Source: Muricea muricata
Lineage: Eukaryota; Cnidaria; Anthozoa; Malacalcyonacea; Plexauridae
Assembly (NCBI GenBank): GCA_963855995.1
Contig: OY979726.1
Span: 2,382,501 to 2,446,500 of the forward strand
DNA: 64,000 nucleotides
Direction: 5' to 3'
The translations under genes and the position numbers were made by a program. This document shows, piece after piece, positions 1-64,000 of this stretch. Numbering within the stretch: the stretch's first letter is position 1; every line of letters starts with the position of its first letter. The notes beneath the pieces were generated by a model. It saw only the letters and a list, made by a program, of their open reading frames with translations, ran no database searches and was not told the DNA's origin.

Positions 1-2854
1 CACAATATGTTGTTCTGAAATGTTTAAATTTTCAATTTAAATTTCTAAAGCAACGCTTTTAAATATTCATAATAACTGCTTTAATTAATATTAATGCTTT
101 TTCCTTTCGAAATCAACCATTGCGCATCAACATGCAAACGCGTACGACTTCTTCGAAGTTGAGATAGGCGCTAAAATAATTTAATCAAAGATATAATACT
201 AGTATCTTTGACCTCAGTGGCCGACAAAATCGCCGTTTATTAAGGATAATTTGTTACTGCAAACTTTTAAACGTTCCCAACAATATAACTAGTAAAATAA
301 ATGTTTTTCACTTTTTCTTACCTTGAAATACGTCTGGAAAGGTATGGTCAGCAATGTTACGAAGAATATATGTTCATTGGATTTGTTTTCCCTTTTGCTG
401 TGGTGCGTCAGTGTTTCAAATTAAGTAGATTTCCAAGTGTTTTACTCTTCACCTGTTTTCTTGTATATCTATTTTATTTGCATAAACTAGGGACGCTTAA
501 ACATCAACAAATCAGCCAAACAGCAGGTGTAAAACAAATATTTCTTTTCGAAATTCTAATTCACGTCTGTTTTCTCGTACTGTTCCACTCATATTGCGCA
601 ATTTGAAATCCAGACAAGATAAATGAAAACGTCAGATATTTCCTCAAAATGCGATTTTCTCTTTCCAATTCCGCCGATGTTTTCGTTATTTTTGCCCTCT
701 TTCGTATTTCATCGCATAGACACATCTCTATCTCTGAAGGTATCGTATTCCGAGCTGTAGACTGTTTAACGAAATATGGTACGTACGACAGTTACTAATT
801 TTATACTAGCCACTCGCAAAAAAAATTAAAATTGCTTTTATTTAACTTACTTTGAAGGTACTGTTAATAGTTTGCTATTTTAACCATGCTTATTAAATAG
901 GAAATTTAAAACGTTGTTTTCATGCCGCTTCCGACCCATAGTTTTTCATGTGGTTTTCTATTCAATAGAAGTTTTAAATACGAAAAAAGTTTTTGTTTAC
1001 TTTCCTTCATTTTCCTAAAACCCGAAAAATTCAAAATGTAGCACCGTGCATTTATGGCAGCATAATGCACAGTCAAAGACATTAGCCAATCACATTGCAG
1101 ATTTTACCCTACTTATATTAAAAAAAAACAATAAGAGCTATTTTTGAGCCGCTTTTGTTATAATTGTAACTTAGTGGGAACCAGGAAGCTACGTGTTACT
1201 TAGAAAATGCGTTGTTATCCGCAGGGATGCTACGTAACACACCTTCGTATAGGATAAAAAGCACAACTGCGTTTCTTAAATATTAAATTCACCCGGCTTT
1301 GAACGCTTGGTGTGTTACTTAACACACAAGATATGTAACATACACAGGCAGGCGTGTTATTGTTATTTTAAGAGTGCACTAGCTTTTTTACTGATACACC
1401 CTGAATAAATTCGAGTTTGAGAAATTTGTTTTCCTGGGATTTTTTGAACAGCGTAGTTCTTACTGGCCATACTGTGGTAAATTTTCATTACTTTTCGAGT
1501 TGTTTTCAAGCAAAAAACCTGCTAGAAAGAAGTAAAAATATCAAATTTAGGTTTAGGTTTACAGTGATTTTTTTTAAGTTTGTTTAGTCTTATATTTGAG
1601 CTATGTCAGTGATAGTGATAAAATATAATTTTCAGTCCTACTTTAGGCTGTTGAGGTATTTACATGCCTGGGATACTGTATATTCTTGTAAGTCTGTCAG
1701 TACGGATTCCCAACGGAAATTAATGTCTTGCAAACAAACAGGGAAGACATGCGAACGAATCATTTGAGTCATATTTTTTATTGCACTTATCAGTCTATTT
1801 GTAACCGTCTGTTCAATGGTGAAACCAAGTCGTGAAGAGTTTAAGAGGAAAAACGAGTCACAGCTTATCAGAGTATTCATTATTTACAGAATAATGTTAA
1901 AAAACTAGAAGCGAAACGGCAAATACTGGAGTACTCGGACATTTCATCTAGTTGCATATGGTTTGGAACATACGAGCGGCAACTCGAGCAAGAATATCGT
2001 GGTTTTAAGAACGTCCCTAAGCCAAAAGATTTATCTAAACTTTCGCGTGGTGAAGGAACGAGAAACTGCAAGCTCTCGTAATGTTGCAGTTTCTGTCTTT
2101 CTTGTTTTTAACTCAAGTATTGAGTTTACAAGATGTATTTCTCCAAAATATGTTAAATTCTTTATTATATTATTTGCTGTATATGCTGCTGAAAACTATT
2201 TATAGTTGGATATCGACGGTTTTCAAAAATTTCCCATCCGATTTGCGCCAGAAAAATAATTGTTTTCCGCTAATCCGCGGTCCGCGTCGGGCTTTTGTTC
2301 ACATAATCACATCCACAATGGCTCGCAGTTTCTAGACGTCATGTAAGCTGACCTATAAGTTAAAACGTTCTAATGTTCTTTTAATTTACAATTTACAACA
2401 ATAAGTCAACTTGCAGCTCAACTTGCAGCTAAAAAGCTAAAAATTAACGTGCAAAGTAATTTGTGATAACAACAGTGATGTGTATGTTAATTAATTGGAT
2501 AAAGCCAATCGTGTGCCGTGCAAAATATAAAAGCACTTCGGGAAATACACGTGCATGAAGGCAATTTATCGAGAAGTGTTTATCAAACGCTTTGTTCCTG
2601 ATGTCAACGCATTTTCCGCGTCGACTTAATGTATGTAAATAATTAGTTGAAGTGAGCTGATGCCTTTGTCTGACACACTGAGAGTTGCCTTTTGTTTAGC
2701 AATTAATTTCTGCTGAAACAGGCGCCCGTGTATACAATTTATTACATTAAACAGGAACTCGTAGTCAGAATACAAGTGAATCAACACAGAAGAAAGCGTG
2801 AAAAGAGAGGAACTTTAGCTAGAAAATATTAAGTTTATTAGAATTAGTCGTAAT
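1..2854. other. Spacer upstream of GGCX, no gene recognised
   Basis: AT-rich sequence with no exon that I can tie to a protein family. A 101-codon open frame at 301-606 has no recognisable similarity, no convincing splice context and a composition like the surrounding spacer, so I do not call it. The last few hundred bases must contain the promoter and 5' UTR of the GGCX gene starting at 2855, but no specific element stands out. Confidence 0.6.
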
Positions 2855-5800
2855 ATGAGCAAAGCAGGTAAGATTAATGTGTAATATTAACATTGTACCT
2901 AATTGCTTTGTGCTAAATGAAGTCTTGCTAGCAACAAAGTAATTAGATCTAAGCAAGTTTTAAGTCAAGTAGCGTGCAGAAATCTAATCTTCGAGCAAAT
3001 TTGTCCGGACAGGAATATGCACATCGATGATATTTTAACCCAATGTACTAAATGTAGTTATTCTATCATTGGCATTGTTTAATACTTGAGATATGGACCT
3101 TTCTTTGGGTACAGAGATTGCATGAAGCCCCAATTTAACCTGGACTGAGTAAATGGGCAGTGTTTGGTCATAGATTCAGTTGTCTTGTTCCTAATGAATT
3201 TTGGCCATTGCTTTTACCTATAAAGTTCATTTTATTCCTAAGGAACGTTAAGACTTAGGAAGATGTAAATCAATGCTCCAGTTAATGATAAATTTTGCCA
3301 ACATTACCAGTGCTTTGCTGCCAACATTGTTCATGACAATATTGTTGAGCCTGCACAAATCAGGTGTAACAATGCTAAACAATAATGCCTACAACTGGCC
3401 CATATGAGTAGTTTGGTCCCTGCAAAAGGTGACCTGAGATGATAAAATGACAAAATTATATCCAATGAAAATAGCTTGTCTCACAGCCCCAGTTGCTGGT
3501 AAAAACGACTTTTGAAAACTACACAGGTGCTGTGTGTTATATAGTTAAAAGTTGTTAATTAAAAACATTACAAGTCATATAGAAATTTTTCAGTGTCATT
3601 TTTAGTTGTAAGACATCTGCCGTATAATTTATGATTATGCATATTTTTTCTAAATCACACCATTAGATTTACGCCATCGATTTCCTGATAAAGAGAAGGG
3701 CAAGCAAAATGCTAAAGGTATTCCATTGTCAAGTTCGGAGAGAAAAAGTCGAACTGGAAACAAAGGGATGGTTGCTTTTCTCACTGAACCACAAGATCCA
3801 GCTAATCTTGGAATATTTAGAGTTTTCTTTGGTAATTATTATGAACTTGAATATAGTTGAACCTTGTATGTTAATTCAGGTATATAGGAACTATATTATG
3901 GGTTAATATAGTTGTTGATGTTTCTGGCAGTAGACAGACATGAATGAAATTTGTGTTATTGTATGTTAGATTTTGATTTTATCTTAACTCACCAGAGCCA
4001 TCAAAAAAGGCAGCGGCGTGTCGATTTTCCCAGAATGCATTGCATGGGTTTCAAGTAGGAATAGCTAGGAAAAGATGAGAAGCAAAGCTAATGAACTCAA
4101 ATATTATCACAAGTTTTTATTAACTAATTATCTTCTATGCTGTTCTTCAAAAGAAATTAATTTGCCTTTTTAAACGGACTGCAATGCATTCTGGTAAAAT
4201 CGACATTTGCTACGATGAATTGCTAACTACATAATACCAACCTACTTTAAGCCACCCTCCTTTAAGCTTACCTAGCCACCTACCTTTGGCCACCCTCCTA
4301 CCTAGCTACCAATATTTAGTCACCCACCTACCTGGGCACCCAGTCCTTTAAGCCACCCACTGTAAGTCACCCACCCACCTACCAATCCAACCGACCAACC
4401 ACCTTGACCTTACAAGCCACCCACCTACCTCCCCTACCCACCTTACCTAGCCATCCACCTACCTAGCCACCAGCCTATTTAGCCACCCACCTACACCCGT
4501 GCCTGGCCACCCACTGTAAGTCACCCACCCACCTCACCTTAATTAAGCAACCCACCTACATCCCTACCCACCTTACCTAGCCATCCACCCACACAGTCTG
4601 CAACCCACTTACCAAATATTTTTCTCCAAACTCTAGGTATTCTAATGATGATTGACATCCCACAGGAGAGAGGGATGTCCTTTATTGCAAAACGCTGGGA
4701 CGACCCCACCCTGTGCAATTTTCCATTATTTGACTGGCTGAAACCACTGCCCATCGATTGGATGTACGTTGTTTATCTCGCCATGTTTTTCGCGGCCTTT
4801 GAAATTGCCATAGGTAATGTTATAATGTAGGTATATGTTCGTAATTTACGTATAAACAAAACTCCCGCCAATGAGTTAGCGACGGGCACTAAACAACGGC
4901 AACAACTTTTCAAACGTTTTTAAATCCATTTCGTATCGATATTTTCGTGTTAACTTAACTAAGACACACAATTTTTTAAAAACTAACCGCCCGTGAATGG
5001 TGGTTGTCATCTTGGTTCAGCTACAATTCGTCTTTTATTTTTAATAGTCTGCAAAGTCGGCTCTTTTGAAACGCAAAAATTTTGACTCCTCTTCTAAGTA
5101 GAAAGTTTACCAGTCTTTATCTTTTCGATTTAACTCCACAAATCTTGAATCTTCACTATATTGCTTCTGTATTTTCTGTTTTGGCTGTTATTTTTTAATA
5201 ATTTAAAGCTTTTTCAAAGAGTGCTTGAGTGAATTCTCGAAATTTGTATGCGTCGAATGTGTAAAAATGGACCATTCCCCTTTTAAACAAACTTTTGAAT
5301 TAGAAATATTCATTAGCACAGCTGGAAAGAGCATCTTAAATTTAGTAAAATGGTGAAGTTTGGTTGCACAATATTGTAAAATGTGGAAAATATAGTCCGT
5401 GTAGTTTGTTAGGGAGCGCAGTCGGCAAATCAGAATCCAGGACTCTTAAATATTACATGTGTATAGTAAGTTATGTGTATTGCCTATTTGTCTAGGCTGT
5501 TGTTACCGTTTAAGCTGTGCTACGTTTGTCGTGACATATTGGTACGTATTCTTCTTGGACAAAGGAGTCTGGAACAACCACTCATATCTCTATGGTCTCA
5601 TATCAATCATGCTTCTGATGACTGACGCAAATAGATACTGGTAAGTGACTATGGCACTATGCGTGAGAAACCGATGTTCGCTAATCAAGATTATACAATC
5701 ATATACTAGTATACTAATGCAATGCTGTAATTTGATTGGCTACTCTACTCGCTATCTATTCCTCAATAGATAGCGAGTAGCAAAACAACAATTTTCCTGG

Positions 5801-8800
5801 CATATTTTTTTTCAATTCAAAGACAATATGTAGTATTATTTTCAACAAAATGGCTTATGAATCAATTATTTACCTCAGATTCTATATCGCCCTTATCAAC
5901 TATCACCGCAAAGAGCTCGTAATCTAATTGCTAATTAGTAATTTTTCTCCCTGATTCGTTTTCTTAGGTCAATTGACGGGTATTTTAACGAATCCATAAG
6001 AAACACCTGTGTACCAAAGTGGAATTACTGGCTTATAAAATTTCAGGTATAGTATTAAAGAGACGTAAAAATTTCTTACGGGCTGTATGACTACATGTCT
6101 GCTCTATTGGTAATCTGTCGCTCCGGAAGGGCCTACTGTAGCTTAGAGAATAGCGAATTATAGCTTACTAACTATAGAAAGTAGCTTATAGAGAATAGCG
6201 ACTTAGAGAATTAGAGAATTTAGAATAGACAATTTCATCTGTTGTGAAAAGGGTGGTGGTACAGCCCTCTGTTTGCAAGTGCTCTAAGAAATACACTGTA
6301 CAAATTCCACCCTTAAACAATTTCTTGGGAGTAAATACCAATGTAAAATCATCAGGTCTTGTTACTAGACTCTTGAAAAAAAAGCATCATTGTTTTTTTA
6401 TATTCATAGGTTAGAAAACCAAAGTATATAAGCATAGCCCCTTTCTTACCGAGGTTCCAGCTCCTAATATAGGGTTTATAAAAAAATATATTTGTATGTA
6501 TAAACGTGATAATTTGTATGTATAAATATGATATTGCATGTAATATGTATAAATTTCGAGTCATTTGGTAGGCGTTTTAATGCTGTTAAAAATTTCAAGT
6601 GATTTGCGTCCTTCAAAACGCCACACGAACTTGTGTTTTTCTAATAAGAATTGTTTCTTCATGAAAAAGTTCTGATTTTAATTAAATTCTCTTGAGAGCT
6701 GTATGCAAATTAGGTAAATGCATAAATTAAGCATGCACAAATACTTTTTTGTTTTGAGCTTTGCACGACGTTTTGAACGCCTTAGACTGAAGCAAATTTT
6801 CTGATAATTGGAACAGCAATACAACACCCGACATTTTTTCCATCTATGACGTCAAAGTTACTTTTAACATTAAAGTTTCGTGCACGGAGCTGTTGTAAAA
6901 TTTCTGGCCCACTCAAATTGAGCACAGAAATTCTACATTCCGGGCCTACGTTCGAAACGACAAATTTCTGCTCGTGCGTTTAGGCAATGAAAATTCGTAT
7001 GCTTTTTCTGTGCATTTAACTGATCATATTGTTCTTTTAGCTTTTCTTGGTGTACTTCTACGCTGGAATCAAGAAACTGGATATGGACTGGATGTCTGGC
7101 TACTCAATGACAGGTCTAGCAAAACAATGGGTCTTCGATCCATTTCGTTTCTTCGTGTCGAACGAATTCATTGAGTTATACATGGTCCACATTTGTGGAC
7201 TCATTTTCGACCTATCCGAAGGCTTTTTGTTGTTGTTTGATAAAACTCGTCCGATTGGTGTATTTTTTGGCGCCATGTTTCATTTAATGAATTCCCAAAT
7301 GTTTCACATTGGTATGTTTCCTTGGACGATGCTCGCGACGATGCCTTTCTTCTTCCGTTCTGATTGGCCAAGACGTTTTTCGCGCGCGATGCCTGCGTGT
7401 TTCGCGTACTTCCTCCCGCTTCGAGATGATCCGAAAGTGAACGTGCGATTCACCGAGGGGTTTGAGAACGACAATAGTGTTGCCGAGCAACGGGCTGACG
7501 AATGCGAAGAACGGTATTTTTACATCAAGAAAACGTTTCTGATTGGCCTAGCAAGTTTTTACGTCATAGTACAATTGTTTTTGCCTTGGTCGCATTTTAT
7601 AACCCAGGTTAGTTTTATTCTGGCAGTGATCTCTATAAACATATCTGGAATGGGATCTTGTTTTTTATTATAGTTTTATATTATTACCATATATGTAGTT
7701 CAGCAATACGGTCTGTTATTTTCCTTAGGGGTACAATGCGTGGACAAATGGACTTTACGGGTATTCATGGGATATGATGGTACACTCGTGGAGCACACAG
7801 CATGTTCGTGTTGAGGTTGTTGACATGGCAACAAACAAATCGAATTTTCTGATTCCTGGGGTATGTTGCAAAAACGTGTTCTGTCAATTTTGCTAGGCTA
7901 TGGTCATGTCACCTGCACAAACCGGGGTTGGCTGTAGGAAAGATGGCGATTTCCGTCATGGCCGGATAGTGATTTCCTTAAACCTTCTTAAGATGTTCAG
8001 TATCTGGTAAAACTCATATTAAGCCACCCAGCTTAAGTTACTTTTTATCTCTTGTGAGTTCAGTATCCTTGGTGTCATTGCTTTTTATGCTTTTCTGTGG
8101 CAGTTGAAAAATCACTATCCGGTGGATAACGCTGTCCACCTTTCCTACACCTGGGGCCGGTTGTTCAAAGCTGCATTATTTCTTCACGTCCGTGTTTACC
8201 AAAACCACAGTAGCCAAAACTACGAGTGATTCAGACAAGAAGATTTCAGTAGAAATTCCAGTATTATCAAATGTATTATCTATGTATACCAGTTGATCTG
8301 AAAACATGAAAAGTACTGGCACTAGTTGTCAAATAAAAAATCCATTTTTCGATCCAAATTATCGAATTTCTCATGAAATATAATTTACTTTGTTTCTAAA
8401 TTTCTGGCAAACTTATAAGTTTCTTTATTACAAACAGTTGCTAAGTTTTAACAAGTTACACGAACGAAAACAAAAGATATAAGTTATTAACAACAGCAAA
8501 ATGGATTTCTATTTGGTAGCTAGTTCCAGGCCTTTTACTCACGGTCAGATCAGCTAGTAATTATGTAGAGCTCGTTGGGTGTAACAGTCTTTTAAACAAC
8601 CGGCCCCTGATCTATAAAACTTTTACTTCAGGTCTGGATTGCAGGCGGTTCGCGGCGTCGAAAGAGGTGGTCCTCGCATCCCGACATGATGAAGCAATAC
8701 GCGACGTGTCTCGCGCGGAAACTACGTAATCATGCCGGACTCAACATCAGCGAGCCCGCGATATACTTTGATATCTGGCGCTCGATGAACGGTCGCTTTC

Positions 8801-10132
8801 AGCAGCGCATGTTCGACCCTCGCGTGGACATCGTGAAGGCCCCTTGGGACCCGTTTAAAAAGGTCGAATGGGTGCTCCCCCTGATGATCGACCTGTCACC
8901 TTGGCGTAAAAAACTTGACGAGATCGAGAAAGAGACGTTTCAAAAAAGTAATTTCACGGAAGTTGTGTTCGTAGCTGATTTTCCCGGGTTGAATCTTGAG
9001 AATTTTGTCAAGGAGGATATGAATACCACCATAACGGTATTGGAAGGGACAGTGGTCGTCGAACAAGGGGGGCACAACGTGACATTGAGGGAGAACGAAG
9101 TTCATACGGTGCAAAGTAATGATACCCACATTGTACACACAGTGTCCCAGGTGCCCTCCTGTTGGATGTACACGTACGTTAATAGTACACTAGCTAATAA
9201 CGTGACCTTACAAGAACTGGAGCATGAACATCGAAGTAAGTGACCCACTAGTTCGTCCACCGCATATTGAAGTTGGGGAATATTTTAGATTTACAGACAC
9301 TAGCTGAGGGTATATGACCGCGTTTACGTAGCTTTTATCGTGTTCATGTTTACAAAACCGTGCTGAAAAGATTACCAGTTTACTACCCACGATCCTCCAC
9401 TCCTTCACTAGACCACCACATTCGAGGTATCTTTTTCAGGTAGTTCATCTACAAACCCGACAGCTTATTGTAGAATACTTTAGTACTACCTACACTAGAC
9501 CATCACGTTTAAGATCTATTTCAGGCAGTTAAAACTACATCTTATTGTTTAATATTTCCTACAGTGGACAACCACGTTTGAGATATCGTTTTCAGGGAGT
9601 TCGGACACAAACCACGACAGCTTCTTGTAGAATACTACCTACACTGGACCGCTATGTTTGAGATATCTTTTTCAGGTAGTTCAGACACAAACTACGAGAG
9701 CTTATTGTAGAATACTACTTTAATATTTCCTACAGTGGACAACCACGTTTGAGATATCGTTTTCAGGTAGTTCAGACACAAACCACGACAGCATATTTAT
9801 TTTAGAATACTACCTACACTGGATCACGACATTTGGGACATCTTTTTCAGGTAGTTCAGACACAAACCACGACAGTAAACAGTACTACAACGCTTAGTCT
9901 TCTATTTTCAGTGGCTTACAAGAAGAATGCAAGTGCTTGGTCAAACATGACGGTAGTTGAAAAGTTTAAAATTTTCATGACAGAAAAGATGTATATTTTT
10001 GCAAGTAGTTTTCACGAGGCGTTTTACGCTGTCAAGAATATTGTGCACGGGCATCAAGATACAGATAATGGTGAACAGGATCCCGGGTCCTCGCATGGAC
10101 AGGAAAGCAAAGCAAAGCAAATGAGTGACTAG
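2855..10132 (+). CDS. GGCX: Vitamin K-dependent gamma-glutamyl carboxylase
   Basis: Integral ER membrane enzyme that converts selected Glu residues of secreted proteins to gamma-carboxyglutamate while oxidising vitamin K hydroquinone to the epoxide. Exons read from GT-AG sites: 2855-2867, 3667-3831, 4637-4813, 5496-5640, 5968-6046, 7041-7607, 7729-7860, 8632-9235, 9912-10132. Their phases agree and they sum to 2103 nt, giving 700 residues plus stop (human about 758). Recognisable blocks: DIPQERGMS with [14 protein letters not shown], the WNNHSYLYG segment (conserved His at about residue 147), [11 protein letters not shown] with the active-site Lys pair at about residues 204-205, [42 protein letters not shown] (Cys of the family disulfide), [16 protein letters not shown] and the [18 protein letters not shown] tail. 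The 13-nt first exon (MSKA) is the least certain part; it was chosen because its phase fits. The 567-nt exon 6 carries much of the membrane core. Confidence 0.95.
4245..4600 (+). repeat. C-rich minisatellite (CCACCTACCTAGC-like) in GGCX intron 2
   Basis: Degenerate tandem array of CCACCTACC, TAGCCACC and CCCACC words just before the acceptor of exon 3. The complementary word type (GGTAGGTGGGTG) recurs in the 3' flank of the same gene at 10140-10315. Confidence 0.8.
5720..5935. mobile_element. MITE, family with ATTAGATTACGAGCTC end (copy 1)
   Basis: Lies in GGCX intron 4. It contains a short perfect hairpin, CTCGCTATCTATT with its complement, and ends in GAGCTCGTAATCTAATT. Two relatives in the opposite orientation lie at 50449-50665 and 61025-61285. 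Confidence 0.65.
8153..8609. mobile_element. MITE with GGGGCCGGTTGTT inverted ends
   Basis: Inside GGCX intron 7. Left end GGGGCCGGTTGTTCAAA pairs with right end AACAACCGGCCCC. About 260 bp of its interior matches, in inverted orientation, 11930-12190 (shared words include GGTAGCTAGTTCCAGGCC). No clear target-site duplication was seen. Confidence 0.65.
9420..9880 (+). repeat. Tandem repeats carrying splice-acceptor-like motifs in the last GGCX intron
   Basis: Roughly 75-110 bp units repeat about five to six times. Each has GTTTGAGATATC, a T-rich TTTTTCAGGTAGTTCAGA segment, ACACAAACCACGACAG, TTGTAGAATACT and ACCTACACTGGAC. Each unit presents a TTTTTCAG that looks like a 3' splice site. The real acceptor used for exon 9 is probably TCTATTTTCAG at 9911, because using the repeat acceptor at 9850 runs into an in-frame TAG. 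Confidence 0.8.
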
Positions 10133-10139
10133 AATTTTA

Positions 10140-10315
10140 GCAGCAGTGAGTAGGTAGGTGGGTGATTTGTTGGGTAGGTAGGTACATGTAGGTAGATAGA
10201 GGTGTGTTGGTTGGGTAGGTGGGTGCGGACATGTTGGTTGGGTGGGTAGTAGCAAAGCGTGCTGTGGGTAGGTAGGTAGGTGGGTGAGTGATTTGTTGGG
10301 TAGGTGCATACAGGA
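10140..10315 (+). repeat. G-rich minisatellite (TAGGTAGGTGGGTG) in the GGCX 3' flank
   Basis: Degenerate array of TAGGTAGG and TGGGTG words starting a few bases after the GGCX stop, so probably within the 3' UTR. A poly-G run follows at about 10440. Confidence 0.8.
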
Positions 10316-10667
10316 AGTTGGGGATGTGAATTGAAGAACAGATTTGAATTGTTACATGTTTTCACGACTAACCTTATTGGGTTAGTGCTTACTGTTAGAG
10401 CTTCAACAATGACCAACATTAGCAGAGTGACAAGCGGGGAGGGGGGGGGGGGGTGAAGGTCTATTCAAACGAGGCAAAAGTTAGAGTGTGTTATAAAAAC
10501 GAGTTAGAAAAACCGTGTTATAAGGATATTATGCTGGGCTGAGTGAGCGTAGACTGTAGAGTAGGTTACGTGCGTAGAGTATTTATCAATACGAATTCAT
10601 AGAATAGTTTATTTAATGTAGGTTCTACTTATTAAGACATGTAGAAAACTCAAAGTATAATTTTCTG

Positions 10668-10752
10668 GAAACACCGCGTAAATTTACGATCGTAAAGCTT
10701 TCGATCCGTAAGCTCGATAATAAATTTACGCAGTGTTTTCACAAAATTATAC
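10668..10752. mobile_element. Short palindromic MITE, GGAAACACCRCGTAAATTT type
   Basis: Near-perfect inverted repeat beginning ATAATTTTCTGGAAACACCG and ending in its complement. A diverged relative with the same ends lies at 34112-34241. It sits in the spacer between GGCX and the convergent phospholipase-like gene. Confidence 0.65.
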
Positions 10753-11250
10753 TTCGATTAATAATCACTGTGCAAATATACAAGGAATTATCTAGGTAAT
10801 AATTATTATATGAAAATATTATGTAGAAAACTATAATTACAATAAAAAACAGTTTACAAAATATTTGTCTTTTTCCAAATTAATTTATGGCATGCTAGTA
10901 CTATGCCTGTACAGAGGCATCGACAGTAATTATTTTTGCAAATTAAACCGTTGTTCCATGGAAATAGTATTCACATGCAAAAGTCTTGCCTTTCGAATAA
11001 CAAAACAACCCACAACGCCTTAACCATTGAATGAAGAAATTAAACTTAGCTCAAAACACTCAGAATTTTTGCAACTAAGACGTTATCGGGCATTCTGCTA
11101 TTCAAACGAGGCAGAAACTGATAATTATTTTCTCTTTGACTGGAGTATTTGCGCGTGTGATTCCTCTGCAAAAATCCAAAATGGCGGACAGTGAAGATTG
11201 AGGGTCGCTACACGACTCACGAGCGACCTTTACGTATATTTATACTTGTG

Positions 11251-14200
11251 CTAAATGCTGTACTTCAGCCATGGTTTGTTGCTAAACTTTAGTTTGGCAA
11301 TTGGCGTTCGTAGCCTTCGTTTTAAATACGCAAAGGCAACAATGACTGCCAAGGCGAAAACTACCGCCATAGTTAACGTGACAATAATAGCCGGAGACAT
11401 TCCGTGTTTGCTGTCCTGAGTTCGGTCCGTTTCGGCCTCGGTTTTACTGTTGATCCTCGTAGATAAAAATGGCGAATCCTAATGGCAGAAAAAAACGTTT
11501 AACCTAACAAGGCATATACAACAGTATGTTTTTTACGATGAGAGCGTTTGAAGTGACTATAATATCTGTTGTTAAAATTTTGATAACAGGGTAAATACCA
11601 ACCTAAAATGATAGAGCTTTGTGATTGGACTTTCGAAACAAAAGTCATCATTGTTTGTGATTCGTTCTTTAGAAAACCAATTTCTATAATTTATTGTCTT
11701 TCATGGTTATAACCAACCACTCGCAAAGCTTGTTGGTATAGATTGGTGGCGACCCTGGTAACATGCTTAGCAACACAGTTAGAGCAACAATTTTACCTCA
11801 ACGGGGCATTTAATTTCCTTCTGTCTGTTCCATCTTGACAACTTTTTGTCAACTGGCTCGAACTAGAATAAGATTTAATAACTATGTATTGGTACTGAAG
11901 TGCAATATGCAGACATTCAAGCTAGAACTGTGATATCACCTAGCTGATCTGACCGTTAGTAAAAGGCCTGGAACTAGCTACCGAATAGAAATTCATTTTG
12001 TTGTTTTTAATCACGTGAATCTTTTATTTTCCTCTATGAAACTTTTTGAAGCTTTGTAATCATGTTTAGTAAAGAAAATTATAAGTTTACCAGTAATTAT
12101 GAACCGAAGTAAATTATATTTAATGAGAAATTTGCTAATTTGGCATGAAAAATGAATTTCTGTTCGAAAACTAGTGTCAGTAATTTTCCGTGTTTTCAGA
12201 TTACCTGGACATTTATCAGTACAGATTTGCAGACAGTTATGACTGATTTTGGGGGGAAACACCGGTAAAACTCGATTTTATTGCATCGTAGGGTGACGAC
12301 AGTGAAACTGTCGTGCACAGCTAGAAACGCCACAGATTTGATGCAAGTTGTGGATTTTATTGGTTTAATGCAAGTTTGTCTTCAAGTTGCATCAAGCCTG
12401 TTGTCTTCATCAAGTCTCTTCATCAAGATTACCAGACTTGATGCAGCTTGATGTTTGCAAACTTACTGCAAGCTGTTGAATCTCGACAACTCGCATCAAG
12501 CCTATTGATAAAAAGTTTCGTCAATCAACTTGCATCAAGCCTATTGACCACTTGCAGAAGACTTGTTATCATCAAGCTGGAGGAAGCGATGCGAACGCAT
12601 TCTTATATCGACTTCATGACTGCAAGGTCATGCAAATTGAGCATTTCTGGCTGTGTAGTTCACAATTCCGGCCAATTAATAGAGAAATCTGGCTTCTTAT
12701 GATGTCTTTATGTGTTCTCATCCTGTACATCACGAAACAAGATCAACTTCAGATTTTTACCATATTGTTCCATAAGGTTGCTGCTGCGAAACCATTTCCT
12801 TTGAGAGAAAAGTGAAGGCAGTCCAACGAGAACAGATCACGATCCTAAAGAAAAACAAAAACATTGTCATTGATCTTTCGCTACCTTCATGAAACGAGAG
12901 AAACTAAATTCGACGTTTCAAACAAAGCCCCTTTAATTGACAAGACGTTGGTACTGATCATAGTGACTATAGTTGATAACTTCCTGACGAAGGGCTTCCT
13001 TGAAAACGTGGAATTCTGTTTATATCGTATCAAGTATAATGAGAAATCCCATACTTTTGTGTGTTTTTGACTGCACTGCCGACACTTGCAACGTTATCAG
13101 TGCACCTATATATCAGTGCATCTCAGAAATTTAATTTAAGTTGTCTTCATTACAGGGAAAAAGTTTGAGATTCCGTGAATGTTACCTGAACGGCATCAAA
13201 AACTAAATCTTCAAACACAGGTTGAACAACCACCGTGAACTCGTCGCTTCCGTCGTACACGCCACTGTCGATCAACTCGTATACAAGAGTCTAAATTTAA
13301 AAGAGTATATCAACGAAAACACTTTGCTTACATGAAGAGCAATTCTGTAGAAGGTTTTTGTTAATGCAACTAGCTCTTTTTGTGTTCAGCAATTAAGCAC
13401 TCATTGGTTTTACCTATTTATAAGTAAGGTAAAGAATTAAATTTACTTCTTTACTGGCTACCACCGCATTTTTTTTTACCTTGTAACCCTCGTAGAAGTT
13501 GGAGATCTTTTTTCTCATAGATTCGTCTTTCAAACATGGGCAAATTGACCTGAAAACACAATCGGGTTATTCAGGGGCGACCATTAAGTTCCAGTGTTTG
13601 AACAAATCGGGATTTTTGGATGTTTAAATACATCGGACAGGTAAAGGCCAGTTCAAACAAAACCAACATGTTGGATGCAACATGTTGGCCTCGTTGAACA
13701 CTATATGTTGGAAGATGATAGCTTAATTTTAAACTTGCTTAAAATTTCCTCCAACATCATCCAACATTGTTGGCCCAACAATGTTGCATGATGTTGGCTT
13801 CGTTTGAACAGGCCTTAAATATTTAGCGGGTGATAATTTTATTTTTATTAAAAGAAACTGCGCGAAGTTGGTCATAACAATAATGGCCTGTTCAAACGAA
13901 GCCGACATCATGCAACATTGTTGGGCCAACAATGTTGCATGATGTTGGACGAAATTTTAAGCAAGTTTAAAATTAAGCCAACATCTTCCAACATGGTGTT
14001 CAAACGAGGCCAACATGTTGCATCCAACAATGTTGGGTGATGTTGGACCAACATGTTCGCTTCGTTTGAACAGGCCTTAAAACACAATGAACTTTTGACA
14101 TTGCATTTTTTCTGAACGAATCACAGACATCCTATGATGGCTTTTGTTCGAAACGACTATCTTACCAATTTCCCATCATGCATTGACCACGAGACGCTAA

Positions 14201-15695
14201 ATCGTACAAAGAGGACACGTTCAGCGGTAACATAAGATTGACGAATGTTTTCGGTAGCTACAAAAGAAATGAACTTGGACATTTTTCAAGGTCGAATTAA
14301 TCAAGTAAATTATTTAGGTATAGTTAACTGGCAGGATTTGACTGAGTTTTAGCGGACAGAAGAAAATTCAGATGAAATTTCTTGCTTTGAGGAGCAGCTG
14401 CTGAACTTGTGCAAAAATATCGACTTTAGTCTTTACCACACTGCAGTGAACTCACCTTTGTTTGTAAAGCGTCCAGAGTCCTTATAAGAGACTGAATGTA
14501 CTCATCTGGCGTAATTTCATTCTGTACGAAATACGAATTACATATATTAATAATACGATATCAAAACTCAATTCGAATTGCGCATGCTAGATCTGTGTAG
14601 TTAACATCAAAGAGGGAACAATTTTAAACTAATAGAAATGAAGTATGAGTTTGGCAACATTAAACAATACCATGTTTCCACAGAGTCTGCAAAGATCTCT
14701 TGTCCCTGACATGATGTTCACCACCTTCCAATCGCGTTCAAAATCAATTTTCTACAAGAAAATGAGAGGAGACATTTAACATTCGAAGTGGTTTGCAGTT
14801 AAGAGGATCTGCAACCAACAAACATCTTTCAGACTTTACCTTATCCTGCTTAACTTGAAAAATAAGTTGCTGCACTTGTGTTTGTAAATGTCTATTGCGA
14901 AATAATACAAACATAATTGAAGCATTCCCAATGCTGTGTACAAGGACTAAATCTATCAGCACAGATAACAGAGAGGAACTTATTTAAATATTTAAGAATC
15001 TCTTTCTAGCTTTACTGTACTAGATTTCATTTCGCTTGCTCAAGTTCAAAATTTACTTATTAACTGTTACAAACATTGTAAGAATCGACGATGTCTTCTT
15101 CAGGCCGATGTGATTAAGTCAATTCTATACTATTGTAAAAGCAAACTAATATTTGTTCTATACTTTAGTTCGTTCACATATTCTTTCACATGCATGAGAA
15201 GTTCACAACAAGTGTGAATCAGACTTTAAGGAATTAGGCTTTGAGGAATCAGGCTTCAAGGAATCAGTACCTTTGGTTAAAAACTTCAGGTATTTATCGA
15301 TCAAACATTGGTCGATCATTTTGTATGTTAAAAACATAGTTCAAACCTCGTAGTTGCTGAAACGGTGGCAAAATTTAACCCGGAGTTTTTCTCGTAGTGT
15401 CTTGCGGTGTTCGTTGAATAACCTCTGAGCTTTGGGTTGTAGCTTTTTATGATGTCTTTAAACAGGAAAAGAATTATATTTACTAGGAATATGTATATTG
15501 ATGATCGATATAATCAAATCAGTTGAAATGAAATCAACACGATATGGATTACAGAGTTCACAATGATCTTTACAATCAGTCATTGTTCACTTAATCGATC
15601 AATCAATCAATGACAAATCAGCTGATAATTTCTTAGCGATATTTTACTTACTCGGCAGAGTGAAAAGACGTTGCAAATTTTCGTCGCCGCCGTTG
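11251..15695 (-). CDS. Phospholipase B1-like GDSL hydrolase, membrane anchored (N-terminal exons not found)
   Basis: Eleven consistent exons on the minus strand, in gene order: 15652-15695, 15347-15455, 14840-14933, 14671-14751, 14456-14521, 14166-14257, 13480-13549, 13186-13290, 12761-12844, 11797-11862, 11251-11478. All have GT-AG borders and joined phases, giving about 345 residues. They match the PLB1-type GDSL fold: GGDENLQRLFTLPN, SYNPKLRGYSTNT, DFERDWKVVNIMSGTRDLC, TFVNLMLPLNVSSLYDL, DEFTVVVQP, LDCLHFSLKGNG (catalytic D-x-x-H), WNNMFEPVD. A transmembrane helix (AIIVTLTMAVVFALAVIVAFAY) and a short basic tail follow, so the domain is extracellular or lumenal. The family phospholipase/lipase activity is known; here block III reads S-G-T-R-D where G-G-N-D or G-G-S-D is usual. 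The exon with the catalytic Ser (GDS block) was not located between 15.7 and 18.8 kb. Confidence 0.85.
11885..12245. repeat. Dispersed repeat, inverted relative of the 8.3-kb MITE
   Basis: The reverse complement of about 11930-12190 aligns with 8280-8560, including CTAGCTGATCTGACCGT and AGGCCTGGAACTAGCTACC. The terminal GGCCGG repeats of the 8.15-8.61 kb copy are not evident here, so this copy looks truncated. Confidence 0.6.
12270..12570. repeat. TTGCATCAAG-rich repeat
   Basis: TTGCATCAAGCC and its complement CTTGATGCAA recur at least six times within 300 bp, in an intron of the phospholipase-like gene. No coding potential was seen. Confidence 0.6.
13645..13815. mobile_element. MITE, GGCCTGTTCAAACGAAGCC family, copy A
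   Basis: Terminal inverted repeats (AGGCCAGTTCAAAC and GTTTGAACAGGCCT) are flanked by TAA on both sides. The inside is rich in the palindromic words CAACATGTTGG and CCAACAATGTTGG. It lies in an intron of the phospholipase-like gene, 68 bp from copy B. Confidence 0.8.
13884..14077. mobile_element. MITE, GGCCTGTTCAAACGAAGCC family, copy B
   Basis: Same family as 13645-13815 but internally inverted relative to it, so the pair forms one large imperfect palindrome. It is also flanked by TAA on both sides, which is compatible with a 3-bp target duplication. Confidence 0.8.
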
Positions 15696-18600
15696 CTACA
15701 AAATGAAATTATACAAACAATTTATTAAACCTGGGTGTTAGCTGGCTCATACTTTGTCCGTTCGACGTAGGACTCTTCAGAATTGAGATGATAAGGAACG
15801 TTCGCTAATAAGCCATATACGCATATTTTTCTTTGTTTTTATTGCTTTTCATATTACAAAGAAAATTACCAAAGCAACTATATACACTAAGCTCAACAGT
15901 CGTTTTTTTTTGCTTTGTGCTGTATAAATTTATAACAAGGTGATGTAAAAACATGCATCCTCGTCTAAATTACACAAAATGTCTTCAAAAGAGACTAGCT
16001 GACACTCCGCTCAGTTTCTGTCGCCTATATTATACAGTCCTTTGAAACGTTCTTTATCCCTCACTCTCTTGTCCTCGTAAGGTAAGCCCTGTGGCTATGC
16101 AAGTAGATTGTACAAATTCTGAGAATATAAAGTAAGGGCCATTCGATTCGAATTAACCTCAGTTTTTGTTGGGGGGCGTGTGTGTGTGGAGGGGGGTGAA
16201 TAGTTTATCACTAACATTTTACCAAAAAAAAAATGTTGAAAATGTTGCAGCCAACCAGAGGACTTGGCCACGCTATGCAAATTTTAAATCGTTATTATGT
16301 AATTTAGAAGCTCATTGTTGTCACGGTCTAAAAAGAAGGCAATATTTGCGTAGCAAATTGACTAAATATCACAGCTGCCTGGTCATGAATGCGTTGGACA
16401 TTTGCACAGCTCAGTCACTATTTTGGTAAAACTTTCTTGTTTTAGCAGTCCAGCACAAACAGCAGGTCCGATCTCGCAAGGCAAGGTTAGATACGCCCCT
16501 TTTCCCTTGATTGTGACATATCCTTGACAAGGTGTTTGCACCTGCCAACGGCATGTTCATTCGTTTGTGTTTACTGTATTTTGATATTTTCGTAAGCGCA
16601 CGATAATAGAAGCATTTAAATGAGTTCGTAAGCAACACGGTGAGGTCATGACTCGTGAATAATTGAAACTGAATCGTAAAAGTTGCAGCAGTTGGCGGCT
16701 ACCTTTGCTGGGAATATATCGCATGAACTACTGAACGAAGGACCACAATTTAGCGGTACGTTTTGTTGTTTCACCTTCCCACTAGCGATTTATATAGATA
16801 TTTATATATTTATGGACAGCCAAAAAGGAGCTGAAACCATCCGAAATCGCTCTTTAGAGAGCTGTTAGCTAAGCTGGCAACCTTGCGACGAGAGCTAGGT
16901 CGGCTGGACAAAAGTTACTCGTACCTGGTTACAGTTCAGCCGATAGTTCGCCGTGTGCGGGTAGATATTACTGAGTTTTGTGCCTCGTGCAAACGAAACG
17001 TACGTGTTTGGTACGCGAGAAAAGCTTGCATGAGGCATAAAACTCAGTAAAATCCACGCGCACACGATGAGCTGGGTATCGGCTGAGCTGTAAACAGGCA
17101 CGAGTAGCTTTGCTCAGCCGATATACCTCTCGTTCGATCTAATTTATTGATCGATCTTGAACCTGTCCAAGGCTGTTTGCTGGAGTATCCACATTTGGAC
17201 AGCTCACAATTATAGCGTGCTAAACAAAGAACTAATTTTGGATTGCGCTATTGTGACGTTTTTGTGCAAATGTTCTCACAAATTGAACACTCGACGAAAC
17301 CACTTCAAGCAACCGGAAAATGAACTAAGTGTAAACGAATATAGGTATTAAAGCGTGACGTTTGGTCGCCTTGCTTTAGTTTCTGGATAATTATTTGACA
17401 TTGAAAGTTAAATTGCACGAAGTGGTTCATGCTGCTTCAAATTTATTTAAGTTGCAATTACAGCATTGTTTGACAACTATAGAGTGTTCCGGATATGTGG
17501 GCTTGAAAGTCCTTGAAGCACCTTCAATTTTACTTTTATTGGCCTGTACGAACCAACTGTTTGCAAATTCATGTGACAAAGGTTGATTATAACTTTGTCT
17601 ATATGAGGAAGAATCTTAAGTGTACTGCCATGAGAAGATATATACCCCAGGACAAAATTTTAATAGTTAAAATGATCATTTGGTGTGAATGCCTTTATAA
17701 ACAAAAGTTTAGAAGTCGTTCTTTGGACGAACATTCTGCATAATTATTAAGTTCATTGTCATTGTGAGCCAGCCACAAAGAAATTAATTATACTCTAGTC
17801 TGGGGTATGCTTTGTAGCTTGTATATCAAAAAGAATTGCACTGCAAACAGTTTAAAGAACGACTAATAACTTATTTATCAACATTGAACGCTCTGGGAAA
17901 GGTATCTATGTATCTTACTTATAGAACGAGTCTTAGTGTTATCCTTATTTGGAGGTTTGTTAACTCTGCTATTTCGTCACAATTTTAAAAACAATCCTTG
18001 AAGCAGCAAAATTTTAATGCATTGTAATGTCCTGTATAAACTGGGTATAATATAACCAAAATGACTGCTTGTACAGGTAGCTCACAGTTGAAACAAACGC
18101 ACGCTTTGTCTTTGTATTGTAGTTGATAATGTTTTACAAATTAAATGTAAAATTTTGGTCCATTTTTTAGTATTAGCAATAACAACACAATTGCAACCCT
18201 GCGATTCAATGGCATGAGGCTAGATTAGAGCCGAAATGCCCCAATTTGTGGCACAAAAAATTGTCCAGCACATTTTTGAGGACTTTTCCAAAATATCTAC
18301 AAATACTATAGCAAGACTATATTTACGAATGACTATATCAAGATCGAAATGTCATGACTATTTTTAGACACAATAGATAATTTAGCATCTGTTTTTCATA
18401 TTTTCTTTTATTGCATTGAAATTGAAATTAGCCCGCTTGGCTGACGCGCTCTGGCTGATAAAGATGCATATAGGAAAATAGTTGCAAGAAAAGGGAAGCT
18501 ATACCACTAACCACATGGGCAAAAGTGCCAAATATAATAAAAGGTGGGGGGAGGGAGGAAGAATTGAAAATAACACTTCCTATTATTGTTGGGAAATGAC

Positions 18601-18827
18601 TACCTCAGTGTATTTTTGCTCGCATTTTTCAGGAAAACGTCAAGAGTTATAACTGTTTAATTTGTAGTGTAATGTTCTTTTTATTGTATGTGCAAGCAGC
18701 AGCATGCTTGACAAAAACACAATAAAAGGCGGGAAACAAATTCGTGATGGTCCCGCAAGAAAACGTGAACGCGTTGTATATATTTTTCCTACCATCACTT
18801 GTGAAGATATGAAAATTGTTAGTAGTC
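15696..18827. other. Spacer or intron, missing phospholipase N-terminal exons not found
   Basis: About 3.1 kb between the first recognised phospholipase-like exon and the adaptor gene. I searched the minus strand for a GDS motif and for an E-Y-R-G-type segment and found none with usable splice sites. Short open frames here carry no family signal. One palindromic element (16909-17112) is listed separately. Confidence 0.5.
16909..17112. mobile_element. Palindromic MITE
   Basis: The left arm (AAAGTTACTCGTACCTGGTTACAG...) is complementary to the right arm (...GTAAACAGGCACGAGTAGCTTTG) over about 90 bp, with TACTGAGTTTT and CATGAGGC-type words near the centre. Confidence 0.7.
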
Positions 18828-19073
18828 ATCGTTGATTTCAGGTCACTTTTCGCTGTAATATTCTCAATTTCGTTGCGAAGTTCCTTTCGAAGTTCAAAAT
18901 TTCATTCAGAATTCGCAAGCCAGTTTGTAAACTAAGCATTTGATTGGCTTCCTTTGAGTTCAGGGACCAATCACAACCTTTGTTTACAAACCGGCACGCG
19001 AATTCTGATAAGAACTTTTGACCATCGCAACGAAGTTCGGAACATTACAGTGAAATCAACTAAATCAACGATA
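18828..19073. mobile_element. Palindromic MITE
   Basis: ATCGTTGATTT at the left and AAATCAACGAT at the right bracket arms sharing CACTGTAATRTTC, TTCGTTGCGA, CAGAATTCGC and GTTTGTAAAC words in inverted orientation. It lies directly upstream of the adaptor gene and could contribute to its 5' flank. Confidence 0.7.
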
Positions 19074-19170
19074 AATAGTTATGGTAAAACACTCTCAAAC
19101 ATATAATAAGTAATATCACGGTAATATTACGAGTAACTTGTGTTTCAGAATTTCACTTGCCGTACTGGAC

Positions 19171-22100
19171 ATGTCTCCTATACTGTCAAGCGTTCCTGTC
19201 GTTTTAATTTTATTATCTACTCAAGCAGAAGGTAAGAATCACGCCATTTTGGCTCTTCAACATCTTTCGTGTATATCATATACATATTGCCGTTTCAGTG
19301 CCTGTTCATATAAGCAGACGTTATCTCGCGGTTGGCGAGAAAACATTTCGCCAAGTCAATTTTGTTCTGTTCATATGGAGAAATGTTACCGCACTTACTG
19401 CGTGCACGGTGCGTTTTTTACGAGTTTGTTTCGTATTATGAAACTCGATGTTTATTGGCCAAAATTTTCACGTTGCTATGGGTGGAACCAATGTTACTAA
19501 GACCTGCCTTCAGTAGTAACATTAGTTCCGCCCATTGCAACATGAAAATTTTGGCCAACAACGAAACCAACACGTAAAAAACGCACGGTGTACGCTCAAT
19601 TGCAAATCACGGTTAGGGTACGTGGTAACGTTTCCCGTTGTGGCGTAGATTTTGTAAACTTTAAGTGTGCTAAGCAGAAAGTTTACCTACTAAGCGGGAA
19701 AGTTGTGTTCACAAGGGACAAAAATTATCGTGGTCAACGAGATCTCGCCTGTGCGCTAGCGAGGTCTCGTTACCCGGGAAAACGTTTCGCCCCCATATGA
19801 AGGAATTGTAACTTTTCAGTTATTTTTATGACTGAAGAATGAAGATCGAGGCGAGATATCGCTAGTAAACACGACGAAATGTTTCACGGTAACCGAGACA
19901 ACTTCTCATATGAACACCCCCTCGGACAACTAAAAAAACCATTTCATTGCTCATTTCATTTGCAGGAAAATGTACCTGTGTGGACTACGATCGCGATTGG
20001 TATGTTGTTGTAGTCTCGTTTGCAAGCGGAATCGTGCTGTGTGCCGTTCTTGCAGTTTTATTGTTTTGCTTTCGCAAACGATGCAACAAGCCCAGTTCCT
20101 TCGCAGCAGCTCAATCACAGGAAGCTCTAGAGACCCAAGAAAGCGGTGATTTTAATCTGTTCTATGAAGAAGTGCCAGGTGCTGGAAACGATGCTTTCGA
20201 AGCGATTGGACGTTTTGACCAGCCAAGGTACAGGACGAATGGTACCGTGCATGAGTAAACAACCAATACTAATCATACACTTTGACATGGCCTGACACAC
20301 TTTGGAAGTACCCTGTAACTTCACTTTACATACATTCCAGGACTTTGTATTTATGTATTTTTGACAAGAACGGCAATGTCTATAACCATGGCCGCAAATC
20401 AACATGAATTAGTAAACACTGTCCAACCAACATGCAATGCAATGGTAACATTTGTGAATTCAAAAAGACCAATAGAATCCAGTGTATACCTTTGTTAGAA
20501 CAAAAGAAGTCTTGAAAGCCGACTGTTACATGTACATTACGTCGTTCTTGCTTGAAATGTGTAAAGTCTTGGAATATATTTAGAGTCAAATAAAATTAAA
20601 GTGTATCATGCCATATCACACGTGTACCATCTTATTATCTCAACGCTTTTGCCTGCGTTTCCAGTCTATTTCCTTGATTGTTTACGATGAAACTAATATT
20701 AAAAGTTGGAGAGGGGAGGAGGGGCTAGTTTAGTTTTGAAGTGATAAAGCAGGAAGCAACAATGATCTTGACGAAAGAATAAACACCTAACAGAATGAAC
20801 GTTCCATCTTAAAACGATCAAGACAAGTTCTTGGTTTACAAGTTCTTCCACACCCTCTGAACGCACCCCCCTCCCCTTAAAACACCCGGAATATCCCGCG
20901 TACGGAAATCATTCTAACCACATTTGTCATCTCTGTTCCCCCATCAGGTCTAACTCGATGGATTCCAGAACCAATCTAGTGGTCCACCTCGGCCAACCTA
21001 TGAAACGTTCGTACTACCAACAACCGAGGATTGGAATGGAGCCGATGTACAACGACTGCGATGGCAAATTTAGTTGTCAATCGGGGTCGGGTGATTGTAG
21101 AAACAAGTATGGTGAATCCAGCGGTACATCGCGTTACCAACAGCCCAAGATGCAGTCGAATTATAGCTACAATGATATGGCATCGATGCAAAGAATCAAC
21201 CCGCCATCTGAGTCTGAGTTTCGGAGAGTGAATTTGATAGACAATGACCAAGATAGCTCGTCAACGGTAAGTTCACCCACAGAGGCAATTAGTCCCCATG
21301 GTGATGCCAATTTACCAGGCGAGTACCAGCATCCTAGAGTTGTTCGTACGTACAATGACCTTCCCGCCAGTCCAGCGCTGTCGCCAAAATGTGAAGTGAT
21401 TTCACCAACAGAATCAACCAGCCAGATACGAAACCACCTAGAAGTGAAGAGGACAGGTACTGAACGAAGCATGCCATTAAAACCACCTCGAAAACATAGA
21501 AAATCCGTAGCGGAACCGTCGGCCTATCAGACACCATCAAAACATACGTCACCAGCGACACAGCATCTCCTAACACCATCATCAAAATTGGAGTCACCAT
21601 CAACCGAAGTGGCACCACCGTTACCTCCACCATTTGATGTCGCCGTAGAGGACAAAACTTGTCAAGTTACAAGCAAGGAATTTTTTGAGGACGGTAAGAT
21701 TGATCACACGGACAAAGTTGGTGCATCATCGACACAAGATCCAATGACACCATCAAAATCAGAACGACCATCATCAAGTTTGGATCCTGAAGCAGAAGAT
21801 CGCGACCCGAACTACCAGTTACCCGAAATAGATGTAGAATTCCTAGAAAACGAAGGACACGGCCCGAGTGATACAATGTCAAGTCGTGAGGCCAGCTACC
21901 AGATACCAAGTATCGAAACGACATTCTTAGAAAATAAAGAAAAGTCATCAAGCGAGTTGTCGGATTCGCTAACAACACCACCATCCACGGCTTCTGCCAG
22001 TTTACTACCTTTAAACCTACCAGCAAGAACACCATCAGCAAAGTCACTACCTTCCACGCAATCGATGGCTGGCACAGATTCGCCATCACCAAATCTACCA

Positions 22101-22304
22101 GCAGGGGCACTATCGGTCAAATCACCAGACACCTCACCATCAAAACCACCACCACCAGTTCCCCCCAGAACGGTACCAACATTACCAGAGAAAACAAAGG
22201 CGTTCTCGCCACCATCACCAGCATTGTATTCAGAGTTAAATGAGCTTGATCGACAAAACCTAACCCAAAATTACGAACATTTAACTTCGACGACTTCGTC
22301 ATAG
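19171..22304 (+). CDS. Single-pass transmembrane adaptor with repeated Y-x-x-P motifs
   Basis: Three exons, 19171-19231, 19966-20227 and 20948-22304, with GT-AG borders and matching phases, total 1680 nt and 559 residues. Residues 1-19 look like a signal peptide, followed by a very short ectodomain (GKCTCVDYDRDW) and a transmembrane helix (VVVVSFASGIVLCAVLAVLLF). Next comes CFRKRC, a juxtamembrane Cys pair of the kind palmitoylated in LAT/PAG-type adaptors. The cytoplasmic tail of about 500 residues is Ser/Pro/Thr-rich with YQQP (twice), YQHP, YQTP, YQLP and YQIP sites, further YNDL, YSEL and YEHL sites, and proline-rich PPPPVPPR and PLKPPRKHRK motifs. Phosphorylated YxxP is the known ligand of Crk-type SH2 domains; PxxPxR binds SH3 domains. 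I infer a membrane scaffold downstream of a tyrosine kinase. I do not recognise an orthologue. Confidence 0.8.
19400..19595. mobile_element. Palindromic MITE in adaptor intron 1
   Basis: The arms GTGCACGGTGCGTTTTTTAC and GTAAAAAACGCACGGTGTAC pair, with further pairing of the GGCCAAAATTTTCA region around a short centre. Confidence 0.75.
20589..20594 (+). promoter_or_regulatory. Polyadenylation signal AATAAA inside adaptor intron 2
   Basis: If the donor after 20227 is not used, the frame continues for ten codons (YRTNGTVHE) to a TGA at 20256-20258, and this AATAAA lies about 330 bp downstream. That would give a short membrane protein lacking all Y-x-x-P motifs. Use of the site is inference. 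Confidence 0.4.
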
Positions 22305-23187
22305 ACAGCTCAGAAGTTTGTTGAGTTCACGTTAACTAAGTTTGCATTCGTTTTGTTAATGAAGGTCTCAACACATTGTTAGTTTTGGGGCTTTTGGGAA
22401 AGAAATTCTGGTTAGAAATTACTTGAACTGAACTGATCCAATTTATTTTATCCTATTTTATCAGGGTAAATCCCGTCAGCGCTACAGTAAGCACTGTTAT
22501 CAAGGGGAGCCCTGAACTTGCCTCAAAATCTTGTTGCGGCGTTTTCAAATTTGGCGGACGTACTGTTTTGTTACATCCAAGGCATGAAGTAAACGATTTT
22601 TGGCAAAGAATGTGCAATCATAACTTGAAACACTATCTAAAGGCCCAATTTGGATTAACATTAGATATGCAAGCATTAGGCTGAAAGACAATTTAATTTA
22701 ATTTAATAATTTAATTTAATAATAATTTAATACTTATATAGCGCTGTTTACAATAAGAGATCAATAGCGACAACAAGCGAAGCAACAGTTCTTTAATAGT
22801 TAATTCAAATTTCAAAATTTTATCAAAACAAATTTGAACATATTTGTCCTTCAGGGACCGGTTGTAATAACATTCTTATTTACTTTTTTGTAGTTAAATA
22901 GTGTTTGAGTGCTAAATACGTTATTCTGATCGGTTGATGTTTCCACTAATCGTAGTTAACCTTAGTCACTTTATTTTTTTATTCAACCGGACCCAGATGC
23001 CCACTGTGATGTCGTGTGCAAAGTATTATATATATTTGAAGAATTGTTTTGAACTGTAACACACGTAGAACTAGTAACACAGAAGTCGCAAGTACAGTTG
23101 TTTGAATTAAGGAGTAGGATTTAATTTAGCTGAAAAGTAGAGCTAGTACAGTACCTCCATGCCATGCCACGGTCTTCCATAAAGAAA
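22305..23187. other. Convergent intergenic spacer
   Basis: Between the adaptor stop and the end of the Ig-like gene. It contains an AATTTAATTT low-complexity stretch near 22690-22730 and a possible small MITE at about 22854-22996 with GGGACCGGTTG and CAACCGGACCC ends. No coding signal was seen. Confidence 0.5.
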
Positions 23188-26100
23188 TCAGCCATTCTTG
23201 TCCCTCTTGCACCCAAACCGATCTAAAACAATTGCATTGATGAAAAAAAGGCACTGAACAGTCTCTGCGAAAAAAGATATTTTTTGGATTGCAAAAAACA
23301 TTGAATGTCATTAAAATACTTCCTTCTTACAAACAATAGACCACTTGCGCGTGACGTCACACGCAACGATCTCGTAATTTGGCGGCCATGTTGGGGGAAA
23401 ATTAAATGTACGCGCGGCGTACGTGTTTTTTAATGAAATATGGTGAACGTATGTTCATTTTTGAATTGCAACTGTGCTTTTTGCATTTGTTGAAAATACA
23501 CAGAACAAAATTTGCCCTCCAATATGGCCGATAGCAACGCGATGTGTGACGTAACTGCAAGTGGTCTATAGAGAGGTTCAGATTTGACTTCCGCTACCGC
23601 TACCTTTTCCCGATTTTTAAACAATTTCATTGGTTAATCAGGTAGGCCCGGTACATCTGATTGGCTGAAGGATAGATGAAGGTAGCGGCAGAGGTATATT
23701 GGAAGCCAATCTGAACCTCTCTAATCTACAATTATGTTTTCTGATTATCTTGATTCTGCTCATACCAATAAAGAATCACCCAGAGATGCAATCACAGTGA
23801 TATCTGCCGGGGTCAATCGGTGAACTAAATGGAGAAAAGAACCATGGAGTTTAAACCGATTAATAATACTTCATTTCACCTCTTCGAGATTTCCTATTAT
23901 TAGATTACCTTTTTTCTAAAAAAAAAGTTCTGCCAAAATAGCCCAGGGAGGCCCAAAATAGTACATTAAGCAGGGACCTGTTGAACGAAAGGCGAATAGC
24001 TATTCACCAGATAGTGACTTTTCAACTGCCGCAGAAAGGGAATATAAAAAGCAATGACACCAAGCATATTTAACTGGTTAGAGATGAAAAAGTGACTTTA
24101 ACTCGAAAATGATGAACAGGGCTTTAATCTGGCTTTTACCTGTTCCCGAACATGAGAAGAATGTTTGAAAAACAGCACTATTTGGTGGATTGCGGCCGGT
24201 TCATCTTTCGTTTTTGGCTTACCTGATTTTGCAACACCGAATCCGGAATCCTTTGTTTTACATTGAAATTCCGAGGTGTTACTAATCTATAGTCAAATAA
24301 ATAGTCAAAATAAATCACCTAGCTTTCAATACGGCTAAACTCATTTAATTTTTATACATCAAGTCAACTATAACTACAATATTTAGTAATTTAATCAAAG
24401 TATAATCACCGGATGCAAACATAAAAGGAACTTATTTACTTAAAAACTTACTGGATAAAAAGAATTGTTGAAAATGGTATCGTACATAAAATATTTCTTT
24501 ATAAATGTAGACGACACCATGTGTTCCAGACTCACAGGAGCTGGTAGAGTCTTAACCATTTCTTCATTTTCCGCTAGAGTACATGGATAAAATGGAGCAT
24601 TATTTTTTATTCAATAGTAAGGCTACATTCGGTTTTTAAGGTAAAAAGGTGGTGAAGGGAGGGGGGTGGATATCACGTTCCACGGCGGGAAAAAAAAGCT
24701 TTCACAATTCCCGTCCCTCAAAAAAGTAGCTACACGTTTTATCAACATTGTATACTGTTTGGTAACAGTTTATATCACGTTCCTTTATATAGAGATCTTA
24801 TTTCTTTCAATATATATATTATAATTCTTCAATATGTGTCAACATCCGAAAGGCCTTACAATGGATGGACTATTATTCTCAGTAATTTCACGAAGCGTTT
24901 TCATTGAGAGTCGTGCCTGACATTTCACGGTACCAAAACCAAGCATTTCACACGAACTGGCAGATATTAACCAATCACAGCACACGAAATTAAATTAACT
25001 TCGCTGTCTAGATGACCAGCATCACTTCCGGTAAACTGGCGGCCTGTGATTGGTTGAAAAGGACTTCGGAAAGATTCAAAATGGCCACCAATGAAAGTTG
25101 CTTTGATTATTTATGTGCTTTTGACGAAACTAAACTTTGATTAAACAAACGAAGGAATATGCATTGTAAGCAATGACAAATACTACAGCAGCAAACTTTG
25201 TTAAAGAATTTCAAGGTAAGAAACCGTTTGCAACGTATCAATTAAGTACTTCTTCACGATTTACCACAAAAAAATACAGTACATTTTGAAACAAAACAGC
25301 AAAACTTATAATGTCAAAAGTCAAATATAAGAGCAAATTCAAACCACGTATGAAACTAGTTCGGGGGGATAACACTAGGAAACAAAGTTCCATTACCAAG
25401 ACAATACAAATTTGCGGGCATATAAACTATAAAGAGTTAATTATATGACAGTTTATCAAAAAGAATATCGATATTGTTTATAATATGTACCTGGCTAAAT
25501 TAGACTGACAAAAAGAAGTGCTTGGATGAACCATGTATCAAGAACTCAAAAATTAAAAACAGGCTGCAGCAGATCGATAATTGGGGGGGGGGAGATATCC
25601 ATAATATATCAGAGACTGAAAACAATTGATTTCAAATCAAATTGTATATAAGGGTGCTGTTAAACACAAATATATGAATATGCCCCCCCCCCAATTATCA
25701 ATCTTCCACAGCCACTAATTAATTACAAAACAAATTGTAACAAATTTTAATCTTAGCAGGTTGGTACCAATTCAATCTTTACCTATATATTGTCCTAAAA
25801 TTCAACACAGGACAGGCACAAGAGTGTTAATTGGGGGCGGGGGAAGAGTTGATTTTGTTGGGCAGAACATGAACATATGAATGTACCCCCAAAATAAACA
25901 TTTTAGCACTGGCCCCGATTCTACATGAATCGATCGTACCCACCTAAGATATCAACAGTTTTTCTCATGTTTCCATAGACGCACGCATATGTCCCAAACA
26001 ATTCCACCAGACCAATGTCGAGGGTAATAGCCGTAATACCTTGGCCATCTGACCAAAATCTCATACCATTCAGAACATAATGTTCAGGATATATCTTCTC

Positions 26101-27003
26101 AAACCTCACCAAATCGTCTCTCGACTCAAAATGTTCTTCCGTTAGAGGTAATGGTGGGTCAATCTTACAAATCAAATGCAAATGGTCAGCACCTTGTTTA
26201 ACTACAAGTTCGTTAATTTGCTTTTCTCGATAACTGACTCCATCCTTCTCCCAATGATCAGAGATCTCAATTTGTTTAGGGTTGATTGATGGGTAATGGG
26301 CATCTAAATGATTTTGCAACAATCAAGTAAGTTAGTAATAACAAGGTTATACTTTTATGTATACTTGTAATGAACTCATTTTAAATTCTTCACAATTCGT
26401 GGATTGAACTTTTATGTCCATTTACCAATAAGTCATGCAGTTCTAGCGAAATAGGTCAGCACAGTAAATGGATTTATGATCATCTTACAAGTGAACAAGA
26501 AATTAATTTACATGACTGTTCATCTTAAATATCCATTGAGCACTCTATCATTCTGCTGGTGGATTTTGCCGTTTAACAAACATAGTACGTTCAGATATAT
26601 TGTTACCTAATGGTTTATTAAAAGATGCAATTGATACAGTTAATTAGAAATATAAATTGCAATATCGTGTTAAGAACTACATAGAGGCAATTCAATTCCT
26701 CGTCAGTCCATTCCATAAATCAAAGCGTAAAATTCAAAGCAGAATTCGTTTTTAAATCACACAGTTTGTATTTTATAATTGATAGTACATGGTTGTTAGA
26801 ATCTTGATCGCGTTACTATGTCAACAAGTATAGTATATATTTGATCGCTGAAAAAACCCCCAAAAAACCTGCAAACGTTATATTTATCTAAAGGACATGA
26901 AGCATTACATATAATCGGGCCAACACATACCAACAGTTAACTTTAAAATCACCACGTTGAAAAGAAATAAAATTTTGAACAGTCCCATAGTAACCGACGC
27001 CAT
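23188..27003 (-). CDS. Small secreted protein with one probable Ig-like domain
   Basis: Five exons in gene order: 26931-27003, 25944-26303, 24452-24573, 24233-24296, 23188-23222. All have GT-AG borders and compatible phases, total 654 nt, 217 residues. Exon 1 encodes a signal peptide (MASVTMGLFKILFLFNVVIL). Exon 2 encodes a domain with L-x-L-I-C, F-W-S-D-G, and a D-x-G...F-G-T-Y-A-C-V-Y-G block, which resembles the Cys, Trp and D-x-G-x-Y-x-C hallmarks of Ig-like domains. No transmembrane segment follows, and the predicted C-terminus has two Cys residues. The last two exons are less secure: an alternative frame (QNQIGLGARGTRMADFF) is also open but would need a phase that exon 3 does not supply. 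I do not recognise the family. Confidence 0.6.
23337..23568. mobile_element. MITE with TAGACCACTTGC ends
   Basis: Left TAGACCACTTGCGCGTGACG pairs with right CGTAACTGCAAGTGGTCTA. TA dinucleotides at both ends are compatible with TA target duplication. It lies in an intron of the Ig-like gene. Confidence 0.75.
23571..23724. mobile_element. MITE with AGAGAGGTTCAGATT ends
   Basis: Immediately next to the previous MITE. Left arm AGAGAGGTTCAGATTTGACT and right arm AATCTGAACCTCTCT pair, and CGCTACCTTT / AAGGTAGCGGC extends the pairing. Confidence 0.75.
25173..25215 (+). other. Possible first coding exon on + strand (orphan)
   Basis: An ATG opens a 14-codon frame (MTNTTAANFVKEFQ) ending in a consensus donor CAAG^GTAAG. 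It is preceded by a CCAAT-containing, ATTGG-rich stretch. No following exon was recognised, and it lies inside an intron of the minus-strand Ig-like gene, so it may be chance or part of a transposon-captured promoter. Confidence 0.25.
25565..25705. repeat. Inverted repeat with terminal G-runs
   Basis: GATAATTGGGGGGGGGG at the left and CCCCCCCCCAATTATC at the right bracket about 100 bp. A similar but weaker G-run inverted pair lies at about 25828-25895. Both are in an intron of the Ig-like gene. Confidence 0.6.
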
Positions 27004-27091
27004 TTACATTTATATTTGTTTACATTTTTGGTTATTCTGACTTCCTTCGCACATGCTCAGAAGCGCAAATCTCAAGGCGCGAGATTTACTG

Positions 27092-27219
27092 AATAGCACT
27101 TATGCGGGTTTTCCCTAAAGCTATTGTCCTCACCACCAAGTCTCGCTTTCATGTATGCGTCAATACGAGGCTTGGTGGTGAGGACAATAACCTCAGGGAA
27201 AACCCGCATAAGTGCTATT
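27092..27219. repeat. Long near-perfect hairpin, palindromic MITE
   Basis: AATAGCACTTATGCGGGTTT pairs with AAACCCGCATAAGTGCTATT, and the pairing continues through TTGTCCTCACCACCAAG to CTTGGTGGTGAGGACAA. It lies about 90 bp upstream of the Ig-like gene start codon. Confidence 0.8.
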
Positions 27220-27266
27220 GTAAAACTACATTCATATTAATCCCTCACTGGGATTCGTACCGAGTC

Positions 27267-27606
27267 TTATCCAAGACAACGAATTTTCTCTGCAGTGTCA
27301 TATTAATATGAATCTAGTTTTTCATATATCTCTAAGGATGGTTCTGAAATAGAATTTAAACACTGCGCGTCCTCAAAGGCAAGCGTTAAGTGGTCACGAA
27401 AATATTTCGTGCACTTAAATGGATAAGACTCGCTACCAATCCCAGTTGACTCGATAGCTCAATTGGTAGAGCGGTCTAGAAACCCGAAGATGCGAGTTCG
27501 AATCCCGCTCGAGATAACGAATTTTCCGTTATTCTCTGCAGTATCAGATTAATATGAATCTAGTTCTTCATATCTCTGAGGATGGTCCTGCAGAAATAGA
27601 ATTGAA
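27267..27606 (+). mobile_element. tRNA-derived SINE-like element
   Basis: 27448-27515 has a D-arm-like GCTCAATTGGTAGAGC, a T-arm-like GCGAGTTCGAATCCCGC (one mismatch) and a partly pairing acceptor, but the anticodon arm does not fold. The tail GATTAATATGAATCTAG...ATCTCTGAGGATGGT after it is a diverged copy of 27267-27360. This fits a SINE with a tRNA head and repeated tail, not a working tRNA. Confidence 0.55.
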
Positions 27607-27619
27607 ATTACTGAATTGT

Positions 27620-27900
27620 AATTGTCTCATTTATCGGTCGATAGAACGTCCGTACATGGTTGATTATATGACGTCAATTTCACTAGTAATCTGAACGATC
27701 TTTCAACGTCGATTTAGCGTTGGACTATGGTTGATACAATTACCAACGTAATCTCAACGTTGTTTAACGTCACTGAAAATAACGTTGAGTCAATTTGCAT
27801 TTTCAATCGCTTGTCAAAGTCGATTTAACCTCTTGAAGGTGATGTTGAACGTTGGTTCAACGCTTAATTAACGTAATTTTGTCTGCTCTTTATGAAATAT
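27620..27900. repeat. Dispersed repeat rich in CAACGTTG/CGTCGATT words
   Basis: Shares the series GATTGATTA-TGACGT, CGTCGATT and CAACGTTG with 45370-45450 and 49800-49890, so it belongs to the same repeat family as the 0.7-kb duplicated segment there. Confidence 0.5.
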
Positions 27901-28147
27901 ATCTTACATTGAGTCATAGACCAAAGGTCATTCATGTCATACCACCCATCCCTGAAGAGTTAAACAACGGAACATCCGACTGATTTGCACTTCCGGATTG
28001 ATGCCATTTTACTTTCATTTTGTCTTCTAAGAGATTGAATTTCACAGAAAATATATGCAGCAAATATCTTACTGTTTTGGCACTTTGCTCGATAGAAGCA
28101 CATTAATTGCAGCCTTTTCGATTATAAAACAAACCCAAAATTAAATC

Positions 28148-28232
28148 ATGCCTTGGACTGCAGCTCAAAGAGAAAGATTGGCAGCGGAGAAAAGCGTACT
28201 GGAGCATTACTTCCCTGGCTGTGTGAAATGGA
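28148..28232 (+). pseudogene. E2-like family, N-terminal fragment cut by a transposon
   Basis: Starts MPWTAAQRERLAAEKSV and runs to C-V-K-W, identical in style to the intact E2-like genes, then breaks off where the inverted-repeat element at 28233 begins. The 5' flank (GACTGATTTGC, ATTGATGCC-type words) matches the flanks of the copies at 41253 and 43866. The rest of the gene is not found on the other side of the element. Confidence 0.85.
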
Positions 28233-28807
28233 GGCATACTGCATAACCCGGACTCGGACTCGGACTCGTGAAAAAATTCGTTACAAAAAGAATTCGTAGT
28301 TGCAGGGAAATATTTTTTAAGAATTACTATGGTGTTACAAACACAGTTTTCCTGCCAATTTGCAACCAATTTGTAAAAATCTATAAGGCTTATATGTTCC
28401 TGATTGTTTTAGGCTCAACATTGAGCTTGGATCTGACTATATAGCATGTAAATATTAAAGCCTTTCATACAAGATCTTCTTCTTAAGCTATTTGAAGGCA
28501 AGTTCTGCACTTACGCGCAATTTTCGCATCATATCATTTTGCCGGCATCATGCGCTATTTTCTTGGACCACAATACTTTGACAAGCGTACGCATTATACA
28601 CAACTACTGTTACTACGAAAAACGACAACATTTTTATTGATTCAACGTTTCGACCTTATTTTGTCATCATCTGGAATCTGATGATTACGCATTATAAGGT
28701 TCCAAATTTCGCCCAATTTTCGCACAGGAAATATATTAGCGATACAAAAACTTTAACCGACCATATGTTGAAACACAACACCTTGACAAGCTTTGGGTGG
28801 CGCTTTT

Positions 28808-29218
28808 ATGTATTGCAAGGCTCCAAAGTCCAAAGAATTTATTGCAATACGTGCGATCATCCACAGAAGATTATACAAGCTTTCAAGCGATGCGTTAGTT
28901 ACAAAATTTATAAAAGTATTTCGTGTTTGTATGGCTCACTGCCTCACTTGTAAAAAAGAACGCGCAAATGCGCTATTTTACCCATGTAAAGATTTAGTAA
29001 TTGTCGGCAGAGCAAGGAGAGAATATTGGAAAAACGGAGAAAAAGTCATCTCGAGCGAGCTGTCTAACGTATATTTTCATGTCAATCCGAACTGCGTTGC
29101 TGTTAAAAATGCATTTTTCGTGCCCGGATTGGTACAAATTCCTCCTGATTTACAACCTTTTTTAAAAGAATCGCACAAGAGGGAACTGAAGAGGAAACTT
29201 AACCTTAACTTTTCGTAG
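28808..29218 (+). CDS. Element-encoded protein of unknown family
   Basis: 136 residues from the first ATG. Has a Cys/His-rich part (FRVCMAHCLTCKKERA, later HVNPNC) then a hydrophobic-proline FVPGLVQIPPDLQPF segment and a basic end (KRELKRKLNLNF). The C-x-x-C and C-x-x-x-x-C spacings suggest metal binding. It is the only sizeable frame between the inverted ends, so a transposon role is likely, but I do not recognise a transposase and the catalytic type cannot be named. Confidence 0.4.
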   Translation: MYCKAPKSKEFIAIRAIIHRRLYKLSSDALVTKFIKVFRVCMAHCLTCKKERANALFYPCKDLVIVGRARREYWKNGEKVISSELSNVYFHVNPNCVAVKNAFFVPGLVQIPPDLQPFLKESHKRELKRKLNLNFS

Positions 29219-29509
29219 TTCATATATTGTAAATAATACTTTCTTTGCACTGGCACGTTCGTTTATCCTGATAAACATTTTGTTAATTTTTAATGGAAGA
29301 TCTTGTATGAAAGGCTTTAATATTTACCTGCTATATAGTCAGATCCAAGCTCAATGTTGAGCCTAAAACAATCAGGAACATATAAGCCTTATAGATTTTT
29401 ACAAATTGTTTGCAAATTGGCTGGAAAACTGTGTTTGTAACACCATAGTAATTCTTAAAAAGTATTTCCCTGCAACTACGAATTCTTTTTGTAACGAATT
29501 TTTTCACGG

Positions 29510-29596
29510 TTCCGAGTCCGAGTCCGGGTCCGAGTCCGGGTCCGAGTCCGAGTCTGGGTCCGGGTCCGAGTCTGGGTCCGAGTCCGAGTCCGGGTT
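29510..29596 (+). repeat. Hexamer array (CCGAGT)n
   Basis: About 14 units of CCGAGT/CCGGGT/CTGGGT inside the right end of the transposon. The left end has only about three units in complement, so the array has expanded on one side. Confidence 0.9.
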
Positions 29597-30408
29597 ATGC
29601 AGTATGCCAAGAACAACAAGGAGGGCTGGCCTTCCTAGCAGGGCTGGCTAAAAAAGCCGTCAAATCAATGTCAAAATGAATTTTTTAAATCTTTTTTGCC
29701 TTAAATATATAATTCTAAACGATTATTCACATTTCTTATTTTATATTCCAATATTCACATGGCTAACATGACTTATACTTCAAAATTTGGTGTAGAACTA
29801 TGAATTTGCATGACAAAAAATAATGAGTTGCAAAGAAGCCATCAAATACAACTTGTGAAAGAAAGCCAGTCCTAGATCTAGGGCTGTAAACATGCGATAA
29901 AAGTCAGTTCTACTGCTGGGGCTGGATCTCTCTGTAGGGCTCACATAAATGCAGCCCCCCCCCCCTCCCCATTAGATGTCTCATTTCTGTCGCGTGGAGT
30001 CAATTTGTCGTTTCCGGGAACCCCTTGACCTAGAATGCTGAATTGTTTTAGTTTTAAAAACGAAAGAGACTTCTGTTCCCTGAAGTTTTTTTATACAATG
30101 TATGAGCTCGTTCTTCCTGGAAGAAAAGCTCGGACTTCGATGTAATGCTTTGGACACCTGTCCAAAGAAATCGCTTGGGATATAAGAAACAAACTTTGGA
30201 AAGCGTTTTTTCCCGGTAGAGTGACGTGGATTGATCCGACAGGCGACACGAAAGTCGAATTGCCATTCAACACCAACAATGGCCTCAAATACTGTCTGAG
30301 AAGTTATCTGAAATCAGAAGACGATGACAGTTCAGATTTCCCAAATTCTGTCCCGGATATGGTAAGAATTTATCATGATGAACGTTGCTACATAAATTCT
30401 GACAAGTA

Positions 30409-31400
30409 CAGTACTGTGCAAAAGTTTTAGGCCACCTAATTTTTTGCTTTTATAACAAAAGCCATATCTATCTCGAAATTGAACCAATTACAATGAAACT
30501 TGTACATGTGATAGAGCAAATTGTTATCTACAACTTACGAAAAAATGGACATTGTAAACTGGAAGTTCGGCTGTAATAAGTGTGGTTTACTACTTTCCCC
30601 CAAGTTTATATTTTACAATGTACAGCTCATAAAAATTAATCTTTTTCACAATAACACTACAGCAAACTCATTGAATCATTCCAGAAAAAATAAAAACTAT
30701 TGATACAACATGCTGTTTTCCGTTTGGACAAAATCTAGGTGTCTTAAAAAAGTGCCACTTTCAAACCTTTGTGCTTGAAACCATTTTGCTTGAATTCTTT
30801 TAACATGCGGACGTTATAACAGGGACCGCGGAGCGGTTTTTTATTGGTGGGGCTAATCGAGCACCGAAAGTGCGAGATATCTAGAGGGGAAACTTTTGAA
30901 ATCAAGAGCCCTGAGATGCCTGGAAACACTTCTAATTTCAACAATCATCATGAAGTAGCATATAGTTGTTGTCTCGATTCTTATATTTTTAATGCAAACA
31001 TGTGTATTGAACAAAAATTATTGGTGGGGCTTTAGCCCAGCCAGCCACCCCGCTCCGCAGTCCCTGTATAAGGAGCAAAAAATTTTAATTTTAGGAAGAA
31101 TATCAATAAGCGCTGCTCAAAAGATATAGATTTGTAATGTGTTATGTTATATAAGATTTCTTAAGCTGATTCAATAATGATCGAATTTGCAATCACGTTT
31201 CGTACTAAAGGTTTTATTTATTTCTGGAACACTATTACCTCTGCAATAGAATCAGATAAAAAAATTAACAATTAAAAAACGATAACGTTTTGCTCGATCA
31301 CATGTAACAGTTTGATTGTAGTTGGTTCAATTTTGAGTTAGATAGGCCTTGTTACAAAAAAGCAAAAAATGAGGTGATCTAAAACTTTTGGACAGTACTG
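30409..31400. mobile_element. Tc1/mariner-like non-autonomous transposon
   Basis: Ends CAGTACTGTGCAAAAGTTTTA and its complement, with TA target duplication at 30407-30408 and 31401-31402. The homologous position in the other duplicate (56241-56250, GAAGTAATTTCC) is uninterrupted, a direct view of the empty site. No transposase frame survives. A second element is nested inside at 30820-31066. Confidence 0.9.
30820..31066. mobile_element. Nested MITE with CAGGGACYGCGGAGCGG ends
   Basis: 247 bp with 17-bp inverted ends (one mismatch) and TATAA on both sides (30815-30819 and 31067-31071). It is inserted in the Tc1-like element, so it is younger. Confidence 0.85.
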
Positions 31401-31524
31401 TAATTTCCAACAATCCTGACAATGTCATGGCAACATTACATTGTTACACAGGTCGTGCGTTCATCTCCGAAGCCAATGCCTCGCTGGGATGTTGATGATG
31501 AGAAACAAGTGATTGCCAAAAGTA

Positions 31525-31735
31525 CCCTCCCACTTTGGCATGGGTTTTGGTGAGCTGACCACGATATCTGGCACTGCGCTAGGAAAATTTTGTATGTAGA
31601 GTTGAAAAGTGTATTTATTGTGGTTGTTTGTTTTCAACGTCATTTCTACTTTCGTATCGCCTGTAGGATCAATCCATTTCACACAGCCAGGAAAGTAATG
31701 CTCCAGTGTGATTTTCTCTGTTCCTACTCTTTCTC
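31525..31735 (-). pseudogene. E2-like family, internal fragment
   Basis: Encodes ITLEHYFPGCVKWIDPTGD onward through VEMTLKTNN, FPSAVPDI and SSPKPMPKW, without the MPWTQAQ start and without the Cys-motif half. Upstream, GGAAAACGAAAAGC still resembles the promoter of intact copies but runs directly into the body, so the start region was deleted. Copy B of the duplication keeps the complementary piece at 56727-56745. Confidence 0.8.
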
Positions 31736-32656
31736 CCTTATTTATGCTTTTCGTTTTCCAACAACTGGAACTGCGAAGGCCCAATTTTCGGATGAAGCAT
31801 ATACTTCTTATGTAGTCACGCATATATATAGTTATACTGTTGAAATTCACATTGTGAGTATAAAGAATTATCAAGCCCAAACGGAGTTTTTGTTATCAAC
31901 CTCAGCCAAATTTGTCGAAGGCGGCCCGTTGTTTTGGGCTATTCTCTTAGAGACGATGTTGGCAAACACGCTATTCGTTCGCACGCAATAAATTAAATAA
32001 GGAATTACTACAAGGACGCACTCTGCTTTCAGAGTCAACAATCACTTGGAACTTGAATATATGGAAGGCAGATTTAGAACATTCGTTAACCCTGTATTCC
32101 AGTAGCCGAAAACTTAAGCATGAGATAGACAACCGCTGAGATTACCAAGGACTAATGCAGCCTCACTTCATCACCGGAAGTAAGCACTCGGGTACAGGAT
32201 TCCAGAATGAAGCCCTTGCTGGCTCAATAAAAGATATATGTCGAACTGAATATATGGTGTACAGTGGCACCAAGTATTTAGCTAAACTTATATTTGTTCT
32301 CTACCAAAATAACAACAATTATTATATGGTTATGGGTGTTTTACCGTAAACTAAAACACTCATTCACTGCGCTCGTTCGTAAAATATTGTTTTCACTACT
32401 CGAAACTAATATTCATATCTTCGCGCCACCGTGTAATATCCTCTATATATTTCTTTTCCTTAGTGGAAAACTATGCTAAACTTCAATTAAAAGTCAAGTC
32501 CCGGATGTAGTGGCGTACGGAGGCTACGATTATTCTATGATAGGAGTATGTTATTGGGAAATTACGTTATTTCAAAATGTTATCAGTTTAAGAAGTTATC
32601 AGTTTTAAATATTATCAGTTTGATCTTATATGGACCATAATATACCTGACAGTTCG

Positions 32657-33202
32657 TTAAAAAAGAAGACAGCCTTGATTTTCGTCTGACTGAGAGCGTT
32701 GAAATTGAATCATATCTTCCAATTGTCGGCTTTCATTCACACGCGACGTACCGCTTTCGTTTATTTCCGAACCATTTCCACCCATCTCTCGTAGAAAGTG
32801 ATTCATAGGCTGTCCAGTTCTGACGTGACCTTCATAAGCCTCAAGCCAGACTCGTCCTTTCATCACGACTTCATACAGCGAGGAGCGATCGGTCCACTGA
32901 CTTTCGTGATAGTGACAAATTCTCAAATACCCATCACGTTTTATCAAGGTGTGATTATCATAACTACCGTCCCAGTTGGGCATCGGTTTTGGCGAACTGA
33001 CCACAACGAGGTCTGGCATTGCATTGGGAAAATTATCGATGTAGAGTCTCAATGTGTATTCATTGTCGTTGTTTGTTTTCAGCGTCACTTCGACCTTTGT
33101 ATCTCCTGTAGGATCAATCCATTTCACGCAGCCAGGGAAGTAATGCTCCAGTATGCTTTTCTCCGCTGCTAATCTCTCTGGTTGAGCTCGAGTCCAATGG
33201 TC
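32657..33202 (-). CDS. E2-like family member with CLLF C-terminus, start codon lost
   Basis: The body is intact from P-E-R-L-A-A-E-K-S-I-L-E-H to the stop, with PDLVVVSSPKPMPNW, RICHYHESQW and the tail ending NQGCLLF. It is nearly identical to the gene at 57931-58476. The usual ATGCCTTGG start is replaced by a sequence reading GACCATTGG, and no in-frame ATG lies upstream before a stop. A possible acceptor (TTTTAG) just upstream leaves room for a spliced start. Either a young pseudogene or a gene with a new 5' exon. Confidence 0.75.
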   Translation of the reverse strand, partial: DHWTRAQPERLAAEKSILEHYFPGCVKWIDPTGDTKVEVTLKTNNDNEYTLRLYIDNFPNAMPDLVVVSSPKPMPNWDGSYDNHTLIKRDGYLRICHYHESQWTDRSSLYEVVMKGRVWLEAYEGHVRTGQPMNHFLREMGGNGSEINESGTSRVNESRQLEDMIQFQRSQSDENQGCLLF

Positions 33203-34447
33203 AGGGGTACTAAAATTTATGAATTTGTTGTTTCAATTACATATGCAACGATAACTCAACATAAGTTGCCAATAAGTTCTTTCGTAGAATTCTTCAGATA
33301 TTTCATTTTAATAATACTATAGATATTTCATATTAATAATATGCCAATGTCGTGCTTGTGACATCACAGTGCATAATGTAACATCACAGACCTTGAAAGA
33401 ATAGATTCAAATCGTATTGGTTTGCTGAGAAAGTTAGACATCGTAAATGCTGTAAGAGAAGGCTGTATGGCAATAAAAACTTCACTGTGCATGTGTTGTA
33501 TGCAAGTATGATACTTGCATATTACTCAAGATGAAATATCTCAAGAAAGTAAATTAGTGAAATTCTGAAAAAGAGGATAGCAACTTAATTTACACGATTT
33601 TTACACAAACCCGTAATACGTTAGGGTGGGATTCCGTTGCATTCACACTTTTTAGAGATCATTGCACAGGCCACACACAAACCAGGTGTGGTCTAGGGCA
33701 CATGCTACATGATAGAGAATGTTTGGAAAGGTAAAAATATAATAACGTAAAAATAATGAACTCGTCGAAATTAGTTTTCTTAAAATTTCTACTGTGGCCT
33801 CCTATAATTATAAACCCTTTGAAAACCAAAAATCCATATATAAGCCAAACAATATTTCGATTATTTAATGTTTAGAATGGTGAATTTCGATTATGTAACA
33901 TTTAGAATGTCTTTGTTCAAAAATTGACTCGAGCATTCCAAAATAAACGTTCAAACTTCGTAACAATGTTTAGAATCTTACTGAGATCACCATTTGTTTT
34001 CTAGTACCTGGATTGTTTGGTGTGCTGTCTTTCTTTCAACTTCAGTCCTGTTCTGAGGGATCAGTAAATAAGTGCTTTAGTATGTTTACATACTGAATAT
34101 ACATATCGGTATAATTTTGTGGAAACACCACGTAAATTTGTCATCGCAAAGCGAAAGCTCCAGGCTTTGAATATTTAACATTTCGATTTGAAAGCTTTGC
34201 GATAAATTTAATTTATTATGCATGGTATTTCCACAAAATTATGATGGCAAACAAGTACTTTGCATATGTTATATACTAATTGTCAAAAAGGAGAAAAAGC
34301 AACAATACAAACAAGACACATGATACTGCATTGTAAAATGAGAAAACAGGGAAATTGAGTTCTGAAACTTGGTACATAACAACAGTCGTTGATTAAAAAG
34401 CGCAGGAGTATTTCGATGTGGAATTTTACAGTGAAAGTTAGCTGAAA
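33203..34447. other. Spacer without recognised gene
   Basis: AT-rich sequence with no coding signal. It contains a relative (34112-34241) of the palindromic MITE at 10668-10752. Confidence 0.5.
34112..34241. mobile_element. Palindromic MITE, GGAAACACCRCGTAAATTT type (copy 2)
   Basis: TATAATTTTGTGGAAACACC at the left and GGTATTTCCACAAAATTAT at the right. Same ends as 10668-10752 with a longer, diverged middle. Confidence 0.7.
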
Positions 34448-35979
34448 TCAGCATTCATTCTTTCTGTAGTACCTCAATTTTATTGCTTTCTTTCTTTCTT
34501 CGATTTCTTTCATGTTTTCAATTTCCAATTCCAGGTCTGTGGTTTTGATTCCAACTTTCAAAAATTCTTCTTCTAAACGTTGTTTTATTCTGCCTGATTC
34601 ATAATCTTTCATAATCTCCAGAAATTGGGAGTCGTTACAATAGAGTGAAAAATGTAGTGAACCTGCTGTGACATCCTGAACTTTGCCGATGACCTTTTCA
34701 AGAACACCAAGAACAGCAGATTTGAGCTCTGGGTAGCAGTAGATGGCACCAATGGAAACAACACCAATACCAACCGCATATTTTACTACTTCCGTGCTCG
34801 CTTTCAAATGGAATTCTATTTTATGCGGCTCAATTGCACAACCAACCTCAAGATCATGGCCTGCCATTATATTGTTGAAAATTGACCCTATAAAGCGACA
34901 CGCGATTAAAATAAGAGTCTGTATATTTCTATAAACACTATGCGTATTTTTACATTTTGTCCAAATACCTGGGTTTCAGTCACGTGATACGTTTAGAACT
35001 TGGTTGTCAATTCTAAATGGAAATATCGGATCGAGTTAAATAATAAATATTCATCATATGCATTTTTACCTTGTCATTGGTAGCACTATGCAGCTAATTC
35101 AAAAAAGGTTGTGCTATCAAACCTTAAACTCTAAGCACACAAAGGATGATGGTGGACAAATTTTAAGGTTTTAGATTTGCATATTGGAGCTATTTGTGAG
35201 TGGAATGTTTTCTTGGGGGATAGTTACCATGTCTCTAAAAAAATGGGCTCCATACATGCTTTCTAAGCTGCTTAAATTGTGTTCCCATCATGCTTTGGGT
35301 GCTTAGAGTTTAAGGTTTGAAAGGACAACCTATATTGAATTAGCTATATACAATTTAACGAAATTTGCTCGCTTTGACAAGGCACAAAGCGGCAATATGT
35401 GTAAAGTTAACCACCAAGATTATCCTATGTAAAATTATTGAGTGAAACCCTCTTATATTCATTAATTAACTACTTTAACTTTATGTAGCATTATTCGAGC
35501 GCTTATTAAGGACATTGAGTTTTAAGTAAAGATGAAATTGCGACACGTGCAAAAGTACAACAATCTTTGTGTAAATAATAAAAGGTGTCTTGATATAAAA
35601 TATGAGTAGTTATGCACAGTCTGAGACAGCTGTAGCATAAAATATTAATGGCATCGTCGTTACGGCACTGTGGATAAAACGTAAGGATTTGCTTACCGTA
35701 AGTTCTGAAATGTTTTATCAGCGGTATGAAATTACAATATCAAAGATTACTCCCCACCACTGCGAAGCGTTGCTGCTTCAACGAAATCAATTGCTTTTCC
35801 ACGTCTTTGTTATTACTGCCGCAGCAAGCGAGCAAGGCAGCAATCCTAGTCGTTATGTTGTCATGTGAGCTGAAATCTCCATGGATTCGCCAACCACAAT
35901 GCACTGCTTTCGGGCTTGCTGGCTCGACCATGACTGTCGTCCCTTTTTCCAATTCCCATGTATATGTATTTCCACACAT
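34448..35979 (-). CDS. Uncharacterised protein with hydrophobic helix and charged coiled tail
   Basis: The downstream frame (34448-34867, ATG at 34867) encodes 139 residues: an amphipathic N-part (EPHKIEFHLKASTEVVKY), a hydrophobic stretch (AVGIGVVSIGAIYCYP), then a long charged helix (IKQRLEEEFLKVG..LEIENMKEIEERKKAIK) ending KNEC. A separate frame at 35751-35979 begins MCGNTYTWELEKGTTV and can splice on: donor GA^GTAATC at 35750 and acceptor TTTATAG at 34888 join in phase, giving about 222 residues. The donor is weak, so whether this is one gene or two is open. I recognise no family. It is not related by eye to either repeated family, although it sits inside their array. Confidence 0.5.
35091..35348. 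mobile_element. Palindromic MITE
   Basis: TAGCTAATTCAA...AGGTTGTSCT and CAAACCTTAAACTCTAAGCAC at the left pair with the same words at the right. It lies in the putative intron of the 34.4-36.0 kb gene. Confidence 0.75.
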
Positions 35980-35999
35980 ATCTAAGCCCTCAAGCTACC

Positions 36000-36767
36000 G
36001 CGCTTTTATTATTCACATACATTAACGGTCGCTAACAATATAAACTTCATCGTAAACCAAATTTTTGATTACTAAAATTACATGTAAACATTGAAATGCA
36101 AGGCATGAATATAATATACTTTGATGATAAACACTTGCTTAATTCATGTGACAGATTCATGTTACACTTGATTCATGTTACGAAAATTTGTGAACGTACA
36201 CTATTAACGCATCGGTTGATTCATGCTTTCATAGTTGCTTTTATAATTATAAAACGTCGAAGTAATACTATATACAAATCCATAAGCTCTTCATACTCAT
36301 ATGTCAGTATGAAATACAGTATGTACATGTATGAGTATGACAATGGAAAGAGAACATACTGTAATATTTATTTATGTTTTGTGAACTTCTCTTTATCAAA
36401 ACCCGAACAAAACTGCGAGTTTGGACATTTTTACGTATATCTTGTTCCGTATGTTTGACAAATAGTATAAGTCATGATGCTAAAACCGTTGATTTATACA
36501 AGATTTCGGCTCCCTTCGCCGAAGCACAGCTCTTCGTCCTGTCGCAACTCGTATAATATTCCCCGATAATCACCTCGCCTTCGGCGAATAATTGTTAACT
36601 ATTCCGCCATACAGACACAACCAATTAATCTTGGCAACACAATATAGTACAGCACATAGAACAGTATAATTATAGTATAATTATTATATTGTAGTATAAT
36701 TATATAGTATATAGGTAATGTGACTAATTTCTAAAATGTACCAAACCTCTGTCGGTCGACCAGTTCA
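36000..36767. other. Spacer
   Basis: No gene seen. Contains a short TATAATTATTATATTG low-complexity run near 36665-36710. Confidence 0.5.
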
Positions 36768-37217
36768 CTAACAAAGACTACAGGAATTACGTTCCTCCAT
36801 CTCTCTTAGAAAGTAATTCATAGGTTGTCCAGTTCTAATGTGACCTTCGTAAGCTTCCAGCCAGATTCGTCCTTTCATGACGACTTCGTACAGTGAGGAA
36901 CGGTCTGTCCACTGACTGTTGTGGTAGTGACAAATTCTCAAATATCCATCGCGTCTCGATAAGGTGTGATTGGCATAACTACCACCCCAGTTAGGCATCG
37001 GTTTTGGTGAACTGACCACGACCATATCTGGTATTGAGTTAGGGAAATTTCCAATGTAGACTCGCAAAGTGTATTCATTGTCGTTGTTTGTCTTCAGCGT
37101 CACTTCGACCTTTGTATTGCCTGTAGGATCAATCCATTTCACACAGCCAGGAAAGTAATGCTCCAGTATGCTTTTCTCTGCTGCTAATCTGGCTCTTTGA
37201 GCTGCAGTCCAAGGCAT
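36768..37217 (-). CDS. E2-like (UBC-fold) family protein, intact, CSLC end
   Basis: 149 residues, single exon; the reference member for the family. Layout: an N-terminal helix (TAAQRARLAAEKSILEHYF); strands C-V-K-W-I-D-P-T-G-N-T-K-V-E-V-T and Y-T-L-R-V-Y-I; F-P-N-S-I-P-D-M-V-V-V-S-S-P, resembling the UBC YP..P.v...SP turn; then N-H-T-L at 83-86, and D-G-Y-L-R-I-C-H-Y-H-N-S-Q-W with Cys96 and Trp103. It closes with SLYEVVMKGRIWLEAYEGH and R-T-G-Q-P. This order (His, G-x-x-x-I-C, Q-W-T/S, S-L-x-x-V) parallels the E2 active-site region, but the HPN tripeptide is HTL. The W-L-x-x-Y-E-x-x-x-x-T-G ending resembles bacterial-type E2s. The CSLC end is a CaaX-like prenylation signal, suggesting membrane tethering. 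The E2 fold is inferred by pattern only. Confidence 0.8.
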   Translation of the reverse strand: MPWTAAQRARLAAEKSILEHYFPGCVKWIDPTGNTKVEVTLKTNNDNEYTLRVYIGNFPNSIPDMVVVSSPKPMPNWGGSYANHTLSRRDGYLRICHYHNSQWTDRSSLYEVVMKGRIWLEAYEGHIRTGQPMNYFLREMEERNSCSLC

Positions 37218-39431
37218 GCTTTGTTATTTATAATTCTTCTTTCGCCTCTTTTTTAATGTTGAGGTTTCGCCGATTTGTTGTTTGCGCCTTGGTTTACTCA
37301 AAACTGAAATTTAAAGCGACCACAACCGTTGCGTTCCGGAAATGGAATTCTTCGAACATCAGTTCAGGGAATCATAACCTAATCATTCTCGCTTTCTATG
37401 AACCTTGTTTCCATTTAGTCAATCGCCGTAACTATTGTGAACTTATCAATAAAAGGACTTTTAGTCGTGTCATAAAATCTGTAAATCAACACAGATCCAC
37501 ACATGAATACGACGAAGAAAAGAAAATATACATCTAGAATTAAATACTCACTTTGCCACGACAGTTTTTAGCGGATCTTTTGTCGCTGTTCAGTGCGAAA
37601 CACATCGGGATTGTGGATGAGAATTAGGCTTGAAATAAAGAAAAACATCTAATTTTGCCGCGAACGCAAAAACTGAATACTTAAATAGAAATCTATAGGG
37701 TAAAACGGCGCAAAGTTATGGAACGAGTCCTCAGCCCTCATTAAGATTTCAAGGAAGAAAGCTCTATTTCCTCTTTTGAGAATATATGATTATCGGTTTT
37801 GCACTTGACTGCACCAAATAATATGTTATGCCTTATTCCTCTTTCTATAAATTATTCCTCTTGTACTTTACTTTTATAACTATCTTGTTGTATGGTTTTA
37901 TCTGATGTTAAGGCGATGTTATTTAAAATACAGAACTAACAAATCGCGAGTCTGGTTGACATTCTGTTTTATAGTTGCCTACCCTTTATAAACAATCGTC
38001 TTTAAGAGCTGAATTACAACAGAAGTGCTGTGAATTTTTTGGCATATGACCATAGTTTCTTCCGACTACTGTGTACATAAATCATAACATCAGCGTAAGT
38101 CAGAATTGCATTGCAATTGCAAGTTCCAAGGAAATTTGCATTGTGTAACAGCGCCTTTTATATACGTCGATGTTTCAAGTAAACTGGAACGATAAGTCAG
38201 GGGGGAAAATTGAAGCTAATTTGATTCAGTTTTTCTGAGTTTTGAGTTGAAATACTAAACGTCACAAAATGGGTCGTATATCAAATGAAAGCTATTAAAG
38301 ATTTGTATTTGGTGTAAAAATTTTGAGGCTTTAGGTTAAAGAAAAACACCTTAAACTTTGAAGGGAAATTTGCTGTATTTTCACAAAATTGCCGTTGTTT
38401 TCGTATTTTTTAAGGCATTTCTTTTTTTGTATAAAGTCTTGAATTTCTTATATTAAATGTAACTTTTTAATAGCTTCAATTTGATATACGGTCTGATCTT
38501 TGGCGTTAAGTATTGCGCCTCAAAACTCAAAAAAACTAACATGGCTTCAGCCATTAACTGAACTTTTGTATTGAGTCAGCGTTCCAGTTGTATTACAGTT
38601 CACTGCGATGTTTATGTCGCGCGCTTCATTGCCATTGGATTTCTTTGTTTTGTCCTGTCACCGGCTTCGGCTGCTTACTTCTAGCGACAGCGGACTTGAT
38701 ATTTTAAGTGCCTTCCAACAAGCAAAAGCATTTGCTTATAATTAAAGTTCAAAACAAATATATTGCACGCATATTTCACAGTTTTTTTTAGATTTCACCT
38801 TTCACCTTCGAAACTATAGCTATATCAGGCTATACTTGCAATTATGATGACGCTTTTCCGCGAATATAAAATTCTTGGTATAATACTATCTCGACCATTG
38901 ATAAACACGGATTCACCTCACGAAGTATCGTGCAGAAATTTATATATATTCAGTTCTATTTACAAATATTAGTTATATATTGGTGGTTTGCAAAGTATGG
39001 GGAGACCATATGTGTCTATCATTCAAATTTTGCGCATAGGCTAGCAGTTCAACAAAAAGTAAAGACACAAGCTAATAAAAGTTCATAGATACATAACTGA
39101 CAAAAGAATATAGGATCTTAACTACCTTATAAAACAATACGAGCGGTATAATTTGACGTTTTATACCAACTTCCAGACGAAAGGCCTACACTCAAAACGT
39201 TCTCGATTATTAAATACTGCTTGTATTGTTTTTGTTTAAGTAACGAAATAGTCATGGTTTAAAAGGCTTCCGACAATGGCAACGTTACTGTCGTTAGGTC
39301 GTGATGAATAGATGACACGTAGTATAACTTCATCACTTTGTGACGGCTTATAGACCCCGCATACTATGCCAATTTAATCAACTAACGTCTGTCAATCCAT
39401 AAGTCCCATTTAAAATCTGCTAATTTAAAAA
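37218..39431. other. Spacer
   Basis: No recognised exon over 2.2 kb. Contains one palindromic element (38178-38592). Confidence 0.5.
38178..38592. mobile_element. Palindromic repeat element
   Basis: AAACTGGAACG near the left end and CGTTCCAGTT at the right. Inner pairing includes TTTGATATACG/CGTATATCAAA and GAGTTTTGAG/CTCAAAACTC words. Confidence 0.6.
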
Positions 39432-39704
39432 TCAATTCAATGAGGTCACATAATCGCCAGATGAACACGAACGTCGAACGATAAAGAAACCAGCAGCGGC
39501 CATAGGAATCGCGAGAGCAGAGTCAACATTTGTGTGCTTCACGAGAAGTTTTCCGGTCTGTGGGTCGAACGCCAATTCCTGCTTGCTAGACTCGGTTTCC
39601 CACTTTCCCGTGCGTGGATTAAATGCTTTAGAGAGAGTACCATCATTCCGAGTCAAATGAAGTGCTTGGTGCACAACCTTTTCACTATCAGTCGAACGAT
39701 TCAT
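39432..39704 (-). CDS. GKWE-family small protein (member a)
   Basis: 90 residues, single exon, ATG at 39704. Family core: V-V-H-Q-A-L near the start, F-N-P-R-T-G-K-W-E at about 29-37, L-A-F-D-P-Q-T-G-K-L-L-V, then A-L-A-I-P-M-A-A-A-G-F-F, after which the sequence diverges (IVRRSCSSGDYVTSLN). No signal peptide or membrane segment. It reads as an alternating beta-rich small domain. Function unknown. Five near-complete members (39.4, 44.8, 47.1, 54.6 and 59.9 kb) are interleaved with E2-like genes. About 65 bp upstream of the ATG, AAAACCGAAAG (39769-39780, complement) is one base off a GAAANNGAAA site. Confidence 0.75.
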   Translation of the reverse strand: MNRSTDSEKVVHQALHLTRNDGTLSKAFNPRTGKWETESSKQELAFDPQTGKLLVKHTNVDSALAIPMAAAGFFIVRRSCSSGDYVTSLN

Positions 39705-41252
39705 TTTACGTGTGTCTATTTGAATCGTGTATGTAAAATACTGAATACTGAGTGTTGGTTTACTTATACTTTCGGTTTTGAAGAATTTCCTGTTCGTGTT
39801 TCCACGACTTAAATTTCTCGGTGATCATTAATATTCCATCACTTTGGGCATGGTAAATTGGTAACCGTCCCTCCCCTCTCAGTTCTTTTTTACACAGATC
39901 GTTAGTTTAAAAACACTGTTCTGAAATGAATGCATACATCGAAACAACTAAACCGCCGAATGTTTAAGTTTATACCTTCGTTGTTTCTCAATTCATCACG
40001 ATTACATAGTTATTTCAATATTTGACCTAAATGGCCAATACGACTTCCTATCGATTTCATTTGTTTAAATTAATGCTACTGCTTAATATTGTGCTGTTTC
40101 TGGAAAACGCTTTAACTATAGTATGTTGAATGGCAGGATTTGAAGCAAGACAATTGTTCCTATCCCTGACTTCCGTTCCCGGAGTTCTATCCTCGGAAGT
40201 CCATCCACGAGTTCCATTCCTTGGTTGGTTGACATCACTGGTTAACGAAGTCCGTGAGTTCAACATAGTTTTACCCGCTTTTGTGTACAATATTTAAGAA
40301 ATGTTTAATAGGACACAAGATTCGAGCTTTTGAAAAAACAAGACAATTTCTTGTCTTGTTTTAAATCTTGAATCTTGAGTTTACCAGATGTTTTTCTTCG
40401 GAGTATGTTTTTTCTTATATTTTATAAAATTGTCTGCTGGTAGTAGTTTTTTTAATAGGACACCAAGCTGACAATCCTCATGTAATAACATTTTACATTT
40501 TCTCTACAGTTTAAACTCGAAAGATTTTTTCACAGTCGTTGTCAACATGCCAATTAGCTGTTTCATTTCTTTCTGCCAAAACAGAGAGCTAGCTTGACTA
40601 TCTGCTGATCTGCCTGGGAGCAAAAGGCCTAGAGCGAGCAGGTTCGGAGTATCGACCTGTAATTTGTGATCTTCATCAGTTTTAATAATGTACAAGAGAA
40701 TTCGCGGGGCCCGGGGCAAAATTATATCTGGGCCGATAAGACGTCATTATTTTTAAACGACAGGACTAAAAACAGGTGGACAGTTTTCCAAAGAGTTAAG
40801 AATACCTCTAAACGTGGCCCTTAATGCCGTACACTCCCCCGATTCTCAAATTGGGGGCCTCGGGGAAGTTCCCCCCTACCCCCTCCCTCTCGGCGGCCCT
40901 GTTTCATACCACCTGTCTGTGAGACGTGGAACAATGATACTATGCAATGTGTAGCAATTTGTATGTACAGTGGCTGTTACAACATTTCAAAGTTCCAGTT
41001 CCCTCGAACCACAAACCTTCTCTAATCTTAACCCTAATTACCCTCTCGGCGAGGGAACCATGTATGGTATGTGTCACACCACCTATGAAGTAGAACAATG
41101 ATACTTCCGACTGACTTGCACATCCGGAATAACGCAAATTTTACCATCACATACTAATTGTGATACATAATTATATCTTTAAATACTTTGACACAAACTG
41201 CCTGCTTTTATGGGCAGTTTTAGCGATTGTAAACTAACCAAAAAATTAAATC
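39705..41252. other. Spacer with dispersed repeats
   Basis: No gene seen. 40944-41140 (GCAATGTGTAGCAATTTGTA...CCCTCTCGGCG) is repeated at 49590-49700, and 41090-41250 resembles the 5' flank of the E2-like copies at 28148 and 43866. A short perfect hairpin of AAGACAAGAAATTGTC type lies near 40340. Confidence 0.55.
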
Positions 41253-41320
41253 ATGCCTTGGACTCCAGCTCAAAAAGAAAAATTAGCAACAGAGAAGAAT
41301 CTACTAAATCACTTATACTT
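41253..41320 (+). pseudogene. E2-like family, 5' stub
   Basis: MPWTPAQKEKLATEKNLLNH followed by loss of similarity. It directly precedes the promoter-like segment of the next copy (41490), so it marks a tandem duplication junction. Confidence 0.75.
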
Positions 41321-41436
41321 ACTAATTGATAAGTTTTAAGCATGAATGATTAATTCCCTTCCCAGAGCACAAATTCAAAGCATTCAGTCCGCGTTCTAAG
41401 AAAACGTAAGCACAAACAACAAACCGGCAATACCGC

Positions 41437-41447
41437 GAAATCGAAAC
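41437..41447 (+). promoter_or_regulatory. IRF/ISRE-like site GAAATCGAAAC
   Basis: Perfect GAAANNGAAAC core 43 bp upstream of the E2-like ATG at 41490, followed by another GAAAG half-site at 41453. Matches the established IRF-element consensus; function in this organism is inference. Confidence 0.45.
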
Positions 41448-41489
41448 AAAATCGAAAGAAGAGCAATTTGTCCAGTAAAATAACAAATC

Positions 41490-41918
41490 ATGCCTTGGAC
41501 TCAAGCTCAGAGAGAAAGATTAGCAACAGAGAAAAAAGTACTGGATCATTACTTCCCTGACTGTGTGAAATGGATTGATCCTGCAGGAGATGCGAAGGTC
41601 GAAGTGACGTTGATGACAAACAACGACAATAAATACACTTTGCGAGTCTACATTGGAAATCAGTTTCCAAACGCAATACCAGATATGGTCGTAATCAGTT
41701 CACCAAATCCGATGCCCAACTGAGGTGACAGTGTTGTCAGTTATACACTGTCCAGTCGCGACGGGTATTTGAGAATTTGCCACTGCCATCCAAGTGAATG
41801 GACAGATAGCTCCTCGTTGTATCAAGTCCTGATGAAAGGAAGAATCTGGCTGGAAGCTTATGAAGGTCATGTCAGAACTGGACAACCTTTGAACTACTTC
41901 TTGAGAGAGATGAAATAA
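41490..41918 (+). pseudogene. E2-like family member with a single nonsense codon
   Basis: Starts MPWTQAQRERLATEKKVLD and runs to SSPNPMPN, where the conserved Trp codon is TGA (41721-41723). The same frame then continues uninterrupted through D-G-Y-L-R-I-C-H-C-H-P-S-E-W-T-D, WLEAYEGHVRTGQP and L-R-E-M-K to TAA at 41916. No CaaX box. Apart from the TGA the frame is intact, so the lesion looks recent. Confidence 0.8.
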
Positions 41919-43004
41919 AATTCTGGTTTACTTTAAAGCACTTTCGATATAAACTCCTAGCAGACTTTAAAGCTTTCTCACTTCCGATTAAGACAATATT
42001 TATGGTCCAAGACAGAGCTTGTATTCCGAGCCAAAAATAGGGACAGTATGATCTTATGGTTCATATATAAAAGTTTTCGAACCACGAAATTAGGGGTTTA
42101 TATATATTATTTTGACGTAACGTTTACTGATACACATATAACATTGCCATAGAGGCAGATATATAATACTGTAGTAAAAACCAATAGAGAATGTCACTGT
42201 TACAAACCGTTATTTAAATAGAGATTACTGCATGGTTGGCGAGTGCGTACGATTTTTATGCACGGGTTGAGAAAGAAAAATGTCGAAACAAAATATTAAA
42301 GTCTCAAAACAGATTCGTACCATTTATTTCTTCGTTATTTGGCCTAAATAGTGAGTCAAGGCTGTTCTTCTTTCCGTTTCATGTTTTTTATTCGAAAAAC
42401 TCTCCTTCTTTTTGACATAGAAGCCAGATAATCCTTTCGCGCCTTCCCGAACACGACGGCCATGCTGTGAGCAAAATTACAATACGATTTTCCCCCCCTG
42501 TGAGCAAAATCGTACGGCCAATGAAAACGCTTATTCGCTTCTCCGCAGTGAAAATACGATTGTTACTTCACCCGTTTACCTCGCGTAAATCTCTATTTGT
42601 ATGGGAATGCATGAACACTTATATATCGAGGAATATTTTTTAGTTTGTGTACTGGGTGCATATGCTAGATATTAATTATTTTTCCGCAAATCGCTTTACC
42701 TTGAATGTTGTATGAGGGCAAAGCTGGTAATTGCCTATATTGTGCTGGGAAAAGGGAGATTCTATGCAATGGGCCTGGGATTCATTGGCCAAAAAATAAA
42801 AATGGGAATGGGATTAAGATTTAAGCAAGTCAACAAGTGGGACTGTAGGATTTGTGCATTTGGACAATGGGATTTAGTCAAAATTTGGGCTGGGAAATAG
42901 AAGTAGATTCTCCCCTCTACAGGACCCTGTTGTATTATAGAATTTGAGACAAGATGCTTGTTTCGTCCCCGGTGTTGCGTCCCTTGGTTTGATGACATAC
43001 TCTG
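41919..43004. other. Spacer
   Basis: No gene signal. A 62-codon plus-strand frame at 42712-42900 is composed of repetitive GGGA/TGGG words and looks like chance. Confidence 0.5.
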
Positions 43005-43184
43005 CAGTGGCGTAATTAAGAAGGCGGGGTGAAGGGGGGCGACTGCCCCCCCCCCAATTGTGTTCAAGACCATTCCAAAAGTCTAAATCCGTGTAGAAGT
43101 TGGGGGGGGGGGCGGACCCCCTTGAATGCCTTCACCGCTCGCTACTTGCCCCCCCCCAAAACAATGACCCTGGCTACGCCACTT
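43005..43184. mobile_element. hAT-type MITE with 8-bp target duplication
   Basis: CAGTGGCGTA at the left and TACGCCACTT at the right, flanked on both sides by ATACTCTG (42997-43004 and 43185-43192). The interior is rich in G/C runs. CAGTGGCG ends and an 8-bp duplication are typical of hAT elements. Confidence 0.85.
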
Positions 43185-43865
43185 ATACTCTGGGAGTTCA
43201 ATATATAGTTTTGTCCGCCTGGTAGGAAACCTATTTTAAGGTGCTTTTTTCATTAATGCTTTTGACGTTTTGTACACAAACATATTCATTAGGAAGCGAT
43301 GTTAGGTCATCAAACTGACTGTCCGCAAATGTTTAATAACATTTTTCAATTTTGCTACAGTTTTGTAAACTTGAAAGCTTTCCTCTCGGCTGTCCTCGTG
43401 CATAGTTATATATATCCATTTCTTGCCAAAATTACACAGAGCTTGCTTCTTGCTGCGCGCGAGCAAAAAAAAACTAGCAAGAGAATAACACTTATTCCGA
43501 ATTGAACTTTTCCGCTGTTTTCAAACTCTCTCCTCCGCAGAGGTTTTGGGAATTTCTTTGATGATTCCGTAAACAACGAAAGGTCAAAGATCGCGACTTC
43601 CCGAGTCTGGAGTAGGCCTCTGATTGGTCAATTGACAATGGTTTGGAAAGGAATTTGTTCCTCGATTCAGAACTCGAAACTTCGGACTGACTTGCTCTTT
43701 ATTGGAATTTTACTTTCAGTTTGTCTTCATATTGAATTCGCAGAGGATATATCCGGTACACACCTATATGTTTCGTGATACTTTTTCATGATACTTTAAT
43801 AAAAACTGCCTGCTTTTTTGGCGTCTTTTTGCGATTGTAAACAAACCAAAATCAGAATCAAATCA

Positions 43866-44299
43866 TGCCTTGGACTCGAGCTCAACGAGAAAGATTAGCA
43901 GCAGAGAAAAGCGTACTGGAGCATTGCTTCCCTGGCTGTGTGAAATGGATTGATCCTACAGGCGATACAAAAGTCGAAGTGAAATTGAAAACAAACAACG
44001 ACAATAAATACACTGTACGAATTTAGATCGAAAATTTTCCCAACGCAATACCAGATATGCTTGTGATCAGTTCACCAAAACCGATGCCTAACTGGGATGG
44101 TAGTTATGATAATCACACCTTGACAAAACGTGCTGGATATCTGAGAATCTGTCGCTATCACAGCAGTCAGTGGACCGATCGCTCGTCGTTGTACGAGGTC
44201 GTGATAAAAGGACGAGTGTGGCTTGAGGCTTATGAAGGTCACATCAGAACTGGACGACCTATGAATCACTTTCTGAGAGAGATGGAATCAAAGACATAA
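43866..44299 (+). pseudogene. E2-like family member with a single nonsense codon (second site)
   Basis: MPWTRAQRERLAAEKSVLEH continues to K-Y-T-V-R-I, where a conserved Tyr codon is TAG (44024-44026). Then IENFPNAIPDMLVISSPKPM, N-H-T-L-T-K-R-A-G-Y-L-R-I-C-R-Y-H-S-S-Q-W and WLEAYEGHIRTGRP to R-E-M-E-S-K-T and stop. The DG before the Cys motif is AG and the His after the Cys is Arg, unlike other copies. No CaaX box. Confidence 0.8.
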
Positions 44300-44840
44300 T
44301 TGCTTTCCTGACAAACAAATTAAAACATAGTGTACAACTTTCGAAAATGAAAAATAAAAAATTCCCAATTTGGACATCTTCTATGTATTGTAAGAAATAT
44401 TGGTAAAATTGTATTGGAAAATTGTAGCATAACCATATGACACTAACATATTAGATTATGTATTAGATAATGTTTAGATAATTGTTTCATTATGTCTATA
44501 TCTACAAAGAATTCTGCAGCATGAACGTATTGGTAAAATTCCACAGCTAATAACAGCGCATTGTGATACAGAAGTAGAGTGAAGTTGTTAACAAGTACCC
44601 ATATTATAGTAAAATACTTGCATCTGAAAAGTTCCATCAATGCCGCAAAGTCTGATCAGTACAAATATGATACCGTGAGCGACAAACACATATAAAAAAA
44701 CGAGATATACTGTACATATTAGATCGAGTTTCATGTTGTTGACAAAATTAATTCGACACAGGAAAACCTGGTTAGAAATATTCATCTGCCGTCATGTCTG
44801 GTCCAATAACAACACCCCTTGACTTTCCCAAATGGCCGTA

Positions 44841-45113
44841 TCAATACCCTCGCGATGAAGCACGGGCGACACGTAAAGGTTGAAAAAAACCACTGATTGC
44901 CATTTCAATAGCCAAAGCCTTGTCCACATTACTCGCGGCGTCCTGAGCTGTAACAGCCATGAGTTTGTTGGTTTCTGGATGAAATACCAGTTTTGTTCGG
45001 AGTTTCTTATTGCCATCGACGGACTCCCACTTTCCGGTCGCTGGATTGAAATTCCCTGGGAAGGCAGCTCTTTCGCTCAGCGCGTCCTGAACAGCCTTCG
45101 GATCGGAGCTCAT
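44841..45113 (-). CDS. GKWE-family small protein (member b)
   Basis: 90 residues from ATG at 45113: MSSDPKAVQDALSERAAFPG, F-N-P-A-T-G-K-W-E, L-V-F-H-P-E-T-N-K-L-M-A-V-T, then A-L-A-I-E-M-A-I-S-G-F-F and a basic tail (RVARASSRGY). It converges with the nonsense-bearing E2-like copy at 43866-44299. Closest relative in the window is member c (47101). Confidence 0.75.
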   Translation of the reverse strand: MSSDPKAVQDALSERAAFPGNFNPATGKWESVDGNKKLRTKLVFHPETNKLMAVTAQDAASNVDKALAIEMAISGFFQPLRVARASSRGY

Positions 45114-45289
45114 TTCGATATGTTGAAGCAAGACTATAGGCTCGCAAGACTGCCAGAGTATTTAAACCAAGAATGTTCACAACGTGTTCTAAGAACTCCG
45201 TATTCATATAATTATAGCAGTGGCATTACCGAGAATCTGTAACATTTGATACGCACGGGTGGGGAGAAGCCAATACTTTGTTACTTTGC

Positions 45290-46000
45290 CTGCGTTTGTA
45301 CGAGTCAGCGTACGAGTCATAAGGTCGTTACGTCACTTGCGTCTTTAACTAATGACCTCAACGTTAGCGTCCATTCATGATTGATTACATGACGTAGATG
45401 TCTCTTGCAATCTCATTAACTGCGTATTTCGACGTCGATTATTCAACGTTGAAATGTGAGGCCCTGTTATGGTTTTAGGATTATGGATTACTTGGGCATT
45501 TTACGAAGGATTGCGGATTTTTTGAAGCCAAAAGAGGATTACGGATTATTTAGACTAGATTTTAAGATTGAAGGATTATTGATTATCATGATCTCGATCG
45601 TCAATTCATTTTATTTAAAATAACCAAATATAGCGAGAAATAGGGCATACGTATATCACTTTGGATATTTTTAAGTTGTTATTAAGGTCGTTTTCCAGCT
45701 GATGGGCTGATTTTACTTTAGGAATGTTTTGGTTTACGAAAATAGGATATACGGACATTTTTAGTACTTAAGTAGGGTTATGGTTACTCAGACCGCCCAT
45801 AACAGGGTTTCAAATAGGAAAGATGAGTTAACAATGTAATCTTAATATTAGGAAAAGTAACTTTGATCAATATGTATTTCAACCTTGTTTCAGCGTCTCC
45901 AAGGTGATTGTAGACATTGGTTTAACGACATTCCCCCACTTCAAAAAAGTATTGATCTCTAGACTCGTACATAATTAGTACGTTTTAATTCGAAGTTTAA
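45290..46000. repeat. 0.7-kb dispersed duplication, copy 1
   Basis: Matches 49735-50445 in direct orientation (ACGAGTCAT-AGGTCGTTACGTCACTTGCG, GAGGCCCTGTTATGGTTTTAGG and beyond) at clearly under full identity. The inner word GATTATGGATTA recurs as GGATTA-rich low-complexity sequence. No coding signal. Confidence 0.8.
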
Positions 46001-46037
46001 TTGCATCTTTATAGTTCCATATTAATAATGTATATTA

Positions 46038-46502
46038 GACCCCATTCACACGATACCGGCAGAGTTTGAAAACGGTATGAAATTCTTACATTTAGGGGTT
46101 GCGTTCTCACGATGCCGGTATGAAATTGTTTGAAACCGTAATGCTAACCGTAAGAGTTTGAAAACGGTATACGTATCGTAAAAGTTTGAAACCGTAGTGA
46201 AATTCTACCGTCAGACTACCGTGTGAACGCCTAACCGTAAGTGTTTCATTACGGTTAATACTAATACGACTAACTGAGTGGCGGGAAATCGAACATCTTC
46301 GTGACATGCAATAGAAATGGTCAGCAGCAATGGCTTAAACTTCAAATAAGAAAAACAAACAAACTCAAATCCGACATTGATCCGGTTTCGTGTGAACGCA
46401 ACACCAAAACGCGATATAACTCTACCGGTATCGTGTGAACAGTTGAAAACGTAATGATTTTTTACCAGCAGAGTCACATACCGGTATCGTGTGAACGGGG
46501 TC
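46038..46502. mobile_element. Harbinger-like MITE with TTA target duplication
   Basis: GACCCCATTCACACGATACC at the left and GGTATCGTGTGAACGGGGTC at the right, flanked by TTA on both sides. Internal repeats of CGGTATGAAA, GTTTGAAACCGTA and CCGTAAG. A 3-bp TTA duplication is typical of PIF/Harbinger-group elements. Confidence 0.8.
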
Positions 46503-47100
46503 TTAATGTTGAAATAATTAACTTAATTCAGCCTCTGGCTGCCAAGGATTATAATAATGAACTATTTATTCATATACGAAAATCCAGAGTACTCCGAACA
46601 GTGAACAGAGTAGCCCTGAAGTTTGTACAAGTTGACGGAAAATCAAAGGACAATTATAAAGACGGATTCGAATTTACTTAGTAAATCTACATAATTCAGC
46701 ATTCAGAGGCAACGCAATTTTACAATAACAACAATTTTTACTATCCCCCAAAACCCTAAATATCCCCGTAAAGCTTCCCAGTAAAATCGTCGTAAAATTA
46801 CATAAGGAATGTCACACGCACTGATCACGTAGCATAAAATAACTCAATATTTAATATGAATTTGCATGCATTTTCTTTACAACAATCTTGTCCCCAGGAC
46901 CTCGGGTAAACGCCATCTGCTCAACAAACTTCCGCTCAAAAAAAGTGAAAATACGTTAAATAAATTTTAAACGACTCTCAAACCCACAAAGAACGGCTGA
47001 TCTCTCGTCGTTGTGATTCGCAATTGTTGTTTTTTTATGGTCCAATGGTCTTGTAGTTAGAGAAGTTTGCTTTCATCTTTGTATTGTGGCACGTATAAAC

Positions 47101-47373
47101 ATGAGTTCTGATCCAACATCTGTGCAAGATGCCCTTCACGAAACTGCAGTATTTCCTGGCAATTTTAATCTAAAAAATGGAAAATGGGAAAGCACTGGTA
47201 CTGGTACAAACAGCACAGGGCCTAGAACAAAGCTGGTGTTTGATCCGAAAACGCATAAGCTGTTGGCGGTGTCAGCAGAGAAAGCTATGGATGGAGAATT
47301 GGCAATTGAGATGGCTGCAGCTGGCTGGTTTTGTTTGAAGATGTGTTTCATCATAAAACTTGACAGAGCCTAG
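47101..47373 (+). CDS. GKWE-family small protein (member c)
   Basis: 90 residues from ATG 47101: MSSDPTSVQDALHETAVFPG, F-N-L-K-N-G-K-W-E, T-K-L-V-F-D-P-K-T-H-K-L-L-A-V-S, E-L-A-I-E-M-A-A-A-G-W-F, then a hydrophobic tail (CLKMCFIIKL). Same strand as and about 670 bp upstream of the intact E2-like gene at 48040. Truncated relatives lie at 51191 and 52970. Confidence 0.8.
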   Translation: MSSDPTSVQDALHETAVFPGNFNLKNGKWESTGTGTNSTGPRTKLVFDPKTHKLLAVSAEKAMDGELAIEMAAAGWFCLKMCFIIKLDRA

Positions 47374-47965
47374 CTCTGAGTAAGACGACGCAAAATGTTA
47401 TTAAAGGAACACATTGCTTGCATTTACTTTTCCTTATCATATAATGAACATTTCTCATAACGTTTAAGATATAATCGTAAAACTTGTAAAACGTAATATT
47501 TGTTATGGAAATTTTGGGGGTTTTCATGCTTTATCAACTTTTGGTGGTTTAGTACTTTTCACAGTTCGTGCTGTTACTGTAATAAGCGATCGACAACTGC
47601 TGTTAGTCATCACTGAACACGAACTGATAAAATAAAAGCTATAATGACAATATGTGATTGTGGTTTCTCGAAGAGATTAAGTATTTTAATTGATAACTTT
47701 GTTGACGTGGAAGACATCCGTTGACATGCATACAGTTTTCCAAATCGAAATTAAAGATGAAGATTAAATGCGATATATACCCTTCGCTCTGTTTATCAGC
47801 TGTTTCATTCATTTGTTTTCTCTTGATGCGACGAATTAAATCATTATTCTAACGGTATATGCGTGAGTTTGAATTTGGGGAATTTTAATACAGTAACGCA
47901 ACGGAAATTGCGACAATAATCAGATAGAATGATCATGCATAATCACTTCGAGTTCTTAGAATAAC

Positions 47966-47976
47966 GAAACTGAAAC
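47966..47976 (+). promoter_or_regulatory. ISRE-like site GAAACTGAAAC
   Basis: 63 bp upstream of the E2-like ATG at 48040. It matches the vertebrate IRF/ISRE consensus GAAANNGAAAC exactly. Inference from sequence only. Confidence 0.5.
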
Positions 47977-48039
47977 AAACGAGATCAATACAAAATCGAA
48001 AGTAGAGGAAAAGTAATTTGTCCAGTAAAAAAGTACATT

Positions 48040-48543
48040 ATGTCTTGGACTGAAGCTCAGAAAAAAAGATTGGCGGCAGAGAAAGCCGTGCTGGATCATG
48101 TCCTCCCTGGATGCGTGAAATGGATTGATCCTACAGGAGATACGAAAGTCGAAGTGAAGTTGAAAACAAACAACGACAACGAATACACATTGAGAATTTA
48201 CATTGGAAATTTTCCTAATGCAGTACCAGACCTGGTCGTGGTCAGTTCACCAGAACCGATGCCTGACTGGGGTTACAGTTCTACCAGTCATACCCTTGGT
48301 ACGCGCGATGGGTATTTGAGAATCTGTCACTATCACGACAGTCAGTGGACCGATCGCTCGTCGTTGTATGAAGTCGTGATGAAAGGAAGAGTATGGCTGG
48401 AAGCTTACGAAGGTCATGTCAGAACTGGAAAGGCTATGAATTACTTTCTGAGAGAGATGGGGGAAGAAGGATCGTCACCTGTGAATGAAGATGTGATTCA
48501 GCGTACTCAGTCAGACGGGAATCAACGCTGTCTTCTTTGTTAG
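48040..48543 (+). CDS. E2-like (UBC-fold) family protein, intact, CLLC end
   Basis: 167 residues, one exon. Start MSWTEAQKKRLAAEKAVLDH, then VLPGCVKWIDPTGDTKVEV, FPNAVPDLVVVSSPEPMPDW, S-H-T-L-G-T-R-D-G-Y-L-R-I-C-H-Y-H-D-S-Q-W, SSLYEVVMKGRVWLEAYEGH. The C-terminal extension is acidic and polar, with VNEDVIQRTQSDGNQ before CLLC. This CaaX box with Cys at the last position would favour farnesylation by known enzyme preferences. The most divergent of the intact copies. Confidence 0.85.
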   Translation: MSWTEAQKKRLAAEKAVLDHVLPGCVKWIDPTGDTKVEVKLKTNNDNEYTLRIYIGNFPNAVPDLVVVSSPEPMPDWGYSSTSHTLGTRDGYLRICHYHDSQWTDRSSLYEVVMKGRVWLEAYEGHVRTGKAMNYFLREMGEEGSSPVNEDVIQRTQSDGNQRCLLC

Positions 48544-48753
48544 CGTACTGTCACGTATGCTCGAATTTTTACTAATTTTCAAGAATGTAACAATATACTT
48601 AATGTAGTAACTACAGGGTATATAATGGTAGTATGTTGCTATTGTTTGATACAAACATATACATGGGTGTAATTTCGGTGTAAAAATATACAAATACGTG
48701 CCTGAAAGGCACAACTTCGAAGTTTCTAGCGAAGGTATATGCGAAAGAATTTT

Positions 48754-49400
48754 GCATGCATGGCTGCCTCGTCCCCAGGCGCTTGATAATAGAACGCGCA
48801 TTATGTAGACAGTTTACATGACGTACTGCGTTGCGGCGTGAGTGCGAAAGGGACGATGGGATGTGGAGGGGAGATTGCGGAGCGCCTGGGAGATCTTGTT
48901 CTGTTTCTTGCAAAATACGTCTGTTTCTTGCAAATCGTGGTTTTTCGGCAAATTCGGTCCGTTTTTCGTTCTGTTTTCTTCGACGCTGTTATATTCAATC
49001 TTATTTGCATACTTTTCAAACATGCGATCATAATCGCATTAATTTTTAACGCCGTTTGACCTTTTTAATGAAGTCAATATGGCAACACTTGAGGATGTCA
49101 ACCAGGCTGTTGAGGGATTATCTTTACAAGGTATGAATGTATGACAATGTTTCATGGCAACTTTTTTTTAAAAACGCCACATGAACCGGTCGCTTGTCGT
49201 AATCGAATGGATTCTTCAATGTTTGCTCTTCGAAGATCTCGTTGTCCGCCATGACAGCTACAAGATCGGCCAGGCGCTAGCCTTCGCACGCACATCCCAT
49301 CGTCCCTTGCGCACTCACGCCGCAACGCAGTACGTCATGTAAACATAATACATAATGCGCGTTCTATTACCAAGCGCCTGGGGACGAGGCAGCATGCATG
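48754..49400. mobile_element. Element with long GC-rich inverted ends and a captured exon-like core
   Basis: GCTGCCTCGTCCCCAGGCGC starts the left arm, and GCGCCTGGGGACGAGGCAGC ends the right arm. Pairing continues through AATAGAACGCGCATTATG, ACATGACGTACTGCGTTGCG and GGGACGATGGGATGTG for over 100 bp. The middle holds an ATG frame with a splice donor at 49079-49130. Confidence 0.75.
49079..49130 (+). other. Exon-like segment inside the element
   Basis: ATG followed by 17 codons (MATLEDVNQAVEGLSLQ) and the donor CAAG^GTATG. No partner exon was seen. It could be a captured first exon of a host gene or chance. Confidence 0.3.
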
Positions 49401-49734
49401 GTCAAATTCTAATTTGTGATGAAGTTATAAAATCCCTCTGAACTAAACTTACTAAACTTCTGGTGCGATCATTCAGAGTCGCCTAGGATTTAGACTCGGC
49501 TGCGTCAAGTCTGACCGCAGTGCAAGCTTTTGCGATTTTACTTTTATAAATCTTGATACATAACGAAATTAAATTTTTAAATTTATAAGCAATGCAATGT
49601 GTAGCAATTTGTACGTACAGTGGCTGTAAAAACATTTGAAAGTTCCAGTTCCCTCGAACCACAAACTTTCCGTAATCCTACTCCTAACCCTCTCGGCGGC
49701 CTTGTGGGCTGTGTCATACCACTGATGAAGTGCG

Positions 49735-50445
49735 TCTGTACGAGTCGGCATACGAGTCGTAGGGTCGTTACGTCACTTGCGTCTTTCACTAATGACGTCA
49801 ACATTAGCGTCCATTCATGATTGATTACATGACGTAGATGTCTCTTGAAATCTCATCAACCGCGTATTTTGACGTCGATTATTCAACGTTGAAATGTGAG
49901 GCCCTGTTATGGTTTTAGGATTTTGGATTACTTGGGCATTTTACGAAGGATTGACGATTTTTTGAAGCCAAAAGAGGATTACGGATTATTTAGACTAGAT
50001 TTTAGGATTTAAGAATTATTGATTATCATGGTCTCGTCAATTCATTTTATTTAAAATAATCAGATATATAGTGAAAAATAGGGCATACATATATCACTTT
50101 GGACATGTTTAGTTTTTATTGAGATCGTTCTCCAGCTGATGCGCTGATTTATAGATATTTTGGATACGAACATTTTTAGTACTTAAGTAGGATTACGAAT
50201 TATTCAAAACGCCCATAACAGGGTCTCAAATAGGAAAGATGAGATTAACAATGTGATCTTAATATTAGGAAAGTAATTTTGATCAATATGTATTTCAACC
50301 TTTTTTCAGCGTCTCCAAGATGATTGTAGCATTGCTTTAACGACGTCCCCTATCCACTTCAAAAATATTATTGATCGCTAGAACTTTTACATAATTAGTC
50401 CATTTTATATCAAAGTTTAATTGCACCTTTGGTTGCATATTAATT
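49735..50445. repeat. 0.7-kb dispersed duplication, copy 2
   Basis: Direct copy of 45290-46000 with small indels. Immediately preceded (49590-49700) by a copy of 40944-41140. Confidence 0.8.
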
Positions 50446-50448
50446 AAC

Positions 50449-50665
50449 AATTAGATTACGAGCTCAAGATTTCTATGAAGTGATAATCGATGAAGACAAA
50501 GCCCGAATCAGCTATCATTTTATGGAAATCGAGAGCGAGTAATCTAATTCTTTTAGTATAGAAACAGAGATTCAACAAGAAAAAGTCTCAACGAAAATTA
50601 TTCTTTCGTCACTCGCTATCTATTGACGAATAGATAGCGAGTAGAGTAGGCAATCAAATTACAGT
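50449..50665. mobile_element. MITE, ATTAGATTACGAGCTC family (copy 2)
   Basis: Starts CAATTAGATTACGAGCTC and ends with the hairpin CTCGCTATCTATTGACGAATAGATAGCGAG plus GTAGAGTAGGCAATCAAATT. Inverse orientation to the 5.7-kb copy. Confidence 0.65.
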
Positions 50666-51436
50666 ACGATTCTACTTATAGTGTACATTAGGCCACATAA
50701 AAAATATTTAGTGATCGCCCTTTAGTTTTCCAAAAATCGGGCAGGCGGGGTTTTTTCCAACTTTTTATTCATGTTTGATTTTGCTACTTGGCGCATACGC
50801 GATATAGAACGATACAAACAGCTTATTTTATATGAATAGTTTTATTGGAAATGTAAACGTATCTACGCAAGACATGATACCGGCTGTAGCATAACCGTCA
50901 AACTTCTCTAGTATTAAACACATTTAACTCAAACATACAAGCAAACTACAAACATTGCCGAACCTCTCCAGTGCAAAACGCAAAATACTTAAGAGTACAG
51001 CTAGTGAACGGAGTAGCCCCGAAGTTGGTACAAGTTTACGGTCAATCTTGACTATCTTGTCCCCAGGCAGCATAGTCTCTTACTCAAATTAAAGCTGTCT
51101 TTAAAAAACGTCCCAACCCTAATCCTGACCCCATCCTTAATCCTAACCTTAATCTTAAACCTCACAAGAACTCGCAAGAACATATGTTTAAAAGTGTTCA
51201 AAATGCCCTCCACGAAACAGCAGTATTTCCTGGTCGTCGCTCTGAAATTGTTTTATGTTACTTCAATGGGTTAGGAAAAAGATAGCGGGGGTTTAACCTC
51301 CTTGAAATTTGCCTATGTGTCTTAGTGTGAATTCTTACACAGTGGAAACACTGAAACATTCGATGCTATTATAAGTAGTATGCGAAGATATACAGTGGTT
51401 TTGTCTAATTTTGACCATAATATACGTGACAGTTCG
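50666..51436. other. Spacer with GKWE-family remnant and telomere-like words
   Basis: 51115-51165 has degenerate CCCTAATCCTAAC words. 51191-51240 encodes S-V-Q-N-A-L-H-E-T-A-V-F-P-G, the start of a member-c-type gene, then loses similarity. The following 200 bp repeat at 53020-53220. Confidence 0.7.
51191..51240 (+). pseudogene. GKWE-family 5' fragment
   Basis: KSVQNALHETAVFPG matches residues 6-20 of member c; nothing downstream is kept. Duplicated at 52970-53029. Confidence 0.7.
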
Positions 51437-51956
51437 TTAGCAAAGAAGACAGCCTTGATTCTCGTTTGACTGAGTGCGCTGAAATTGAATCATATCTTCC
51501 ATCTGTCGGTTTTCATTCATCTCTGATCCTTTTCTACCCATCTCTCGTAGAAAGCAACTCATGGGCTGTCCAGTTCTGATCTGACCTTCGTAAGCTTCCA
51601 GCCAGACTCGTCCATCACGACTTCGTATAACGAGGAGCGATCCGTCCACTGACTGTTGTGCTAGTGACAAACTTTTAAGTACCCATCGCGCCTACCTAGG
51701 GCATGACTGGCAGAACTGTAGTCCCAGTTAGGCATCGGTTTTGGCGAACTGACCACGACCAGGTCTGGTGTACTGCATTAGGAAAGTTTTCGACGTAAAC
51801 TCTCAATGTGTATTCGTTGTCGTTGTTTGTCATCAGCGTCACTTCGACTTTTGTATCGCCTGTAGGATCAATCCATTTCACGCAGCCAGGAAAGTAATGC
51901 TCCAGTACGCTTTTCTCCGCTGCCAATCTTTTCCTCTGAGCTTGAGTCCAAGGCAT
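51437..51956 (-). pseudogene. E2-like family member, multiply disrupted, CLLC end
   Basis: Starts MPWTQAQRKRLAAEKSVLEH. Lesions: a 2-nt insertion after F-P-N-A-V (about 51772), a TAC-to-TAG change within the C-H-Y-H motif (about 51662), and a 4-nt deletion in the V-M-K-G-R segment (about 51613). The end reads RMEDMIQ-type linker then NQGCLLC. It belongs to the duplicated unit whose other copy (53218-53769) is intact. Confidence 0.85.
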
Positions 51957-52034
51957 AATTTATTATTTTGCTGCACAAATTACTTCTCGTCTTTCGATTT
52001 AGGCTGCATAGTTTATTATTTTCGTTTGTTTATG

Positions 52035-52045
52035 CTTTCGTTTTC
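52035..52045 (-). promoter_or_regulatory. IRF-like site GAAAACGAAAG
   Basis: 79 bp upstream of the ATG at 51956 on the minus strand (forward CTTTCGTTTTC). Shared with the copies at 53848, 56826 and 58529. Confidence 0.4.
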
Positions 52046-52560
52046 CTTGAACTCGAACGTGATGTCATTATATCTGTTATTTAAATATTCTCGCAATACC
52101 GGAAGCCAAATGACCGTAACAAAAAGATGGCATCATGCACATTTTACCAGATGAATTGCGGGCAGCAAGCAACCCATGGACATAAAACTTTAACCAACCA
52201 AAGAAAGTAATCCCCATCTCTTATCCTTGTTATCCCACATACGTCAATTTGCTGTTTGAAACGATTTCGGACCGCAATGCATTTTGGTAAAATGTTCCCT
52301 CGCCATCTTTTTCGTTGCAGTCATTTCCCTATAGACACAATCACGCATACATGTGTATAATATTGATTCAGTTTGTCGTCGCGTAAAGAGCAAAACATAT
52401 GATATAAAACAGCTGACAAACAGAGTGAAGTATATCACATTTAAGCTTAAATTGGTAGTTTCGATTTGCGAAACTGTACGCGTGTTAGTTGATGCATTCG
52501 ACCAGTGATTCCACCTAAACAAAGTCATCAATAATGAATGATTAAAACGCTTCGCCTTCC

Positions 52561-52969
52561 GAAAACACTTTTAAAGAGGGTGTTGTTAATAGCTTTTATT
52601 GTCACATATCGTGGTAGTAAACCTAGCTTTTATTACAGCAGTATTTTACTGTTTTTCATTTACACATATGTTTCATTTAATACTACGTTTTGTGACATAA
52701 GAATTTAATATACTAAGCTAAAGATACTAGCGAATTAATGAAACATCAGACTATTATAACATCAGACAGGCTAAAAGTTCGCTATATTTTAAGATTTTAA
52801 GATACATATGCTGCCTCCTTTATTGCTGAGCAATATGTGTTCATTTTGTGACGCCTTAGGTAGAACCGGTTAAAAGATATAATCTTAATTTGAAAAGCGT
52901 CCTAACCCTAATCCTAACTCCAACCCTAATCCTAACCTTAATCTTAGACCTCGCAAGAACACACGTTTA
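52561..52969. other. Spacer
   Basis: No gene. Ends in degenerate CCCTAATCCTAAC words (52900-52945), as in the other duplicate. Confidence 0.5.
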
Positions 52970-53029
52970 AAAGTGTTCAAAATGCCCTTCACGAAACAGC
53001 AGTATTTCCTGGTCGTCGCCCTGAAATAG
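52970..53029 (+). pseudogene. GKWE-family 5' fragment (duplicate)
   Basis: Same KSVQNALHETAVFPGRR stub as 51191-51240, ending at TAG. It converges with the intact E2-like gene. Confidence 0.7.
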
Positions 53030-53217
53030 TTTTATGTTAATTCAGTAGGTTAAGAAAAAGATAGTAGGGGTTTAACCTCCTTGAAATTTGCCTATGTGTC
53101 TTGGTGTAAATCCTTACACAGTGGAAACACTGAAACATTCGACGCTTTTAGTATAGTAGTGTGCGAAGATATACAGAAGTTTTGTCTAATTTGGACCATA
53201 ATGTGCGTGACAGTTCG

Positions 53218-53769
53218 TTAAAAAAGAAGACAACCTTGATTCTGCTCTGACTGAGTGCGTTGAAGTTGAATTATATTTATATCCTCCCACTGTCGACTTT
53301 CATTCAGACGCGACATACGGCTTTCATTTATTTCTGAACCGTTTCCACCCATCTCTCGTAGAAAGTAACTCATGGGCCGTCCAGTTCTGATGTGACCTTC
53401 GTAAGCTTCCAGCCAGACTCGTCCTTTCATGACGACTTCGTAGAGCGAGGAGCGATCGGTCCACTGACTGTAGTGGTAGTGACAAATTTCTAAGTGCCCA
53501 TCGCGTCTACCCAAGGTGTGATTCTCATTACTACCACCCCAGTTAGGCATCGGTTTTGGCGAACTGACCACGACCATATCTGGTATTGAGTTAGGGAAAT
53601 CTCCGATGTAGACTCTCAATGTGTATTCATTGTCGTTGTTTGTTTTCAGCGCCACTTCGACTTTTGTATCTCCTGTAGGATCAATCCATTTCACGCAGCC
53701 AGGAAAATAATGCTCCAGTACGCTTTTCTCCGCTGCTAATCTTTCCCTCTGAGCTTGAGTCCAAGGCAT
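53218..53769 (-). CDS. E2-like (UBC-fold) family protein, intact, CLLF end
   Basis: 183 residues, the longest intact member. MPWTQAQRERLAAEKSVLEH, YFPGCVKWIDPTGDTKVEV, FPNSIPDMVVVSSPKPMPNW, E-N-H-T-L-G-R-R-D-G-H-L-E-I-C-H-Y-H-Y-S-Q-W, WLEAYEGHIRTGRPMSYFL. The tail after L-R-E-M is polar (GGNGSEINESRMSRLNESRQ) and ends EQNQGCLLF. The CLLF box fits CaaX prenylation with Phe at X (accepted by both prenyltransferase types in known systems). The promoter carries a GAAAACGAAAG site at 53848. Confidence 0.85.
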   Translation of the reverse strand: MPWTQAQRERLAAEKSVLEHYFPGCVKWIDPTGDTKVEVALKTNNDNEYTLRVYIGDFPNSIPDMVVVSSPKPMPNWGGSNENHTLGRRDGHLEICHYHYSQWTDRSSLYEVVMKGRVWLEAYEGHIRTGRPMSYFLREMGGNGSEINESRMSRLNESRQWEDINIIQLQRTQSEQNQGCLLF

Positions 53770-53847
53770 AATTTATTATTTTACTGCACAAATTACTGCT
53801 CCTCTTTCGATTTAGGCTGCATAGTTTATTATTTTCGTTTGTTTATG

Positions 53848-53858
53848 CTTTCGTTTTC
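53848..53858 (-). promoter_or_regulatory. IRF-like site GAAAACGAAAG
   Basis: 79 bp upstream of the intact E2-like ATG at 53769. An ACGAAAATAA half-site follows closer to the gene. Confidence 0.45.
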
Positions 53859-54648
53859 CTTGAATTCGATTAAATATTCTCGCAATACCGGAAGCCAATT
53901 GACCGCAACGAAAATGATGAGTTTTCTATGATGGCATCAATGCACATTTTACCAGATGAATTGCGGGCAGCAAGCAACCCATGGACAGAAAACTTTAACC
54001 AACCAAAGAAAATAAACCTCCTCTCTTATCCTTGTTTTCCCACATACGTCAATTTGCTGTTTGAAACGATTTCGGATCGCAATGCATTCTGGTAAAATGT
54101 ATCCCAGCCATCTTTTTCGTTGCGGTCAATTCCCCAAAGGTGTACACAATCACGCAGACAGGTGTATAATATTGATTCAATTCGTCGTCGCATAAAGAGC
54201 AAAACATTTAATATAAAACAGCTTACAAACAGAATGAAGTGTATCATATTTAAACTTAAATTGGTAGTTTCGATTTGCGAAACTCTACGCGTGTTAGTGG
54301 ATGTATTCCCCGTAAGCAAATCATCGATAATGAATTATTAAAACGCTTCACCTTCCGAAAACACCTTTAAAGACTATGATTAATGTTGTTGCTAGCTTTT
54401 ATTCTCACATCGTGGTAGTGAACCTATAGCTTTTATTACAGCAGTGTTTTACTGTTTTTCATTTACACATCTGCTGAGCCAAAGCTGTCATTTAATACTA
54501 CGTTTTGTGCACATAAGAATTTAACATACCAAGCTAAAACTACTAGCGAATTAAAGAACTATATATATGTGTATCAGATTATTATAACATCAGCTAGGCT
54601 AAGAGTTCGCTATATAAAGCAAAATTATAAGATATATGCTGCCTGTGT

Positions 54649-55017
54649 TCATTTTGTGACGTCTTCGGTCGAACCTGAAAACATTGCCAAATTTTGTCTA
54701 CCAAATTTTGCGAATACACAATTCGTTGTGAGCGCCGCTTTTTTAAAACTGTCCGTAAATTTACGCGGTTTACCCATATTATCGCTGAAAAAACCAGCAG
54801 CTGCCATAGGAATCGCAACGACAGAATCCGGATTGTCATTATTTTGTTTCAGAATGAGTTTTCCACTGCTTTTGTCAAAAGCTAATTCCTGTCGGTTGCC
54901 GTTCGTAGCGGTTTCCCACTTTCCATTACGAGCATTAAATGCGTTAGGCAGAGTACCGTCTGTTTTAGTTTGGTGCATTGCTTCTTGGACAACTTTGGTA
55001 TCATTGGAACGACTCAT
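54649..55017 (-). CDS. GKWE-family small protein with extended C-terminus (member d)
   Basis: 122 residues from ATG 55017: MSRSNDTKVVQEAMHQTKTD, F-N-A-R-N-G-K-W-E, Q-E-L-A-F-D-K-S-S-G-K-L-I-L, V-V-A-I-P-M-A-A-A-G-F-F. It then has 37 further residues (RKFTDSFKKAALTTNCVF...) not shared with other members. Closest to member a (39432) by the T-x-x-D-G-T-L segment. A perfect GAAATCGAAAG site lies 69 bp upstream (55086-55096). Confidence 0.75.
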   Translation of the reverse strand: MSRSNDTKVVQEAMHQTKTDGTLPNAFNARNGKWETATNGNRQELAFDKSSGKLILKQNNDNPDSVVAIPMAAAGFFSDNMGKPRKFTDSFKKAALTTNCVFAKFGRQNLAMFSGSTEDVTK

Positions 55018-55085
55018 TTTAGATGTATGAGTTGATATGGCACACGGCTTTCAGTGTAAACTTGCTTCTGCAATTAATAGTTCTA

Positions 55086-55096
55086 CTTTCGATTTC
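55086..55096 (-). promoter_or_regulatory. IRF-like site GAAATCGAAAG
   Basis: Upstream of GKWE-family member d. Important because this family is unrelated in sequence to the E2-like genes, so the shared motif is not explained by simple coding duplication. Confidence 0.45.
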
Positions 55097-55989
55097 AGAC
55101 CTGTTTTAGAGGGGTGTTTATTAATATATTATGACTAATATGAGCCTTACATGAAGCACATCATAGCGAGTGGACAGTAGGGTCACTCATCAGTGCAACT
55201 CGGCGCCCTATCATTCTGCAGTTTACTGGTTGCCACCAGCCAGTTCAGCGTTCTTATTGGCCTGAAAATGAAATTGACTGGCTGGCTGGCATAATGCTAA
55301 TGACACGCGTAATGTGATATGCGTGAACACACAAACTTAAATTCGGTGACCCTACTGTACATCCCATACTGTGCATGAGGGCTACTCCTCGTATAGACGA
55401 GGTCTCGCTTGCTAATACATTTTCCTAGTAATGAGGGGTAGCCTAAGCTACCCATATATAAGAACAACAAGGAGGGCTGGCCTTCCTCGCAGGGCTGGCT
55501 AAAAAAGCCGTCAAATCAATGTCAAAATGAATTTTTTAAATCTTTTTTGCCTTAAATATATAATTCTAAACGATTATTCACATTTCTTATTTTATATTCC
55601 AATATTCACATGGCTAACATGACTTATACTTCAAAATTTGGTGTAGAACTATGTTTGCATGACAAAAAATAATGAGTTGCAAAGAAGCCATTAAATGCAA
55701 CTTGTGAGAGAAAGCCAGTCCTAGATCTAGGGCTGTAAACATGCGATAAAAGTCAGTTCTACTGCTGGGGCTGGATCTCTCTGTAGGACTCACATAAATG
55801 CAGCCCCCCCCCTCCCCATTAGATGTCTCATTTCTGTCGCGTGGAGTCAATTTGTCGTTTCCGGGAACCCCTTGACCTAGAATGCTGAATTGTTTTAGTT
55901 TTAAAAACGAAAGACTTCTGTTCCCTGAAGTTTGTTTATACAATGTATGAGCTCGTTCTTCCTGGAAGAAAAGCTCAGACTTCGATGCA

Positions 55990-56523
55990 ATGCTTTGGAC
56001 ACCTGTCCAAAGAAATCGCCTGGGATATGAGAAACAAACTTTGGACAGCTTTTTTCCCCCGGGAAAGTGACGTGGATTGATCCGACAGGCGACACAAAAG
56101 TCGAATTGCCATTGAACACGAACAATGGCCTCAAATACTGTCTGAGAATTTATCTGAAATCAGGAGACGATGAGTAGAATATTTCCGGATATGGTTAGAA
56201 TTTATTATTATTAACGTTGCTACGTAGATTCTGAGAAGTAATTTCCAACAATCGTGGCAATGTCAAGTCAACATTACATTGTAACACAGGTCGTGCGTTC
56301 GTCTCCACTGCCAATGCCTTGCTGGGGTGTTGATGGTGAGAAACATACGCTGGGTTACTGTGATGGGTTCTTAAAGATTTGTCATCATCGTGAAAGTCGT
56401 TGGACAGATCGCTCCACTCTTTATGAAGTTGTGATGAAGGGGAGGTTTTGGTTAGAAGCACACGAAGGATACCTAATGACAGGAAAATGCCTGAGCACAT
56501 TTCTGGGCAAGATGAGAGAATAA
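55990..56523 (+). pseudogene. E2-like family, two-exon subtype, copy B
   Basis: Exon 1 (MLWTPVQRNRLGYEKQTLDS, ATG 55990) is frameshifted by extra C residues before W-I-D-P-T-G-D-T-K-V-E. It also has an early stop (G-D-D-E-stop) replacing the S-S-D-F-P-N-S-V segment of copy A. Intron 56194-56289 begins GTTAGA and ends ACACAG, between P-D-M and V-V. Exon 2 (56290-56523) is fully open: VVRSSPLPMPCWGVDGEKHT, G-F-L-K-I-C-H-H-R-E-S-R-W, TLYEVVMKGRFWLEAHEGY, ending K-M-R-E. No CaaX box. Exon 1 damage makes a normal product unlikely. Confidence 0.75.
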
Positions 56524-56584
56524 CTGCATGCTGGTCAAGATAAACTTCTACAAATCTTTGAAATATATTAGATTTAAAATAGGT

Positions 56585-56632
56585 TTGCTTAGGTTTAGGT
56601 TTGCTTAGGTTTAGGTTTGCTTAGGTTAAAAG
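56585..56632 (+). repeat. Short tandem repeat GCTTAGGTTTAGGTTT x3
   Basis: Three 16-bp units just after the two-exon E2-like copy; telomere-like (TTTAGG) in character. Confidence 0.85.
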
Positions 56633-56726
56633 GCGTTGGTTGTTCAAAGCCTGATCAGTGTCTTTATGTAGCTGTACGTATACTTTAGGGTAAATTAAAA
56701 GTGAACGGGTTTAGCGAAACCACTTG

Positions 56727-56745
56727 GAGCTTGAGTCCAAGGCAT
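56727..56745 (-). pseudogene. E2-like family, start-codon stub
   Basis: Minus-strand ATGCCTTGGACTCAAGCTC (MPWTQA) then unrelated sequence. The promoter segment with GAAAACGAAAG (56826-56836) is intact. This is the piece missing from the fragment at 31525-31735 in the other duplicate. Confidence 0.75.
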
Positions 56746-57592
56746 GATTTGTTATTTTACTGGACAAATTACTCTTTTTCCTCTTCAATTCTACTCTGTT
56801 TTGATGTCCGTTTGTTTTGTTTTTGCTTTCGTTTTCCAAGAATTGGAACTGCGGAAAGCGCAATTTTCGGAAGAAGCATGTACTCCTTATGGAGTCACAC
56901 ATATAGGTATACTGTTAAAATTGATGTTGTTACTCAACAATTATTCAATGAGGTTGAGCATAAAGAATTATCAAGCCTGGTCTTTAATGTATGAAGAATT
57001 AGCCAGCCAAACTGAGTTTGTGTTATCAACTTAAGCCAAATTTGTCGAACGCGCCTCGGTGTTTTTGGCTGTTCTCTTAGAGACGATGTTGCCAAGCTCG
57101 CTATTCGTTTGCACGCAATAAACTAAATAAGGAATTATTACAAGGACGCACTTTGCTTTCAGAGTCAACAATCACTTGGAACTTGCATATATGGAATGCA
57201 GGTTTAGAACATTCGTCAACCCTGTATTCCAGTAGCCGAAAACTTAAGCATGAGATAGACAACCGCTGAGATTACAAAGGACTAATGCAGGCTCACTTCA
57301 TCACCGGAAGTAAGCACTCGGGTACAAGACTCCAGAATGAAGCCCTTGTTGGCCTAATAAAAGATATATATCGAACTGAATATATGATGTACAGTGGCAC
57401 CAAGTATTTAGCTAAACTTATATTTGCCCTAGGTCTACCAAAATAACAATAATTATTATATGGTTATGGGTGTTTTACCGTAAACTAAAACACTCATTCA
57501 CTGCGCTCGTTCGTAAAATATTGTTTTCACTACTCGAAATTAATATTCATATCTTCGCGCCACCGTGTAATATCCTCTATATATTCCTTTTC

Positions 57593-57711
57593 GGTTATAA
57601 TTCCATGACACGCAATAATACAGGCTGATTGGTCGTTCTGATAAGAACGACGAATTTGATTGGTTGTGCTCATTTCGTGACTGTATTATTGCGTGTCATG
57701 GAATTGTAACC
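57593..57711. mobile_element. MITE present in only one duplicate
   Basis: GGTTATAATTCCATGACACG and CGTGTCATGGAATTGTAACC ends, with imperfect 8-bp TTCTTTTC-type flanks. The homologous position in copy A (about 32455) reads straight through TTTCTTTTCCTTAG. Confidence 0.85.
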
Positions 57712-57930
57712 TTCTTTTCCTTAGTGGAAAACTATGCTAAACTTCAATTAAAAGTCAAGTCCCGGATGTACTGGCGTACGGCAGCCACGAGTGTTTTTAA
57801 TAGTTCCCAAAAAATACCCCTATCATAGAATAAATTATGTTATTTCAAAATGTTATCAGTTTAATAAGTTATCAGTTTTGAAATATTATCAGTTTGATCT
57901 AATATGGACCATAATATACGTGGGAGTTCG

Positions 57931-58476
57931 TTAAAAAAGAAGACAGCCTTGATTTTCGTCTGACTGAGAGCGTTGAAATTGAATCATATCTTCCAACTGT
58001 CGGCTTTCATTCACACGCGACGTACCGCTTTCATTTATTTCTGAAGCATTTCCACCCATCTCTCTCAGAAAGTGATTCATAGGCTGTCCAGTTCTGATGT
58101 GACCTTCATAAGCCTCAAGCCAGACGCGTCCTTTCATCATGACTTCGTAGAGCGAGGAGCGATCGGTCCACTGACTTTCGTGATAGTGACAAATTCTCAA
58201 ATACCCATCACGTTTTATCAAGGTGTGATTATCGTAACTACCGTCCCAGTTGGGCATCGGTTTTGGCGAACTGACCACAACCAGGTCTGGCATTGCATTG
58301 GGAAAATTATCGATGTAGAGTCGCAATGTGTATTTATTGTCGTTGTTTGTCATCAGCGCCACTTCGACCTTCGTATCGCCTGTAGGATCAATCCATTTCA
58401 CGCAGCCAGGGAAGTAATGCTCCAGTACGCTTTTCTCTGCTGCTAATCTGTCTCTCTGAGCTTGAGTCCAAGGCAT
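57931..58476 (-). CDS. E2-like (UBC-fold) family protein, intact, CLLF end
   Basis: 181 residues, one exon: MPWTQAQRDRLAAEKSVLEH, YFPGCVKWIDPTGDTKVEV, Y-T-L-R-L-Y-I-D-N-F-P-N-A-M-P-D-L, N-H-T-L-I-K-R-D-G-Y-L-R-I-C-H-Y-H-E-S-Q-W, WLEAYEGHIRTGQPMNHFL. Tail GGNASEINESGTSRVNESRQ, then a polar linker and NQGCLLF. Nearly identical to the start-less copy at 32657-33202, to which it is related by segmental duplication. Promoter site GAAAACGAAAG at 58529. Confidence 0.85.
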   Translation of the reverse strand: MPWTQAQRDRLAAEKSVLEHYFPGCVKWIDPTGDTKVEVALMTNNDNKYTLRLYIDNFPNAMPDLVVVSSPKPMPNWDGSYDNHTLIKRDGYLRICHYHESQWTDRSSLYEVMMKGRVWLEAYEGHIRTGQPMNHFLREMGGNASEINESGTSRVNESRQLEDMIQFQRSQSDENQGCLLF

Positions 58477-58528
58477 AATTTACTATTTTGCTGCTCAAAT
58501 CATTCTTCTCCCTTCCACTCTGTTTATG

Positions 58529-58539
58529 CTTTCGTTTTC
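58529..58539 (-). promoter_or_regulatory. IRF-like site GAAAACGAAAG
   Basis: 53 bp upstream of the E2-like ATG at 58476; same motif and register as the 53.8-kb copy. Confidence 0.45.
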
Positions 58540-58684
58540 CAAGAACTCGAACTGAATGTTACCGGAAGCCCAATTCCCGGAAGACATGCAGTCATGCCGT
58601 ACGCTGTCACACATGCAGGTATACGTTTACAACATTGATTCTATTCGTCGTATCAAGAGCAAAACATATAATATGGGAGCGGTT

Positions 58685-58900
58685 GTATCAAAGGCGTTTA
58701 GCTTAAACGGTGGATAAGTGAAATTTAAAAATCACTTTTACACCTAGTACGGAACAGAAATCATGCGTTTAATAGGGTAAATATTTAGTTTTATATATAA
58801 TTGTTCTTCTCTGATCCAATAACTTCAGCTGGTTTGTTTATACAACATGCAAACTTGTTTTTACTTATCCACCGTTTAAGCTAAACGCCTTTGATACAAG
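58685..58900. mobile_element. MITE with TGTATCAAAGGCGTTTAGC ends
   Basis: The left arm TGTATCAAAGGCGTTTAGCT and right arm AGCTAAACGCCTTTGATACA are complementary and extend through TTAAACGGTGGATAAGT. It interrupts the flank shared with the 51-54 kb units. Confidence 0.85.
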
Positions 58901-59356
58901 TGGCCCCTGGCAAACAGAGCGGAGTGCAACAAGTGTATCACATTTAAACTTGAATTTGAAAGTTTCAATTTGCGAAACTGTTGTATGCATGTCAATGGGT
59001 ATCTTCCCACTGCCACGCCAAACAAATTTATCGGCAATCAATTAAAACGCTTCGCCTTCCAAAAACGCTTCTAGAGACTAGAATTGATGTTGTTAACAGT
59101 GCTCAGGGGTCCACGGGTCAGAAATTTGTACAGTCTCCCTGGTACGAGCGCCAAAAGCACGCACGAGTCGAGGGCTGTTAGCGAGAAGTGTGTGGTAAAG
59201 AACTTGTAAATAAAGTCTCTGAAATACCACATCAAAACAAACATTTTCGTTTCTTAAGTGCCCTTCAACATATGTCCCCCCCCCTGGCCCTTTCCAGATT
59301 CGGCGTCTCTGTGTATCTTTTTACACAGTGGAGCATCCTGTGCGTATGTTTGTGTG

Positions 59357-59690
59357 CATCTTCATAAGCTTCCAGCCACACTCGTCCTATTATCACGACT
59401 TCGTACAACGAGGAGCGATCGGTCCACTGACTTTCGTGGTAGTGACAAATTTCGAAGTACCCATCGCGGCTACCGAGGGTATGATTGGTAGAGCTGCAGC
59501 CCCAGTAAGTCATCGGCTTTGGCGAACTGACCACGACCATATCTGGTACTGAGTTAGGAAAATCTTCAATGTAAATTCTCAATGTGTATCCATTGTCGTT
59601 GTTTGTTTTCAGTGTAACTTCGACTTTCGTCCCCTGTAGGATCTACCCATTTCACAGAGCCAGGGAAGTAATCTCCATAACAAAATCAGT
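59357..59690 (-). pseudogene. E2-like family, truncated at both ends and frameshifted
   Basis: Begins at D-Y-F-P-G-S-V-K-W-V-D-P-T without the MPWTQAQ start and has a small deletion after the G-D codons. It then reads M-R-I-Y-I-E-D-F-P-N-S-V-P-D-M to R-D-G-Y-F-E-I-C-H-Y-H-E-S-Q-W and VWLEAYE, where similarity stops before R-T-G. The invariant Cys is kept. Confidence 0.8.
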
Positions 59691-59871
59691 TTTGAAATTT
59701 GTGTGTGACGGAAGTGCATGATGGGGCCAAGACGCGAAGTCGAAACCAAATGATCGCCATTTCTGTCCTTTAAATATTAAATAGCTTTAACGGTCGATTC
59801 GGACCAGGATTGCTCAGTATTCCTCTTGGCTGCACTTCATATTTTCTTGTCGTGTATACACGTATGTGCAA

Positions 59872-60138
59872 ATGGCTTCCAGTAATGCAAATGTCGTTCA
59901 AGGAATACCAATAGCCGATGCAGACGGTACGCGTAGGAGATTTTTAAACACAGCAACTGGGAGGATTGAAGAATTTCCCTCACAAAAGATGGTCTTTGAT
60001 ACTCATACTGGGAAGCTGATGGTTGTTTTGTCGGGAAATAAAACCATTGCACTAGATAACCGAGTCTTTACCGAAATGGATAGAGACGGATTTTTTGTCA
60101 AGACAACGCTTGAAAGTCAACAGGATGGACAGCAGTAA
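59872..60138 (+). CDS. GKWE-family small protein, divergent (member e)
   Basis: 88 residues from ATG 59872: MASSNANVVQGIPIADADGT, F-L-N-T-A-T-G-R-I-E-E (GKWE replaced by GRIE), K-M-V-F-D-T-H-T-G-K-L-M-V-V-L, then E-M-D-R-D-G-F-F and ESQQDGQQ. Head-to-head with the truncated E2-like copy at 59357-59690. The end CAGCAGTAAGTAA is also a splice-donor match (CA^GTAAGT), so an alternative spliced tail is possible. About 135 bp upstream, GAAGTCGAAAC is one base off an IRF site. Confidence 0.7.
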   Translation: MASSNANVVQGIPIADADGTRRRFLNTATGRIEEFPSQKMVFDTHTGKLMVVLSGNKTIALDNRVFTEMDRDGFFVKTTLESQQDGQQ

Positions 60139-60361
60139 GTAATATTATTTTATATGCTGATAAACATATACGCTGATATGCTGTATAGCTCTATATCATG
60201 ACGTATATGCTGTTGACTCAAATACGAAGAGTATGTTTGGATTTGCTAGCTAGCTGCCATTGGCGATTTCACCTTTCGCTTTTATACACAAATAGATTTA
60301 CATATAAGTTTTAGTGCTAAAGATACAACTGATTGAAGCCACTGAGAACTATACAATAGCT

Positions 60362-60736
60362 GTGTTTATACTAGAGACGGATAGTTCGTCTGGACGAACT
60401 TACGCGTATCATGCTTAATGCGTCAAGTATAAATGCTGGACCAACTAATCAGACGAATTAACCTTTAACCAATGTTGCATCGAACTATTGAGTTTTGTTA
60501 TGCTGTTTCTGATCGTCCAACTAAGTTCGTCTGCATCTTGTTTATACTAGCAGACGAATTATCCGTCTGGACGCACTAACAGCTTAAGTTCGTCTACTCA
60601 GATGAACTGACTGCTAAGTTCGTCTGGACGTTTAATTCGTCTGTTGCCTGTGTTTATACGCAGACAAATTATCAGACGAACTTAAAATTTTCGCCTAAGT
60701 TTGTCCAGACGAATTATCCGTCTCTCGTATAAACAC
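60362..60736. mobile_element. MITE with internal GTTCGTCTGGACGAAC repeats
   Basis: GTGTTTATACTAGAGACGGA at the left, TCCGTCTCTCGTATAAACAC at the right. The interior repeats TTCGTCTGGACG and AGACGAATTA words many times in both orientations. Confidence 0.8.
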
Positions 60737-61024
60737 CACCAATGTATACTACTGATACATTCTTTCTAGAAATAAATGTCTGAATTCTCAGCCAGTGTAC
60801 AAAATTAAAGACAAGCTATGGGGGTGTAAAATCTCAAAGATTCGAATTCATATGTCGCTCATATACCAAATGTGTATAAATTTTGCCTGGGAAGTCTTAC
60901 TTCCGGCTTATATTAAGGATATAGATGTGCAACTTGGGGTATTTATTGCCTTACGTCGATGGCTTGGGTACGTCATACGCACGCTCATTTCCGGCGAGTA
61001 CACATGCAAGATTCTGTTTAACAA

Positions 61025-61285
61025 TTAGATTACGAGCTCGAGATTTCTATGCAGTGAGAGTTGATGAGGGCGAAGCCCGAATCAACTATCGACGTATAGA
61101 AATTGAGAGCGAGTCTGAGATAATGATTGACTCGCAGAATCTGAGGTAAATAATTGATTTTTAAGTCATTTTGCTAAAAAAACTATTGCAAATTGTCTGT
61201 GAAAAAATGCACTAGGAAAATTATTCTTTTGCTACTCGCTATCTATCGAGGAATGGATAACGAATAGAGTAGCCGATTCAATGAT
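61025..61285. mobile_element. MITE, ATTAGATTACGAGCTC family (copy 3)
   Basis: Begins ATTAGATTACGAGCTCGAGA and ends CTCGCTATCTATCGAGGAAT...GAATAGAGTAGCCGATTC; same orientation as the 50.4-kb copy. Confidence 0.65.
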
Positions 61286-61486
61286 AGCATTTGCAATAGT
61301 ATGCTACTGAAATTCGAGCTAATATACTTCCCAGAAATGCGTATAGATATGACATAAACCCTGAGACAGCAACTATTGGGTTAATATACCCAGTTGTACA
61401 TGTGTATCCCTAATCTATGCTGGTACCAAGGTGATCAGGGGGGGGGAGGAAAGCAAAGTGGTTAATTAAAGAATTGATTTTTTTAG

Positions 61487-61618
61487 GAGAAACTGCATGA
61501 CGGAGACACATATGGCAGGACACCTTGTCCTCAAAGAGGTGTGATCCAAGACACTGTTGAGCGAATCAATTTAATGTTGAACATGATGAAAAGAAGTGTA
61601 AAGAGATTGAAGCAGTAG
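61487..61618 (+). CDS. Terminal exon of an unidentified gene
   Basis: After a good acceptor (GATTTTTTTAG), 43 codons are open to TAG: EKLHDGDTYGRTPCPQRGVI then an amphipathic basic helix (VERINLMLNMMKRSVKRLKQ). A polyadenylation signal AATAAA follows at 61692. The long frame needs a phase-0 upstream exon, which I did not find. The donor at the end of GKWE member e is phase 2 and would give a different, shorter end. I do not recognise the protein. Confidence 0.5.
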   Translation, partial: EKLHDGDTYGRTPCPQRGVIQDTVERINLMLNMMKRSVKRLKQ

Positions 61619-62061
61619 TCACAGTGTAATACTTCATGTAGAAAAACGTGTATCATATAGGACATACCCACATGAGTTCTCAAACTTTGTAAATAAACTT
61701 TTTATTACATATAAGTGCAAGCACAACGCAATTTACAAAGTAATTTACAAAATTTTCACTCGTTTCATAGCGTTCTAGTTTACGGCATTTTTCGACGTTT
61801 TTATCAAACCAGCTTGGCGAAAATTGGTTACGTTGATTCTCCTGTAAACACAACAACAAATCTATTATATATTTTTAGATGCAAGGGTGAATTGTTGCTG
61901 GGAGAGATCAAATCGGAGTAGATAACTGTCATTTATGTTACTAACTGTTATTTATTAATATTAATTGAAATACCATGGAATGTTTAAAGCTTCAGTATAA
62001 CTTGGACACATTTTGGTTCGCTAACGTTTTGAGCCTAGTTATGATATCGCAAGTCTTCGAC

Positions 62062-63346
62062 CTACCTGTCTACATTTTGTTTTATTACTGAAGTAAAAGG
62101 AGTCGATTTTGGTCCTTGAGAAGGTCTGAATATCTTCTTGGCTACAGAACCATCTGCCGAGGATCTCTTGGGTTGGTAAGGATCATCAGAATGTGAAGGA
62201 TATGACTCGAAACATCCCGCTTTGCAACCACCAATCTGATTAAATTAGTGTATATTTTAGTAAACTTTCTTTATCTTTTCATTTTACAATTATTGATCCA
62301 GTGTTACTACAGGAGAAAACCTAAACTAAACTAACTTTATTTAAACTGGATAGCTCTATCAGTTCTGACCTGTCTGTTCTTCCCAGAAGTGCAAGAATGA
62401 ATAGTCGACTCATTCCGGTGAACTTTGCTTAGCTTTAACGATTTCTGGTTTTGCTTTGGGTTCTTTCAGTGGTGGTAGAGCTGTGACAGTATATAGATTA
62501 ATTTAAGTAAAGTTAGTTAATGGCTTCCCGTTAAAAAACATCTCGCTATTCTTTTGAAGGCAAAGTACATCTTTAATGTACTAATTTACATACGCTTATC
62601 TGACTTTTACGGATTTCCATCGAAGTAAGTCCTCGGATGAAGATTCAAGCGAACGCGCCGCCTTTACGGACTTTGATGTTCATTTCCTGCTCTTTCTAAA
62701 TGCAAAGAAATACTTGAAATCTGTTACAAATTTTTTTTATATAAACAAAATTTGCACGAATGTTTTCAAATTCTATTATGTTTTGACAATAATCTTTGAA
62801 GATCTTGTCCGTATCTTCCAAAGATTATGTATAAACGTTCTTGCCGTGATATTACTGGTCATAGTCCTACCAAGAACTTGGAACCATTATGTCATCATCT
62901 TGAACGATTTATATATTAAATTTGCGTTCTGTATCAATACATAAATTTCTTGTGCAATCATTTTGTGAATCAGGAATTTATTTTATTTAGTTCATATTTT
63001 CAATTGATGTATTCCCAAAGATTTCATTTCCGTTTGAATCAACAATTATTCTGAGCCTGTCACACTGGGATAGGGGGCTTAGGTTGCCTTGCTTGACTCA
63101 CATATCTACCCACAATCCGTACAATTAATTTTATTCACATACGCAGGTTTTTCCCGCTACTTGGAACAAAAGCAGTTCCAAGGTTTAGCGAGGATTGTTT
63201 AAGTCTCTCCTTAACAGGATCACTGTACAACTCTGCCTCCATGATTCCTGTGAACTGTTTTTCAAAATAGCCATCTTGTCGAGCCGATCGTGTTTTGCTA
63301 CCTCCATGAAGCATTTGTTTCCCTTTGTGAGATGCCTCGTTAAAAG
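62062..63346 (-). CDS. CFAP96: CFAP96 (C4orf47)-like, partial and possibly decaying
   Basis: Two exons are clean. 63143-63346 encodes F-N-E-A-S-H-K-G-K-Q-M-L-H-G-G-S-K, D-G-Y-F-E, and L-G-T-A-F-V-P-S-S-G-K between an acceptor and a GTATGT donor. The last exon, 62062-62235, encodes IGGCKAGCFESYPSHSDDPY, KIFRPSQGPKSTP and S-V-I-K-Q-N-V. Both match the ciliary protein family well. Between them, 62611-62695 encodes R-K-G-G-A-F then L-N-L-H-P-R-T-Y-F-D-G-N-P, but with a 1-nt shift between the two halves. About 62403-62480 encodes LPPLKEPKAKPEIVKAK and a stop with no good donor. The family segment of about 60 residues in the middle was not found. So either a decaying gene or local sequence errors. 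The 5' part lies beyond the window. Confidence 0.7.
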
Positions 63347-64000
63347 CTTAAGCTTATCAAGTTTAATGAAGGTTAATTAACTCGTCATCTGTCTGCCATA
63401 CGTTCAAACTTACAATGATTACCGGGGGGGGGGGGGTGAAGATCCGAAAAACCTGTCAATTCTTTATTAAATTCATGAATCTGTTGTTTTGTTTGATCAA
63501 TCTGCGAAATACAGAAACTAAAACATTAAGGGGGTCCAACAGTAAATAATTTCAAAATTCCTCGGTTTTCAAAAATTTTAAAAAATATTGTTAACGGCGT
63601 TCTCTAAACATATCCAAAATTTCAAACAACAAAATGAATTATAAACGGAGAAATTCAGCAAATTCTACACCGTGTTAGGGTAAAACCATGATTTTACCCA
63701 GAGCAAATAATGGTATGCAATTGGTTTACTCTGTTGTGGGCTTTTCCATAGCATTGTTCGATTAATGTTATTCTAATGCATGCAAAAACTTTAAAGCAGT
63801 TTTTCTCAAATTGCCAAAAACCACCAATCGCCATTATTGCATGCGCAATATCTCAAGAAGTATGTAAGCTATTGACTTCAAACTTTCAGTGCGTGTTCTG
63901 TGTTAAATTCTCTTGGAGATAAACCAGAATCATAAAAATATTTGCAATAGCATCCAAGTTATGATAGTCAGTATCATCTCGATAATATCTAGTTTCAATA
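63347..64000. other. Probable CFAP96 intron, no exon seen
   Basis: AT-rich with a poly-G run at 63425-63436. No coding block recognised on either strand. Confidence 0.4.

Follow-up and report, generated by a model that had tools for sequence, protein, structure and literature searches.

The window, that is, the whole stretch of 64,000 nucleotides analysed (G000:C11:2382501-2446500, on the contig labelled C11 in the 453-Mb, 74-contig genome searched), holds an array of two interspersed small-protein families, E2-like and GKWE. Our best explanation, to which we give a probability of about 0.5, is that these are membrane-held E2-like enzymes with GKWE as their dedicated partner, the E2 family deriving from a bacterial E2/JAB toolkit. 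The array would result from birth-and-death evolution in an E2-like (UBC-fold) family that expanded in octocorals. GKWE would be a separate, older small-protein family dedicated to the array E2 clade, most likely as a regulator or adaptor and less likely as a substrate. The original prediction had inferred a functional link from persistent association after repeated duplication. That reason proved mostly wrong; linkage on other contigs, a single E2 branch, a likely fusion protein and a GKWE-like ORF on C10 support the link itself, which we consider about an even bet or better.

Contents and ages of the array

Profile HMM and tblastn searches found 14 E2-like places in the window, at 28-60 kb, close to the roughly 13 copies predicted, the small match at 31452-31517 being taken as the second exon of the 30.1 kb copy. 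An uninterrupted frame that begins with ATG is present in four (36768-37217, 48040-48543, 53218-53769 and 57931-58476), and one more, at 32.66-33.25 kb, is uninterrupted but lacks the ATG; the remaining places are broken, truncated, intron-split or fragments. The same searches gave five full GKWE open reading frames and two remnants of 15 codons, exactly as predicted, and the predicted orientations hold (head-to-head at 59.7 kb, convergent at 44.5, 51.3 and 53.1 kb, tandem at 47-48 kb). Just beyond the window, in joined coordinates, lie one more E2 (65.9-66.7 kb) and two more full GKWE copies (L018, at 65.5 and 67.6 kb). The features of the array are listed below (HMM and tblastn unless stated).

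28088..28333, + strand: E2-like fragment, N-terminal part
30145..30388, + strand: E2-like intron-type copy, first exon (second-exon piece 31452-31517); block duplicated with 55.5-56.2 kb
31464..31823, - strand: E2-like fragment
32660..33250, - strand: E2-like, uninterrupted frame without ATG, end CLLF (CaaX-like)
36768..37217, - strand: E2-like intact, end CSLC (HMM)
39432..39704, - strand: GKWE copy g39
41202..41318, + strand: E2-like fragment
41478..41933, + strand: E2-like full length, disrupted by two stops
43850..44386, + strand: E2-like full length, one in-frame stop
44841..45113, - strand: GKWE copy g44
47101..47373, + strand: GKWE copy g47
48040..48543, + strand: E2-like intact, end CLLC (HMM)
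51190..51234, + strand: GKWE remnant, 15 codons
51440..51959, - strand: E2-like, disrupted
52969..53013, + strand: GKWE remnant, within the tandem duplicate of the block holding the 51.2 kb remnant
53218..53769, - strand: E2-like intact, end CLLF (AlphaFold2 model made)
54649..55017, - strand: GKWE copy g54, long C-terminal tail
55987..56562, + strand: E2-like intron-type, disrupted
57931..58476, - strand: E2-like intact, end CLLF (HMM)
59256..59670, - strand: E2-like, 5'-truncated
59872..60138, + strand: GKWE copy g59, head-to-head with the preceding E2-like piece

The E2 copies are young (dS 0.16-0.69, dN/dS 0.19-0.25 in 10 pairs of five copies). Among the 21 pairs of seven GKWE copies, dS was saturated and not estimable in 15 and was 1.45-2.37 in five; the lowest value, 0.35, was obtained for the single pair of g59 and the 67.6-kb copy. 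In the GKWE tree (58 rows), three groups have good support (SH-aLRT 95, 96 and 88); a fourth, which includes g39 and g54, did not resolve as a single branch. Each of the four contains rows of several contigs, and at least two GKWE proteins are found on each of ten contigs. The two families had been predicted to be amplified together; joint amplification is ruled out, because E2 dS is low, GKWE dS is mostly saturated and the GKWE subfamilies seen in the trees are older. The array displays E2 genes that turn over fast around a partner that changes slowly.

Among duplicated pieces of at least 150 columns, 29.6-33.2 kb pairs with 55.5-58.5 kb and 51.1-52.9 kb with 52.9-54.7 kb, while parts of 56.0-63.5 kb recur in 66.1-73.5 kb. 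These blocks explain the two GKWE remnants and the g59 pair but not the other GKWE copies. At this cut-off the match between g39 and g54 is confined to the coding part (237 columns, 68%).

Each E2-like copy had also been said to have GKWE nearby, but five of the 15 E2 places, all at 28-37 kb, lie more than 2 kb from any GKWE (2.2-11 kb to the nearest). In a spacing test, run without the small tblastn matches at 31452-31517 and 66413-66472, the median GKWE-E2 gap in the array was 461 bases vs. a mean of medians of 654 at random (p 0.27), and tight pairing inside the array was rejected as no better than random placement. Across the 84 kb examined, the GKWE copies are all nearer to E2 than random placement gives (p 0.0001). 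Splicing of GKWE to E2 in the array was also rejected: by eye, the DNA after the domain holds variable tails and stops, with no consistent donor.

These results bear on a reading without function, in which both families share an old locus, E2 copies come and go around a stable set of GKWE genes, and relatives show the linkage by having inherited the gene order. Distances as chance predicts and the carriage of one GKWE pair and both remnants on duplicated blocks agree with it, as do the GKWE rows of other contigs, which sit beside single window copies and not in window-only expansions. By contrast, all seven full array GKWE copies are open reading frames, though most pairs are dS-saturated, which argues against it, as do the fusion and the C10 ORF described below; we regard synteny without function as possible but rather unlikely.

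Linkage of GKWE to one branch of E2-like proteins

The two families were also found together in several other assemblies. On contigs of at least 4 kb, with contig identity inferred from equal length and the longest contig per protein cluster alone represented, 13 of 23 GKWE contigs also carried E2 (28 E2 contigs compared), but 10 of the 23 lacked E2 and 15 of the 28 E2 contigs lacked GKWE among the matches listed. The 13 linked contigs are not all independent, because contig 408755 carries proteins identical to those of the window and contigs 644149 and 82073 carry near-identical ones. In the E2 tree (81 rows; 2 of 83 inputs were dropped, being below the length cut), the 22 GKWE-linked rows all fall among the 46 rows of a single branch (support 98), which excludes all 14 copies included from elsewhere in this genome (off C11). 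No GKWE link is known for the remaining 24 rows of the branch.

The 205-aa protein P0064 has an N-terminal part whose fit to the GKWE profile none of 20,000 shuffles equalled, followed by an E2-like domain with the cysteine, and P0064 looks, from its sequence, like a GKWE-E2 fusion. A genome search with g39 gave eight matches, the seven of the C11 array and C10:11490568-11490678 (E 0.0029); searches with g44 and g59 gave none outside C11. The C10 ORF fits the GKWE profile at 4.7e-13, with the first hairpin missing, and is located inside a separate E2/JAB supercluster, where the nearest E2 is 26 kb and a JAB-like match 5 kb away. Pairwise comparison of the P0064 start with this ORF was not significant (545 of 5,000 shuffles did equally well). 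In 17 fetched 10-kb stretches at E2 clusters off C11 the GKWE profile had no match (best E 0.081, L024), and among three on C11 beside the window it found GKWE in L018 only (two copies); the C10 ORF lies outside these 20 stretches. GKWE and E2 may form part of a conjugation module of bacterial type in an animal, and a dedicated partner would be expected to bind the E2-like proteins.

Fold and conserved residues of the two families

The AlphaFold2 model of the 53218-53769 copy predicts a UBC fold. The top structural row, a tied one, was Serratia CdnG-E2 (8yjy); the match to the TSG101 UEV was also tied, and Foldseek gave no match at E 0.001 or less. A cysteine in the expected E2 region, its equivalence to the E2 cysteine being judged by eye, is present in 56 of the 61 members with a residue there and absent in five; the histidine that follows is present in 61 of 61. 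The HPN tripeptide of canonical ubiquitin E2s is absent from the consensus, and because the alignment has HTL where HPN might lie we use the name E2-like and not canonical E2. The predicted fold and the cysteine resemble eukaryotic E2/UEV proteins (Ube2w, Ube2s, TSG101 UEV); unlike these, the family lacks HPN, reaches Pfam UQ_con at no better than E 0.054, and has relatives that, where an organism is named, come from octocorals (Dendronephthya gigantea and Paramuricea clavata). From these names we take the window to be octocoral DNA. A 318-aa frame on C14 (L034:5143-6096) has two tandem E2-like domains.

A CaaX-like ending is found in 27 of 64 E2-like members. As the array clade carries these C-terminal prenylation signals, its E2-like enzymes would be prenylated and are probably held at a membrane. 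Plant UEVs lack the cysteine, unlike the coral family, and we know of no GKWE partner of plant UEV1A/B. PMC9917286 describes plant UEV1A/B as UBC-fold proteins with a CaaX ending, a likeness that also favours a different reading: the E2-like proteins would be adaptors of the UEV/RWD kind, without catalysis, and GKWE would serve as their ligand or as a scaffold subunit. The missing HPN, the RWD domain that Pfam gives for 8 of 25 members and the tied TSG101 UEV match point the same way. We find this reading somewhat doubtful given the cysteine in 56 of 61 members and the invariant histidine, and prefer E2-like proteins that would be catalytic.

GKWE comprises 51 database proteins, with core hairpins bearing TGK turns, then D and MAxxGFF. 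In the alignment the glycine of the GFF end is invariant and is followed by tails of differing length; K52 (the lysine of the TGKL hairpin) is near-invariant and the FF after the glycine nearly so. GKWE had no convincing match in Pfam or PDB, and would be of interest as a conserved family even if not immune. Its structure model is too poor (pLDDT 54.7) to give a confident fold or to speak for or against a beta-grasp fold. Conjugation of GKWE by the E2, as a modifier or substrate, for example via the invariant glycine or K52, would fit the variable tails, the near-invariant lysine and the JAB-like genes adjoining other E2 clusters. It is made quite unlikely by the near-invariance of the FF after the glycine, by the lack of a predicted Ub-like fold in the poor model and by the lack of a JAB match on C11. 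For GKWE as a regulator, MUB-E2 regulation in plants, as reported in PMC4996978, offers an analogy in which a small partner regulates particular E2s; there the partner is prenylated and has a Ub fold, whereas here the CaaX-like box is on the E2 and GKWE has no confident fold.

JAB-like genes near other E2 clusters and resemblance to CBASS

JAB-like ORFs neighbour E2 copies on C10 and C6 at distances of about 1.0 and 2.2 kb, and another lies 11 kb away on C10:

L021:6060-6902: JAB-like ORF
L022:2352-5563: JAB-like ORF, split in two pieces
L036:4443-5246: JAB-like ORF

The PADLOC JAB profile matched two of them at 1.4e-12 and 3.6e-12 and the split one at 9e-4 and 2e-3; Pfam gave no match on three ORFs (L021 and both L022 pieces). 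Read against what we take to be the JAB/JAMM metal-site motif (E...HxH...S..D), the L022 pieces have E, HSH, S and D, L036 lacks E, and L021 lacks E and the second H, the motif being complete in one of the three copies read. Genome-wide the family gives 49 matches, on C6, C10, C3 and C8 and none on C11, and a 1768-aa frame on C6 contains three. Of the nine E2 clusters, three have a JAB cluster within 15 kb, which for two of them is the same JAB cluster, and six, the C11 array included, have none that near. Such adjacency arose in 0 of 200,000 placements genome-wide and in a fraction of 4.5e-5 on C6 and C10 alone, with a 15-kb limit and a 60-kb joining distance that we chose, the former after some distances were known. 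RING and B-box ORFs of the TRIM kind were also seen in the C10 E2/JAB region (L024:211-2053 and L036:8416-9390).

Since other E2 clusters adjoin this expanded JAB-like family, the wider E2 family, though found in an animal, probably goes back to the bacterial toolkit of E2 and JAB proteins for conjugation and deconjugation that type II CBASS exemplifies. The E2-like model shares its UBC fold with the type II-short CBASS E2 (Serratia CdnG-E2), its top, tied structural row; the PADLOC CBASS E2 profile matched 8 of 25 members weakly (best 3.9e-4), and a search with the window's own member gave no match. The JAB-like genes near the C6 and C10 clusters likewise resemble CBASS Cap3/JAB. One scan for bacterial loci of the JAB-like family gave 80 pattern matches, none confirmed. 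Unlike CBASS genes, these belong to an animal nuclear genome and some contain an intron, many E2-like members end CaaX-like and C11 has no JAB match; the sequence similarity is remote, and the comparison covers E2 and JAB alone.

Animals reuse bacterial defence parts, as in cGAS-STING. An animal E2/JAB module resembling CBASS would, if true, add another example, together with a new partner and CaaX-tagged E2-like enzymes. The array itself seems to matter less than the octocoral E2/JAB expansion, with its affinities of bacterial type. For CBASS, PMC11153139 describes the linking of the cyclase to PspA by Cap2 and the reversal of this by Cap3; the coral genes parallel it by resemblance only. The fuller proposal, of an octocoral chromosomal conjugation-deconjugation system taken from bacterial antiviral E2/JAB modules, with anchored E2-like enzymes, JAB-like proteases, GKWE as a new partner and immune-like turnover, we hold to be unlikely. 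A literature search judged on titles and abstract openings found no octocoral E2/JAB/GKWE system.

Other features were observed in the window. At 27448-27516 (+), Rfam gives a tRNA (39.8 bits) that ARAGORN did not call. A 448-aa open frame at 20958-22304 (+) matches nothing in Pfam up to E 1. A 139-aa ORF at 34448-34867 (-), with PAH (0.067) as its only Pfam match, presumably resembles a TRADD-N-type domain with a membrane helix. Cnidarian TRADD-N expansions are described in PMC8195603. Exons of a vitamin K-dependent gamma-carboxylase-like gene are located at 7047-9243 (+), with matches to HTTM (1e-42) and the lumenal domain (1e-21).
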